Of a stretch of DNA of 64,000 nt, positions 1-64,000 are shown piece after piece. The stretch is taken from the NCBI GenBank assembly GCA_934045905.1, contig OW203769.1, positions 16,461,705-16,525,704 of the forward strand. The letters are read 5' to 3'. The position numbers and the translations under genes are program-made. Source of the DNA: Leuctra nigra (Eukaryota; Arthropoda; Insecta; Plecoptera; Leuctridae). Within the stretch, counting starts at the first letter, position 1; every line of letters starts with the position of its first letter. The notes below the pieces were generated by a model. That model was not told where the DNA came from. It did not search any database and worked only from the letters and a program-made list of their open reading frames with translations.

Positions 1-279
1 GAACGAGTACCGGTACGTCCAAATTCTCGAAACGGAATTCCGTACAAAACGCACATAAAACATATACGTCTCTATTGAATTGAAATAAACTCTGCTACAT
101 AAAGCAAATCAGATTCATTTGCAGTGGAATCACATTCATTTCGATACTTCATTTCTGACAGCTAAGAATGTCAATAAGTGCATTGAATGGGACGGAAATT
201 TGTAAAATAATAGAAAATGTAAGTGTCCATGTTGAACTTAATCTGACCATTTTAGTTTTTCAGACAATTAGAGGAGAAA

Positions 280-470
280 TTTGTTTAATTTAATTTAATT
301 TTAACCAAAGGACGGATTTCAAAACAAACAGAAAAGGTGGTCCTAACATTGTGTGCAAAATTTCAGATCGATCGGTGAAACGGTGCGACTTGTATATCTC
401 CAATAATGGTAACAAACAAAAATAAAAGAGGCCCATGTCAAAAGAGTCAAAAGAGTCGCTCGCTCAATAA
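280..470 (+). mobile_element. GAGCGAGC element, right part
   Basis: Contains gtgtgcaaaatttcagatcg, then atcggtgaaacgg, and ends gagtcgctcgctcaataa. The left part is missing. Confidence 0.6.
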
Positions 471-1318
471 ACATAGCATTTCCCTTAGTTGCCTAGAAAT
501 AAGACACTAAAACATAGAAGATAACGTATTTCTAAAATGTCTCATTTTTTAGCTTGGAGTCTTGCTTGGACATAATTTTTTTTAAATTGGATTTGGATTC
601 AAGGTGAAATAAGAAATAAGTACATATTTGTTACTTTTCACATTTTCATAACTCGAATGGTTCAAAAGTTCTTTTTTTAATCACACGTGTGCAGCCGATC
701 TCTTAATGTATCATGACTCATTCAATAAGTCTTGCGGTTTTGATTTGACTGACATCAATCAGAAGTGATAACATTTCCTGTGAATATTAGTGATAAATGA
801 CATCTGTATACACACAGAGTTATGACATTTTCAATATTAGTTCATTAAGATAATGTTTTAAAATGTCTTCGAAGAATTGAGAAAGACATCTGATGTGAAT
901 AATCAGATAAAGCATAGATTTATCAACTATTTGACTTTTTCGGGGATCTTTCAATGCACAAAGTTGCCAGCAACCGATTGAAACCATTGGGGGTCAGTTA
1001 GCTGCCCATGTAACGTATTAGATTGATTTTGCAGGAAAGATTGGTGATTAGGTACAAAATGCAATATAATAGAATAATATACCGGGTGGCGCAAAAAATC
1101 ACCCTGATTGAGAGGTCACTTTATCGAAATTAATATAGATAGGATTCTGACAGTTGTACACATATTAGAAGACATACCAAAATTTAATATGTGCAAGTTT
1201 CAAAAACATTACTATTGTAGGAAAAAAGTTACAGCTGTTCAAACTTGGTTGTCAAAAAATTGATTATACGGAGCTCAAATAGGGCGCGTCCAGAAAATTT
1301 ACAATGGCCGGGACGCTA

Positions 1319-1668
1319 TTTCTTCAAAACTACGTACGATACCAAGCTGAAAATTTCAAATTATATTGAACATATGTTAAGATCGATTGTGTAAAAATAT
1401 CAATCAATTAGAATGACTGGAACGAAAGTTATGGAATCTTGAAGTTGAGCATGAAAACATAATAGCTGGGGAAAAAATCACTTTTATAACGTGTGTAATA
1501 AAAGCTTAGAAATAATCTACATATTCTGATTTTACGCTCAACTTCAAGATGACATAATTTTCTTTCAATTTATTCAAATTGATTGAAATTTTTACACAAT
1601 CGATCTCAACATATTATCAATATAATTTGAAATTTTCAGCTTGATACCGTACGTAGTTTTGAAGAAAC
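1319..1668. repeat. Foldback element, arms of about 132 bp
   Basis: 1319-1450 is an imperfect inverted copy of 1536-1668 (tttcttcaaaactacgtacg at one end, complement at the other; agatcgattgtgtaaaaat in the middle). The loop is about 85 bp. A cgggtggcgcaaaaaatcaccct motif 230 bp upstream (1083-1105) may belong to the same element. No coding capacity. Confidence 0.8.
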
Positions 1669-1935
1669 TACGTATCACTGCTCGGCCTCCTAGATCGGCG
1701 ACTTGGCCGCATTTCCCTGGTGATAAAACTGCATCTTCTACAACAAGTAGGCTGGAATGTGAATTGCTCATAAATCTGGCTGTATTCGGAAGTGTGTGCT
1801 GTAAACATGCAACTACATTGTGTGCTGCGAGTAAACACTTGTTATCTCCTTCTGGCTCACTCACTCCTGAGTGTGTGTTCTCTCTCCGAGACATGCATGG
1901 GAACAGCGCCGGTTACTTCACTACAGGGGCGGGAA

Positions 1936-3214
1936 GCGTATTTACGTAGGCTAACTGAATTCGAGACACAGGTCTCGAATTCGTATAGACTTCGTAGTCG
2001 CATTTTGCAACTCCGTAGCCTAACTGATTTCGAGACCAACTTCGTCGGTTCTCGGCTGCTTTCGGCTGCATTTGTTCTTCCGTGTCTCGATCAGCTGATC
2101 GGGTAAGTCTGGTTGTCAAAGGTGTTTGCATGCCGTTATAAATACTCATCAAGTGATATTGATTTTACTTGATTCTTGGTGTTGGTAATATTGTGCTTAG
2201 TGTTAATAGTACGACCGAATATTAAACTTGATTTCGATAGTGAACATCAGTACACTCTACAGGCTCGAGTAAATCTAACAAAATATTCATTAATAATGAA
2301 TCAATCTTTATAGTACGCACAGAATTAAATTTTCCGAACTGAAAAATATTTATAGATTTTCATTGACGGTTACATTACAATTAAATTCTCTTGTAGATAC
2401 GTAAATGATTTTATATCAGTAAATCTATTCAATGTATATTACTTTACTAATTAAACTCTTAAATCAGTTGAATTAATGTTGAATGTTGAGTGAAAGTGAC
2501 AATTCGTATTTTTTTTAAAGAGCTAACATATTCTGTTGCATATTATTTTTAATCAAGTATTTTGTAATTTAATTTAAGGGAATTGTACTTAAATGTGGCG
2601 CAATGATACCTTTTATTCCTTAGAAAATGTTTAAGAAATGAGAATATTACGTGGACGGTTATTAATTATTATATGCCATGTATTTTCCAAACATAAAAAA
2701 TAAACACATTGAAATTCAAATATTTTAACCTACCTTCTTACTGAGAACAACCTTCTGCAAAATTATTTCAATATTATTTTATATCTTCTAAAAATATTAT
2801 TCGTGTCATTATTATATTTGCATTTAAAATTGATAGATATTATGTAATTATCAAGTGATTATTAATGGATAGGGAAATGGTACTACCTATCCCTTTTTGC
2901 TCTTGGCACTAGCGTAGAACGATATTTTTCTCTAGGTATTTTAATAATAATAAATTGCTAATTTGCTTACATAGATCCTAATAGCATATTAATGAACTAT
3001 ATGTTGCTATTAGTTGATAGAAAGAAAATAATTAGTAATACGCGTGAATTCGACATTTAAATTTGAAATATCCCATATTTCATATCAAGCGTGCGAATTG
3101 AAGACATGTACAAGTCTCGAAATCAGTTAGGCTACGGAGTTGTAAAATGCGACTACGAAGTCTATACGAATTCGAGACCTGTGTCTCGAATTCAGTTAGC
3201 CTACGTAAATACGC
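1936..3214. mobile_element. 1.28-kb element with 101-bp terminal inverted repeats (MULE-like)
   Basis: The left end 1936-2036 (gcgtatttacgtaggctaac... to gagac) is a near-perfect inverted copy of 3114-3214. Each end itself holds a small palindrome (gaattcgagac...gtctcgaattc). The interior is AT-rich without an ORF, so it is non-autonomous. Flanks GGGCGGGAA and GGACGGGAA suggest an imperfect 9-bp target duplication. Long inverted repeats plus a 9-bp duplication are typical of Mutator-like elements; assignment is inference. Confidence 0.75.
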
Positions 3215-3217
3215 GGA

Positions 3218-3445
3218 CGGGAACCGGTACTGGAACTGGAACTGAAATGAAACATTATTTGTATAGGAACCGGAACTGGAACCCTTGTTTATATTAAATA
3301 TTATTTAGGTTTCATAACGGTTCCATAAGGGATTAATAATTCATTTCATTTCATTTTTAAGTCATTGTCTTTCAAATCTGAAATAATTTACTATATTTAC
3401 ACTACAGTTTTTCAAATAAATGATCATCGAGTCAAATTAATTCCA
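3218..3445 (-). mobile_element. Truncated GGAACC-rich hAT MITE
   Basis: It matches the reverse complement of the right part of the element at 7627-8061 (gggaaccggtactgg..., cataacggttccataaggg, gtcaaattaatt). Its tip is cut off by the inverted-repeat element to the left, and its far end is missing before the SINE at 3459. Confidence 0.65.
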
Positions 3446-3458
3446 AATTTTGGAACAG

Positions 3459-3732
3459 GTTGGGTGAGTTGTCAACGCTCTGAACTTGTATTCCGGAGGA
3501 CCGGGCTCGATTCCCGCGGCCGTCCTTCCTGACTGGGGGTTTTTCGTGGTTTTCCCTCAGTCGACAGGCAAATGCTGGGAAGGTACCCTACTAATAGGTC
3601 ACGACCGCCTCCTTCCCACCTTCCATCATTACCTACTCTTCACCATCATCTCCCAATCATCATCATAATCATTCATCCGTCGCCATTAGCCTCGCTGCAG
3701 AACAGTGCGACGTTTAGCCCCAGACAAAAAAA
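3459..3732 (+). mobile_element. tRNA-derived SINE
   Basis: The head has an A-box-like ggttgggtgag and a B-box gggctcgattccc. The body runs tttttcgtggttttccctcag, tcgacaggcaaatgctggga, caccttcc...tcatcatcatcc and ends gttgccc-like gcgacgtttagccccagac plus A's. Near-identical copies lie at 52011-52287 and 63413-63615 (both reverse), and fragments at 5686-5733 (reverse), 28600-28640, 54240-54335 and 56870-56945. Confidence 0.85.
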
Positions 3733-5039
3733 TCCAAATTGACTGAAGTGTAGTACAATAAACTACTCCAATAAAAATGTGTTTGTACACTAATGTAATA
3801 TATTATTTCAATTTACTTGTTTCAACATTACAAAAGATTGGATAAAGGTAAAACCTTCAATATTTTTGATTATCTCTCAGCTTTCGGTCTTCTTGTGACA
3901 GATTTTATACACTTTCGACCATCTAACGAACAAAGTACTTCGAAAACATATTTCCATCTTCTTCAAGAAAACAATCGTGACCAACGATGCTGAGTCCTTG
4001 CCAACATCAAACCAATCAGAAAATCGAGGTAGAAAAGTCAATATAAACACTTATAATTATACTCACAATGTTCTCAAACCATCACACATTACCAACACCG
4101 GTGTTTATAGAGAAAGGAAATAGTTCTTTTATGACTCAGGTGCGCATTATACTTGAACAAATTATCATTTAATAGCATAGATTTAGTGAGCATCGATGAC
4201 GAGATTTTGATTGGATTTCAAACTGGTCGACTTTCTAAAACTGTTTTACAAAACATCGTCAATCTTGTGGCATTGGTTGGTTCATATTCGTGTCTCCATA
4301 TCGGTGCTTAGTGTTTACCTTGGAGTTATTTACACAAACTCTGCGTATATACTGGGAATACATCTAAGTGGATTATACTTTTAGATATGCACCAGGAAAA
4401 CGCTATGTGTAATGCAGGAGTCGGCAACCTTTTTTGGTCAAAGATTCACCCTGGTCAAGGAGCAAATTTCCCACAAATTAATAAATTAGATAATAATGGG
4501 ACGCGCAATAGAGGTTATCAAATATTAAACATTGACAATAATAAATTGCATGACTATAGTTTATTTTGGTTCTTTTTTTTACTTTGATATATTTTTAACT
4601 CCAAGTTGTTGCCCCGCAGGGCGTTTTTCTACCGAATTAAATAATTTTTCGCTTCCAGAAGTTTTACAGGGGCTCTAAAATGATGGAACTCAATTAAACA
4701 ACCTTCCAATTGTTGCCCCACAGGGATTTGTTTCTTAAAATTTTCGAATTTTTCTAATCCAGATCTTTATTTAAATTGTAAAGAGCATTCAAGCCCCACT
4801 AAGGCTCCGCATGCGGCTCCGGAGCCGCAGGTTGCCGACTCCTGGTGTAACGCGTTGATAAGCGAGCCTTCGTCTTACAAGCTAATTAATATGTGTGTGA
4901 AAGTTGCTGCTCTACGGGTATTGGAAACCTAATTGCATCCATGGGCCGTGATGAAACAAATTTTACAATATTTAAAATTTGTGTAGCTTATAAAATGTCA
5001 ATAACTCTTGATTTTTTTTGTATGAATTTGGCTAAAAAT

Positions 5040-5102
5040 GGGTAAAATCCAAGGTGTTTATAGAAGTAGCAACCAACTTCTATAAACACCTTGGGTAAAA
5101 TC
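5040..5102. repeat. Perfect 19-bp hairpin flanked by 10-bp direct repeats
   Basis: ccaaggtgtttatagaagt (5049-5067) and its exact complement (5076-5094) flank an 8-bp loop. GGGTAAAATC occurs at 5040-5049 and 5093-5102. Removing one 53-bp unit restores the surrounding repeat family's sequence, so the hairpin is an insertion or template-switch product. Confidence 0.75.
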
Positions 5103-5685
5103 TACTAAAATTGTGATCTCAATGACCATGAAGACTTTAAATTTGATCGGAAGAACGGTTTATTTTCACTATTCAAGCAAGCAAAATTTCAGATCGGGTG
5201 ATTAAACAGTGAGACCAGGCATTGACTACAAAAAAAATCTGAAGAAAAAAGTAACAGAAAACACAAAACACTTCCTAGTAATTTCGTTTGAGATGATGAC
5301 TTGAGATGAAGACGCTTGACATCTTGACATCATGATGTCGTTGTGCTACAATCACAGCGTCTGCATTTAGCCTCATTATGCACAAGTCTTCACAACACAC
5401 CGTCATTTAGACGCCGTTTTCTTGTCTAAGTATAAACCTCAGCCGTCTCTCATGCATTTTACATCATGCTAATGCAGCTAGGTCAGAGCTCTTGATATTT
5501 CACAGTTCTCTCATTTTAATCAGCTAAACAGCCGCTATTTATGACATACAAGCATAATTTATTGTTCTTTTCATAGATGGAAGCGTAGAAAATGTAATAC
5601 GGATTTTACGACAATTTTTTCCTAATATTTTGCATCACAAGATCATTATTTTGTAATAAAGATGTTTAACCTCTCACTTATTGTA

Positions 5686-5733
5686 ATGGCGACGGATTAA
5701 TGATTATGATGATGATTGGGAGATGATGTCAGC
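5686..5733 (-). mobile_element. tRNA-SINE fragment
   Basis: aatggcgacggattaatgat and the following tatgatgatgattgggagatg match the 3' part of the SINE at 52011. Confidence 0.6.
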
Positions 5734-5960
5734 AAGCAGTCATGATTTTACATCGCGTTGCTTATTTTTACTGTCATCTGTCACTTGGGCCGTTCTTGTG
5801 TAATAGACTTAGTTTGATATGCAGATTTAAAATTAAGATTCATTGATAATTGTTTGTTCGCATTGATTACGTTGAGATACACCAATATATACAGAACGTG
5901 TGCCCAAATTTAAATCAAGGATGAAAAATATGTTCATTTTAGCTTTATAATGACCGGTTT

Positions 5961-6092
5961 TTGTACCTCTTGCTAAGTTCTTGATAGATAGCTAACGGAT
6001 AAAGTAAGCAAGCATAATTTTACATTGATTTTATCCTCTAGCTAACACTATCAAGAACTCTTTCCGGTAGCTAACTTTAGCAAGAGGTACAA
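5961..6092. mobile_element. 132-bp foldback MITE
   Basis: Perfect 15-bp ends ttgtacctcttgcta and tagcaagaggtacaa. A second inner stem (agttcttgatag with ctatcaagaact) lies inside. Confidence 0.7.
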
Positions 6093-7626
6093 AGACCTGA
6101 GTCTAAGTCGAGTTTGATCACAAATATTGTTTATAAGTTGGTGTTTTTATTACTAGGGTATAAAGAACCATAAGATATGTTTTTTTTAAATCATAATTTA
6201 TGGTACGAAAGCTATGACAGTATTTAAGAAATATCCCCATTGTTTATCTTCGTGTGCAGCTGACTCTTACGACTTTTGATACTGCGACACTATTTTTTTG
6301 ATCAACTATAATATTTTAGAAAAACACACATTTACATTTAATTTTTCCCCTTTAAACAAACACTTTATTTACCTCTCCGTCTGAGGGTTACAACTGAAAT
6401 CAATAAGAGAATTATAAATTTCCAAAACACCAAAAATAGGTATGAATGGTGCAACATTATCTGAAACATTTCTAAAAAATATTTTTAACAATTAGATACT
6501 TTTTTTACGTTTTTCAGTTCAGGTGGAAGCCTGTCACAATAATAATGTATTCAAGATTTTCTGGTATCCAAACTATTTTATAATGTAGCCATTAAGTATA
6601 ATTTTGAAAATTGGGAGCCAAAAATCTATCCTTATTTCTAGTTCCATAAGCTGTAGTACATCATGGTGGTCTGGTATAGAGTGATTTGTTAAGTCGTCAA
6701 CAAAAAATATTCACCCCACAACATAAATTATGACCTAACTTAAAAGTTTCTAGTAGGCTTCCTTGCTTTACGATCAGGCACGTCTCAATTATCAAAACCT
6801 TACCATCATTCAGAAACCAAATTCATATCAATGACGTTACTTCAATGTTTTTCCCCCGCAGTTGCGTGGGGAGGGGGGGGGGGGGGCAGCAAGGCTGGTT
6901 TAAGAGGGCCGAAACTTTGGATTGAATAAATACCATAAAAAGTCAAAATATCGATAACAGGTGATATTTAAAATATTGATAAAATCTACCATAATTTGTT
7001 ATTAAACACGTTAAAATGCACTAAATTCCATAGTGAAATTAATTTTTTCCGGGCATTCGCGGCCCGGACCCGTGTGCTATTATGGGGCCCTCCCCAGACC
7101 CAAATCGGACCTATTATTTTACCTTCTTCTATTACCTATACCTAAACTAATAACATCCACACAAGCAACTAGATTTATAATATTTGAAAATGTGTCAAAG
7201 TATTTCAAATAAATAAATAAATAAATATCGGGACCCTGGCTTCCACCTATTGTTGGGTCAGGGGGTGGGATCCCATATCCCATATCCCATATAAAAACGA
7301 TCCCATATTAATAACGATTTTTATGGTAGCCATAGCAAAAATAGCAGAGGGGCTCTGAAAATATCCCGAGGGGGGCCCGAAATCTGAAAATCCACTTCTG
7401 ATTCATGATACCAGATTATTGTCAATGCTGTGCGATGCGAGGCTTGGAGACAAAGGATCTTGAAGCGCGCAAGAAACAAGCAGTGCTGAACGTGTTCGGC
7501 GACGGACGAGTTCAGCTGTGGCATATAAGGCAACTTGTTCCGATCCGATGTAATGGATGGGTTCGTCGGGGACGATGCAGGGGCAACAACGTCGAGAGAT
7601 GACATGTGTATGAACTCGGTTGTGAC

Positions 7627-8061
7627 CAGGGACTGGAACCCAAGTGAATATCGGTTCCGGTTCCGGTAAGAGTTCCAAGTTTTAAAAAAACGGTTCCTAT
7701 TCCGGTTCAGGTTCCTGGGAAAAATAAAATAACGGTTCCGATTCCGGTTCCGGTTCTATTTCGGTTCCAAAAAGGTTCCAAACGGTTCCATCAAATTCAT
7801 ACAATTTTTTTTTTAATTATGTTTTGGGAATTACATGCACAGAAATGTGTTTCATTAATTTGACTCAGTGATCATTTACTAGAAAAACTGTACTAAATGG
7901 TAATAAATAATTACAGGTTTGAAAGGCAATGAAGTAAAAATTCAATGAAATTAATTATTTAAAGACCCCTTACGGAACCGTTATGGAACCCAAATAATGT
8001 AAAATATAAATAGGGGTTCCGGTTCAACTTAAAATAATATGGGTTCCGGTTCCAGTCCCTG
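7627..8061. mobile_element. Complete hAT-type MITE, GGTTCC-rich
   Basis: Ends CAGGGACTGGAACC and GGTTCCAGTCCCTG are inverted repeats. The element is flanked by the 8-bp direct repeat GTTGTGAC at 7619-7626 and 8062-8069. An 8-bp duplication and CAGGG ends are hallmarks of hAT elements. It is 435 bp, without an ORF, and the subterminal regions are packed with ggttcc/ggaacc motifs that may be transposase-binding sites (inference). Confidence 0.92.
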
Positions 8062-8615
8062 GTTGTGACGTCGCAATAGGACCTCCCCCCCTCTTTAACG
8101 AGGCTGCACTTGAAGTAAACATTAGAGTCATTCAAATCTTCTCAGTATTTTAGTTTGGTTTCGTATTCTAATAAGTAGGTAAAGCTCGGTGAATTACCGA
8201 GCAAAATATTGGAGAAAATATAGTTTGTGGAAGTCGAATAAAGTATTAAATAATATTAAATAATAAATTAAATAATATTTCCTAAATATCGCATAACACC
8301 GGATGAATTATGCAATGTGAATAGTGAAATATGTGAAAAATAGTTAAAGTTTAGCTAATGTTTTAATATATCTTATAGCATGTATTGCTAACCAATATTT
8401 GTGCTCAAACTCGTGGAAATTGTAAAAAAAAAAATCAATTCAGATTTTCAATTAGTTTGGACATTAGTGGGTGTGCAAAATATCAGATCGATTGGTTGAA
8501 CTGTTTGACCTGGCCAGACTGACATTTAGTCACAGAAATTACATTTTCTTATTTCAGACTGGTTCTAATCCACATGTGATACTCACTTCATCGCTTGGGA
8601 TTGACTATTTTCCAG

Positions 8616-8706
8616 ACATCCACACATTCGAGGGCAAGAACGAGAACCGCCGTGGAACATCAGGAGTCACAGCAGATCAACAGTCTCCATGGCAACATAT
8701 CCTCTG
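8616..8706 (+). CDS. Candidate upstream exon of the TSP1-trypsin gene
   Basis: The stretch follows a good acceptor (tattttccag) and ends at GTGCGC. It is open in the frame that reads TSTHSRARTRTAVEHQ. It ends in phase 1, which exactly fits the two leading bases of the exon at 9921. It is richer in GC than its surroundings. No conserved domain is visible, so the assignment rests on phase and composition only. Another frame is also open, so this could be chance. Confidence 0.35.
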
Positions 8707-8796
8707 GTGCGCAAACCCACGACTCCATGAGGCGATCTCATCTGACGTCACAGCTGACCGAAATCTAACTGGGGGACAGATGATTTCAGTTAACTA

Positions 8797-9170
8797 TAGG
8801 AAAACGCTCTGTGTAACGCGTTGATGAGCGAGCCATCGTACTGCATCCGATTTGATATGCGTTTGCGAGTATCAGCTGCTGTACAGGCCTTAGAACTGAA
8901 GCATTAAGATGGCAGGGATGAAAATTTTGTATAACTAAATTTTTCAAGATTATAGAATAAAATGTCATTAAAATGACAAAAACGTTTGAAAATAAAGACA
9001 GATTAGTCTTCAAATTGGCAAAAATACCTGAAATGTTGGTCCCAATGGCCATGCGAAGAAAGTTGATCGGTCAATCGGTTCTATAGTTTAAATTTAAAAA
9101 ATCACAGGAAACATGGTTTTAAATTTTAACCAATTGGTCCCCCGGCAAAATAAACAAGATTGTGGTATGT
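8797..9170 (+). mobile_element. GAGCGAGC element, left part
   Basis: Starts aggaaaacgctctgtgtaac, then gcgttgatgagcgagcc, and runs through the same interior as 34970-35290. The right end is missing. Confidence 0.6.
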
Positions 9171-9920
9171 TACCATAGCAACCAGTGTGTTGCAACTACC
9201 CTATTTCACAGAATAAGCAGCGTCCAAGACTATATAACATGCAGTTTAATTTCAAACATGCATAATTATTGACAAAATCATCGTGTTAGCGATAATAGGT
9301 ATAATTTTTTAATTTATTTGCGTTATTTATATCAACATAATCTGTACCTTAGAGGTAATATGGCGGGTGTCTTGTCTCTATTTTACGTTGCACACTTTAT
9401 CAAGATCTATCTGACTGATGTCGACTAATAAGAGAGAAAACTTTTATTTAATAAACAAAACACTGTCATCAGACATGACTGCCACTAGGACACAGTATAG
9501 TAAAATAATAAATTTAAATTGAGAATAATAAATGACTAATGGCTAATATAACTAATATTGATTATAAAGATGATTACGTAAAATGGAAATGGAGCCCTTC
9601 AATGATAAAATGCTAATGTGTGATATAAATGATTTACTAATTTTAAATGCCTTGCAAAAATCCTTCAAAAAACTGGTGATGGTTCCTCTTGAATTGAACC
9701 TTAAATTGAAGTATTGAGCGTACACTGAGCATTTTTTCGAGTATAATACAATAACAAAATAATATCATAGTTTAGCTTTAGAACTAAGTGGTGACAAAAT
9801 AATGCCTCAATCTCCCTGGGAAGAAGTAATATCTTCATTTGAATGATCTTCTGCCTAAAGCTCTTCATCAACCTCCGTGTTGGACAGAGTATCTTCATGA
9901 CTAGAGTTCTTTGTCCACAG

Positions 9921-10045
9921 AAGCTCCAGCAGAGACTTCGTTCTTCACGCAATGGTCTTCGTGGTCGAGTTGTTTGGACCAATGCAAGCAGTCCAGAAAG
10001 CGACGTTGCCAGCTCGAGGATAAATGTGGCACCACTGTACAGAAG
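9921..10045 (+). CDS. Exon: first half of TSP1 domain 1
   Basis: The exon follows tttgtccacag and ends at AAG|GTATGA. It reads APAETSFFTQWSSWSSC then LDQCKQSRKRRC, with the two Trp, the paired Cys and the RKRRC run expected of a thrombospondin type-1 repeat. It starts with two bases that complete a split codon and ends in phase 0. It joins in frame to the next exon to give KETRDC, the closing part of the repeat. Confidence 0.85.
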
Positions 10046-13000
10046 GTATGACGCAGGGTTGCTAGGAAACTCTGTGAATAAAAGCGGTCCACTTAATCCG
10101 TTTTTGCGTTTTGCGATTTAACTTTTTTCTATAAAGCAATCACGGTTTCTTGAGAGGTGATTGGCTATAAGAAAAAAAACGGAAAAAGCAAAACGCAAAA
10201 ACGGTCTATGTGGACCCAGATTAAGGCCCGTTTTACATAAAGCGCGTTTCGCGTTTTGCGTTTCGCGTTTTTCTTTTTTTATAACGCCTAGAAAAGGCCG
10301 TCGAAAACAGAACGTTGATATAAGTTTATTTTTCTTGTTAGTAACAATTTGGGTGTTATTAGATATTATAAGATGGAATAATATGCACAGGTAAGAAATT
10401 ATTAACATTATAGTCTTATATTGCAGTTATTTTATAGTTTATTTTAAAGTTTACGTATAGTGACGTCATTTTCGCCACACGCGGTACTGAAAATACCTCC
10501 CTACAATCGAGATGGGGCAACTAAAAAATAAACGCGGGCGGCGAAATTTTCGGTGGTTTTGATGGGTTAATAAAAAAAAACGCGAAACGCGTGTTATGTG
10601 AAAGCGGCAATCTTTCGTATTACGCATGCGAATTGGCATGCGTTTGAAAATCGCTGCTCTACAATACAGCTTGGACACAGCTGTGATAATCAAATACATC
10701 AAGGAGTACTCTCAAAGAGGGTCGCAAGTTTTCGTTACATTGGCTAATTATGGGTCGATTTTAACTCAATCAAATTTAGTTTGCGGTTATTCCTTTCTCG
10801 ACCAAACGAATTTGTCAAATATTTGAATATGGCAATAACTCATAAAGCTCTTGTTTGATTGGTCCAAAAATTGGCAAAATCTCATAAAATGTTGATCCCA
10901 ATAACCGTAAAGTTTTAATTTACGTCAGTTGCGTCATTTCTAGTTGACCGAAAATTTTACGCCAAAATTATGTTTAGCATTTACTCCATTGTCATGCAAC
11001 GTTTTAAGGTAATTTTGGTAGGTACTAATTTTCTGAGAATAGCATTAAGAAAATGTAAGAAATACGTGAAATATAATAAGGATTATTTCTCATATATTTA
11101 ATTTTTCCTATATTAAAAATAAAACTTGTTTCTGTTTAGTATATCTTCAATTTTCTCAATAGTATTCCAAGAAAATGAGTATGTGAATACCTTCAAAATT
11201 GCATAATAATGAGCATTGCCTTATTATGGCCTTATTTTGGGAAAATATACTTTTGTGTTTGTGGTATCATTCTTCCCCTGTAGCCTTCAGGTGTGGAACC
11301 TGTGCCATGTTCCACACACAGCTCCAGTGGTCGAATTGAAAGTTTGTCCAAGGGCACTGACCGGATTTCTGTCAAGGGGGGAAAGTGAAGGAACAAAACT
11401 TGCCACGCGTTGAGGGGGGGGGGGGCACACGCTGCCCCGCAGGGCGTTTTTTGGTTTTTTGACACTCTGAAATCAATTTTGAGACGTTCTGAGGTGTATT
11501 TTGATTCCTAATTTTCACAGTTTTCACTCCAATAAGGTGTGGGGGACATGCCTCAAAAACTTTGCCCCGCCGGGAGATTTTTGGTTTTTTGACACTTTGA
11601 AATTAATTTTAATACGTTCTGAAGTGGATTTTGACAATATTTTTTTTATTTTCACAATTCTCACTCCAATAGACGGCATGCCCAAAATAAAATATTTAGC
11701 CATGTGGGGATACCATCCCCTCGCATCAACCCCCCCCCCCCCCCCCCACACACATTCGACCACTGCACAGCTCCTGTGAGAGTTGTGACTGCTGACTTGA
11801 ATGTGTGTTCCCTTGCTGCAGGAGACCCGGGATTGCGTCCAACAGCGCACGCGCAGGAGGTGCAAGAGCCACCGACACCGACACAAACATGGCGGCTTCC
11901 ACGTGGTTCCTCTCGACCAATCACAGCGCGGGACGTCAGCAGACGAGGTGGGTAGGAAATCACATGAAAATACACACGAATACATGTGCTCATATTTCCA
12001 AAACAGACAATTCAGAGTTTCAAATTTGTATAATTTTTTTACCCAGAAAAGCCTGAGCGGTATGCCTATTTTTTTAAACCGCAAACACCTTGTCGGAACA
12101 TCTGTGTTCATTGCCAAATAATTTGCTAGGAGATTCCTAGAGGAAACTTTTCTAAAGTAGCAAATTTGGGCTCTTTTTTTTCTTCACTTTTTAACCTAAA
12201 AGTGATAATTATTCACCGTCCCAACCAAAATGGTATCTCAGAAATCGTAGACTCATTTTGCAAAGAGTTTCTAAAATTGTGTTGACCAAAACAGCTACTT
12301 TATTTTCTTGTGAAGCCGTTTTACTGCCACGTGTCAACATTGTGTATTTACGACTTAAAAAGTACTAAGTGTCAGATAGCTTACATTTAATTCCACTTAA
12401 CTTCATTTAATTGTTTTGATTTCAACAAAACAAGTGAAGCTGTTATGTATTATATTTGACATGTTGGCAAAACATCGGATTTTAAATATCGTTCCACATT
12501 TCAATATTGCCGCTCGAAAACTGATGTTTTTGGAAAGACTAGTATTTCCGATCGTCCGATCGCAAATGGTACATTCTTCTTAAAGGGCGACAACAGTCAG
12601 AATATGAAAAATTACCATAATTTCATCTTGTCATGTTTATAGATAATTGATAAGTGCAAATGTGCCAACGGTATTGTAATAATTAATAATAATTATTGAC
12701 TGTATTGCATATTAGTTCACATGAGATTTGTCTTATGGTATCAACATTCTTTGAGCAGACTGTAATAGATATTTAATGTGTTGTGTTATGATGATGCATG
12801 AAATTGTTTAATTTATGGCTATTTTATTTCTATTTCAAGTGTCAGCAAGCGCTTAGTGTAAACAATTTGGGTCCAGTTACAGAGAGTGGGAGTGAGACGT
12901 GCAGGAATGTACCTTCTGTACAAAAATTATGGGACCTTCTTGGTGTATAAAACAGTAGCGATTTGTTTTTATATTTATTTGCAGCTAAACGGTTCAATTC

Positions 13001-16000
13001 ACAGAAAATTTTAAAAGAGATAAAATGAAGAAAACACTCCTATTTATATGTAGCAGAGCTTCTTTTATTTCTATGTATTTTGGTTCTCCTACGTTCCCAA
13101 TAGACATTTTGCGTCCAGCTTATTCCTTATGGGACTAAAATTCTTTGCATACTTTCGATTAAAATCACGTTTTTCGATTTGCTGTTCTCACTATCACAAC
13201 CGGATTGGTACCTTCTCATATGTCTTACAGATATTAATAGTTTGATGTGTAATTATGGTAAAATTTTAATTTCTGACCGTTGCCCCCCTTTAAGACTCGT
13301 CGTCCGGGTGTTCGCGGGTATACCGATCGTCTCATCCACTCATTGACGCTCGGTGGTGTGATTTCACTGCCTCCTACATAACTGGTCGCTGTCTGAATGT
13401 TCAGCTGACCGACATTCACCAGGCCGTGTCCAAGATGGCCGATGTAAACAAACGAAGAACTGTCAAAATGTGTTTCAATGACAATTCTCGACTATTTACA
13501 CTAAAAAACGCTTGTTTATGAATTAAAAACATGATAAAAGTGTAGTTAGTGTTTTATTTATTATTAAAATCAGTGTAATTGTGACAGATTCGTGTTATAT
13601 GAACAAAGCAAGTGAGTTTTTCAATGAATTGACTTTTATTATTTAACTCGAACTGCAATTGAGAATTTAGAAAAGGAAGAACTGTCGAGGTTTTAAATGA
13701 CATTGCGGGCATAATTTCTAATGCAATGGATTGTACAAGTTAATTTTCTGTATCTCAATATATTTCTAATCCTGCATCTTTCTTTAACAACTGATTTGTA
13801 TGACGTCTATTATCTTCCATAGTATGTTTATGTTTTATTTGTGTTGATATTTACAAATTTGTGATACAAAATGAAGGAGACTTCCCTATTGCGTCATTAG
13901 AAGTTGATATTACTTTCCCTCTCGGAACTGAAAGACCTCTGACATGTCCCACAGTGGCGGAGGCGCGAGGTCGTGGTGCCTCGCCAAGGGCGCAAGCCCC
14001 AGCAGACAGTGGCGTCTCGGAACTGAAACATCTGACATGTCCCACAGTGGCGGCGGCGCGAGGTCGTGGTGCCTCGCCAAGGGCGCAAGCCCCAGCAGAC
14101 AGTGGCGTCGCGGAACTGAAACATCTGACATGTCCCACAGTGGCGGCGGCGCGAGGTCGTGGTGCCTCGCCAAGGGCGCAAGCGCCAGCAGACAGTGGCG
14201 TCTTGGGACTGAAACATCTGACATGTCCCACAGTGGCGGCGGCGCGAGGTCGTGGTGCCTCGCCAAGGGCGCAAGCGCCAGCAGACAGTGGCGTCTTGGG
14301 ACTGAAAGATCTCTGACATGTCCCACAGTGGCGGCGGCGCGAGGTCGTGGTTCCTCGCCAAGGGCGCAAACCCCAGCAGACAGTGGCGTCTTGGGACTGA
14401 AAGATCTGACATGTCCCACAGTGGCGGGGTCGTGGTGCCTCGCCAAGGGCGCAAGCGCCAGCAGACAGTGGCGTCTTGGGACTGAAACATCTGACATGTC
14501 CCACAGTGGCGGCGGCGCGAGGTCGTGGTGCCTCGCCAAGGGCGCAAGCGCCAGCAGACAGTGGCGTCTTGGGACTGAAAGATCTCTGACATGTCCCACA
14601 GTGGCGGCGGCGCGAGGTCGTGGTGCCTCGACAAGGGCGCAAGCGCCAGCAGACAGTGGCGGCGCGCGAGTCTGCCGTCATCTTCCCCGACGCTTCACCC
14701 TCTCAACGCGGTCGACAAGCCTCCGAGCTGCGCTACGAGAGCAAGCTGTACGGCAAGTGGAGTCGGTGGTCGCAGTGTACGCGCTCGTGCACGACGCAAA
14801 GGAGAAGGTACATGGGGGGGGGGGGGGGGGGGGGGGGGTAGAACTCGGATGTCAGATAGAGGAATTAAGTGTCGGATATACATATTGTGTTCTGACAGCT
14901 ATTACAAGGATATATTAGGATGCATAACTCCACTTTGAATTAATAATCGAACATTTTCACGACTCCAATTATGACGCAGGCATAGGCGTTCACAAGGGGG
15001 GGGGGGGTGTAAGGGGGGCGCTTGCCCCTTCCCCCTGGATATCAGGAAAACTTAAAATTTTTGTGGAGATTTATGTATATTTTCATCAAGTGAACTCAAA
15101 ACTCAAAAAAATTAATTTCAAAGTGTCAAAAAACTAATAAATGCCCTGCGGGGCAAGGTTAGGGGGGCGCCACCCAAACCAACTTGCTGTGTGGGAAATA
15201 AAGCACCTGCTAGGCAATTTAATTTTTCAAAAAATTAACGTTAAAAGAAATTTTTTACATTTTTAAAACTGGAATTTTTTAAACAATTTTGCTCCCATTT
15301 AAAAAGTTATTCCCAGAATAATATTCGCAACCGTGACCGGGTATTCAAAAGCTGTACTTTCCCTCCTGCATCAGGACTCATGTGTTTGAAATGCTGCCTA
15401 CAGACTGTGCAAGCGGCGAGACCTGTGTGGAAATGACGTGATGAGGGAGACGGCCTACTGCTATCTGGAGGGAAGCTTCTGTCAGAGATGGATCTACAGG
15501 AAGATCCAGCAGACCGAGGAGGAGAACGAAGGTGCGTCACAACTCTGTCCATTCAGATACGAGACCCGGGATCTTCTTTTCAAAATATCATTTCGAAACG
15601 CTTTTCCAACATTTCGACTATATACAATTCTAAATATAAGTATAAAAGACAAATAAATAAAAAAAAAAAAAAAATGATAAATATCTTGGATATGATATAA
15701 CTTATCTACGTGACAATGATATTCAGAGCAAAATACACAAATTTCAGCATATTTGTGGGACTATAAGAAGAAGTCTAAAAAATAAATCGCGAAAGGAGAC
15801 ACAATTAAAATTCTATAATGTGATAGCAGTTCCCACATTGCTGTATGGAAGTGAAGCCTGGACATTGCGTGAGAGAGACAAGAAAGATATTCAAGCTTCT
15901 GAGATGCGCTTTTTGAGATCGGTAAAAGGGTGTCGTTTGTTAGATAAGATCAGGAATGAGGATATAAGGGCCGAATTGGGAATGAAGGAAATCAATAAGA

Positions 16001-19000
16001 ATATATCACAGTACAGGAGAAGATGGGCCGACCATGTAGAATGGATGTCGAATAAGAGAATTCCCAAATAGGCCCTTCACTATTATCCGAAGGGCAGGCG
16101 CGACATTGGCCGGCCAAGGAAAAGATGGGCTGCACCTTGAGGACGGAACGGGCTTTTAGCCCAATCTTTGCGGGTAGAAGAAGAAGAAGAAGAAGTATAA
16201 AAGACTCATATAATGTCATGTGGTTTGCAAACTCCCGTCCAATAATGTGTTTTCAATTTTATGTTATCAGAGGGAAAAATATGAATATTAGGTAATAATG
16301 AAAGAGGTATAATTGGAAAAATATTTAGAAAGCATGGTTTCTAGCTTTTTAATAACCATTCGTTAATAGGTATTGCTTTCTACTAGAAAAAAATTGTTAA
16401 AATCAAGCCGTACAAAAAATAGATCTACAGTTAAAAACGACAAGGTTTTTTCACGGTGGGGCATTCTATTTTATCTCAGAAACTAGACACGAGAAGTAAT
16501 TGAATTTTCGAGGGATTGTGTATTGGCACAAAATAATGGAAATGAGACGTGACCTATGGAGACGCCTGTTGGAGAATATATAATGTAGCTACTAGACAAT
16601 TTTGATCCATACATATTCCAGTCAAAAGCTCATGACGAAAATGATTTGCAATGTCCGTCAGTTGAGATTACCAATGTATGTGCGCAGCTGCGGACTACTT
16701 CTGGTTGGACAACGCGCACGACACGTGGAGCGCCCCCGACGAGAGAACCACTAACTACCCGGACTCCGAGGTCACCACATGCGGCGTGGGGGGAAACTCC
16801 TCTTCCCGGTCCTTAGGGAACATGCTGCGCATCATCGGGGGCAGACCCACCGCCAAGGGAATGTGGCCTTGGCAGGTGGCAGTGCTCAACAGGTTCAGAG
16901 TGAGTAGGACGCGTTCATAAGCGAGCATTCTGGTTGCTATGGTAACATAACTCGATCTTGTTTATTGTGTTGCAATTTTTCACTAGATTCATCGTATTTT
17001 AAATACAGCTGTGAAAGAAAGATTAAAAAGAAATACAGGTTGTATGAAATTAAATAAGGAATTTTATCAAGGAAGATAATCTTTACAATTATTACTTATT
17101 TACTGAAAACATCTGTCCCCCAGTTAGATTTTGGTCAGCTGTGATGTCAGATGAGATTGCCATACTGCATGCGTGTGAAAGTTGCTGCTTGACAGACCTT
17201 GAAAGTCAGCGGTGAAGATAACCTAATTAAACGCATCGTGAAGCATCGATTATTTCTTCACTATGAAACAAATTACAAATGTTTGTTTAGATCTTTGAAG
17301 TTCTTGAACATTTTGTCTAAATTTCAGGAAACTCTTTAAATCTACATCTAAAGTAAATAATGATTTACTCATCATTCACAACCTCTCACATACTTCAAAC
17401 AATATAAAGTATTCCGTAAAGTAGCAGTCAGCAGTCAGCAGTCGTCGAGAGAGGTTGTGTGTCCAGTTGCTCCTCGCAACTGGTTTGTTTTCCTGTTAGT
17501 GGGAATTTTCCTGTTAGTGTTAGTGGAATCTTGTATATCTGCGTCTCAAGTGATTTTAACTACATTAAATTACGTATTTAATTTTTAATTATGGCAGGGA
17601 AAGGGAATCAGACAAGTGCCATGAAACGCCCGACTAGAAGTGAAAAGTTGGCCGCGGTTGATCGCGTTAATGACGGCGAGTCTAAGGTGTCGGTGGCGCG
17701 GGACCTCGGTGTCTCAGAATATGCCGTCAGAGATTGGTGTAAAAAGGCAGCGGAGTCGACTACTGGAAAGTCTGCGAGCATCTTATCAGCAGAAGAAGAT
17801 GGCAGCAATCCGTGTAAAAGAGCATCTCTATCGTGTGAGCTTTGTGAAGTGAAAGACGTAGAAATTGCAAAGTTAGTGAGTGATCTAAACGAAGTTAAAA
17901 TGCAGCTTACTGATATTGTAAGTAGGCTAGTTAATGTAGAGTTGGTGGCTTCAAAGTGGGAAAAGAGTAAAGAACTCCAGAAGAAGATTGCACAACCATG
18001 TGAAAGCCAAGGGACACAGGGCGTGTCTGCAATGACTCATGTCACAAGCACGGAGAACTCGGTACAGCATCACAATACGTCACCTGTTAGAGAGCTGATA
18101 GAGGCGTTCGAGGAGGTCGAGTCCCGGTCAAGGGTGGCTAATAATTCTAATGTTATTATTAGACCAGATACCTTGATTCTAAGAGAGAAGGAGTGTGAGG
18201 TGTTAAATGATGGGAGGGGGTTGCCTTTAGAGACTGTCATCAGCGGGAAATGTACAAGTGAAAGCATCTTAAATGGCAAAGAGGTTGTAATCATTGGGGA
18301 CTCTATGGTGAGATTAGCTGGTCGAGTTAGAGCAGATATCACAGACTGTGTGGTGGCATATCCTGGGATGAGATGGCAGAATGTAGCGCAAGCGGTTGAG
18401 CGAGATGTGATCCAGGGTAAGAAAAGTCATCCAAAAACATTAATTTTACACTTTGGGACAAATAATATTAAAAGTGCTAAAAATCTGGATTATATCACAG
18501 GTGAAGCATATGATTCTATTACAAATGTAAAGAAAATATTGCCTGGTACAAAGATAGTTGTAAGTGGAATTTTGAATAGAAGAGATGTGTCTGCTAAAAA
18601 AATTAAATTACTAAATGAGAATTTATTGTGGGTCTGTGACGCACTGCATGTAAATTTTATCAATGCAAGTAAATGGTTGACTGATTCAGATTTGTGCAGA
18701 GATGGATTGCATCTCAATGTTAAAGGGGCTAGGGTGTTTGGTAAGTTTTTACACTATGCGGCTAATACAAATTGTGGACTTCAGGGAAACTAGGAAGAGC
18801 TTCAGAGGTGTTGGCTAAGAATGTTATTTCTAATAACGTTGTTATGCATGTTAATATTCAGTCCTTAAGAAATAAGTTTGAATTATTAGAAGCATTTTTA
18901 AAAGCAAATCCGTCTGATGTTGTCTGTTTATCGGAGCATTGGCTGGAAGCGGGTGAAATAAACAGTGCAACTATTCCTGGTTACACTTTGATTAATTGGT

Positions 19001-22000
19001 ATTGCAGAGATAATTATAAACATGGTGGTGTCATGATATATGTCAAGTCAGAATTAAATTCAAAATTATTTACAGCAGACATACATTTAAATGAGGATAA
19101 GCTTTTTGAATATACATGCATTGAGCTAAGTGCACCGTACGGAAACTGCATTGTTGTGTGTATATACAGATGTCCATCTGGTAACTTTTTGTTATTTGTT
19201 GATAAACTTACACTACTGTTGAATAAGCTGCAAATGACAGGAAAAAATATTATAATAAGTGGTGATTTTAATGTTAATTTTAGCTCACATTGTAATCAGG
19301 CCATTACCCTTGTAGATTTATTTTCATCATATGGATTAATTAAGCAAGTACATGATTATACAAGAATTACCATGAGATCTGAAACGTGTATAGATAATAT
19401 TTTCACCAATATGTCAAATGCCACTGCCGTGTCACTTGATGCTGGTTTGTCTGACCATTGTGTTCAGCTGTTGAGAGTAAAGGCATGTGCATCGACTGAT
19501 AGCAGTCAGGAATTTGTATACAAAAGATCATTCAGTGATGAACAAGTAAATACTTTCAAGTTGTTGATGAGTGGTGCCAACTGGGACAGCATTTATGTCG
19601 AAGAAGGTGTTAATAATATGTTTAATGAGTTCATGAGGATTTTTAATCAGTATTTTGATGAAGCGTTTCCAAAGAGAAGAGTTAGAATAAAAAGACAAAA
19701 TAAAAAAGTTAATTCGTGGTTCACTAAAGAATTAAAACAGATGTCTGAAGAAGTAAAGAGGTTGTACGTAATTTCAAAAAGAAATTTGGTGCACAAGGCA
19801 CGATATTTAAAGCTGAAGAAAGATTACACATTGGCCATTAAAAATAGTAAACGTAATATGAACATAACATGTATAAATACGGCAAAAAACAAGTCAAAGG
19901 CTGCGTGGAATTTAATAAAGAGTAATATGAATGATTCAAGTTTGTGCAGCTCAAGAAGTGGGGATATTAAGCTGGTTCATGAGGGGAGGCACATTAACTC
20001 AGCTAAAGAAGTTGCTAATGTATTTAATGACTATTTTAAAAATGCGGCAGATATTGTTTTGAAGAAGAGCAAGGAGTCGAACCAAGGAATTAGCAACAGT
20101 TGTGGTAGTTACATCCAAAATATAAGCAGTACCTGTAGCGGTAACAATTTTTTCTTGTATCCTGTTAGTATGAAGGATGTCTATGATGTAATAGATAAAG
20201 TAACGCATAAAAAATCCGCAGGATTTGATGAAATTCCTTGTCATATTGTTAAGTATGTTGCAGGGTACGTGGCAGAGCCTTTAGTTTTCATTATAAATGA
20301 ATCATTCTCGTCAGGTGTGTTTCCTGAGAATTTGAAAAAAGCAGTAATTAGTCCTTTATTCAAAAAAGGTAAAAAAGACGCGGTAGAAAACTACAGACCG
20401 ATAGCCTTATTATCAGTATTTTCTAAAATTTTTGAGAAGGCATTTTATAACAAGTTAATACTATTTTTAGAGAAATTTGACCTGCTATCAGATTGTCAAC
20501 ATGGATTTCGTAAAGGAAGATCTACTACTACTGCCATAAACAATTTGGTTAATAAAATATATAATGCATTGGATAATAAAAGTCCAGCCGTTGGAATATT
20601 TTACGATTTTTCGAAAGCCTTCGATATGGTTAATCATGACAAATTAATGAATAAGTTAAAACACTTTGGTATTGTGGGAGTCGCCAGCAGTTGGATTAAA
20701 TCTTATTTAACGGAAAGAAAACAGGTGATAAAACTAGTGACTTCTTCAGGTGTTAATTTTTCTGATGAAACTACTGTTAATATAGGTGTTCCGCAAGGTT
20801 CGACAATTGCTCCTCTAATATTCATTTTATTTACTGGCGATTTGACACATTGTATTCAAAAAGGAAATTTAACATTATTTGCTGACGATACTTCTCACTT
20901 CTTGAGCAATGATCTTGATGATAGGTGCATGGAAGTACAGCAATTGGCTAGTTGGGTTGTTAACAACGACTTGTGTTTGAATGAATCTAAGACTGTTATG
21001 CTTCAATTTTCTCAAAGTACTAATAACAGTAATTTGTCCAGTCCATTAATTTACTTAAATGGGAGAAGTATATTGGTACAAAATTCAACAAAGTATTTGG
21101 GCATTACATTAGATAGTAAATTAAATTGGAAAGAACACATTTTTAATGTAGGTAATAAAGTGTCTTCCGGTTGCTTTTTGATCAAAAGAATAATGCAAAT
21201 TTGTAATTTTGAGGCAGCTAAGTCCGTTTACTATTCCTATATTCATTCATTTATTTCTTATGGAATTGTGTTGTGGGGTCATTCCACACACACAAAAAGA
21301 CTTTTTATTTTACAGAAGAGAGCTGTTCGGTTTCTGGCCAGTGCTAGTTACGATCCGTGTACTGCTGGTGTTTACTTCAAAGATTCATGTAGACCACTTT
21401 TTATAAGTTTTAAAATTCTCACTCTTCCTTGCATTTATATTTATAATACTATTATGTTCGTGATAGAAAATAAGCATTTAACAATTGATAACAAGGAGGT
21501 ACATAATCACAATACCAGGTTAAATTATAATTTAAGAGTATGTTCAATGAACTCTAAATCTAAGTTTAATAATAAGTGTCCAGTCGCAGTTGGTGTCAGT
21601 CTTTTCAATAAATTGAATTCATCATTAAAATCTAAAATTGACTATGAGAGATTGTATATTTTTAAATCATCACTGAAAGAATTTTTAATTATTAATTGTT
21701 TTTATTCAATTGACGAGTTTCTCAACGCAAAATGTTTATAGTTATTATGATTTCTTGTACAAGCCTGAATTTAATTTGTTTGCTTTACCTAATTGTTATG
21801 TAATTGACGTGTCCAATATCATTTGTATATGATCAAATAGGGATTAATAAAACTTGAAACTTGAAACTTGAGCACAATGTTTGTCACTAAAGCTGATTTG
21901 AAAAATAATCTTCCAGTTTGGGTGTCAAAACGACACTGTGTAACTTCCAAAAGAGGTGAAAGTGATGGCAACTAATGTTATTGAATATCGCTGAGAATGT

Positions 22001-25000
22001 GTATGATTTCTCACGCCAGGAGGCGTTCTGTGGCGGGACTCTGGTGTCCCCGCGCTGGGTGCTCACGGCTGCGCACTGCGTCAGAAAGCGGCTCTACGTG
22101 CGCATCGGCGAGCACGACCTGGCGGTGAAAGAGGGAACCGAGACTCATATGTTGATTTCTCCCACCAGGAGGCGTTCTGTGGCGGGACTCTGGTGTCCCC
22201 GCGCTGGGTGCTCACGGCTGCGCACTGCGTCAGAAAGCGGCTCTACGTGCGCATCGGCGAGCACGACCTGGCGGTGAAGGAGGGAACCGAGACTGAGCTC
22301 AGGGTGAGACATCTAGGGTAGTTGCATATCTCTGGTAGATATGGTAACTCGATCTCGTTTGCTTTGCTGGAGGACAGGACTTTGTTGAATAGTTTCATTG
22401 TATTTTAGATACAGTTCTTAATGCGTTCGCTTCTTTATGGTTTTAAAAGCTTGTGATAAAACCAGTCTTGCAAATCACCCCTCTGTATACAAATATCTAT
22501 ATTTTCAGCTACTAACTATGTCTGTGTACGACTAGTACTCGTATAGAGGATACATTTTATCAGGACATACAGAGTTGACTATACTCCAGTTTGTGGCTTT
22601 ATGTAGTAGAGTGATCTTCAAATAATTGAATAAAATACGAAAGACAACGATAAACGACGCTATCCTCGACGCCTTTGTTGCAGATCGAGTACGCCGTGAC
22701 GCATCCGAGCTACGACGCCGAGACGGTGGACAACGACGTCGCTCTCCTGCGCCTGCCGACGTCGATCACGCCGGACCGGTACCAGGGGTTTGCGTGCCTG
22801 CCGAGCTACAGACAGGCGCTGCCCACGGCCAAGTACTGTACCATCATCGGCTGGGGCAAGAGGGTCAGCTCGGACACGTACGGCACGGACGTGCTGCATG
22901 AGGCCAAGGTATGTGGAGGTGGAAGTACACGCCGGACAGGTACCAGGGGTGTGCTTGCCTGCCGAGCTACAGACAGGCGCTGCCCACGGCCAAGTACTGT
23001 ACCATCATCGGCTGGGGCAAGAGGGTCAGCTCGGACACGTACGGCACGGACGTGCTGCTTGAGGCCAAGGTATGTGGAGGTGGAAGTACACGCCGGACAG
23101 GTACCAGGGGTGTGCTTGCCTGCCGAGCTACAGACAGGCGCTGCCCACGGCCAAGTACTGTACCATCATCGGCTGGGGCAAGAGGGTCAGCTCGGACACG
23201 TACGGCACGGACGTGCTGCATGAGGCCAAGGTATAGCGACACGGAGGTGGAAGTGGAAGTACAACACAGGCAGAACGAACGTCACCGTGATTATTACGCG
23301 ACCGATTTTGCTTCTTTTTGTAGACACTTTTTTGGATACGATTAGAGACGAAACGGGTTTAAGAAATGATTTGAAATTTTAATCATGATTAGATAAAGGA
23401 CATATTTAGGGTTATGAAATTGGTACATTTTAATTTTTTGCTGATAAAAGATACCAAGGGGGCCGGCTAAACGTCCCATCCGAAGGACGGTGTGACATTC
23501 ACAGCACGGGCCTCCACAACCCGCGCCGTCGAGAGACTAATAACAGATGGAGGGAGGTCATCACACAAACCCCCAAACACCCCAGTTTCACTGGCCAAAC
23601 GGAGTTGAACAGTTACCCATCCAACTACTGACTGCGCTCAATGTTGCTTTACCTCGGTGATCTGACGAGAACTAAGGTATCCAATACAAAACGAAGCACT
23701 GTTCATTTTTCATAACACTTTTGTCTATTTTCAGTCAAATGGGTCTTGAAATTAAGACACTTGTCTAAATTTCTTCCCCCCCCCCCCCCCTCCCCCGATG
23801 GACTGTCACCTTGGCGCGGTGGTGCGAGTTAAAGGGTCAACCCACATTATAGGCGGGTCCCAACTAAGAGCAGTTCAGGGTGAACCTGGTCCCATGCCCT
23901 CCCCAAATTCGCGAGCCCCTCGGGTCGGCCTCCCCCCTCGAAATGGTGATACCCCTGAAATCGGGTTCCACGGACCCGAAGCCTCCCGTCCCCATTCCGG
24001 CCTGACCTTCCCATTAGTGCTGGACTCCTCCGGGCCGGGCTCTCTTAGGTCGACCCCTCCCCATGTCCTCCCTATTATTCAACAAAGAGAACAGAATCTT
24101 AATATGTGCAAAATGACCTCGCTGTCGACACTTAACTCTAAATCGCTCCATCTAACTGTGTGTACCCACTGCGCAGGTGCCGATCGTGTCCAACGAGTTG
24201 TGCCGCAGCGTGTACCAGGACTACCACATCACCGGCAACATGTTCTGCGCGGGCTACAAGCGCGGTCGCATGGACTCCTGCGCGCCTGATCTATCTGTGT
24301 GTCCCCACTGCGCAGGTGCCGATCGTGTCCAACGAGCTGTGCCGCAGCGTGTACCAGGACTACCACATCACCGGCAACATGTTCTGCGCGGGCTACAAGC
24401 GCGGTCGCATGGACTCCTGCGCGCCTGATCTAACTGTGTGTACCCACTGCGCAGGTGCCGATCGTGTCCAACGAGCTGTGCCGCAGCGTGTACCAGGACT
24501 ACCACATCACCGGCAACATGTTCTGTGCGGGCTACAAGCGCGGTCGCATGGACTCCTGCGCGCCTGATCTAACTGTGTGTACCCACTGCGCAGGTGCCGA
24601 TCGTGTCCAACGAGCTGTGCCGCAGCGTGTACCAGGACTACCACATCACCGGCAACATGTTCTGTGCGGGCTACAAGCGCGGTCGCATGGACTCCTGCGC
24701 GCCTGATCTAACTGTGTGTACCCACTGCGCAGGTGCCGATCGTGTCCAACGAGCTGTGCCGCAGCGTGTACCAGGACTACCACATCACCGGCAACATGTT
24801 CTGCGCGGGCTACAAGCGCGGTCGCATGGACTCCTGCGCGCCTGATCTAACTGTGTGTACCCACTGCGCAGGTGCCGATCGTGTCCAACGAGCTGTGCCG
24901 CAGCGTGTACCAGGACTACCACATCACCGGCAACATGTTCTGCGCGGGCTACAAGCGCGGTCGCATGGACTCCTGCGCGCCTGATCTATCTGTGTGTCCC

Positions 25001-26262
25001 CACTGCGCAGGTGCCGATCGTGTCCAACGAGCTGTGCCGCAGCGTGTACCAGGACTACCACATCACCGGCAACATGTTCTGCGCGGGCTACAAGCGCGGT
25101 CGCATGGACTCCTGCGCGCCTGATCTAACTGTGTGTACCCACTGCGCAGGTGCCGATCGTGTCCAACGAGCTGTGCCGCAGCGTGTACCAGGACTACCAC
25201 ATCACCGGCAACATGTTCTGCGCGGGCTACAAGCGCGGTCGCATGGACTCCTGCGCGCCTGATCTAACTGTGTGTACCCACTGCGCAGGTGCCGATCGTG
25301 TCCAACGAGCTGTGCCGCAGCGTGTACCAGGACTACCACATCACCGGCAACATGTTCTGTGCGGGCTACAAGCGCGGTCGCATGGACTCCTGCGCGCCTG
25401 ATCTAACTGTGTGTACCCACTGCGCAGGTGCCGATCGTGTCCAACGAGTTGTGCCGCAGCGTGTACCAGGACTACCACATCACCGGCAACATGTTCTGCG
25501 CGGGCTACAAGCGCGGTCGCATGGACTCCTGCGCGCCTGATCTAACTGTGTGTACCCACTGCGCAGGTGCCGATCGTGTCCAACGAGCTGTGCCGCAGCG
25601 TGTACCAGGACTACCACATCACCGGCAACATGTTCTGCGCGGGCTACAAGCGCGGTCGCATGGACTCCTGCGCGCCTGATCTAACTGTGTGTACCCACTG
25701 CGCAGGTGCCGATCGTGTCCAACGAGCTGTGCCGCAGCGTGTACCAGGACTACCACATCACCGGCAACATGTTCTGTGCGGGCTACAAGCGCGGTCGCAT
25801 GGACTCCTGCGCGCCTGATCTAACTGTGTGTACCCACTGCGCAGGTGCCGATCGTGTCCAACGAGTTGTGCCGCAGCGTGTACCAGGACTACCACATCAC
25901 CGGCAACATGTTCTGTGCGGGCTACAAGCGCGGTCGCATGGACTCCTGCGCGCCTGATCTAACTGTGTGTACCCACTGCGCAGGTGCCGATCGTGTCCAA
26001 CGAGCTGTGCCGCAGCGTGTACCAGGACTACCACATCACCGGCAACATGTTCTGCGCGGGCTACAAGCGCGGTCGCATGGACTCCTGCGCCGGCGACTCC
26101 GGGGGCCCCCTGCTCTGTCAGCACGACGGCCGATGGACCATCTTCGGGATCACAAGCTTTGGCGAGGGCTGCGGCAAGAGGGGCAAGTACGGCATCTACA
26201 CGCGGCTGTCCAACTACATCAAGTGGATACAGAAGACGATCAAGGTGAAGAGCAGTCGATGA
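9921..26262 (+). CDS. Secreted serine protease, two TSP1 domains plus trypsin domain (multi-exon gene, 5' end not certain)
   Basis: Joined exons 9921-10045, 11822-11947, 14602-14807, 15404-15531, 16688-16899, 22169-22303, 22684-22908 and 25984-26262 have AG/GT borders and compatible phases, giving about 478 codons. Domain order: TSP1-1 (WSSWSSC with later Cys in exons 1-2), a His/Arg-rich basic linker, TSP1-2 (WSRWSQC ... AYC), a short linker with a CGV cysteine, activation site LR|IIGG, then a trypsin domain with the triad His (TAAHC), Asp (DNDVALL) and Ser (GDSGGP). Asp in DSCAGDSGGP sits six residues before the Ser, which predicts cleavage after Arg/Lys. The Cys before the activation site and the Cys in ACLP could keep the two chains disulfide-linked, as in other clip- or TSP-type zymogens. 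An extracellular role in a proteolytic cascade is inference. The signal-peptide exon is not identified; 8616-8706 is a candidate upstream exon. Four exon edges carry tandem arrays, and a CR1-like element lies in the intron after 16899. Confidence 0.88.
10086..10216. mobile_element. Short inverted-repeat element (MITE)
   Basis: Ends GGTCCAC and GTGGACC, with inner arms ccgtttttgcgttttgcg and its near complement at 10187-10205. It is 131 bp long and starts 40 bp after the exon ending at 10045. No coding capacity. Confidence 0.65.
10226..10609. mobile_element. Related MITE with GCGTTTCGCG arms
   Basis: The left arm cccgttttacataaagcgcg... is mirrored by ...cgcgtgttatgtgaaagcgg on the right. It is about 384 bp long, lies 10 bp from the previous element and shares its style of GCGTTTTGCG ends. 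The interior is non-coding. Confidence 0.6.
11395..11690. repeat. GCCCCGCAGGGC-type interspersed repeat, two tandem copies
   Basis: Two roughly 116-bp versions of gccccgc.ggg.g.tttttggttttttgacactttgaaat...ttctga.gtg.attttga follow a run of 12 G. The same sequence is seen at 14990-15190 (reverse), 33135-33325, 46890-47120 and, as a fragment, near 4612-4650. All but the short 4612-4650 fragment lie beside long G or C runs. Family unknown to me. Confidence 0.7.
11822..11947 (+). CDS. Exon: end of TSP1 domain 1 and basic linker
   Basis: The exon has a phase 0 start after cttgctgcag and a phase 0 end before GTGGGT, giving 42 codons. It begins ETRDCVQQRTRRRCK, which completes the TSP1 repeat begun at 9921. 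It continues with a His/Arg/Lys-rich stretch (SHRHRHKHGG) that may be a heparin-binding or processing linker; that role is inference. A poly-C tract at about 11730-11747 and two copies of a GCCCCGC-type repeat lie just upstream. Confidence 0.78.
12000..13850. other. Long intron segment, no feature
   Basis: AT-rich intron sequence of the protease gene with no convincing exon. A short GC-richer patch at 13270-13450 has an open stretch (VQLTDIHQAVSKMADVNKRR) without clear splice sites. Confidence 0.5.
13919..14661 (+). repeat. 93-bp x8 tandem array of an exon's acceptor edge
   Basis: Eight acceptor sites (ctgacatgtcccacag) are followed by exon starts at 13955, 14048, 14141, 14234, 14329, 14422, 14507 and 14602. 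Spacings are 93, 93, 93, 95, 93, 85 and 95. Each unit has about 33 bp of intron 3' end plus about 60 bp of the TSP1-2 exon. Copies drift in order: early units carry tcggaactg and later ones ttgggactg. Because 93 is 31 codons, several frames stay open on both strands; those long ORFs are a consequence of the repeat, not genes. Confidence 0.95.
14602..14807 (+). CDS. Exon: linker and start of TSP1 domain 2
   Basis: The exon starts at TGG after catgtcccacag and ends AGGAGAAG|GTACAT with two bases left over. It reads WRRREVVVPRQGRKRQQT and later YGKWSRWSQCTRSC, the opening of a second thrombospondin repeat. Its first 60 bases and their acceptor are repeated seven more times immediately upstream, and this is the only copy followed by the rest of the exon. 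A run of 25 G begins only seven bases after the exon end. Confidence 0.85.
14814..14838 (+). repeat. Run of 25 G beside a splice donor
   Basis: An uninterrupted poly-G starts seven bases after the exon end at 14807. It could form a G-quadruplex in the RNA close to the 5' splice site. Length is likely variable and error-prone in sequencing. Confidence 0.85.
14990..15195 (-). repeat. GCCCCGCAGGGC-type repeat copy
   Basis: The reverse strand shows the same core as at 11395-11690, with the G-run, the ccctgcggggc palindrome and the tttcaaagtgtcaaaaaac stretch, inside the intron between the two TSP1-2 exons. Confidence 0.6.
15404..15531 (+). CDS. Exon: rest of TSP1 domain 2
   Basis: The exon follows tgctgcctacag and ends GAAG|GTGCGT. 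It completes a split Arg codon and reads LCKRRDLCGNDVMRETAYC, the closing cysteines of the second TSP1 repeat, then YLEGSFCQRW and an acidic EEEN stretch. It ends in phase 1, matching the next exon. Confidence 0.85.
15682..16196 (+). pseudogene. 3' fragment of a non-LTR retrotransposon (RT C-terminal region)
   Basis: An open stretch from 15682 reads YLGYDITYLRDND, then PTLLYGSEAWTLRERDKKD, EMRFLRSVKG and RRRWADHVEWM. This is the region after the reverse-transcriptase core that is very common in arthropod LINEs. A stop follows at 16069. The trace of GRPRKRW continues after the stop, and the copy ends in an (AGA)n tail at 16175-16196. It is 5' truncated and lies in a protease intron, on the same strand. 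Confidence 0.75.
16688..16899 (+). CDS. Exon: pre-activation linker and activation site
   Basis: The exon is preceded by tatgtgcgcag and ends AGGTTCAGA|GTGAGT in phase 0. It reads ADYFWLDNAHDTWS, then TTCGVGG (the Cys likely to pair with the catalytic domain), then MLRIIGGRPTAKGMWPWQV. Cleavage after Arg before IIGG would free the new amino terminus as in other trypsin-family zymogens. The following intron is over 5 kb because a retrotransposon has inserted. Confidence 0.88.
17591..18793 (+). CDS. CR1-like ORF1: HTH plus SGNH-esterase-like protein
   Basis: 400 codons. Residues about 14-50 (EKLAAVDRVNDGESKVSVAR and DLGVSEYAVRDWCKK) resemble a Psq/CENP-B type helix-turn-helix. Residues about 75-135 form a likely coiled coil after a CxLC motif. 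Residues about 225-395 hold esterase blocks: GDSMVR with the nucleophile Ser, FGTNN, and DGLHLN with the Asp-His pair. An esterase in ORF1 is a known trait of CR1-group elements. ORF1 proteins bind element RNA or DNA and assist retrotransposition. The HTH start is less usual. Confidence 0.85.
   Translation: MAGKGNQTSAMKRPTRSEKLAAVDRVNDGESKVSVARDLGVSEYAVRDWCKKAAESTTGKSASILSAEEDGSNPCKRASLSCELCEVKDVEIAKLVSDLNEVKMQLTDIVSRLVNVELVASKWEKSKELQKKIAQPCESQGTQGVSAMTHVTSTENSVQHHNTSPVRELIEAFEEVESRSRVANNSNVIIRPDTLILREKECEVLNDGRGLPLETVISGKCTSESILNGKEVVIIGDSMVRLAGRVRADITDCVVAYPGMRWQNVAQAVERDVIQGKKSHPKTLILHFGTNNIKSAKNLDYITGEAYDSITNVKKILPGTKIVVSGILNRRDVSAKKIKLLNENLLWVCDALHVNFINASKWLTDSDLCRDGLHLNVKGARVFGKFLHYAANTNCGLQGN
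18772..21741 (+). CDS. CR1-like ORF2: APE endonuclease and reverse transcriptase
   Basis: The open frame overlaps the end of ORF1 by 22 bases, but the first ATG in it is at 18844, 51 bases after the ORF1 stop, giving 965 residues. The endonuclease begins at once (HVNIQSLRNK, SEHWLEAGE, SGDFNVNF, SDHC). The reverse transcriptase shows SPLFKKGKKDAVENYRPIAL, QHGFRKGRST, FYDFSKAFDMVNHDKL, GVPQGSTIAPL and the catalytic FADDT. All key motifs are present without stops or frameshifts. No RNase H is seen. Target-primed reverse transcription in the nucleus is the family's known mechanism. Confidence 0.93.
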   Translation: MWTSGKLGRASEVLAKNVISNNVVMHVNIQSLRNKFELLEAFLKANPSDVVCLSEHWLEAGEINSATIPGYTLINWYCRDNYKHGGVMIYVKSELNSKLFTADIHLNEDKLFEYTCIELSAPYGNCIVVCIYRCPSGNFLLFVDKLTLLLNKLQMTGKNIIISGDFNVNFSSHCNQAITLVDLFSSYGLIKQVHDYTRITMRSETCIDNIFTNMSNATAVSLDAGLSDHCVQLLRVKACASTDSSQEFVYKRSFSDEQVNTFKLLMSGANWDSIYVEEGVNNMFNEFMRIFNQYFDEAFPKRRVRIKRQNKKVNSWFTKELKQMSEEVKRLYVISKRNLVHKARYLKLKKDYTLAIKNSKRNMNITCINTAKNKSKAAWNLIKSNMNDSSLCSSRSGDIKLVHEGRHINSAKEVANVFNDYFKNAADIVLKKSKESNQGISNSCGSYIQNISSTCSGNNFFLYPVSMKDVYDVIDKVTHKKSAGFDEIPCHIVKYVAGYVAEPLVFIINESFSSGVFPENLKKAVISPLFKKGKKDAVENYRPIALLSVFSKIFEKAFYNKLILFLEKFDLLSDCQHGFRKGRSTTTAINNLVNKIYNALDNKSPAVGIFYDFSKAFDMVNHDKLMNKLKHFGIVGVASSWIKSYLTERKQVIKLVTSSGVNFSDETTVNIGVPQGSTIAPLIFILFTGDLTHCIQKGNLTLFADDTSHFLSNDLDDRCMEVQQLASWVVNNDLCLNESKTVMLQFSQSTNNSNLSSPLIYLNGRSILVQNSTKYLGITLDSKLNWKEHIFNVGNKVSSGCFLIKRIMQICNFEAAKSVYYSYIHSFISYGIVLWGHSTHTKRLFILQKRAVRFLASASYDPCTAGVYFKDSCRPLFISFKILTLPCIYIYNTIMFVIENKHLTIDNKEVHNHNTRLNYNLRVCSMNSKSKFNNKCPVAVGVSLFNKLNSSLKSKIDYERLYIFKSSLKEFLIINCFYSIDEFLNAKCL
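22005..22303 (+). repeat. 149-bp x2 duplication of an exon's acceptor edge
   Basis: Exon starts lie at 22020 and 22169, each after gatttctc.c.ccag. The first copy carries about 125 bp of exon and then runs straight into the second copy's intron end without a donor. The copies differ at a few bases (for example GTGAAAGAG against GTGAAGGAG). Use of the first acceptor shifts the frame because 149 is not a multiple of three. Confidence 0.93.
22169..22303 (+). CDS. Exon: catalytic His region of trypsin domain
   Basis: The exon has phase 0 at both ends (ccaccag|GAG ... AGG|GTGAGA), 45 codons. It reads EAFCGGTLVSPRW, then VLTAAHC with the catalytic His, then RIGEHDLAV. It joins in frame to the previous exon. 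This is the second, complete copy of a duplicated exon edge. The first copy at 22020 lacks the end of the exon and the donor. Confidence 0.88.
22684..22908 (+). CDS. Exon: catalytic Asp region of trypsin domain
   Basis: The exon has phase 0 at both ends (tttgttgcag|ATC ... AAG|GTATGT), 75 codons. It reads IEYAVTHPSYDAETVDNDVA with the catalytic Asp, later FACLPSYRQ (probable interchain Cys) and YCTIIGWGKR, a usual trypsin motif. The 3' part with its donor is repeated twice more downstream. Confidence 0.88.
22769..23251 (+). repeat. 161-bp x3 tandem array of an exon's donor edge
   Basis: The marker GGTACCAGGGG occurs at 22778, 22939 and 23100, exactly 161 bp apart. Each unit holds about 140 bp of the exon's 3' part, its donor (GAGGCCAAG|GTAT) and about 21 bp of intron. 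Copies 2 and 3 have no acceptor of their own. Reading past the first donor leaves the frame and meets a stop at about 23221. Confidence 0.95.
23285..23455 (+). mobile_element. Truncated copy of the TTAAGGTG MITE family
   Basis: It matches the left part of the element at 48051-48586 (tttttgtagacactttttt.g.tacgatt.gagacgaaa and the later attttaatcatgattagataaa). It stops where the 5S-SINE begins. Confidence 0.6.
23456..23690 (-). mobile_element. 5S rRNA-derived SINE
   Basis: On the reverse strand the sequence starts with a 5S rRNA-like segment: GATCACCGAGGTAAAGCAAC, then TTGAGCGCAGTCAGTAGTTGG and ATGGGTAACTG. These match the internal promoter and 3' half of eukaryotic 5S rRNA. The body then runs to ACACCGTCCTTCGGATGGGA and CGTTTAGCC. 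It therefore resembles a SINE3-type element driven by a 5S promoter. It sits in the last protease intron, antisense. Confidence 0.8.
23775..24110 (+). other. GC-rich stretch after a poly-C tract, probable transposon remnant
   Basis: After a 14-base C run, about 330 bp of GC-rich sequence (gatggactgtcaccttggcg..., ctcgggtcggcctcc..., ccggcctgaccttcccat) differs sharply from the intron around it. It resembles the 5' untranslated region of a LINE, but I cannot name the family. No reliable coding frame. Confidence 0.4.
24144..26090 (+). repeat. 139-bp x14 tandem array of the last exon's acceptor edge
   Basis: Exon starts follow gcgcag at 24177, 24316, 24455, 24594, 24733, 24872, 25011, 25150, 25289, 25428, 25567, 25706, 25845 and 25984, every step exactly 139 bp. 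A unit is about 107 bp of exon, cut just before the GDSGG codons, plus about 32 bp of intron end (gcctgatctaactgtgtgt...). Copies are nearly identical. Single-base variants are GAGTTG in copies 1, 10 and 13; TTCTGTGCG in copies 3, 4, 9, 12 and 13; and a ctatctgtgtgtccc spacer after copies 1 and 6. Since 139 leaves remainder 1, reading through any early copy ends in a stop in the second unit. Confidence 0.97.
25984..26262 (+). CDS. Last exon: catalytic Ser region and stop
   Basis: The exon starts in phase 0 after cactgcgcag and ends with TGA at 26260-26262. It reads VPIVSNELCRSVYQD, then MFCAGYKRGRMDSCAGDSGG with catalytic Ser and specificity Asp, then the usual C-terminal ITSFGEGCGKRGKYGIYTRL and a short basic tail. 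It is the only one of 14 near-identical copies that runs on into the catalytic serine. Confidence 0.92.
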   Translation: MPIVSNELCRSVYQDYHITGNMFCAGYKRGRMDSCAGDSGGPLLCQHDGRWTIFGITSFGEGCGKRGKYGIYTRLSNYIKWIQKTIKVKSSR

Positions 26263-26263
26263 C

Positions 26264-26350
26264 GTCGGTAGCGTCGGTAGCGTCGGAGGCGTCGGAGGCG
26301 TCGGTGATGTTGGTGACGTCGGTAGCGTCGGTGACGTCGGGACGTTTGTG
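26264..26350 (+). repeat. GTCGGTAGC-type minisatellite in the protease 3' UTR
   Basis: Immediately after the stop codon, roughly 9-bp units of the type gtcggtagc / gtcggaggc / gtcggtgac repeat about nine times. The units are degenerate. They begin within two bases of the TGA and look like untranslated sequence. Confidence 0.8.
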
Positions 26351-26413
26351 AAGTTAGGGGCGATGGTGACGTCGACAGGACGATTTGCTTTTGTTCATGT
26401 CAAATTTTGTCTT

Positions 26414-26531
26414 ATTAAAATAGAGTGCAAGCTGATTTGAGAGGCCTGTGTAAGGTAACAGCAAACGTAATGTTCTTCAATATATTATTTTTTTAAATTT
26501 TGTCTTCACAGTAGGTACCTAATAGAATAAA
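26414..26531 (+). terminator. Probable polyadenylation signals of the protease gene
   Basis: ATTAAA at 26414-26419 and AATAAA at 26526-26531 lie 150-270 bases after the stop. Either could direct 3' end formation. Neither has been tested. Confidence 0.5.
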
Positions 26532-26767
26532 AAAAGATATTAGTGACTCTTCCAAACTTAAGGACTAAATAATGGCACACACTGGAGTTCTATTATGTAA
26601 CATCTGGTATGACCTTAGATCGCACCAGAGGTCATAATGTACCTAATGTAGTGTGTGGCATTATTGATACCAGTAATCTTAAAAAGAAGATACCTGATTT
26701 TTTTAAATGCTGTTAGTGTTGATACAAACAAACGCTTTAAAGATCAGTGCGTTTTCCATTACCTTAT

Positions 26768-26887
26768 GGTCGATTCACACGGCCGTTCCAAACTTCGACG
26801 TTCCGAACGGCCGTTTCATACCTTGTTGAAAGTAAAACACATTGAATCTTCCATTTCAATTGCGCTCTTGGGAAGTTTGAATCGACC
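26768..26887. mobile_element. Possible 120-bp MITE with GGTCGATTCA ends
   Basis: ggtcgattca at the left and tgaatcgacc at the right, with inner ttccaaactt / aagtttg tracts pairing roughly. Evidence is limited to the ends. Confidence 0.4.
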
Positions 26888-26899
26888 TTTACAGAGTCC

Positions 26900-29800
26900 T
26901 CTTATTGCGTAATGTATATTTATTACAATGCAATGGCGAGCATCATACGATCGACAATTGTCCTAAACAATCGAGTGCGACGGCATGACAAAGCTCGGAC
27001 GATTCGTTCGTCCGCCTTTATGTGTCGAGATCGGTTTGTAGGAAATGTGTTGTCATGTCTTTTGGTTCATTCTCTTTGAAAGATAGCAACCATAATCTAT
27101 TATTTATTAAATGTGCATCAGTATACTTACTTACTATTCGTAAGTATTCTCTTATTCGTATACATACATACTATTGGTAAAATATAGTTAAACCATGGTT
27201 AAACTATCATTTTATTTTGCATGTTTTAACTGCCAATTACAAATATAAATGCGCATTTTTTATAACACTTTGGGTGAAATACTTGAAGATATACTGTAAC
27301 ATAAAATAGAACTCAACGCCTTCCTAGTGCAAACATTCTAACTTTTTGACATTGAGAAAAAAACTGTTTTGAGAGATTTTGATGTCGATCGAATTCTCTC
27401 ATTATTGGACATTGTTTTACATTGTTGCAACATATCGATATTCTGAATGAATGAAATGTGACAACAGTGCGCCTAGTTTCTCAAGATATATTATTTTACT
27501 ATAATCGCCTGATGTTTACGAAGAGAGACACACAGTTAACGATTAGTGTGGATATTTGTTTTATTACAGGAAACTGTTCATTGTTTGAACAATGTATATA
27601 AAATGAATTAGTGCTGTATTTGGCACAAGATTATTGAAATAAACGCACGAAAACGTTAAAAGTGCAACTTTGCTTCTTAAAACACAACAACATTAAGGTT
27701 GCATGAGGGGATGAGATTTTAAAACCCAAAAGTGACTGAAATTTGGACTTTCACAATTATTTGTTGTTGAACCTGAAGACTCACGGCAATATAAAATAGC
27801 TTAGTCACACCGGGCATTATCTGGCTATTTTATGATATTTAAATGAGTTCTACAAATTTGCCCTAATTAGAATGCAGGTTGTACGAGTGAGTACACTTTA
27901 ATGAAAACTTCATTCGGGCCACCTGCATAAGAAAACGGCTGAATATAAAAAATCGGTATTTTTTGTGCACATCCGGAATCATTACAATTTGTCAGTCTGC
28001 TATTTTATAATGTAATGTCATTAATATTTAATTGGGAAAAAATTAAATACTGAAATAAAATTAATTGTGATTATGTTAGTGAGGCCTCAAGATATTCAGT
28101 ACTCCCACCCCTAACTCAAGAGTTTCATTGTTTACAGCACGTTCCATAGTCATAAATTTCCCAGACCCTCATAAAATAAAACCTTTTTCATACAACCTTT
28201 TTGGTTATTGAATAGAAATTGACCCTCGCAATATTGAACACTTTAAGTGCCAAGACAACAATGTCAGGTAGATTGGCGGAAGGATTCGAACCCCCTTAAG
28301 CGTTCAATTCTGTACCTCAGAGGTAGAAGGCCCGATGTCCCTTTCAATGATTCTCGAGTTGAGCTCAAAACCATGAATTCAGCTCTCATGCAATCATATT
28401 TTATATTTGTCACACCAGACACTTTGTTAGAGAATACCTACTTCATTAATTGTTGACTTTAATGGAATTGCAATTGATAGAGCTTGATTACATCATTATA
28501 AAGTGTACAACAAAAAATCGTGAAAATGGACATCGGGCCTTCTACTTCAGATGTACTGAATTGAGTAATTAGTTTTTGATTGATTTTCATTTATATTCTG
28601 TCCATCCTTACCTACTCGTCACCATCAACGTAGTTATTAATTTGTCGTCTTTATAATATGGTGCTTTAATAATTACAAAATATGCTATATACTAAAATAA
28701 AATATACCTATAATTAGGGTTTTTTACTACAAAAAGCTACAAAGTAGCTACAAGTACCCTTCGTTGTGTTGCACCTTTCTATGTCTTCTATTGTACTCTC
28801 TTTTGTCTGCTCGCCAAGCTATAACTTCCATCCACCATGGCTTAGCTTTGGACGCAAACATCTACAAATAAGCAAATATTTTGAAGTTAGCAAAATCTCG
28901 CAAGCTGCTTGTACGGCATTTCTTTGACACTACTGTTTCATTGTCAACATCCATTCAGTCGTCATAGCCAACAGGCTAGTTATCCACGGCTAATCTTCAA
29001 GTGACACTGTCTTTAAAAAACCGTTTGTTAGTTCAAATTGTGCATGGTCATTGCGCCAACATTTTAGATGATTTTGACTTTTGACTGACAAATTGAACAA
29101 GAACTTGAAGAGTTATTGGCAATTGAATATTTTTTTTGGCAACATTGGTTGATAGATATTTTCACCACTCCTTGAGGCATTTGATAACATTGTGTATAAA
29201 GCTATTTGCAAGGTATGTAAAGAGCAAGATCGCACATTAATTCGCCTGCAAGTCGAAGGTTCGCTTATCAACTTGTTACACAAAGCGAACGCGTTTCGTG
29301 CGCCATGCCGCTCAATACTCCCTGTTTATTCAATGTGTCAATTTGATTCTGGGACGCTGTGGTGGCAGACTGCTTGAGTGGGGGGGGGGGGGGGGGGGGG
29401 GGATTCCCCATCACTTCTTCCTACGCGCCTGGTTAATAATAACAAGGATTGATTGTCAAGGAACTTGACCCAGCACTCAATCTGTTTCGTTGATGTACTG
29501 CTTTTATTTACTTTGGCCAAGTGTACAAGAAATACTAGTTATAACAATGACGATAGCTACGGATAGATGCGTCGCATTTCTACCAAATGAGTTACTTATC
29601 TTCTTTACTCTCCCATCTTTGTTCTACTTATGTAGGCTTTTTGGCGACGGTGTTTTTATTGTGATAATTTGGTTAATTATTCGTGTTCCCCAGCTTAGAA
29701 TTATATGGAATATGATAATTGTGTACATATTGAACCATAGTTTGTGTAAGGGAATAACGACACAGAATTTACTAATATCTTTCTTTCCGGGTATCTACCC

Positions 29801-30600
29801 TTAAATGAAAATCATCAAGAAAATAAAACTAGTTGTTAGTCTGACTTCATACTTGAAACCACAATTTAATTTACCAATGTATTTTACACAGGTGAAAAAT
29901 ATTTCAATGTACTTCCAGGAGCAATAAAAATCAAAAGACATTGTGTTTTAAACATAATCTTAAAAATAATTAATAGATAAGTGTTTTTACTCAAAGCTTT
30001 TAATCTGCGGTTTCATTTTATAAATTCATTGACTTTGTAATCATGTTGGATGTATAAAAAAAGGTGTAATAAACTATTAACATGGAACCCTGAGCCTAGC
30101 ACAAGAAACAATGTTGGTAATTACTAATTAGAGATGATGCAGTTGCGCAGTTTACCGATTGTCTTCAAAATTACACAGATTATAGATAAATGGTAAATCT
30201 GTGCCACTAATGGACCAAAAGTAGCATTTCTTGTTTAGTATTTTCAGGGCAGAGGTGCCAAAACACCCATATATTGATTGCCCATATTAGAACCTCCGCA
30301 AAAAGAGAAATAAAATTTTTCTGATTTTGTGAAGCACTAGAGGCACAGATTTACTGTTTTTCTTTATGCTGTAAAAATTTGGAGATCATGCCATTCAGAA
30401 AAAAGTGGGTACACCCTTTCATGTTTTTTTGTGGTATTCAATAATTGAATTAAAACTACTTACTTAGCAGCAATGAAACATTTTAATGACATAAATGTGA
30501 CGTACTGATTCATATTCTTGCAAGTCTAGGAATTTTTTACAACAAAATTGAATATTTCTGCGAGCATTATCGACTGTCCTTGTCTGACACGCGCCGAATT
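26900..30600. other. Intergenic region between the two genes
   Basis: AT-rich. The only features seen are the SINE-like piece at 28243-28385, its relative at 28520-28560 and a run of 23 G at 29380-29402. No gene. Confidence 0.5.
28243..28385 (-). mobile_element. Second tRNA-like SINE type
   Basis: The reverse strand has a B-box GGGGGTTCGAATCC and the segment TGAGAATCATTGAAA-like ... GGACATCGGGCCTTCTACCT. The latter recurs at about 28520-28560, 46443-46500 and 56190-56245. Family unknown to me. Confidence 0.5.
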
Positions 30601-30602
30601 CG

Positions 30603-30609
30603 TATAAAA
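30603..30609 (+). promoter_or_regulatory. Possible TATA box of the Ig-like gene
   Basis: TATAAAA lies 160 bases before the ATG at 30769. That would place transcription start near 30630 and give a 5' UTR of about 135 bases. In an AT-rich region such a match can be chance. Confidence 0.4.
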
Positions 30610-30768
30610 CCACAATGAAAGCTGTAAAACATGCTAATAACCATTATCCATGTTCATTAGCAGTTAAAAAGGGCAAATCATTTATATCGAGAATGGAAAA
30701 CATAAAAGTATTGCCTAAATAGGCTTCAGAAGAAGTGAACAATCAGAAACACTTGAGAAGAAAGAAGA

Positions 30769-30826
30769 ATGGTGGCGTTTAGAGCGGACGTTTTGGTAGG
30801 AGTCGCTTTGTGTTTGTTAGTGATGG
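30769..30826 (+). CDS. Exon 1: signal peptide of Ig-like protein
   Basis: ATG in good context (aagaatgg) encodes a short basic start and a hydrophobic core (VLVGVALCLLVMG). It ends G|GTAAGT in phase 1, which fits the exon at 31427. Confidence 0.82.
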
Positions 30827-33800
30827 GTAAGTAATGCAACTTGTGAGCGAGAAACAGAAAGTGAATCGAAACTATTCTCAAACAAAACTAACCTCCGATA
30901 GAGCTATATAACTATTGGGAAACTTACTGTGTACCTACTGACAAAGAAAACACTGGTCAGCGGGCCCAGGGCTAGGAAAGTGGGCAAAAAGTTTGATTAA
31001 ATGAATACCATAGAAACCAAATTATAGATGATCGATAGTAATGAAAATAATAGTAATTTAAAAAAATTATATGGTCAAACCAACCACAATTTGTGTTTAA
31101 ATCCCGCTAAAATTCACTAAATTCTATAGTGACATTCAAGATTTTTCCGAGCCTCGCCGTATTGTTGTGAGGCCCTCCAAATAGGACCCAAGTAGGTCCT
31201 GATGTTATAATATTTTACCATCTACTCTACCTACCTACCTATGAACACAAAAATATGCACATTATTTTTAAATATTTTTACGGAAGTAGAGGGCCTTAAA
31301 AATTACCTGCGGGAGGGGGGGGGGGCGAAATCTGATATTACGCCACTGTGTCCGTGAGAAAAGAGTGAAAAGGCTCGGTCAATATCATTATTTCTCTGTT
31401 ACTCATGCTCTTGTCTTCCATTACAGAAACCCTCTCTCTCCCATCAATAGCAATCAGTCCCAAACGCGTCACCATCATGAAAGGCGACACTGTGTCTATC
31501 CTCTGCAACGACGCATTGAAACAGAGCCTCATCGGATGCCAGTTCATGCAGATGAACTCCAGTCTGATCGACCTGAGTGCAGGCACGAAGTCAAAACCTC
31601 CTGCGAACCACAGCTATGTAGGCGCAGGACTCAACTCAGGAGAGTGCGGCATGAAAGTGACCGGGCTTGTACAGGAAACTCTGTACACTTATGGATGTAG
31701 AGTGAGAGCGGAGACAGGAGGGTGGGTCTATGACATCATGACCATTCTTCTTGACAACAAAGGTGAGCGGGCTTGTACAGGAAACTCTGTACACTTATGG
31801 ATGTAGAGTGAGAGCGGAGACAGGAGGGTGGGTCTATGACATCATGACTATTCTTCTTGACAACAAAGGTGAGCGGGCTCGTACAGGAAACTCTGTACAC
31901 TTATGGATGTAGAGTGAGAGCGGAGACAGGAGGGTGGGTCTATGACATCATGACGATACTTCTTGACAACAAAGGTGAGCGGGCTCGTACAGGAAACTCT
32001 GTACACTTATGGATGTAGAGTGAGAGCGGAGACAGGAGGGTGGGTCTATGACATCATGACGATACTTCTTGACAACAAAGGTGAGCGGGTTCGTACAGGA
32101 AACTCTGTACACTTATGGATGTAGAGTGAGAGCGGAGACAGGAGGGTGGGTCTATGACATCATGACCATTCTTCTTGACAACAAAGGTGAGCGGGCTCGT
32201 ACAGGAAACTCTGTACACTTATGGATGTAGAGTGAGAGCGGAGACAGGAGGGTGGGTCTATGACATCATGACTATTCTTCTTGACAACAAAGGTGAGCGG
32301 GCTCGTACAGGAAACTCTGTACACTTATGGATGTAGAGTGAGAGCGGAGACAGGAGGGTGGGTCTATGACATCATGACGATTCTTCTTGACAACAAAGGT
32401 GAGGGGAAGAGTCTTGGGGACTGCTGTTGGAACTGACGGCTACGTCAAATTTAACCAAAATACGGACATGTATCTTAGGCTCATTATTTAGTAAAGCAAC
32501 TTTGGGATGTAGTTTAGACTTTGACTTCCGCTCTAGGGGATTTGCAAGAGTTTCGTCGATGTCTAGTGACAAACGAAACTGACCCGTTCGTACGTATAGA
32601 CCAAGGTAAAATTCTTCACTGTCCGGCTGAGATCGTCTTACATTTGGAAAGATTGCACTGAAAGCTGACGCAGCACAACAATATGCTTTGGATGCTCTTG
32701 TAGTATAAATATGTAGACATAGCTAAGCATTAAACAAAATTAATAATATGTCTTTATATTGCCAGAATTTGGTAAAGCAGTGCGACCTCAGACATCGGCG
32801 AAAGCATTCAGTGCTGCAGCTATAGCAGTCACGAGTCCCATACTGAGCGGAAGTCAATGGCTTAGATACCCATTTTCTGGGAATACTATTGAGAAAATTT
32901 AAGAAATAATTAAAAGAAGAAAAGGTATTATTTTTCATGTATTTGAAACGTATTACCAGGAAGCGGATCCACAAAGAAAGATTCCACAGAATCCCACAGA
33001 TTTTGCTTAAAGTCTGGGTTAACTAAACAACATCTCAATCAAAATCTCTGGGATTCTGTAGAATCTCTCTTTGTGGATCCGCTTCAAGGTGTTTTTGTTA
33101 AAATATTTAATATATTTTTTAAATTTTTCACTTTGGGATGGTGGGAGACATGATTAAACCTGCCCCGCAGGGCATTTGATGTTTTTTTTGCCACTTTGAA
33201 ATCAATTTTCTTTAGTTTCTTGGTAACAAAATGAGACTGTACGTAAAACACCAGAAAATGTTTTTATGTTTTCTTGACATCCAGGGGGCAAGGAACCCCC
33301 TTGCCCCCCCCCCCCCCCCCCTGTGGACGCCTCAGAACCATTCGCTGTGTATTTTCAGACAACAAGCCTCTGAACGTAGTGAGCGGTTGGAACGTGGGCG
33401 GGAAGATAGTCCTGGCCCATCCGGGACAGCCCATGACCGTCACCTACTACCTGATCCAGCCCACCCGACACACGCTCTCAGTGTGCGCCTTCCAGCTGAA
33501 CGGCGTCTGGGTGCATTTCGACCAGGGCGGCGACAGTCCCAAGACGTCCGAGGTGCAATACCACGGCGATGGACTCAAGGCGGGAGCTTGCGGCGTCAAG
33601 TTCTTCAATATCACCGAGAAACACAATGGACAGATGAGCGTCAAGATGAGAGTGAAGACGCCGATCACTGGCCACCATTTCTCAGCGTTCCATATGATTG
33701 TCGTCAGTGAGTACAATATTTACTATTTATTTGGTCCACACACACAGTGTTGGGTATAAGTTCCTCAAAAAAAGAAAGAGTCGTTCCATCACCAACATGA

Positions 33801-36190
33801 CTTGGTATCTAGGCGACGACATGATCATATTGTTACAGAACCCCCGCACTCCGTGACCTTGAAAGTGAACACGACTGACCTGAAGGACGGCGAGACTCTG
33901 TCTGCCACTTGCACGGCCACCAAGAGCCGGCCTGTCACCTACATGACTTGTTATCTAGGCGACGACCTGATCATATTGTTACAGAACCCCCGCACTCCGT
34001 GACCTTGACAGTGAACACGACTGATCTGAAGGACGGCGAGACTCTGTCTGCCACTTGCACAGCCACCAAGAGCCGCCCCATCACCAACATGACTTGGTAT
34101 CTAGGCGACGACATGATCCGCAGCGACGCCGGGGACGACTCGCCCGTCTACAAGAAGTGGCGCTGGGGATATGACTTGCAGACGATATCCCAGAACATAT
34201 CCAGACCAGTGACGATCAAGGATCATGGCAAGGTGCTGATCTGTGCGACACAGCATCAGGGTATCCCGAATCGAGGAGGTGTTTATTATCGCGCGGCAGT
34301 GATCTCCGTCACGAGTGAGTATTCTTGAAGGAATTGGAGCCCATAGTTTTACTAATTGTTCCCCATAGTCGCGATTCTACTCAAATCGCGAGTAGTATTT
34401 ATTTGTGGATATTACTCTCACAATTCAAGTTGTCCTACTTCTGATGCGAATAGGCATCCTGCGTGAGAAAAGGTTACCAAAGTAACCTACATAATATTTT
34501 AGGGAATAAACAAATCTGACAGCGGCAATCCAAATCTCATATTTAGAGTGATTACTTGTGAAAGAAAGATATTTAAGTAAGTACAAGTTAATAACTAGGA
34601 AAACGCTCAGTGTAACGCGTTGATGAGCGAGCACAGAACATGCAACATCCCCATAGTAACGATGCACGACACGGCAGAAGACGATTTACTCTGCAATTTT
34701 TCAATCTCCATAATACACTGGATGAATAACAGATCCATTGTGTCGTGAAGTCTTACCTACATACCTTCTCCAGAAATCTCTTGTGACATCCCATACTAAA
34801 CTCGTAAAATTACAATTAATACTTGACTGATTGGGCTTACAATATGTAAAATTTAATATTAAGTTGGTCTTGATCACCATGCAAAATTTGAACTTAATGT
34901 GAACATTTTTATTGTCGACCAATCAGAAGACATTATTTAAACTTAAACCAATTAGAGGATTTGGCCTTCGTACTGCATCCGATTTTATGCGCTAGCTCAA
35001 AAATGCTTTCATTTTACTGTACATTGTGGATAGCTTGGCTGCTCTACAGGCCTTGCCTTGGAACAGAAGCTTAAAGAAGGCAGGGATGACAATTTAGTAT
35101 ACATTTTTCAAGATTATAAAATAAAATGACCTTAAAATGACAAAACTTTTGAAAATAACGACAGATTAGACTGAAAATTGGCAAAAATACCTAAAATGTT
35201 GGTACCAATGACCACGCGAAGTTTTAAGTTGATCGGTCAATCTGTTCTAGTTTAAATGTCAAAAATCACATGAAAAATGGTTTTAAATTTGAACCAATAG
35301 GAGGATTTGGCTGAAACTTTTTATGATTGGGTACAATGTTGGTTGCAATGTTTTTGCTAAATTTCAAATTGATTGATGCAACCAATCGAAAGATAATTTT
35401 TTTTAAATTTGAACCAATCACGGGAGCCCGTTCAAAAACGATCCCAGGGACCGCATAGAGTACGTTAGTATGTGTACAAAATTTCAGATCGATTGCTTGA
35501 GCGGTTTGACCTGGGCTGTGACCACAAAAAAAAAAAAAAAAAAAAAAAAACACACAGAGAAAAAGCCATAAGAGTACCGTGGTGACGCTCGCTACGCTCG
35601 CTCAATAATACGCAATAGTTATCCATACACATGTTCAAGTTAAATATTCATCTGACAAATATGATTTATAGCTATTATTTATAGCTTTGACACATTTCCC
35701 CTACCCCCTCAACCTCCATTTTTCTACCCCTGTGACGTCACGAGCAGGATTCCTATACACTCACGGCGTTCCATATTCTCCAAAACATTTTTCAAACTCA
35801 ACTTTTTCCCCTACTTTGACACCTTTTGCACTGTCAATCTTGTCATTCTAGACCACCTTTAGATTGAAGATCCAACATGCTCTAAAATGATTTAAGATAG
35901 TCAGTTTTCAAAAATTTCGTTACGCGACAGTTTTTGGATTCAACACTGGTTACACTGAGCATGAGAGACCCTCATGTACTCATGTACTCATGATGGACCC
36001 TTGTATCTTCGTGTTCATTGCAATGGACCAACTGTGTAACATCTCTGTTTCGTCTTCAGAACCTGATGCCGGAGTCATCGACTACGCTAAGATAAAAGCC
36101 ATCAATCCCAAGAAATCGGTCCAAGCAGCGACCAAGTCCAAGAAGTCTGTCCAAACAACGACCAAGCCGCCGACTAAAACAAAGGCTTAG
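30769..36190 (+). CDS. Secreted three-Ig-domain protein (complete multi-exon gene)
   Basis: Exons 30769-30826, 31427-31762, 33359-33706, 33985-34314 and 36060-36190 join to 401 codons including TAG. All four introns are phase 1, typical of Ig-domain exons. Residues 1-20 (MVAFRADVLVGVALCLLVMG) form a signal peptide. Each of the three middle exons encodes one Ig-like unit of about 110-115 residues, and the last encodes a Lys/Thr-rich tail with a repeated KKSVQ motif. No transmembrane segment follows, so the product is likely secreted. Several N-glycosylation sequons occur (NSS, NHS, NIT, NTT, NMT, NIS). Function is unknown; a recognition or immune role would be a guess. Two of its exons carry junction arrays. 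Confidence 0.85.
30951..31348. mobile_element. CACTGGCGTA-ended element copy in an Ig-gene intron
   Basis: Starts cactggtcagcgggcccagg and ends gatattacgccactg. The interior aligns with 56947-57316. It ends 78 bases before the acceptor of Ig exon 2. Confidence 0.55.
31427..31762 (+). CDS. Exon 2: Ig-like domain 1
   Basis: The exon follows cttccattacag and ends AACAAAG|GTGAGC; it is a 1-1 phase exon. It reads ETLSLPSIAISPKRVTIMKG, then VSILCND and later YGCRVRAE as the canonical Ig cysteine pair, plus a second pair in IGCQF and GECGMKV. The last 100 bases with the donor are repeated six more times downstream. Confidence 0.85.
31663..32406 (+). repeat. 106-bp x7 tandem array of an exon's donor edge
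   Basis: The marker ACAGGAAACTCTGTACAC starts at 31671, 31777, 31883, 31989, 32095, 32201 and 32307, every step exactly 106 bp. Each unit is about 100 bp of the 3' part of Ig exon 2, the donor AAAG|GTGAGC and six intron bases. The last copy runs into ordinary intron (gtgaggggaag). The unit join falls where exonic AAAGTGACCGGG resembles the donor AAAGGTGAG, so GTGA microhomology may have started the array. Copies differ at a few sites (accatt, actatt, acgata, acgatt). Confidence 0.96.
33135..33325 (+). repeat. GCCCCGCAGGGC-type repeat with C-run, next to an Ig exon
   Basis: The core ctgccccgcagggcattt, then ttttgccactttgaaatcaa and gtaaaacaccagaaaatgt match 46890-47120. An 18-base C run (33304-33321) ends it, 37 bases before the exon at 33359. 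Confidence 0.65.
33359..33706 (+). CDS. Exon 3: Ig-like domain 2
   Basis: The exon follows gtgtattttcag and ends GTCGTCA|GTGAGT; 1-1 phase. It reads DNKPLNVVSGWNVGGKIVLA and then VTYYLIQP, SVCAFQLNGVW, GACGVKFFNIT and MSVKMRVKT. It keeps the secondary Cys pair seen in exon 2 but lacks the canonical Ig pair: Tyr and Met/Arg positions stand where SILC and YGC occur. An 18-base C run ends 37 bases before the exon. Confidence 0.83.
33786..34121 (+). repeat. 146-bp x2 (plus partial) array of an exon's acceptor edge
   Basis: Exon starts after ttgttacag lie at 33839 and 33985, 146 bp apart, each with about 134 bp of exon. A partial unit (accaacatgacttggtatctaggcg...) lies at 33786-33838, ahead of the first copy. 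Only about 12 intron bases (atattgttacag) are included per unit. Using the first acceptor reads through to a stop near 34000. Confidence 0.92.
33985..34314 (+). CDS. Exon 4: Ig-like domain 3
   Basis: The exon follows atattgttacag and ends GTCACGA|GTGAGT; 1-1 phase. It reads KPPHSVTLTVNTTDLKDGET, LSATCTATKSRP, NMTWYLGDDM and KVLICATQHQG, with the canonical Ig Cys pair and the Trp of strand C. It is the complete copy of a duplicated edge; the truncated copy begins at 33839. Confidence 0.85.
34597..35612 (+). mobile_element. GAGCGAGC/GCTCGCTC interspersed element, long copy
   Basis: It begins ggaaaacgctcagtgtaacg, then cgttgatgagcgagc, and ends gctcgctacgctcgctcaataat, so GAGCGAGC faces GCTCGCTC. 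The interior has several related blocks of about 130 bp with ttgaaccaat.g...ggatttggctgaaac and the marker gcaaaatttcagatcgat. A 26-base A run starts at 35525. Other copies or pieces are at about 280-470, 4847-5250, 8797-9170, 16905-17230, 36882-37512 (reverse), 42715-43376 (reverse), 53180-53400 and 60486-61113. No ORF; class unknown. Confidence 0.7.
36060..36190 (+). CDS. Exon 5: Lys/Thr-rich C-terminal tail
   Basis: The exon follows ttcgtcttcag and completes a split Lys codon. It reads PDAGVIDYAKIKAINPKKSV, then repeated KKSVQ.(A/T)TK units and TKTKA before TAG at 36188-36190. No hydrophobic anchor is present. Confidence 0.8.
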
Positions 36191-36331
36191 AACTTGTCAA
36201 GGCCAGTTGCCATCTCTAGAAGAGGTTGGCAGTACTGGAAATGAAGCGAGTGAGAGATGAGGTATAGTGTAATGTAGAAAGCAAGATTGTGTTAATTGTA
36301 TTTGATTTCATGTACTTATTACTACTTCGAC

Positions 36332-36337
36332 AATAAA
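36332..36337 (+). terminator. AATAAA polyadenylation signal of the Ig-like gene
   Basis: AATAAA in caataaaatt lies 142 bases after the stop codon. It is followed within about 20 bases by TTTGTGAGTTGGG, a T/G-rich stretch. Confidence 0.6.
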
Positions 36338-36881
36338 ATTAATTGCATCATAGTTTGTGAGTTGGGATTTATTCAAGAACATTCCCAAAACATTTTCCAT
36401 CTACGTTTGACAGATTGGGCTGGTCATGGAGTGCCAATCCATGTAACTTGATTCTTACTTCGACTTCGAACTTTCGCGGTTTAACTAAAATTACGGTCTC
36501 TGGAGGCAAGATTTGATTACACAAAGTATTGGCTGCGAAGAAGTGGGTACTACATCGGCAACATGTTTTAGCCAAAACTTCTTGGCGCAACGCATCGTTT
36601 GTGACTGAAACAATGTTGAGTGGTACAGTTGTATAGAGAAAGAGTTATTCTATCACCATGTGAAATTTGGACAACGTATTTCAACTTTCCGCATACTAAC
36701 TTGGACATTTACGCAAGCGGTTTTAACAATAACTGAGAGCTTAGCACAATTTCTTATGTCATCATAACAAAGAAGTTTTTTAAATGTAAACACTTGATTG
36801 AGTGAAAAATAAGTAGTTCAGTTCAAATATTTTTAATTTTTACCTAATCGGAAATCAAATACTAAAGATGATTAACGCTAG

Positions 36882-37512
36882 TTGAGTGAGCGAAGCGAGC
36901 GTTTATTTGGCTCTTTTGGCATGGACCTCTGTTTTGTTTTGTTTTTTGTTTGTTTTTTGTTTGTTTTTGGCTGTTAATAGAAGCAATAGAAGTCGCACCG
37001 TTTCACCGATCGATCTGAAATTTTGCACACATGTAAAACCAACCTTCTCTGATTGCAGACCCTAATTTTTTGGAAATTCATTCATTGGTTAAAATTTAAA
37101 TAAATATCTCCTGAAAGGCTGAAAAATGAAAATGGTCTTCGATAATTCTGATCAAACCCATATTTTGCATGATCATTAAGACCAACAATGTATCTTATTT
37201 TACAAAATTTCATCCCAATCAGTTAAGAACGTATGAACTTATTGACGTTTTAATATCTGTCAGTATAATGAAGTATCGAAATAAATGTTTTCCAGTGCCA
37301 ATTGAATTGAATCTGATTTGCTATATTTACCAGGGTAAATATAAAATGCTATTTTCAAGTTTCGATGAAAAGCTATACTTTAATGTTGATGGAGTGATCA
37401 GATTTCAATTCAATATGGATGTATAATATGTTTCTTTGCGTTTTGCACGCATTTCCAGTTCGAGAATTTGCACGTTCATCAACGCGTTACAATGAGCGTT
37501 TTCCTAGTTAAT
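36882..37512 (-). mobile_element. GAGCGAGC/GCTCGCTC element copy
   Basis: Reverse copy with both ends: ttgagtgagcgaagcgagc at the left, and ttcatcaacgcgttacaatg followed by agcgttttccta at the right. The marker atcgatctgaaattttgcac lies inside. Confidence 0.7.
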
Positions 37513-37782
37513 ATCAATTATCAGGCACGATCAGAATGATATAAGCTAGATGCCGAGAGCCAAACCGTTTTACACTCCATGTGTGTAACTTGTCAAGAGC
37601 CATGCGTTTTGCTACTCCATGTATTTCATAGTGTTAGTAACTTTTGAATAATTAATAGAATCTTTGAGTGTGGCTGACAATACAAAATATTCAATAATAC
37701 TAGGGTGATTAGAAATATGGCTTTCCTTTATGACCTAGGGTAGGTGATTGTGATTAAATACGAACTGCAAGAAGAAAAGATT

Positions 37783-37855
37783 TTCCTTGAGTGGGACTCG
37801 AACCCACGACCTTCCGATATCCAGTCAGATGCTCTACCAGCTGAGCTACCAAGGC
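37783..37855 (-). tRNA. tRNA-like gene or pseudogene, anticodon GGA
   Basis: 73 nt fold into a regular cloverleaf: acceptor GCCTTGG/TCAAGGA, D stem GCTC/GAGC, anticodon stem TCTGA/TCGGA, 5-nt variable loop, T stem GTGGG/CCCAC with TTCGAGT. A TTTT terminator follows within a few bases. The loop CTGGATA gives anticodon GGA (Ser), but a serine tRNA should have a long variable arm. Position 37 is T rather than a purine, and the first acceptor pair is G-A. It is therefore more likely a tRNA pseudogene or tRNA-derived sequence than a working tRNA. Confidence 0.6.
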
Positions 37856-39425
37856 CGTTCAAATTGCAGCCGCTGTGTTCCAATATAAACCGCGTTAGCA
37901 GTCCGATTATGTGATTAATGATTAAATTAACGATTAGATTAATGATTATGTGATCATAGTTCACAAAACAAATCTTCTTTCTACTAATTACAATGGTTTT
38001 GCTTTCATGAATGATTCTTGCATTACTTTTCTCATTAATCAGAATGTGTAATCAGCTCGATTTTTTTTTGCTAATTCCATGTGTTTCTTTATTGTCAAAA
38101 TGTCACTTCAAAGACAAGTCAGTAGTCGATCCCGATTGGTCAATTATATAGCTAAGAGCGTTTAGTATACTTCTTGCATAAGAAAAGGTTGCCATAGTAA
38201 GTATAGGTAAAGGTATAGGGAATAAACAAATCTGACAGCAAATCTCATATTTAGGTTCAGGTTTTCAATACTCTGCTAAAACCAGAAATTTAGTTAGGTA
38301 ATTCTAGGAATGTCATTGGTTGTTGCCATGACAGTCCTAATCAACCCTTCAAAAGTTAGCAAAAGACTGACCCAATGATTACCTTATGAAAGAAAGATAT
38401 TTACGTAGAAGAAAATAATAATATCTATACGCTATATTTATCCATACACATTTTCAAGTTAAATATTCATCTGAAAAAGTGATTTGCCTATTTTTATCGT
38501 TAACACATTTTCCTCCTCATGCTGTCAAGTTCTAGAAGTCCATACACCTCAAGAAATGAAGCCAAGAAATTCGACTTGCCTTTTAGTAATTTTCAATAAA
38601 ACCCACCAAAGATTCTTGAAATATGAAAAAAGGAAATATCTTTTTTAAAATATCCGCATATTTCCAAAGTACTTTACATATGAAAATGTTCATATGTAAA
38701 ATCATCGGGGTCGTCTTTGAGATATCAAGAGCTCCATACGGAAGGAAGCGGTCTTTGTGGGGCTCCTTTGACCCTCTAGTTACCGGGGGGGGGGGGGGGG
38801 GGGGAGATCTGGTAGTCAATCAGCTGAGGGGCGTCAAATCAACCCCCACATGGGGGGGGCGGGGGAGTTATAAGCAGAATATTCTCCCGGAAGATTGGAG
38901 AAGAGGTTCACTTTTCTTTTGTTCTTCGATCTTACAACGTGACGTCACTCGAATATGTAGACCACGAGAGAAGGGGAAAAGATTCGACACGAAATGTTCC
39001 ACATTGGGGGTAAATGCAGCTTATAAAGCTTCCTTTAAAGTTTACAGCCTACATTTGGAAATAAAAAGTACGTATAACCGATAATCTTTTAAAACGGTCC
39101 GCTTACGAGGATTCCAAACCCGATTTTATCATTCTAACATTCACGTCTCTTCCCTTTGATAACACTTGAAAACTAACAAACATATAACAATTGTATCGGT
39201 CATTGAGTTATGTGTGTGCATTCAGCCACTATATAGTCATACGGTTCTTCAGATTACATGTCAAACGAGGTCACAGATCAGGGCCAATGTTTTAACGAAT
39301 ATTAATTACAATCATCATGTTCGTTTACCGATTCGCGTTTAAAATCTGGTAAGGTAGCAGCACTGTCCTGTGTTGTATACAAGGGCGTATTCAGAAGGGG
39401 GGGGGGGGGGGGGGCGAGGGGGCCA

Positions 39426-39463
<38 letters not shown>

Positions 39464-39643
39464 AAATCAGAATTTCATCTTAGAAAATAAGCACATTTAA
39501 AATAATATGTGAAAAAAAAAAACACTTACAAATATACAGATCATGTCAAAAACGTTTCAAAATGGTTAGAATTGAGAAAAAAAACCTAAAAATTTCCGGG
39601 ACTATGCGCCCCGGTCTTGAATATCCTAATTAGTTCAATAAAT

Positions 39644-39907
39644 TTACGGCGGCTCATTTTAAATAGCCAACAATAGTTTCTATTGACGAGTGCTCACGCA
39701 CGATTTTGTTATTTATTCTTGTTAAATATATATATTGTAATTTATCTTTAGTCTGTATTTTTAAGGTGTTTTTAATTGTATTTATGACTTTTTGCTCAAG
39801 CTGGCAGTGGGGCACATGTTGTTACGGGGCTTTGCTCTATTCCCACTGCCAGTAAATGCATGTATAATATGTATCTCATGTATGTGTTATATATGTGTTT
39901 TAAAATA
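39644..39907 (+). mobile_element. 3' end of a LINE inserted in the hAT MITE
   Basis: Non-coding sequence ending ttttaaaataaataataat, with an 11-bp stem (CTGGCAGTGGG at 39801-39811, CCCACTGCCAG at 39842-39852) of the kind found in LINE 3' UTRs. It runs into the (TAA)n tract. It differs from the 3' UTR of the next element, so it is a separate insertion. Confidence 0.5.
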
Positions 39908-39981
<74 letters not shown>

Positions 39982-40004
39982 TAATAATAATAATAATAAT
40001 AATA
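39905..40004 (+). repeat. (AAT)n microsatellite, about 100 bp
   Basis: Uninterrupted aat/taa repeats except for one tgat variant. It is the junction between the two LINE pieces and gives rise to a meaningless poly-Asn frame. Confidence 0.95.
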
Positions 40005-41489
40005 ATGGACGACATCAAGCTTTATGCAAAGAGCGAAAAAGAGATGTCATCATTAATTGAAACAACAGCGTTATTCAGTTCAGATATTGGCATGAAATTT
40101 GGATTAAACAAATGCGCTGTCATTCATGTGAAGAGAGGAAGAATCAACAACTCGGAAAACATGCAACTGGAACTTGACCCATCCAAAAGTGTAATTCCTG
40201 GCTTATCAGAAGATATGAAGTATAAGTATTTGGGAATTAAACAGTCATTTCTTAATGCAAAAACTCAGGTGAAGAGTGAAATGACGGAGAAATTTCATAC
40301 ACGATTGAAGAAAGTGCTTAAATCCGGACTTAATGGCAAGAATATTATAGCTGCAATTAATGGATGGTGTATTCCGCTTGTTCTCTACACATTCGGTGTT
40401 CTTAAGTGGAGTAACACAGAGCTGGAGCACATGGATCGACAGATAAGAGTAAAGTTGACAGAATTCAGATGTCACCATCCAAAAGCAGCGAAGGAGAGAT
40501 TATATCTGAAGCGAAATCTAGGGGGACGAGGACTCTTAAATTTACAGCAACTGTATGGCAGACAGATAGATAATCTACGTAAATATTTTCATGGCATGCA
40601 AGCTTCATCGTTGATACACAGAGCAATTGTGAAGATAGATGTAAATCTATCTCCTCTTTGCTTGGCAGACAGAAATTTTATAGTTAAGAAGATTAGTGAT
40701 GAAGAACTAGCCTCAAATTGGAAAGAAAAGATTATGCACGGTAGGTTTCCAAAAGCTTTGGAAAATGCTGATCATATTGCCTCAATGCAGTGGTTGAAAG
40801 ACGGATCTCTCTACCCTGAAACGGAAGGATTTATGTTGGCGATTCAAGACGAAGTAATTGCAACAAGGAACCAGCAAAAATACATTCAAAAATTAAACAT
40901 TCCAAATGAATTATGTAGGCTTTGCAATTTCAAATCTGAAGACATACATCACTTAACTTCTGGGTGCTCTCAACTTGCCAATTTCGAATATTTACATCGA
41001 CATAACTTATCATGTAAAATAGTTCATCAATATTTGGCTCTTACCAATAAACTAATTGATCATGAAGAGATGTATTTCCAGTATGAGCCACGACCAGTAC
41101 TTGAAAATGCACTAGTGAAATTATATTATGACGTATCAGTCATCACAGACAAGACTATCATGCACAATAGACCTGACATCATCATCGTGAACAAAGATAC
41201 TCGAATTGCTTATCTTCTAGACGTAACACATCCCAACGACCATAATCTGCGTCAGGCATTCACCACAAAGAAGACCAAATATCGAGACCTGGCTGAAGAA
41301 ATCAGATTAATGTGGAAGTTATTGAAAGTAGACATCATCCCCATTGTGATATCAGTAAATGGGCTAGTACACCAAAATCAAGCCGACGAATTCAAGAAAA
41401 TAGATATTCCTCAAAAGATAATACATAATATTCAAAGATCTGTTATATTAGAAACCTGTAGAATTGTTAGAAAGGTTTTGAATTGTTAA
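39978..41489 (+). CDS. R4/Dong-like retrotransposon ORF, 5'-truncated: RT end, zinc knuckle, restriction-like endonuclease
   Basis: The frame opens in the microsatellite. Real similarity starts at MDDIKLYAKSEKEM, the RT catalytic Asp-Asp motif, then KYKYLGIKQS and the RT thumb. Around residues 315-345 a zinc knuckle reads CRLCNFKSEDIHHLTSGC, followed by EYLHRHN. Around 392-416 RPDIIIVNK...AYLLDVTHP matches the PD..D core of the restriction-like endonuclease found in R2/R4-type elements. The frame is unbroken to TAA, but the N-terminal half is missing, so the copy is dead. Dong-type elements are known to target TAA repeats, and (TAA)n lies at both ends here. Confidence 0.87.
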
Positions 41490-41594
41490 TTCGCATGTTA
41501 CTTGTAAAATCCCCTACGTTTGCATTTCTGCCCGTAGTGGATTATGTATTGACCAATTGTAATTGAGATTAAAATAAAGGAAAATAATAATAAT
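41490..41594 (+). other. 3' UTR and TAA tail of the R4/Dong-like element
   Basis: About 85 bp after the stop, ending aaaataaaggaaaataataataataataa, before hAT sequence resumes at tgtacctattc. It marks the 3' insertion junction. Confidence 0.7.
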
Positions 41595-41901
41595 AATAAA
41601 TGTACCTATTCTTAAACCTCTTCGACCAATTTTTGGATATTTTGTAATTTATAATTCCCCAAAATAGCTATACACTGTGATTCAAAATTGCATCTAAATG
41701 AATGACCTTGATCCAAAATTTTCTCGGGGGCTGCGCCCCCGAACCCCCTGTTTCCACTGTGATTTTTCGAAATATTAATAATGTCCGGCCCCCCCCCCCG
41801 AAATTTTATCCTGGATATGCCCTTAGTTGTATAGATCAAGGTGTATAGATGTCGTGTGTAGTATTTGCAGGTTAGTGCAGCCTGCATTGCCGATTATGAA
41901 C

Positions 41902-42243
41902 TTATTTCAGATTTATCAAAAACAATATCCTTACCAGAGTAAAAGAAGTTATTTGTTGAAATGTTCCCCACACACTAACATGCATGTGGAAACCCTCTTC
42001 CCAATCTTCAAAGCAGATTGCAGATGATTGTTTCTCCCGCACAGCGTCCTTCGGGAATAAATGAGAGGAGAGTCCATCTGCAGCTGTTGATTCTTTGTTT
42101 GAACATTGAGGAACACTACAGTATCGATTTGCTGCTTTTGGTTTGCTTTTAATTGGTAAATTCATTGGTTGAACATCCATTGATAGAAACAAATGAAAAA
42201 CAAATGACTTTCCACTGCCTAGGCTTGTTGGCGAAGCAGCCAC
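41902..42243 (-). pseudogene. Degenerate THAP-domain-like fragment
   Basis: The reverse strand reads RYCSVPQCSNKESTAADGLS and SHLFPKDAVREKQ, like the first half of a THAP zinc finger. AICFEDWEEGF then stands close behind, like the CxEHF part but with Trp for His and the middle lost. It could be the remains of a P-element-like transposase or of a THAP gene. A GC-rich reverse-strand frame at 42325-42657 with EIQQTRDVVANEDVGLRG may be connected. Confidence 0.4.
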
Positions 42244-42714
42244 CAGATGTCGACTCCTTTGATTTTAAACGCGAATTGAATTCTAGCAAGATCGGTCTCT
42301 TAGTTTCACCGGAAATGTTGATTTTTAGTTTAGACTCCGCTTTACTGCTTGATCATCTGAACCAAATCCTTGCTTATCCTCAGCGAGTCCTATGAAAAGG
42401 GTGGACATTGAATTAAGGTCGTGTACATGTTCTTCCTGATTGGTTGGAAGTGACGCAGTGCGACGAACTCTCCGCCACGGCCCTCTTAATCCCACATCTT
42501 CATTAGCAACGACGTCACGTGTCTGTTGGATCTCAGTGCTTTGCGAGGAGGTGAGATTACAGGAGGCTGTGATGAGAGCAGCGGCGAACTGGCCACGACA
42601 TACACGCAGGCAGGGGGGCGGTGAACTCAGTCTGTTGTACCCACAAAAGAAAGCCAAAGAATCAACATTACTATTATGGCACTTTCTTGTTTGTTCATTT
42701 TAATTTCTTTTTTG

Positions 42715-43376
42715 TCAACTATGTCCATGTCACATTGTTCAACCAATCGAGCTGAAATTTTGCACACACACAAATGTCATAAGAGCGAGTCACAGGTAAA
42801 GATTTTTATCAAAATCTTTTGATGAAATTATTAATGGAACTGTTTGACCAATCAAATTTAAATTTCCCTAGGTAATTGGAAGGAAGTTTACAGGAGCGTT
42901 TGTTAATTTTTATACAAATCGACAAAGAAATTCAAGAGTTATTCGCATTGTATTAACAAGATTGTTTTGAAAAAATTTTTAAGGGTACAGGGAAAGAACG
43001 CTATAAGTCACATTCGGATGAAACTGAGATAAACGAGTTTTATGTTGAAACTTGTATCTTTCTTCCATATAAATCGATATTTTAATTACCTTTTTCAAGA
43101 CTTTGTGGAAATATTTTCTAAAAATCGAGGCGAGAGGATTCTGAAAGCTCATAAAAATCACTGCAAGATTACATCTTAAACTGATATTGGTTTCTTCAAA
43201 AAATTTACTTATAGCGTTCTTTCCATGTACCCTTAATTTGAAAATTGTCTTCAAAGAATTATCACTGCTCCTTTGATAAGATTATCTTTATAGCTGTCTC
43301 CAAGGTCCATTATTTAGCATCAGCTTCACACGCATATTATTTCACACGCAATAGATGCTCGCTTATCAACGCGTCA
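42715..43376 (-). mobile_element. GAGCGAGC/GCTCGCTC element copy, interrupted by a TTAA MITE
   Basis: It has the aaccaatcgagctgaaattt marker at the left and atgctcgcttatcaacgcgt at the right. The 250-bp MITE at 42983-43232 sits inside, giving a relative order of insertion. Confidence 0.6.
42983..43232. mobile_element. MITE with GGGTACAGGG ends and TTAA duplication
   Basis: gggtacagggaaagaacgct... and ...agcgttctttccatgtaccc are inverted repeats, flanked on both sides by TTAA (42979-42982, 43233-43236). 250 bp, non-coding. TTAA duplications are typical of piggyBac-group elements. Relatives are at 45468-45697 and 54355-54591. Confidence 0.8.
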
Positions 43377-43428
43377 CACTGTCACGTGACTTGGAACGCC
43401 ACTGCCAAGTCTGTCACGTGATGCACAG

Positions 43429-43540
43429 ATTCACAGAGGGCGAAGAAAGAGTTAACACAACTTCGCAACAAGACTCTGGGGATTTGAACGAATTACTGTC
43501 CAGTTCCTCATCGATTGCTAGTGGACAAGTTTCACTCACA
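43429..43540 (+). CDS. Candidate orphan exon
   Basis: After gatgcacag the frame reads FTEGEERVNTTSQQDSGDLN then ELLSSSSSIASGQVSLT up to a perfect donor GTAAGT. Two of three frames are closed; this one is polar and Ser-rich. The acceptor has a weak pyrimidine tract and no partner exon was found. Confidence 0.33.
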
Positions 43541-43559
43541 GTAAGTTTGTCTTAACACA

Positions 43560-44640
43560 CTGTTAAACCTTTCTTTTAATCACTTGCTACGGGCTTCGTT
43601 ATAAACAGAGGTCCTATTGGTAGTTGGTCCGTGTTATTTTGGAGGTTACACAGTAATTTTTGTCCAATGCTTGAAGATAAATTCATAAATTTGCTTTATT
43701 TGATGATTCTCTACAAAATTGCCTACTTTTACTTACTAGTAAATAATTTAATATCTGTTTTTGTTAGCAAAGAGAAGCAAAATAATAAAGTGTGTCCTAC
43801 TATTCTATGGAATTGGAATAGTTTGATCTAGTTTCTTACAATTAAATAATCTTACTTAATTTGTATTATTTTATTTTTAGTTATCATTATTTTTTGTAAC
43901 TTATAATCAGTTAGAATTAACATTTAATAATTACTTACACTCTCGGCTCTATTACTGATTACTGTGTAACCACCGAGCGTAGTTCGGTTTATTCAAGCGC
44001 TAACCCTGAATCATGTTCATGAATGTGAAACAATAACAAAATTAAAAACTAAGATATTCTTCTAAGTCATCATCGATGAATTTCAATTTTTCTCCATCTT
44101 CTTTGGAATTAATCAAACTGTATTCAGACAGCCGCGCATTTTCTTCCAGCACTTGCCCCCCCCCCCCCCCCCCATGTAATTGTAACAATCAATCACTTAT
44201 CACGAAGTGGGAGGGGGGGGGGTCATCATCCCCGCATTAACGAGGGGTATTTGTGATTATTCATCTCTGAAAGGAATGTAGTTTTTAATTCGATCTGATT
44301 TTTGTTTTCTGCATGTTCATCTTGATGCTTAGGGATGCTGCAGTTTGTATCCAGAGATCAATAATCACCATTACATTACGCGCAGATCGTAACTGAAAGA
44401 ACAATAATACCAGCAATTTCATTATTCTCGACAAAATGACCTAAATCTGTAGGTATCAAAGTGAAGAAATCAAATGTATTACTTTTGTTTCGTTATTTCA
44501 AGAGAGTGGTTCTAAAACCCCTCTCCGTGATTTTAAAAGGGCCGGTCTTTCAATGACTTGCTTACTTTTAAACAGTCAATTAGGACTATATTGCCATGGC
44601 AACAACCAGTGACAATACTCGAATGACTGATTGAAACTTA
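43560..44640. other. Intergenic, poly-C and poly-G tracts only
   Basis: A 17-base C run near 44157-44173 is followed about 40 bases later by a G run near 44211-44221. Otherwise no structure was seen. Confidence 0.5.
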
Positions 44641-45050
44641 ACGTTTAAACTTAAGTCGGCTGGGTTGTGAGTTTGACCTTGAAGAGTTTTTTAATCGATT
44701 TTTATCAATATCTTTTACCAGTGTAATTGTTAACAAAATAAAGCTTTGTACGAGTATTCAGAACAGTTCAATGAAAGTTATTTCATAGCTTGTAATGGTT
44801 TATTAGATTTACTTTGTCCTACAGATGTTTAGTGTCCGAAAATTAGTAAAATTATGGCACTAAACATCTGTTGGACAAAATAAAACTAATAACTTATTCC
44901 AAACAATGAAATTATTTTCATTGAACTGTTCTGAATACTCGTACAAAGCCCTATTTTGTTACCAATTACATTGGTAAAATATATTGATAACAATCGATTA
45001 AAAAACTCTTCAAGGCCACGCTCACTACTCAGCCCTCTTAATGTTTAAAT
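44641..45050. repeat. 410-bp foldback (arms about 193 bp, loop 23 bp)
   Basis: 44641-44834 pairs with 44858-45050 (cttgaagagttttttaatcg with cgattaaaaaactcttcaag; cagaacagttcaatgaaa with tttcattgaactgttctg; gatgtttagtg with cactaaacatc). Arms are well conserved with small indels. The transcript would form one long hairpin. No flanking duplication is clear. Confidence 0.9.
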
Positions 45051-45467
45051 CCGACAAGCAAAAGTCTTCACCTGCCAAAAATAGATGCGGATTCTGATGA
45101 GATAAGAATGTAGGTTTCTTTGGAAAACTTCCATGGAGTCAGGATGATATGAAGGGATGTGTGTTGTGAGATATATGAGCCTGATGTCCTATTGAAATGA
45201 GAGATTCGTATTCACACATTTCAATGAAGTGAATGTATTTCTCTTGTGCTGTGGGATTGTTGTTCTCTTTTAAGTTTCTATTCTAAATATCTTATGAGGT
45301 CAACGCATTGATAACAGCTTAGCAGATCCGTCAAACTCCCTTCTTGATGCAAATCTCTTGCGATATATCGACATCTGATTGTTTCTAACTTGGCTTCGAT
45401 ACGTTGAGTCGATCTGTAGAATCATCATCCACATACACATCATCTACATATCCAGATACACCTGAAT

Positions 45468-45697
45468 GGTACAGGGGATTAACGCTATTTGTCAAATAAA
45501 AAAAAAGTTTCTGTGTAATCTTGCATTGATTTTTTTGAGCTTTCAGAATAAACCCTTGGTTTTTAGATAATTGGCCACAAAGTCTTTAAAAACGCTATTG
45601 AAATATCGATCTGGATGGATGATAGATAGTTTTAACATAAAACTTCGTTTAGCTCAGTTTCATTCGAATGTGACTTATAGCGTTCTTTGCCTGTACC
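45468..45697. mobile_element. GGTACAGG MITE copy
   Basis: Opposite orientation to 42983-43232: it begins ggtacagggg and ends cttatagcgttctttgcctgtacc. The shared inner tract includes tcattcgaatgtgactta. The two flanks read tgaat and attca. Confidence 0.65.
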
Positions 45698-45699
45698 AT

Positions 45700-48050
45700 T
45701 CACCTGGTTTAAGGTCATTCTAGCGAATAAATTAACCTCATATTTCTATCATGTTTTATAATGTTTTATGTTTTAGTGTTGTTTTACTCGCATTGAATTG
45801 GTCAATTCTGGAAGCCACCAAATAATGAAAAACGTCTCCAAAAATGTGTAAAATAATTGTTCCCACTTGCACTAATGGAGCAGCTATTCCATTCTATTAT
45901 TCTATTTTTGGAATAACTAAAATATAGGTATGTCACTGAAATTCTGAATATGTTTGTGTTTTATGGATTTCCTTCCCTTTTACCTCCCCCCCCCCCGCTC
46001 CCAACCCCTCGCCCAACTACTATAAGATATACAGTCAAACATCTACATTAAAACATTTAACATTTCATTTTCGCTACGTTTAAATTTAAAATTTAAAAAA
46101 AAAAAAACGTATAGCTTGTTCATCACATTGTTTCTAAATGGTTTTTGTATTTTGATCCCACTTCTTATTAATTCGAGTTTCTCCTATGATGTGACGGTGT
46201 TCGACATGTATCGGCCGGGCCGACGTGACGTCACAGCTCCTGGGGCTGCCGCTAGGAGAGCCAGCAGCGCTAGTGTTCCCGTCGCCTCCGATGTTCCAAG
46301 CCATTGGAGAAAACCGCGGGAAAAGAAACACTCTCAGTGGATGATGAAACTAGATACTTCGACGGTTCCAAAAGCCGCGGTCTTTTAGGGTGGGGGTAAT
46401 AACTATCACACTTTGGAGAATGTTCGGAATATTAGGGGATCGCAGAGGTAGAAGGCCCGAAGTACATTGCAATGATTCTTGAGGTGGTCGTCATGGTTCC
46501 TAAGAAACTTTCGTGGGCCCAATGCTGATGCTGTGTTTGGTCTTGCTGTTGTGGACCAAAAACAATGGTCTGCTGGTTTTATAGAACAAACAGATTCAAC
46601 TAGTCAACATAAAAAAATATTGAATATTAGTACATTATTAAAAAAATATTGAATTTTAAGAAATCAAGCGTAAAACATCAATAAATGGCTACAACTCTTA
46701 CAATTAAAATCCATAATTGAGCAAACATAATCTTATAAAAAATAGGAAACTAGTGATCTCAAAAATTTAAAAAAAAACACTTTAATGTTAATTAGTAATT
46801 AATTTATTATTTTTTGTTTTCTTCAAAATATAATTCCAATCACGACATTTTGAAACCAATCACTACATGAACGTTCATCAGATCATGGCCGTCCGCAGGA
46901 TTTCAGCCAGGGTGGGGGGGCAAGCCTAGGAAATCAATCTTCCACGGGTTAAGGGGGGTGTGGGGGCGCGCCCCCATCCTGCCCCGCGGGGAATTTTTTT
47001 GGATTTTTGACAATTTGAAACTAAATGAAACTATACGTAAAACACCACAAAAAATTATGTTTTCCTGACATACAGGAGGGTAAGCGCCCCCCCCCCCCCC
47101 CCCCCCCCCCCCCGTGGAGATTCATAACTAAGACCACCTCTGCTTTTATACATAATAATCCAACTTTCACAAAACCCCCATTACTCTTACATCTAATTTA
47201 CACGCAACTTCCCTCACCCCAGGGGATAAATGCAATGAATCCGCAAGAAATATCTTCACGTATGTATCTCTTTGATTTCGCAAAGATAGTGGTCTCGTAA
47301 GATATTCCAGCGCGACGCTATGTTTAACAGTTATTTCACTGCTGCTTTATGCAAACGACGCCGCTGCAATCGCAATCTTGGCGGGAATGTTGGAACAAGG
47401 CGAGTTAATATGAAACGTGTTCAAAGTTAAGGGATAATTATGACGTCACTATACAGGGTTTCTTGGAAGACGGTCACGTGGTGTAGAATTACAAGAGAAT
47501 TTCATTGAAGATGACGCAGGAAAGATTTCAGATTCAGATTCAATATCGTGGGTTTACTGCAGAAGTCACTAGATCAAGTGTTGTATCTAGCTCTGTTGTA
47601 ATTTGTACAAAATAAATTGGCTGCTGGTCAGGTTCCTTGACAATAAATCTTGTTATTATCAATGAAATATCAGAGCTCACCTACTAGAGTTAGATAATGC
47701 ATTAGCACAGTCTTCATGGGATGATGCCATCAAACCTATATCAGACAATAATTTTCTTTCGAGGTACCGTTTATTATTTGTTCGTGTGTACATACATCAG
47801 AAAATTTAATGATATATCATGGAGGTATAGTTTTTTTTGAGTTTTTGATGCAAAATAATCAATTTTGAAGCTATTTTGGCATCCATTTAAAAGAAATTTA
47901 AAATTTGAATTATAACTTCATGGATATATTAACACTAACAGTGAATATGCTCCACTTCGAATTAAATAATCAAAAAATTTTTACCCTAAAGAGGTTTCAC
48001 GACCCCAATTCCACACAGATCGGGAAAGACACTAGAAAAAATAATATCAA
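45700..48050. other. Intergenic, repeat pieces
   Basis: Holds the repeat at 46890-47120, a piece of the 28243-type SINE at 46443-46500, and a GC-rich patch at 46195-46320 without a supportable exon. Remainder featureless. Confidence 0.45.
46890..47120 (+). repeat. GCCCCGC-type repeat copy with 27-base C run
   Basis: ctgccccgcggggaattttt, tttgacaatttgaaact and gtaaaacaccacaaaaaatt are the same sequence as at 33135. The C run is 47087-47113. Confidence 0.65.
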
Positions 48051-48586
48051 TTAAGGTGCTGCAAGCGCTAGCGATTTTGCTGCCTTTTTGTAGACACTTT
48101 TTGCGATATGATTGGAGACGAAATGGGTAGACCAAATTATTTGAAATTTTAATCGTGATTAGATAAAATACTAACTTAGGGTTATCCCTTGGTACATTTT
48201 TAATTTTTTGTTACGTTAATTAGTAATAATAAGTGGATTTTTGGTGAAAAATAAGCTATTTTCTTGTCTCCATTGGTGCCGTATAAAATTAAATTTCAAA
48301 AATGTGCCAAGTGATTACCCTAAGTTTGTCTTTCATCTAATCATGATGAAACTTTGAGATCAATTGGTTAACGGGCTTGGTCTCCAATTGTATCGCAAAT
48401 TTCATAGTTTTGCGCGGTTTTGTTGAATAACCGGCGCCTAATTAACAAGACACGAAGCAAATAAAAAAGTGCTACTAATATACAATCAGACTGATCATGT
48501 GAACATCCTGTAAAAGTTACACTCACTTATGCAACAATTTTTCTCTCTCAATTTTCTAAAACGGCCGAGCGCTAGTATCACCTTAA
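48051..48586. mobile_element. TTAAGGTG...CACCTTAA MITE, 536 bp
   Basis: Ends ttaaggtgctgcaagcgct and agcgctagtatcaccttaa are inverted. Inner tracts (gattggagacgaaatgggta... and its complement near ggtctccaattg) also pair, so much of the element can fold back. A second copy is at about 62105-62633 and a truncated one at 23285-23455. Confidence 0.75.
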
Positions 48587-49302
48587 CTATCAACCTTACA
48601 TTTGACTCTAAATACATATGATAAAACCTTGCATTTTAAATAGTTAATATTTTCCCCCATCTACAAAGACATAGCTAAAATAATATTCGCACCCTGGCCA
48701 CTGCAAGGTCTATTGTTGACAGACACGCGAGCGTACGCATCTGTTATAAATTCACCCCCAGAGGGAGGCAATTTATCAGTCATTTAGAAGCCCCACACTT
48801 CAAACCCAACCCCACGCGTAGCAATGGATCTAGACAATACGCGGGCACAAAGTCAAATCCGCGGACAAAAGATAGGTTATTGTTTCCAAGTCAAGTTTGT
48901 TGCGTTTTAATCATGTTGTTGTTGGGGTTGGTTTGACCTTAACCCTAGGTTAATTGAAATGCTTTGGACTCAGGTAAAGCACAGACATTATCTCTAATTG
49001 CTGGTGGGATTAAGAAATCTGTTGCCGAATTGAATTGGACGGTGTATAAATAAAACCATGGATGCTTTGTTTTACTTCCGAAATTATAATTTTGTAGCTG
49101 CAAGTGAGGGGGTTACATGCAAAACCTAGCCGCATCTCCAAAAATTAATTTTTATTTTAGAAAAAGATACGTGATACAGTTTTTGAGCGATCGACTTCCT
49201 TTGCTTTTTTGGCACAGACCTCTGATTTTTTGTTTTTTTCTGTAACTGAGGCTATACGGGTTCAAAATAGCCAAATATTGTCATTCTTTAATATGAAATT
49301 AT

Positions 49303-49427
49303 TATATTATTATTATAGATTATTATTAGATTATTATTATAATTATTAGTGTAAGAGCCACTGAGGTGAAACCTCGCCGTATTGTTTGTATTGTTTGTAT
49401 TGTTTGTATTGTTTGTATTGTTTGTGT
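49303..49427. repeat. TTA-rich and TATTGTTTG tandem microsatellites
   Basis: Irregular attatt units at 49303-49350, then about five perfect tattgtttg units at 49381-49427 after a short unique stretch. The unique stretch and the following caataaaagacaaaataaat look like a LINE 3' end. Confidence 0.7.
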
Positions 49428-49948
49428 GTTTGTATCTTTGTGCATTCAATAAAAGACAAAATAAATATTTCATTTTATATTTGGGGTTTAAAATTGCGAA
49501 TGTTACACGAATATGAATTGGCTTTTGAAATTTAAAGAAACATGCAAGTTCCCAATTGTAGATCTCCTCCTGCCAGCTTTGCCGATTTCTGTTACTATAC
49601 TGCCCCCCCCCCCTCCCCCCTCACCCCATCATTCCACACACGAGGGATGCTTAAGCCCCAACACATTAATTCCTTCACACATTATTTTAATAACTTACAA
49701 CTACAGTTTAATAAAATCATCCCCTAAAAAGATGAGCTGAACTTAATCCTTGCTCATGTAGAAAATCCCTTGTATCAGAAACCTTCTTCAGTTAAGAGGA
49801 TTTATTGAGTGACGTCACTTTGTGTTTTTTGTTTATTTGATATTCCTTTCAGAGCGCTAGTTGTCTTATAGATGTGCTTGCGTATTTTGAAATGTATTAT
49901 AAATATCAAATATAGTTATAGTTAGTTATAGTCAAATATAGTATTAAT

Positions 49949-50668
49949 TAGGGATGGAGAAAATATCGATATATCGATATATATCGATATCAAAAAAATA
50001 TCGAAATATCGATACCTGAATATATTGAATATCGATATATTGAAATATCGATATATCGAAATATTGATATATTGAAATATTGAAATATTGAAATATCGAA
50101 GTATCAAAATATTGAAATTTCGATATATTGAAATATTGAAATTTTGAAATATTGAAATATCGAAATATCGAAATATCGATATATCGAAGCTTTACTGTAT
50201 GATACAACTATATTCTTAATTGAAGTTTATACCAACTATGGCAAAATAATTCATATTTGCAGTGCAGCGTTTATCAGATTTTAGGACAATTTCTCAGATT
50301 ATTTACATTTCTTTCTTATCTGGCCGGTGACCCTATATTTTGGAACGGCTGTGTTATTTCTATTTAAATTTTCTTTTGAATTTCCTATCAGTTTTAGGAG
50401 CAAATTAAGGCACTTATGCGATATATTAATATTTCCATACCTCCATCGAAATATAACATTGTCATATATCAATATTTCGATATTTCAATATATCGATATT
50501 TCAATATTTCTATATTTCTATATTTCTATATTTCAATATTTCAATATATCGATATTTCGATATTTCAATATTTCAATATATCGATATTTCAAAAATCGAT
50601 ACTTCAATATATCGATACATAAATGATATCGATAGTCGATATCAAAATCCAGATTCGCTCCATCCCTA
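49949..50668. mobile_element. hAT-type MITE with ATATCGAT-rich inverted arms
   Basis: Ends TAGGGATGGAG and CTCCATCCCTA are perfect inverted repeats, with the 8-bp direct repeat GTATTAAT at 49941-49948 and 50669-50676. The outer roughly 230 bp on the left and 200 bp on the right are degenerate repeats of tatcgatatttcaatat-type units in opposite orientation, able to fold on each other. The core of about 250 bp is unique. Apparent Ile/Phe/Tyr/Ser-rich ORFs across it arise from the repeat. Confidence 0.93.
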
Positions 50669-50679
50669 GTATTAATACG

Positions 50680-52000
50680 GCATTACCTAGGTATACCTAT
50701 TTTATTGATACAAATTAATTTTTACAATTCTTTGCGAATTATTTGGGACGACATTGTCTTAGTATTTATTTCGATCGAATCCGCAGCCATCCTGGTGTCA
50801 AATGCTGTGTATATAAGTTGATCTAGTTCCCCCTCAATCGATTTGCACGCCTCTTGGGGGGCCAGCCAGCTTGCTATGCCCTATTGACATAATCAAATCG
50901 AGTGGCATCTTATGACAGAGGGAGCCCTTAACACTATAGCAGTTGTCTTATAGTACAGCATCATTCTGTGTTCCAGAGCAACGTATCTCGTTGTTATCTA
51001 TTGGGACGGTCGCTCCACTCAGCCAAGTCGTAAGGAGCACACTCTCACACAACACACAGCTTAAAGGCCTAACTAAAAGGCATTTAAGAGCTGACCACAC
51101 ACTTTTACACCAAGCAGCAATGTGGCATTTTCAGCCTTTACTGGATTCTAAATATATGGAAAATCTCATTGTTGCAAAATACCTTCATGAGGATGGCCCG
51201 TTCTTTCAAATGTACCAAATTTGGGAACAATTATGCTGTTTTCGAGCTAGCTGGTCGTGAAGTTCTTTTTTTACCCTCAGCACAAACAAGAAGTCCCATG
51301 GCACACATTTGCATGCATTTCCACGGCCCCGAAGTCTAATCATGGAATCATCATCATGGCAATTCGCGTTTTCGAGCAAAGCGGGCACACTCTGGTGTGA
51401 GAAAGTATAAGTGCTATATCAGAATCGTTTTCTTATCGTCCGTCTTTTGTTATTGATGTTATCAATATAATTTTGATCAGAAATGCAGTATTTATTATCT
51501 TCGGAAATGAACCACAATTAAGGTAAGGAATCTGGTGGAAATGATAAAATGAAGTAATAACAAAGTAATAACGTAAACAACACAACTCACAAGTTATTAC
51601 ACCTTCACTGACATTTCGATTCCGCCATGACGCCAAACAACGTAAACAAACCAATGCGCGTTACTGCGCAGTGTCATGGTGGTTATATAGCGGCCTGGAA
51701 AGTGCTGCCATCTGGTCAGCCCGAAAACGCGAAGAATGTATGTAAAATAGCTTCCACCGCAAACATCCGTTTAGGTACCTATCTAAAACCAGGGTTTCAA
51801 GAAAATCAACGGTTTAAATGTGTTTCATGTCAAAAGTCGATCCAACTTGATCGGAGACAAAAAATCTATTTTCAATTTTGAGCCAATCGGAAGACATTGC
51901 TTAAAAACTATGCACGTGTTATTTATACGGCAATCTCATCTAACGTCATAACTGACCAAAATCTAACTGGGGGACAGATGCTTTCAGTAAGTATTATACA
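50680..52000. other. Intergenic, no supportable gene
   Basis: An open stretch at 50943-51260 (LTKRHLRADHTLLHQAAMWH) could be a transposon-protein relic but shows no known motif. Nothing else was seen except a GAGCGAGC-family fragment near 51830-51910. Confidence 0.4.
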
Positions 52001-52010
52001 AAAAGAATGT

Positions 52011-52287
52011 TTTTTTTTGTCTGGGGCTAAACGTCGCACTGTTCTGCAGCGAGGCTAATGGCGACGGTAGATTGATTATGATGATGATTGGGAGATGACG
52101 GTGAAGAGAAGGTAAGGATGGAAGGTGTGAAGGAGACGGTATTGGCCTATTAGTAGGGTACCTTTCCAGCATTTGCCTGTCGACTGAGGGAAAACCATGA
52201 AAAAACCCCAGTCAGGATGGACGGCCACGGGAATCGAACCCGGGCCTCCGGAATACAAGTTCAGAGCGTTACCACTCAGCCAAGCAG
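52011..52287 (-). mobile_element. tRNA-derived SINE copy
   Basis: The reverse strand reads CTTGGCTGAGTGGTAACGCT (A-box) and GGGTTCGATTCCCGTGG (B-box), then the same body and end as the copy at 3459. This copy has the better conserved pol III boxes. Confidence 0.87.
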
Positions 52288-53789
52288 TTATTATAATATT
52301 TCTTTATATTACATCCTTATTTGACTAGATACCATTTTCTGTCTTTCTTTGCAATATCTTTCTTTCACATCTGTTTTTAAAATTTGACTGTTGAAATATT
52401 GCTTGTCCTCCAACAAAATAATCAAGATTTAGGTATGTTACCATAGCAATCAGGGTTACTATTGTATGCAGATTTGTGTAAGGAAAAAGCGTACAAAAAG
52501 CAGACATGTAGGTAAATGTGGATGTATTAATATAATACGAAAAGCGATTTTAATATCAACATCATTTGTACTGTCGAGTGAAAAATATCAGATCAGCAGC
52601 ATTAAATTCACCGCCTTTAAATCTCCATGTAATCCGATCAAAAGATACAAGTTTTCATTATACTTCCTCTAAAAAAGATGTGAAAATCTTGATAACAAAC
52701 GCGTCGGGACGTGAAATGTAAAAATGATCCGGCTTACGTTTCCGCTCTCTTGCGTTGCGCGCTCTGCGTTGCGCTTGCGACAGTGTTGTTCTTGCGACAT
52801 GTCTCGAGTCTGATCCGATTAGGCGAGGGGGTAAAAAACAATAACACTGTCTGTAGGAGATGTGACCACACATTATCATCTGCAGACCTCCCCTTTGTCG
52901 ACAGCCCCTAACTCACACCACATAGAGCGGGGTTTTTATATGATACGCGCTGATGTGTAGATAATAATCACTATGGACTGTCGATAGATAATATTAATAT
53001 TCGAATTAATTAATATTAGGTTGTTATAAAAATAAATTAAAAATGCTAAAAACTATAAGTCGTTTTTTTTTAGCCATAAAACCTAATATTTATAGTTTTT
53101 TTTTTTATTTATATGAATACATTATGTCAATACAAGCATAAAATGTCCTTAAATGTCAATTACTCTTGAAGTTCTTGACCAATTTGTCTGCCAAATTGTA
53201 AAAAACAAATGCCAAATCTTGGTCGCAAAAGGACAATGAAGAATAAATTTGAAGGTGATTGCTCATACGGATCCAGTCTTATTTTCAACCAATCACAGCA
53301 TCTCATTAAAAAAAACTATTCACGTGACTGCTCTTATGACATTCGTGTGTGTGCAAAATTCCAGATTGATTCGTTACGCTCGCTCAGTAATGTCTCACCT
53401 GATAGGTATCTGGAAAAATTCAGTAACATATTTCGAATGCATACATTTCATGTATTTTAATGATACAAAAAGTACGAACAAATCGACGCTGAAGTTTCGT
53501 CTCTCTCTACCTGCAGGTTTGCTATGCGAGCGGCTGTTTCATCACTGGGGTTCAAACTGGGGGCCCCTGTTCGTCACTTGACCGCTCGGACGTCTGTGCG
53601 ACTGATTGCTCGCCATGATTGTGTTAGAGTAAAGAGGTTGCGGCTCACGTGACTCACATAGCAATGACGTCACGTGCGACCAATCAGAGCGGTCAAGTGG
53701 GTCGGGTTCGACCAGGTTCTGTAGCAGCATTGCCATCCTCTTCCAATCATTCCTGGAGCAGTTCACTCTTTGTGAATATATGCCACGAC

Positions 53790-54237
53790 CAAGGGCGTAT
53801 TCAGGGGGGGCCAAGGGGGTTAAGGCCCCCCGAAATCAGGGTTTCATCTAAAAAAATAAGCTCATTAAAATAATATGTGAAAACCCACGAAAAAATTGAC
53901 GGATATATCATAAACCTTCCAAAATTGTTAGAATTGAGTTAATATTCTACACACTTTCCGGGGCTAGATGCTCGCCGGACATGCACCCTGATAAGTTCAA
54001 TAAATGAACCTACCTATTCTTAAATCTCTTAGACCAATTTTTGGATATTTTTTAAATTATAATTCCCCAAAATAGCTATACACTCTGATTCAAATTGTAC
54101 CTAAACGAATGACCTTGATAAAAAATTTCGCGGGGCTATGCCCCCGAACTTGCTGTTTTCCACTGGGACCTTTCAAAATATTAGAAATGTCGGGCCCCCA
54201 ACCCCCACCCCCGAAATTTCATCCTGGAACACCCTTG
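53790..54237. mobile_element. hAT-type MITE, CAAGGGCGTAT family, intact
   Basis: Ends CAAGGGCGTATTCAGG and CCTGGAACACCCTTG, flanked by 8-bp repeats GCCACGAC at 53782-53789 and 54238-54245. It is 448 bp and non-coding, with subterminal G- and C-rich blocks. It is the uninterrupted relative of the element at 39380-41825 and shows what the empty site looked like. Confidence 0.92.
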
Positions 54238-54354
54238 GCCACGACAGCCTCGTTCCCACCTTCCGTCGTTTCATAGGAGGGGATGTGTGAAGTGTAAAAT
54301 GTCCGGCTGAACCGGGGCTCGAATCCCGAACCATTTTTCACTTAGCAAATGAAG

Positions 54355-54591
54355 AGTACAGGGAAAGAACGCTATGAGTTACATTCGGATGAAACTGAGA
54401 TAAACGAGGTTTTACGTTGACACTAAATATCTTCCATACAAATCAATATTTCAATTGCGTTTGTCAAGACTTTGTGGCAATATTTTCTAGAAACCGGGGG
54501 TATATTCTGAAAGTTCATAAAAATCACAGCAAGATTACACCTTAAACTAATTTTTTCTAAAGATGGACTCATATCGTTCTTTCCCTGTACC
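54355..54591. mobile_element. GGTACAGG MITE copy
   Basis: It begins agtacagggaaagaacgctatgag and ends atcgttctttccctgtacc. It is closely similar to 42983-43232 throughout. It follows a SINE fragment at 54240-54335. Confidence 0.7.
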
Positions 54592-54599
54592 ATTCAAAT

Positions 54600-56860
54600 C
54601 CCTTCCAATCATCCTCACTCCATACTAGAAGTTTTCCATAAATCCAGTTTTCAATATTTGATTCTATAATGCAAACGTGCTAAATTCGGTGCGTAGGAAC
54701 AAAATTTGTAATAGGGGGAGGGGGAAGGGGTTGTATAATACCTATAATATCGCATTTATTTGGTGCTGAGTTCAAGGTCAGTGCTATTTTAACATGTAGC
54801 ACGGTTCTAAGTGTAACACCGTGCCATCAAAATGTGCGATTTATTGAATTTTAAAAAGCTGTATTGCCAAAATTTAAGTTTATTTTTAACTAAGCAGACA
54901 AATATCTAGTTAAAATCTCATAGAGGATAATTCCCCCCCCCCCTGAAGCTCAGGATGTTTTGGAATGAAATACATTGAGTGGCGCGAGATTTCAAACTAC
55001 TAAGCCAGCGAGCCCGTATGTATAACTGCAAGTGTCGCCCACAGATGGCGACACCATGTACTGGTTCCTAATGTGAAGTGGGGCCGTAAATGATGACATT
55101 TCGTTTTACACTAATATATTTGCTAATATTATGTACTTAGGACACTGTCATTAGATTTTTATGATGTTTTTAATTAGAATATATGCTATACTACATTACA
55201 GTTATAATTACACCTTCCATCATCTTCAATATTCACAAAATGCATAACTTATTCATTCTCCGCTTTAAACATTGACTACATGTCACATAGAAATTGAACT
55301 CATTACAGTCTTTAAATGAGTTTTAATGAGTTTAAATGAGCAATAAGTACCTATTAATATCCTTTAGTAGTCTGTTGCACTCTCAAATACCTGGTGACAA
55401 GCTTAGTTTTAACAGCAATTTTACAGCTAAGATTTTACAATCTTTTGTAACAAATCTTGTAACAGTCTTGTACAATGTAAAATAATCCAATGATATAATA
55501 CGAACTTAAAATTAATGCGCTCATAAATAAATTTTGAAAAATATAACATAATGTGGTATGGACATCTGCTTATTTTTCGCTCATGTTATTTTTCCATTTT
55601 GTTGTAATTTCATTTTAATGAACAGACTCTTGAAGTTTCCTGCAATTGGTTCAACTGACACAATGTGACTTCGTAAATATTGGTCAATGAACTTGACAAT
55701 TTCCCCTGCAACAGTCAAGGAAATGGGTTTTAGAACAACTAGTTCCTTCAAAAGAGGGACAAATGTGTTCCCATTTGCACAAAAAACACACTAAAACCAC
55801 ATCAAGTTCGAAGTGCCAATTTAAGATGTTATGATAGATTATATGTAATAACAGAACAATAAATAAACAGTAATGTGACAATTCCATATCGCAGTCAAAA
55901 CTGCAATGTAAATAATATACTTTTATAATTGACTTTATGTTCTTTTCCCTACAAGAAAATTGAATTAATCTAGATCAAGGGTCAAATATTTAAATTATTT
56001 TAAAGTAGATTCGCTTTTTAAATCTAACATCAAGTAATGCCTCAAAGGTTTTACGTTGTACACTTTTGGAATGATGTAATAATCAAGCTCTCATTTGACT
56101 GATGCCAACAAATACAGAACAATTGAAGTATTCTCTTATACAATGCCTCATGTCCATTACAAATACAAGTCAGAAGTAATCTGTTTTTTTAGCTCAGCTC
56201 AAGAATCATTGAAATGGACTTCCGACCTTCAACCTCTGAGCTTTATTTACGAATAATATTACAAATTAGATTGTTGCATATGTCATAGTTGAGATCCTCC
56301 AGAGAGAATAAAACAAAAAGACATAAAATTACTCTTTCAGCCACTTCTCGATCAAAAGATGTATCTTCAAGCCGCCCTACGGAGATATAATTTACTTGCG
56401 ATAAGCTTCACTTTGCACTGCTTTTCCATCACCAAGTGGATACTGCAAATGGACATCTGCCCTCTTGAAAATCTTGTCCCAACTCAATCCCCCCTCCCCC
56501 TGGTCCCGGGGGAGCGGAGTGAAGTGAGAAGCGACATCATAACCTCATCTTGCGCACTCTATTTCTGACCTCCAGCGACAAGCGACGTTCAGAGATGATT
56601 TCACAGACTATCTGAACCTAACAAGATCATCTTGGCAGGATCACGGCTCCATATTACAACGCGAGAAGACGGACGGACTCTTTTTTTAGTGAGACGGAGA
56701 AGAAAAGTTGATTTTGTGATGTGAGGGAGGGTTGAATTCGTATCTAGTTTCGCTTTGACGCGATGAAGCGAGTTTTCAGTTCCTTTATTCTACTAGAATA
56801 AGGTTTACTCTACTTGAATGACACTTTATACCACATATTCTATGCGCCACTGAGCAGGGT
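54600..56860. other. Intergenic, no feature
   Basis: AT-rich, no exon-like block. A repeat piece at 56190-56245 and a GC-richer tract at 56480-56680 without splice sites. Confidence 0.5.
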
Positions 56861-56869
56861 TAATTCAGA

Positions 56870-56945
56870 CTCTTTCTGGTGGAACCCTCCCAGCATTTGT
56901 CTCGGGACTCGAACCCGGGTCCCACGAATGTCCAGTTTGTTCAGT
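56870..56945 (-). mobile_element. tRNA-SINE head fragment
   Basis: The reverse strand reads GGGACCCGGGTTCGAGTCCC (B-box region), then ACAAATGCTGGGAGGGTTCC, a variant of the main SINE family's gcaaatgctgggaaggtacc. Confidence 0.55.
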
Positions 56946-56946
56946 T

Positions 56947-57316
56947 CACTGGCGTATAACTTCGATTTTGCGGGGGGCCCGGGTCTAGGGGGGGGGGGGG
57001 GGGCGATAATTTGTGTCGATTGAATACCAAGGGGAAAAATATCAGTAATAGATAGTAGTGTAAATGGTAGTATATTAAAGAATTTAGATGATCAACTCGA
57101 CCAAAATATGTGTTTAAATCGAGTTAAAATGTACTAAATTTTATTGTGAAATTCAAATATTTCAGGGCCAGCGTGTTATAAGGGCTCTTCCCCCTCATAC
57201 CCTCATAATAATGTGAAAATTGTCCTAAAGTATTTAAAAATACACACAAACGGTGTAAATATTTTCAAACATTTTTACGGTATATGCGTACTCCTCAGTT
57301 CCCTATACGCCACTAT
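56947..57316. mobile_element. CACTGGCGTA-ended element
   Basis: Starts cactggcgtataacttcg and ends tatacgccacta, inverted to each other. A G-run (16 bases) is near the left end. Related copies at 30951-31348 (ending attacgccactg) and about 6860-7400 share the track ttaaa.tcactaaatt.tatagtgaaatt. Confidence 0.6.
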
Positions 57317-57319
57317 AGA

Positions 57320-58300
57320 ACGAACCCGCTTGAGAAAATAACTTTCGAATAATTCCAATTTATTTCATCTAAAAATCGCGACTTTTAAAAACAAGTCGAC
57401 TTCAGTTCATTTCGTTCTATTTTCGATTTCTCTCTTCAAACATAACGTTTCCCTCTTTAAATCATTTTATTACACATCGAGAGAATCTGGAACGCTGACA
57501 AAATTATACCAACATTTCAGATCAGAACGAATTTTTCTTTTACTTCTTCGGAATACTTTAACCCGAGAAAACTCAAGATATTTGAATACCAACTCAATAT
57601 TTCAACATTATGATCTGAATATTCTTTTTTAACTACTAAACTTCGAGCTCACGACGACCAGAATACTGTTTTCTCCGCTCCATATTGGATTATGCGTTAT
57701 TTCTTCCCCTTTTATTTTTATCACTTCCAATGAAGACCGGATAAAAAAAACTCTTGAAAATATTCCGGGAATAATAAAAATCTTTGTGTGATGTAATCGC
57801 ATAATCACCCTTCCCCCCCCCCCCCCCCCCCCCTAACACCCCTCACCCGCCGCGTTTTATTGTCAAGGGGGTGGGGTAATAATCAGGGCAGGGAAATATG
57901 GGTCGTGGGGGGGGGGGGGGGATTGGGGTGATAAAACTACACTTAGTTAGATTTAAAGCTGACACAGCAATCGTCTGGATTGCCCCCCCCCCTCCCCCCA
58001 CCCACAGCAGGAAGTTTTGTCGTTCATATTGCTATATATTCTGTTATTGCGAAGTCTTGCAATAAACCGATTCGATGAGAAAGGAGATTATACACGATGC
58101 GTTTTGTCGTGAGATGAAACTTTGGAACGAAGATTTTGGTTATTTAATTATTTACAGTTTACCAATTCCCGTTTTTCATAGACTAACGTTTTGAATCAAG
58201 ACTCAAAATCAAGACATAATTGAAACACATTAACAGGATAGAAGTAAACAAATTATTTAATATAATAAATTAAAGAAAGATGTGAAAACATTCTGTAAAT
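57320..58300. other. Intergenic with mirrored C and G tracts
   Basis: A 21-base C run (57813-57833), ccctcacccgccgcg, then a G run of about 15 (57907-57921) and a further C-rich block at 57984-58003 lie within 190 bp. No coding signal. Confidence 0.55.
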
Positions 58301-58305
58301 TAGTT

Positions 58306-58436
58306 ATAAAATACAATTATTTGAACCGAAACACTGCAGGTATTGTCAAGTATAAAATAAAATATTGAGGACTATTTTTATTTTATTTTATACTTGACAA
58401 TACCAGTGTTTCGGTCCAAATATTTGTATTTTATTA
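58306..58436. repeat. Hairpin-forming repeat, arms about 57 bp
   Basis: ataaaatacaa.tatttg.accgaaacact and tattgtcaagtataaaataaaa pair with their complements at 58378-58436. The loop is about 15 bp. It could be a small MITE or give a structured RNA. Confidence 0.8.
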
Positions 58437-59630
58437 CTAGTTGATTCCTGGTATAATATCTTCTTCTTTCTTTTATTCTGTAAATTGTTATAATAAGAGT
58501 TACAAGCAATTTTTAAAAAATTAGCGTTATAGCATTATAGTATTGATTCAAAAATCAATCCGTGCTATTCCAGGCTTTAATATAAAAATAATAAAAAATA
58601 CATTTGACTAAAAAACTGAAAATCCGTTCTTTGTCGCGCTTACAATTGTTTTCGTACTACAAAATATAAAAATCAGAATCATAAACGTCAAAAGTTAAAT
58701 CGGCCTACCAATGGAATCAATGTATGCGTGAATGTCGGCTTGATCGGAGGAACGAGCGCGAACAGGAGGAGAATGTGTTGGAATGACACGCTCGCTTGGT
58801 GCTCGTGTGTAACTGGCTTTCCGCTTAGTTAAACGACAGCGACTTCATTTGTCTCAGATAATGAGAGGATTCCCCAGATGATTCAACTCTGCATTGCATT
58901 GGAAAGATGCAAAACACAATAAGCAAGTCTTCGTATTGCACGGGAATCAAGATGGGTATGAAAGTTGATGCTCTAGCCTAGTGCATTAAGAAAGTGTAAG
59001 TGTGTTTATAGACATTTTCAAGTTAAGATTTATTGAGAAAGCTCTTGAATTGACCGATTTGATTGAATTGTCAAATCGGATTAATATAATCGGTCCTAAA
59101 TATTCGGACCGGACAATCAAATCACTTTTCAACGAATCAGAGGATTTTGCTTAATTTAATTATATTTAACGCTTCTTATAAAGAAATTAATGCGACAGAC
59201 GTGAAGCATGAAAAGAACCATTCGAGATAATCAACGATTTTTAATGATTTCTGTCTCAGAATATTCAAAATGTTTAATTCAACTGATACTTCACATATTT
59301 AAACATCGAGCATCGGCAACTTATTGAAATTAGAATCGTTATTAAAATTAAATTACACAATAGAATAATTACAAAAACGTTTGCTAACTCCATTGATTTT
59401 TCAATGCTTTTTCCAAGTAACAAAAATACGTTATATTTTACAAAAATCTGAATAAAAGCAATGGTAAAATTAAACACTTTAAATAATTTTTAAGAAGAGA
59501 ACTTGAATATTTTCCATTTAAATATTTTTTTATCTGATTAAAAATAATATTTCGTCAAAATCTCAATTCGTCGTAAAATTGCGTCTCAATACTTGTATCT
59601 TATCTCTGTTAGTGAGTTTCTGCTGTCAGC

Positions 59631-59766
59631 TCGTGCTCCTGGAGTCGAGCGAAGACCTTCTGGTCAGCGAGGTCACAAGGTCAACAGGTGTGTCACGTGA
59701 CTGTGGTCCACGAGGCGCGGAGGGGTCATCGACCTCAGCCACCCAGGATTCTGTGCTCCTCTGTTA
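59631..59766 (+). CDS. Candidate orphan exon
   Basis: GC-rich block between an acceptor (tttctgctgtcag) and a donor (GTTAG|GTATGT). Open frames include SCSWSRAKTFWS and LVLLESSEDLLVSEVTRSTG, the latter preceded by a hydrophobic LSLLVSFCCQ. No domain recognised. Confidence 0.3.
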
Positions 59767-60485
59767 GGTATGTATAATAATCTCATGAGATGGTTTACAA
59801 ATATTTACTTCTGCGAAGGAGCTGAACAACACCGGCATTCACAATTCAAGCAAGAAAAAAATCGGAAGAAATAAAATATCCTGCGGAAGTGGGGGGAGGG
59901 GAATCAGAAGTTATGCCACTCTGCTCTCAATGTTAGCTGGATCTCCGGTATTTTCAGCGGGTCTAACAGTTCCCCAGATAGAGTTTTACATTTTGCAAAC
60001 AAAACTCCAACAAAATATGAAATTTAAAAAATACCTTCCCTGGTTGGTTGTAAGTGAAAATGAACCGTTTTACCAGTCAGCTTTAAATTTTGCATAGTTA
60101 TTGCATAGATTGCATATTATAGTTTGCATACTAAAATTTAAATCTTTCAAAACCTGTCTAACAAGTAAGTCCATATCAAACAAGGTTTTGAACGAGGAAA
60201 TGTAGTCGGGAATATTCAAATCTGACAGCGGATTTGAATACACATTTTACAAAATGGATTTGAATTTACAAAATTTGTAAATTTTCATTGGTCAGAAATT
60301 GAAATTGTCAAATTTGAACTGTATAGAGTGATGAACTTTATAGGTACATTATGGAATCAAACTGCAGAATACAATTTTTCGAAAGCCGAGCCCCAGAGAT
60401 AATTTCGTAGTAATAAATAGTAAGTAAAGTATACTCTCTTGACCGATTTTAATTTTTGATGAATTCCATTGGAGTTCTCTATTAC

Positions 60486-61113
60486 TAGAAAAACGCTCAG
60501 TGTAACGCGTTGATGAGCGAGCACAGACACGTGCAACAACCCCAGCCAAACACGAAAAACAATACGACACGACACGATTTTCTTTGCAACTTTCTAATTT
60601 CCATACACTCATGGTTCTGGAAACTGAATAACAGATCCATTGTGTCGTGACTTACGTACATTTTCCAGAAATCTCTTTTGACATCTTACTAAACTCTTAA
60701 AATTGCAATAAGTCTGTAAATACTTGACGGATTTGGTTTAAAATGAACGTTGGTCTTGATCACAATTCCGGATTTTCGACAAATCGGAAGATTTTTTTAA
60801 AACATTTTAACCAATTGTAGGATTTGGCTGAAACTTTGTAAGATTTGAGACATGTTGGTTGTTATGACCTGGCAAAATTTCAAATTGATCGGGCCTAATA
60901 TTTGGAAGATATTTCTTTAAAATTCTGAACCAATCAACGAATTTCATAGGGTCTGCAACGCCCAGAGATGGTCCGTACTGTGGTCCGTACATGTGTGCAA
61001 AATTTGAGATCGATCGAAGGAAAATGTGACCTGTAATCGTCAGTAAAAGAAAAAAATACCAAAAAACATAGGTCCGTGCCAAAAGAGTTCAAATGGGTCG
61101 CTCGCTCAATAAT
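60486..61113 (+). mobile_element. GAGCGAGC/GCTCGCTC element copy
   Basis: Starts agaaaaacgctcagtgtaac, then gcgttgatgagcgagc; ends gggtcgctcgctcaataat. About 628 bp. It contains the gtgcaaaatttgagatcgat marker and a short A-rich tract near the end. Confidence 0.7.
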
Positions 61114-61114
61114 T

Positions 61115-62100
61115 GTGGTTTTCATGTAAAAAGAGGTCCTACATAATTCCCCTGCGATTCTATAACTATTTCCGAATGCTGGCGGAATAGCAATCTGTAT
61201 AAAGCTCATGGCAAAATCTCATTGCTAACGCTTTGCAGTTATAGAATCCCTACCCAGATTACAATGTGTGCACAGAATTGTCAGAAGATCACCGGCATAT
61301 TTAGAAGCTGAACACGACATTCCATTTGAGCAGCACTGTAACGTTAAGTGTTGGGTAATAATTTCCTAGATGCATTCTCTATGAGATGACCACTTGGTCT
61401 AAAAATACCTTCAGTCTGTCTAGGATCTTGTAAGAAGCAGCGTCATTCGGTGTCAAGGAAACCGAAGCATGAAGATTTGGGATCCATTTCTGATTGTACG
61501 TGTCATTTTCTCCGAGGATTTCAATCATAATTAGTGTTATTTTCTTCTGATTGCTAGAAGATATTTGATAAATTCAGTTTCTGCATTTGCCAGTTGGATT
61601 AAAAGATTACCTACACAGTGAGCACACAATAAAATTTATCTTTTCGTGTTTGCTTTGTTTTTTTCTTTAATATTGAGAGGAGGTCCCTATTGCAAAATAA
61701 ATCACAAAACACAATAAATCTAGTCGCAACATTGCCAAATCGGCCACAAACTGCCAAAACCTACCACTTTCCACACACCGTCGCGATAATAGCTTGTGTG
61801 GCAGTTTGCGTCAGGTTTTGGCAGGGTAAACAAACAGACCTTTAGAGTCAAGTGAAAACATAATTTGAAATTACTTAGTGAAAAATTAAGAATTAAGAGC
61901 TTTGTTGGAATACAAATATCTGTCAATGTACCGAAACTTAACCGTGATTACATAGATAGTATACCTATGCACATTAAAACATGTGTGTTTTTACGTATGA
62001 TGACTTTTGGAATCTAATTTCCTCTGCGTAACACATTGAAAGCAAGCCATTTTCATTCATAGTGAAAACAAAACCCTATATTAGGCGTGATCTATAGATG
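61115..62100. other. Intergenic, no feature
   Basis: AT-rich sequence with an imperfect short inverted motif (ccaaaacctacc / caggttttgg near 61755-61822). No gene or known repeat seen. Confidence 0.45.
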
Positions 62101-62104
62101 CGGC

Positions 62105-62633
62105 ATATTTGAAAGCGCGAGCGAATCTGTCGCTTGTCGCAGGCCCTTTTTTGGATACGATTGGAGACGAAATAGGTAGACGTAATGATTTGAAATTTTA
62201 ATCATGATTAGATAAAAGACAAACTTAGGGTTATATTTTTTATGTTTTGTTTCGTTAATTGGTAATAATTAGTTGAATTTTGGTGAAAAATGGTATACCT
62301 ATTTTCTTGTCTCAATGGGTGCCGTATGAAATTTAATTTAAAAAATGCGCCAAGTGATAACCCTAATTTTTGTATTTTATCTAATCATGATTAATATTTG
62401 AGATCAGGGTTAACGGGTTTGGTCTCCAATCGTATCGGAAATTTCATAGTTTTGCGCATTTGTTGAATAACCGGCGCCTTATTAACAAGGCACGAAGCAA
62501 AAATTAAAAAGTGCTACTAATATACAACAATCAGACTGATCATGTGAACATCCTATTAAAGTTACACCCACTTATGAAACAATTTTTCTCTCTCAATTTG
62601 CTAAAACGGTTGAGCGCTTTCACCACTTTAATT
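62105..62633. mobile_element. Second copy of the TTAAGGTG MITE family
   Basis: It matches 48051-48586 through most of its length (tttttggatacgattggagacgaaa, accggcgccttattaacaag, tacaacaatcagactgatca) and ends caccactttaa. The left tip is diverged. Confidence 0.7.
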
Positions 62634-62794
62634 TGACCACTTCAGTTAAAAATGTCAACTGATGTGCATAAAGGAACAAAACGCTACTATTACACATTCA
62701 TAGATAATATACCAATAAGTCTGTGCAAATACCATCTGCAAGTACCATTTGTGTTTGTGTGCAAAATTTCAAACCGATATGTTGCAATGAAACT

Positions 62795-62860
62795 AACCCC
62801 AGCTGGGATCGAACCGGGGTCTCCTCATCAATTACAAAGAGCATATATAATCCACACCTG
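62795..62860 (-). other. Isolated tRNA B-box-like sequence
   Basis: The reverse strand contains GACCCCGGTTCGATCCCAGC, a tRNA T-arm-like stem and pol III B-box. A convincing cloverleaf or A-box was not found, so this is a SINE or tRNA relic. Confidence 0.4.
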
Positions 62861-63412
62861 TGCTTTACACGTTGCCCTCGGCTATGTACACAACTGTACA
62901 ACACTTCACACGTTGCCCCTGGCTATGTACACAACTGTACAACAAACGGCACCGGCCGGCCACTCGAATTGCGACGGAGAGTTGCAAAAAACGTGAGGTT
63001 TCGTCGCGTGTAGCAAGTCCCATGGAACTAATTATAATGGAGAGTCAGTCCATTGTTGGGACTGTAATTTAGAAAAACACGTATTACACTGTCTGTTTTG
63101 TGACACATATGCACCATAGTCGTGTATCGGGGGCCACGGATATTTTTGAAATTTGACCGAATTTCCAAGCATCTTGGTGACTTTTGAAAATTGAATGGAT
63201 TCAAGTTCAATCTGAATTAAATGGAAAATAACATAAAAAACATGTGTTTGCTTCCGAATAGAACAATAGTTTGTAATAATGAACCTATAATCATAAAGTG
63301 GTGGTAAGTGGCAGGTATTGATGAATTTCATGGGGAGGAGGAAAACAAAACATACGTTGCTTTTTTTCTATATCTTCCATTTTTAGGTATCTGAGGAATC
63401 AGCCCCCCCCCC

Positions 63413-63615
63413 CCATGGTCTTTAACGTCGCACTATTCTGCAACTAGACTAATTGTGATGGATGAATGATTATGATGATGAGGAATTGGTAAGGATGGAC
63501 GGTGGGAAGGAGGCGGTCGTGGCCCATTAGTAGGGAACCTTCCCATAATTTGCTCTCGACTGAGGGAAGCCACGAATAACTTCAGTCAGGAAAGACTGTC
63601 GCTGGAATCGATCTA
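63413..63615 (-). mobile_element. tRNA-SINE copy, head damaged
   Basis: The body and tail match the copies at 3459 and 52011 (cgtcgcactattctgc, gatgatgaggaattggtaagg, cccattagtagggaacc, ctcgactgaggg). The B-box end is decayed (gctggaatcgatc) and the A-box is not found. Confidence 0.75.
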
Positions 63616-63723
63616 GTGTAACACAACCTTAGCTTCTGAAGATGGCATGGCCTTTAATTGACAGTTGCGATTACTTTGGGTGTTTTTTTGAGGTTATTTG
63701 TACTCGGCTTTGTCAAGTGCGTC

Positions 63724-63733
63724 TATATATATA
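63724..63733 (+). promoter_or_regulatory. TATA box of a gene leaving the window
   Basis: tctatatatataag lies 44 bases before an ATG that opens a short exon. A tcagag initiator-like sequence lies at 63759-63764, about 30 bases after the TATA start. The spacing suits an arthropod core promoter. Confidence 0.5.
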
Positions 63734-63767
63734 AGAGAGGTGCGCGGACGAAAGAATGTCAGAGAGA

Positions 63768-63782
63768 ATGAAGACATATCTG
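63768..63782 (+). CDS. Candidate first coding exon (MKTYL...), continues beyond window
   Basis: ATGAAGACATATCTG is followed directly by a strong donor GTGAGT. It encodes only MKTYL, the kind of short exon that starts a signal peptide. An in-frame upstream ATG at 63756 would add MSER. The rest of the gene is not in the window, so the product is unknown. Confidence 0.45.
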
Positions 63783-64000
63783 GTGAGTGATGCAGAGGTG
63801 TCAGGGAAATAACGAGCAAAGTCCATTCAATATTATTAAAAATATAAGACTATCATAAATTTATCGATGTATTTCGATTAATTATCATCAAGATTGATTA
63901 CAATGAAATCAATTTATGAAAATTCAATTTTAGTTTAACATTTTTGGAAGTGCGGAGTACGAATTATTTTCTCGAAACTTGGATATTGATCGATATTTCT

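Follow-up and report, generated by a model that had tools for sequence, protein, structure and literature searches.

In minisatellites (VNTR), units of about 10-200 bp follow one another head to tail in tandem, and the arrays reported here from the stonefly Leuctra nigra, which also consist of head-to-tail copies with units in this range, belong to this class. As in an ordinary minisatellite, in the general understanding of the term, non-adjacent copies have variants in common (array 4, see below) and copy number differs between loci. Unlike in an ordinary minisatellite, an end copy is the working edge of an exon and the copies carry coding constraint.

Closer systems have been described in man and in potato. 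Human segmental duplications contain internal tandem repeats at exon-intron boundaries, with units averaging 30 bp; slippage or unequal crossover was suggested for their growth, and the splicing pattern was changed (PMC2812944). In a potato RdRp gene, a duplication crosses an intron-exon boundary, so that it comprises the 3' side of the intron and the 5' side of the next exon (PMC4974935), and a new intron was formed in the duplicated region (PMC4974935; review PMC3443670). These cases are of the same kind as the L. nigra arrays, since minisatellite arrays sit on the exon-intron boundaries of genes in the former (PMC2812944) and a duplication runs across an intron-exon boundary in the latter (PMC4974935). 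The human repeats concern paralogs in segmental duplications (PMC2812944), whereas the L. nigra units measure 51-161 bp, lie in unrelated genes, were met in 11 of 100 sampled stretches and show a synonymous bias among copies; the potato case is one duplication with a new intron, whereas the 2-14 copies in L. nigra appear to lengthen an existing one. No title on stonefly exon-edge arrays was among the matches listed for exon-boundary repeats, intron gain and stoneflies, a literature in which few subscription journals were covered. How common the arrays are in the ordinary genes of a single genome, and the coding mark that their spare copies bear, seem to be new.

The window, that is, the whole 64-kb stretch of DNA analyzed here, lies on chromosome 8 of L. 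nigra (C8:16,461,705-16,525,704; genome 536.2 Mb). Six arrays, described in the earlier note from the letters of the sequence, were all recovered at their places by TRF (period at least 50 bp, match at least 85%, at least 1.8 copies), and are the only ones in the whole window within these limits. Outside the limits, a 130-bp pair at 11433 (76% match) and a 41-bp pair at 62863 were found. The arrays, and the gene that carries several of them, are as follows.

13938-14666, plus strand: array 1, 93 bp x7.8, on what is probably the acceptor side of an exon at about 14602-14807 (TRF, sequence by eye)
22004-22294, plus strand: array 2, 149 bp x2.0, at the acceptor of the protease exon EAFCGGTLV.. 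(22169-22303) (TRF, homologues)
22767-23234, plus strand: array 3, 161 bp x2.9, at the donor of the protease exon 22684-22908 (TRF, homologues)
24150-26090, plus strand: array 4, 139 bp x14, on the acceptor side of exon 25984-26262, the last of the protease (TRF, Pfam, homologues)
31657-32403, plus strand: array 5, 106 bp x7.0, at the donor of a second-gene exon at about 31427-31762 (TRF, sequence)
33786-34118, plus strand: array 6, 146 bp x2.3, on the acceptor side of an exon (about 33985-34314) that is Ig C2-set-like (TRF, Pfam)
22169-26262, plus strand: trypsin-like serine protease gene; its three 3' exons join in an open frame and contain LTAAHC, DNDVALL and GDSGGP motifs

The joined protease exons form an open stretch of 212 residues that matches Pfam Trypsin (1e-60) and a Blattella germanica protein with 72% identity over 98% of the query, the top match, which is unnamed, reaching 73%. 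Homologues continue unbroken across the junctions at arrays 2, 3, and 4, and the protein is restored by reading one end copy of each: the last copy of array 2 completes exon 22169-22303, the first copy of array 3 completes exon 22684-22908, and the last copy of array 4 completes exon 25984-26262 (VPIVSNE..GDSGGP..stop). The claim that an end copy completes the exon and keeps the frame is thus supported at these three arrays. Variants common to non-adjacent copies were observed in array 4. Exons of this gene also lie near 15.4 and 16.8 kb, with a probable one at 14.6 kb. For the array 1 exon (about 14602-14807), no Pfam match was obtained; the region falls outside the coverage of the homologues and its acceptor is only probable. 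By eye, from its motif, this exon resembles a thrombospondin type 1 repeat.

The splice sites of the second gene were placed from open frames and consensus sites. Among its three exons tested, one matches the Ig C2-set model (1.4e-4) and the other two, among them the array 5 exon (about 31427-31762), have no Pfam match; on the strength of this one exon match, the predicted gene is called Ig-like here. In all, nine exons can be listed in the window, five matching protease homologues, one matching Ig and three based on open frames and consensus sites, and the 13 exons counted earlier were not reproduced. The unit of array 5 contains about 5 bp of intron (GTGAG) and that of array 6 contains 12 bp, its left copy beginning within exon sequence. 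Over the window, the intron piece read from the sequence was about 5-32 bp, in agreement with the 6-35 bp given previously. The chance that six units of these periods, placed randomly between 13.9 and 34.2 kb, all span one of 17 approximate, hand-typed edges is 1.5e-6, a post hoc figure for a window that had been chosen for the pattern.

Several other features were observed in the window. A protease intron contains a non-LTR retrotransposon (17582-21741) that has two long open frames; its 403-aa frame matches CENP-B_N and GDSL-lipase, and its 991-aa frame matches endonuclease and reverse transcriptase. A 9-bp GTCGGTGAC-like repeat (26255-26351) begins at the protease stop codon. The sequence at 1077-1668 is a dispersed element that matched at least 39 other places at 89-94% identity (40 of 3,040 candidates were scored), and most of these also match the opposite strand about 240 bp away, resembling a fold-back element. 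TRF also listed long single-base runs at 14814-14838, 35526-35550, 39428-39462, and 47087-47113, the longest consisting of 35 C.

The earlier note had mentioned an assembly artefact at borders between GC-rich and AT-rich DNA. Long G or C runs are indeed found near some arrays (at 14814, and in the sampled stretch L058), as might be expected if the arrays had arisen during assembly or library preparation. However, the ipLeuNigr2.1 assembly was made from PacBio HiFi reads (32x, QV 57.2) of 12-20 kb fragments (PMC10280035), the longest array in the window measures 1.9 kb, and the copies differ in a coding-constrained manner that is not expected from an assembler. An artefact is therefore extremely unlikely.

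To see whether the pattern is confined to the window, about 300 kb were read outside it, in one genome, one haplotype, and three gene families. The window, arbitrary sequence, and stretches around Pfam matches together gave 20 exon-edge arrays with units of 51-161 bp, whose exon-edge position, unit content, and type of splice site were judged by eye from the sequences. The arbitrary sample consisted of twenty 10-kb stretches taken at round-number places, and these 200 kb contained 20 merged arrays. Three of the 20 were clearly on exon edges, all of them acceptors. They lie in a beta-arrestin exon (L023; PDB beta-arrestin-2, E 1.9e-14), in a TRPC-like channel (L015; E 2e-18), and in a weakly identified gene (L026; sub-threshold DUF7042/7045 match). 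Sixteen others fell on no recognised exon, although some of these may be missed exons. The claim that no array lies wholly within an intron held in the window only. The view that the arrays occur in unrelated genes was borne out, several such genes carrying them. The remaining array (L028, 8119) is a 36/108-bp repeat at 7850-8560 that reads in frame with the long open frame around it (AEDQRAPAED..); it is interior and the frame is kept. On the minus strand of L015, the short TRPC-like intron that carries the 70-bp array contains another tandem repeat, of about 40 bp, immediately upstream of that array.

In parallel, 100 stretches around Pfam exon matches were analyzed (40 kinase, 40 trypsin, and 20 kinesin stretches; L086 and L105 hold two matches each). 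Kinase and trypsin stretches were hand-picked to spread over places before their sequence was seen. The kinesin stretches were the first 20 rows shorter than 400 bp and without a stop, a rule set after the list had been seen, and two arrays visible in that list (one with 9 additional partial copies spaced about 142 bp, the other with 5 spaced 155 bp) fell among the 20 taken. An array of period of at least 50 bp (TRF) was found in 11 of the 100 stretches: two kinases (L077, L084), seven trypsins (L049, L058, L092, L095, L096, L098, L104), and two kinesins (L118, L127). All 11 span an exon edge by eye, nine at acceptors and two at donors, and none lies wholly inside the exon match, as compared with 39% expected under uniform placement (p=0.004). 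Repeats of period 13-18 inside six exon matches (L043, L057, L059, L073, L083, L117) were left uncounted, as was, for its period below 50 bp, a 31-bp array at the donor end of one trypsin exon (L094, 6-181), most copies of which have an AG/GTGG-like site.

With a non-exonic density of 0.084 arrays per kb (16 in 190.5 kb of collapsed sequence), 3.4 overlaps would be expected in the 100 stretches against the 11 seen (p=0.00085), corresponding to an exon to non-exonic rate ratio of 3.2 (p=0.004). The excess was also found when all 20 arrays were taken for the density (4.3 expected, p=0.0047) and when the kinesins were left out (9 of 80 stretches, ratio 3.3, p=0.0065). Trypsins alone gave seven arrays where 1.3 were expected (p=0.0004), whereas kinases alone showed no excess in their 40 stretches (2 seen, 1.4 expected, p=0.41). 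An excess over exons is therefore not shown for every family, since the trypsins carry it and the kinases stand at background. The non-random placement put forward earlier is supported in so far as the arrays, taken overall, overlap exons beyond background density.

This pattern among families, together with the abundance of arrays everywhere (20 in 200 kb), would fit plain tandem duplication with no preference for GC or exons, the trypsin genes and the window being local hot spots. The 11 overlaps seen against 3.4 expected speak against it, and so does base composition: the 17 arrays off exon edges (the 16 non-exonic ones and the in-frame coding repeat of L028) also exceed their 300-bp flanks in GC, by 0.079 (p=0.008). 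We thus consider plain duplication unlikely. A GC of at least 0.5 was found in 4 of the 16 non-exonic arrays as compared with 9.5% of array-free 120-bp windows (p=0.058), and arrays in GC-rich non-exonic DNA were in excess by 2.6x relative to the average and by 3.2x relative to GC-poor DNA; this dependence comes from four arrays, and unrecognised exons may be among them. Measured against the same reference, the exon rate ratio of 3.2 compares with 2.6 for GC-rich non-exonic DNA. The exon matches in the first 40 stretches had a mean GC of 57% and their flanks 37%. Array-bearing exons were not significantly GC-richer than others when the first four were compared with the other 56 of the first 60 stretches (p=0.22). 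From these small numbers, we infer that GC-favoured birth accounts for much of the exon excess.

The spare copies were then compared with the working copy in 18 exon-edge arrays out of 20, which excludes L058 for its poly-G and array 1 for its unsure acceptor. The exon part was delimited by eye where it aligned with the working copy, diverged tails lay outside the test, and 6 of 8 copies of L026 were used after removal of a misaligned end. The comparison gave 36 synonymous and 14 non-synonymous differences, among which neighbouring changes may be single events, and no stop-creating change was found in the 18 arrays. Transitions were 27:3 synonymous to non-synonymous (34% synonymous expected, p=3e-10) and transversions 9:11 (19% expected, p=0.008). 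The bias remained without the largest contributor, L023 (31:10), while five of the 18 arrays had no clear synonymous majority (L023, 5:4; W22767, 2:2; L127, 1:1; L084, 0:1; L118, 0:1) and the copies of L092 did not differ at all. A faster change in intron than in exon parts (12.6% vs 4.3%) was rejected, as it was due to L023 alone; without this array, intron parts were no more variable than exon parts (6/162 vs 33/901 sites, p=1.0).

The synonymous excess and the lack of stop-creating changes could mean that the spare copies are used directly, as alternative splice sites or exon ends. However, 14 of the 20 exon-edge arrays have a period that is not divisible by 3, frame-breaking indels occur in the exon-derived tails of L026, L096, and L118, and, by eye, the part-copies terminate in junction sequence with no obvious partner splice site. 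Such use is accordingly very unlikely. Tandem exon duplication giving cassette or mutually exclusive exons was also considered and rejected, as no unit could be read as a whole exon with both splice sites. The synonymous excess suggests that the working end copy either homogenises with the others or is the source from which they are copied again.

Taken together, these data lead us to a preferred reading, to which we give a probability of about 60%, in which exon-edge minisatellites are born preferentially in GC-rich DNA, survive at edges through splicing, and change by unequal exchange. What was observed comprises the arrays, their positions, the synonymous excess, and the lack of any array of period of at least 50 bp inside a sampled exon; we infer GC-dependent birth, tolerance through splicing, and unequal exchange behind them. 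Arrays with units of roughly 50-300 bp are common in L. nigra, and they would form more easily where GC is high; as the genome is AT-rich, such DNA would consist largely of exons. A duplication inside an exon would usually break the protein and be lost, though in-frame ones such as that of L028 may survive. A duplication crossing an edge would keep the exon complete at one end of the array and place the spare part-copies in the intron, each of them bringing a splice site, so that the array could persist. Every unit copy carries a splice site, and the protease would be intact if the extra copies were skipped; copying of the edge is seemingly harmless, since spare copies can presumably be spliced out. 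The number of copies may then grow or shrink by unequal exchange, and exchange or repeated re-copying would keep the coding part of the spare copies near the working end copy. A DNA process targeting splice junctions, as had been put forward, is not required, since GC-favoured birth and loss of arrays inside exons predict much of the pattern. Our confidence is lowered by the dependence of the excess on family, by the GC figure of 2.6, and by the failure of the tail-drift argument.

GC content leaves two properties of the units unexplained, namely the short intron piece and the excess of acceptors. In all 20 exon-edge arrays, the unit consists of one splice site and part of an exon (by eye, the acceptor of array 1 being only probable), and the units examined look like the local exon's own sequence and differ between genes; a dispersed transposable element would place the same unit at unrelated sites. 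The intron piece was 5-49 bp in all 18 arrays measured (median 24.5), with an exon piece of 25-140 bp. The intron share of the unit averaged 23% in these 18 arrays (KS p=5e-5) and, beyond the window, 27% in 13 arrays (KS p=0.0018), six of them having first yielded p=0.075 as a smaller set; pieces were read by eye, array 1 (unsure acceptor) and L058 (poly-G) were left out, and the recognised exon-derived part was omitted for L026, L095, L096, and L118. In these last four, of 12 tails, an altered downstream exon precedes the next acceptor. Acceptors outnumber donors 16:4 (p=0.012), the donor arrays being 22767, 31657, L058, and L127, an excess that is partly due to the fact that many trypsin matches are last exons, which have no donor.

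The short intron pieces and the acceptor excess leave room for a splice-linked origin. Duplication might be linked to the junction through fragility of the polypyrimidine tract next to a GC-rich exon, or through a splicing intermediate (lariat-3' exon RNA) or cDNA that is copied back; units would then extend from slightly upstream of the acceptor into the exon. Besides the consistently short intron piece next to an exon piece of widely varying length and the 16 acceptors, the exon ratio of 3.2 lies somewhat above the 2.6 of GC-rich non-exonic DNA, and three related trypsin genes (22004-22294, L095, and L096; periods 149, 129, and 137 bp) have arrays at the acceptor of what is seemingly the same exon. 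For this last reason, these three arrays may not be independent, and their coincidence may reflect shared ancestry or repeated hits. On the other hand, the four donor arrays have no lariat counterpart, most arrays in arbitrary sequence lie on no recognised exon, kinase exons show no excess, and the last exons among the trypsin matches weigh on the acceptor count. A junction-linked origin thus appears rather unlikely. A branch-point signature of RNA-templated origin was looked for and rejected, yTnAy motifs being present in 8 of 12 tails but scattered and not diagnostic. It is also conceivable, though unlikely and speculative, that acceptors seed duplication, by fragility or by copy-back of a splicing intermediate, and that the arrays are self-correcting reservoirs in which spare copies and working edge overwrite each other.

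If the frequency of the arrays holds across genes, which for the genome as a whole is an extrapolation from a sample of three gene families, then natural experiments would be available in very large number in a single insect, showing how tandem duplications begin, how they are masked by splicing, and how copies within genes become homogenised. Stonefly gene annotation would be affected, through false exons and misplaced splice sites, and intron lengths would be predicted to vary between individuals. The arrays would also make it possible to test directly whether splice junctions are hotspots of mutation or only the sites at which duplications survive.
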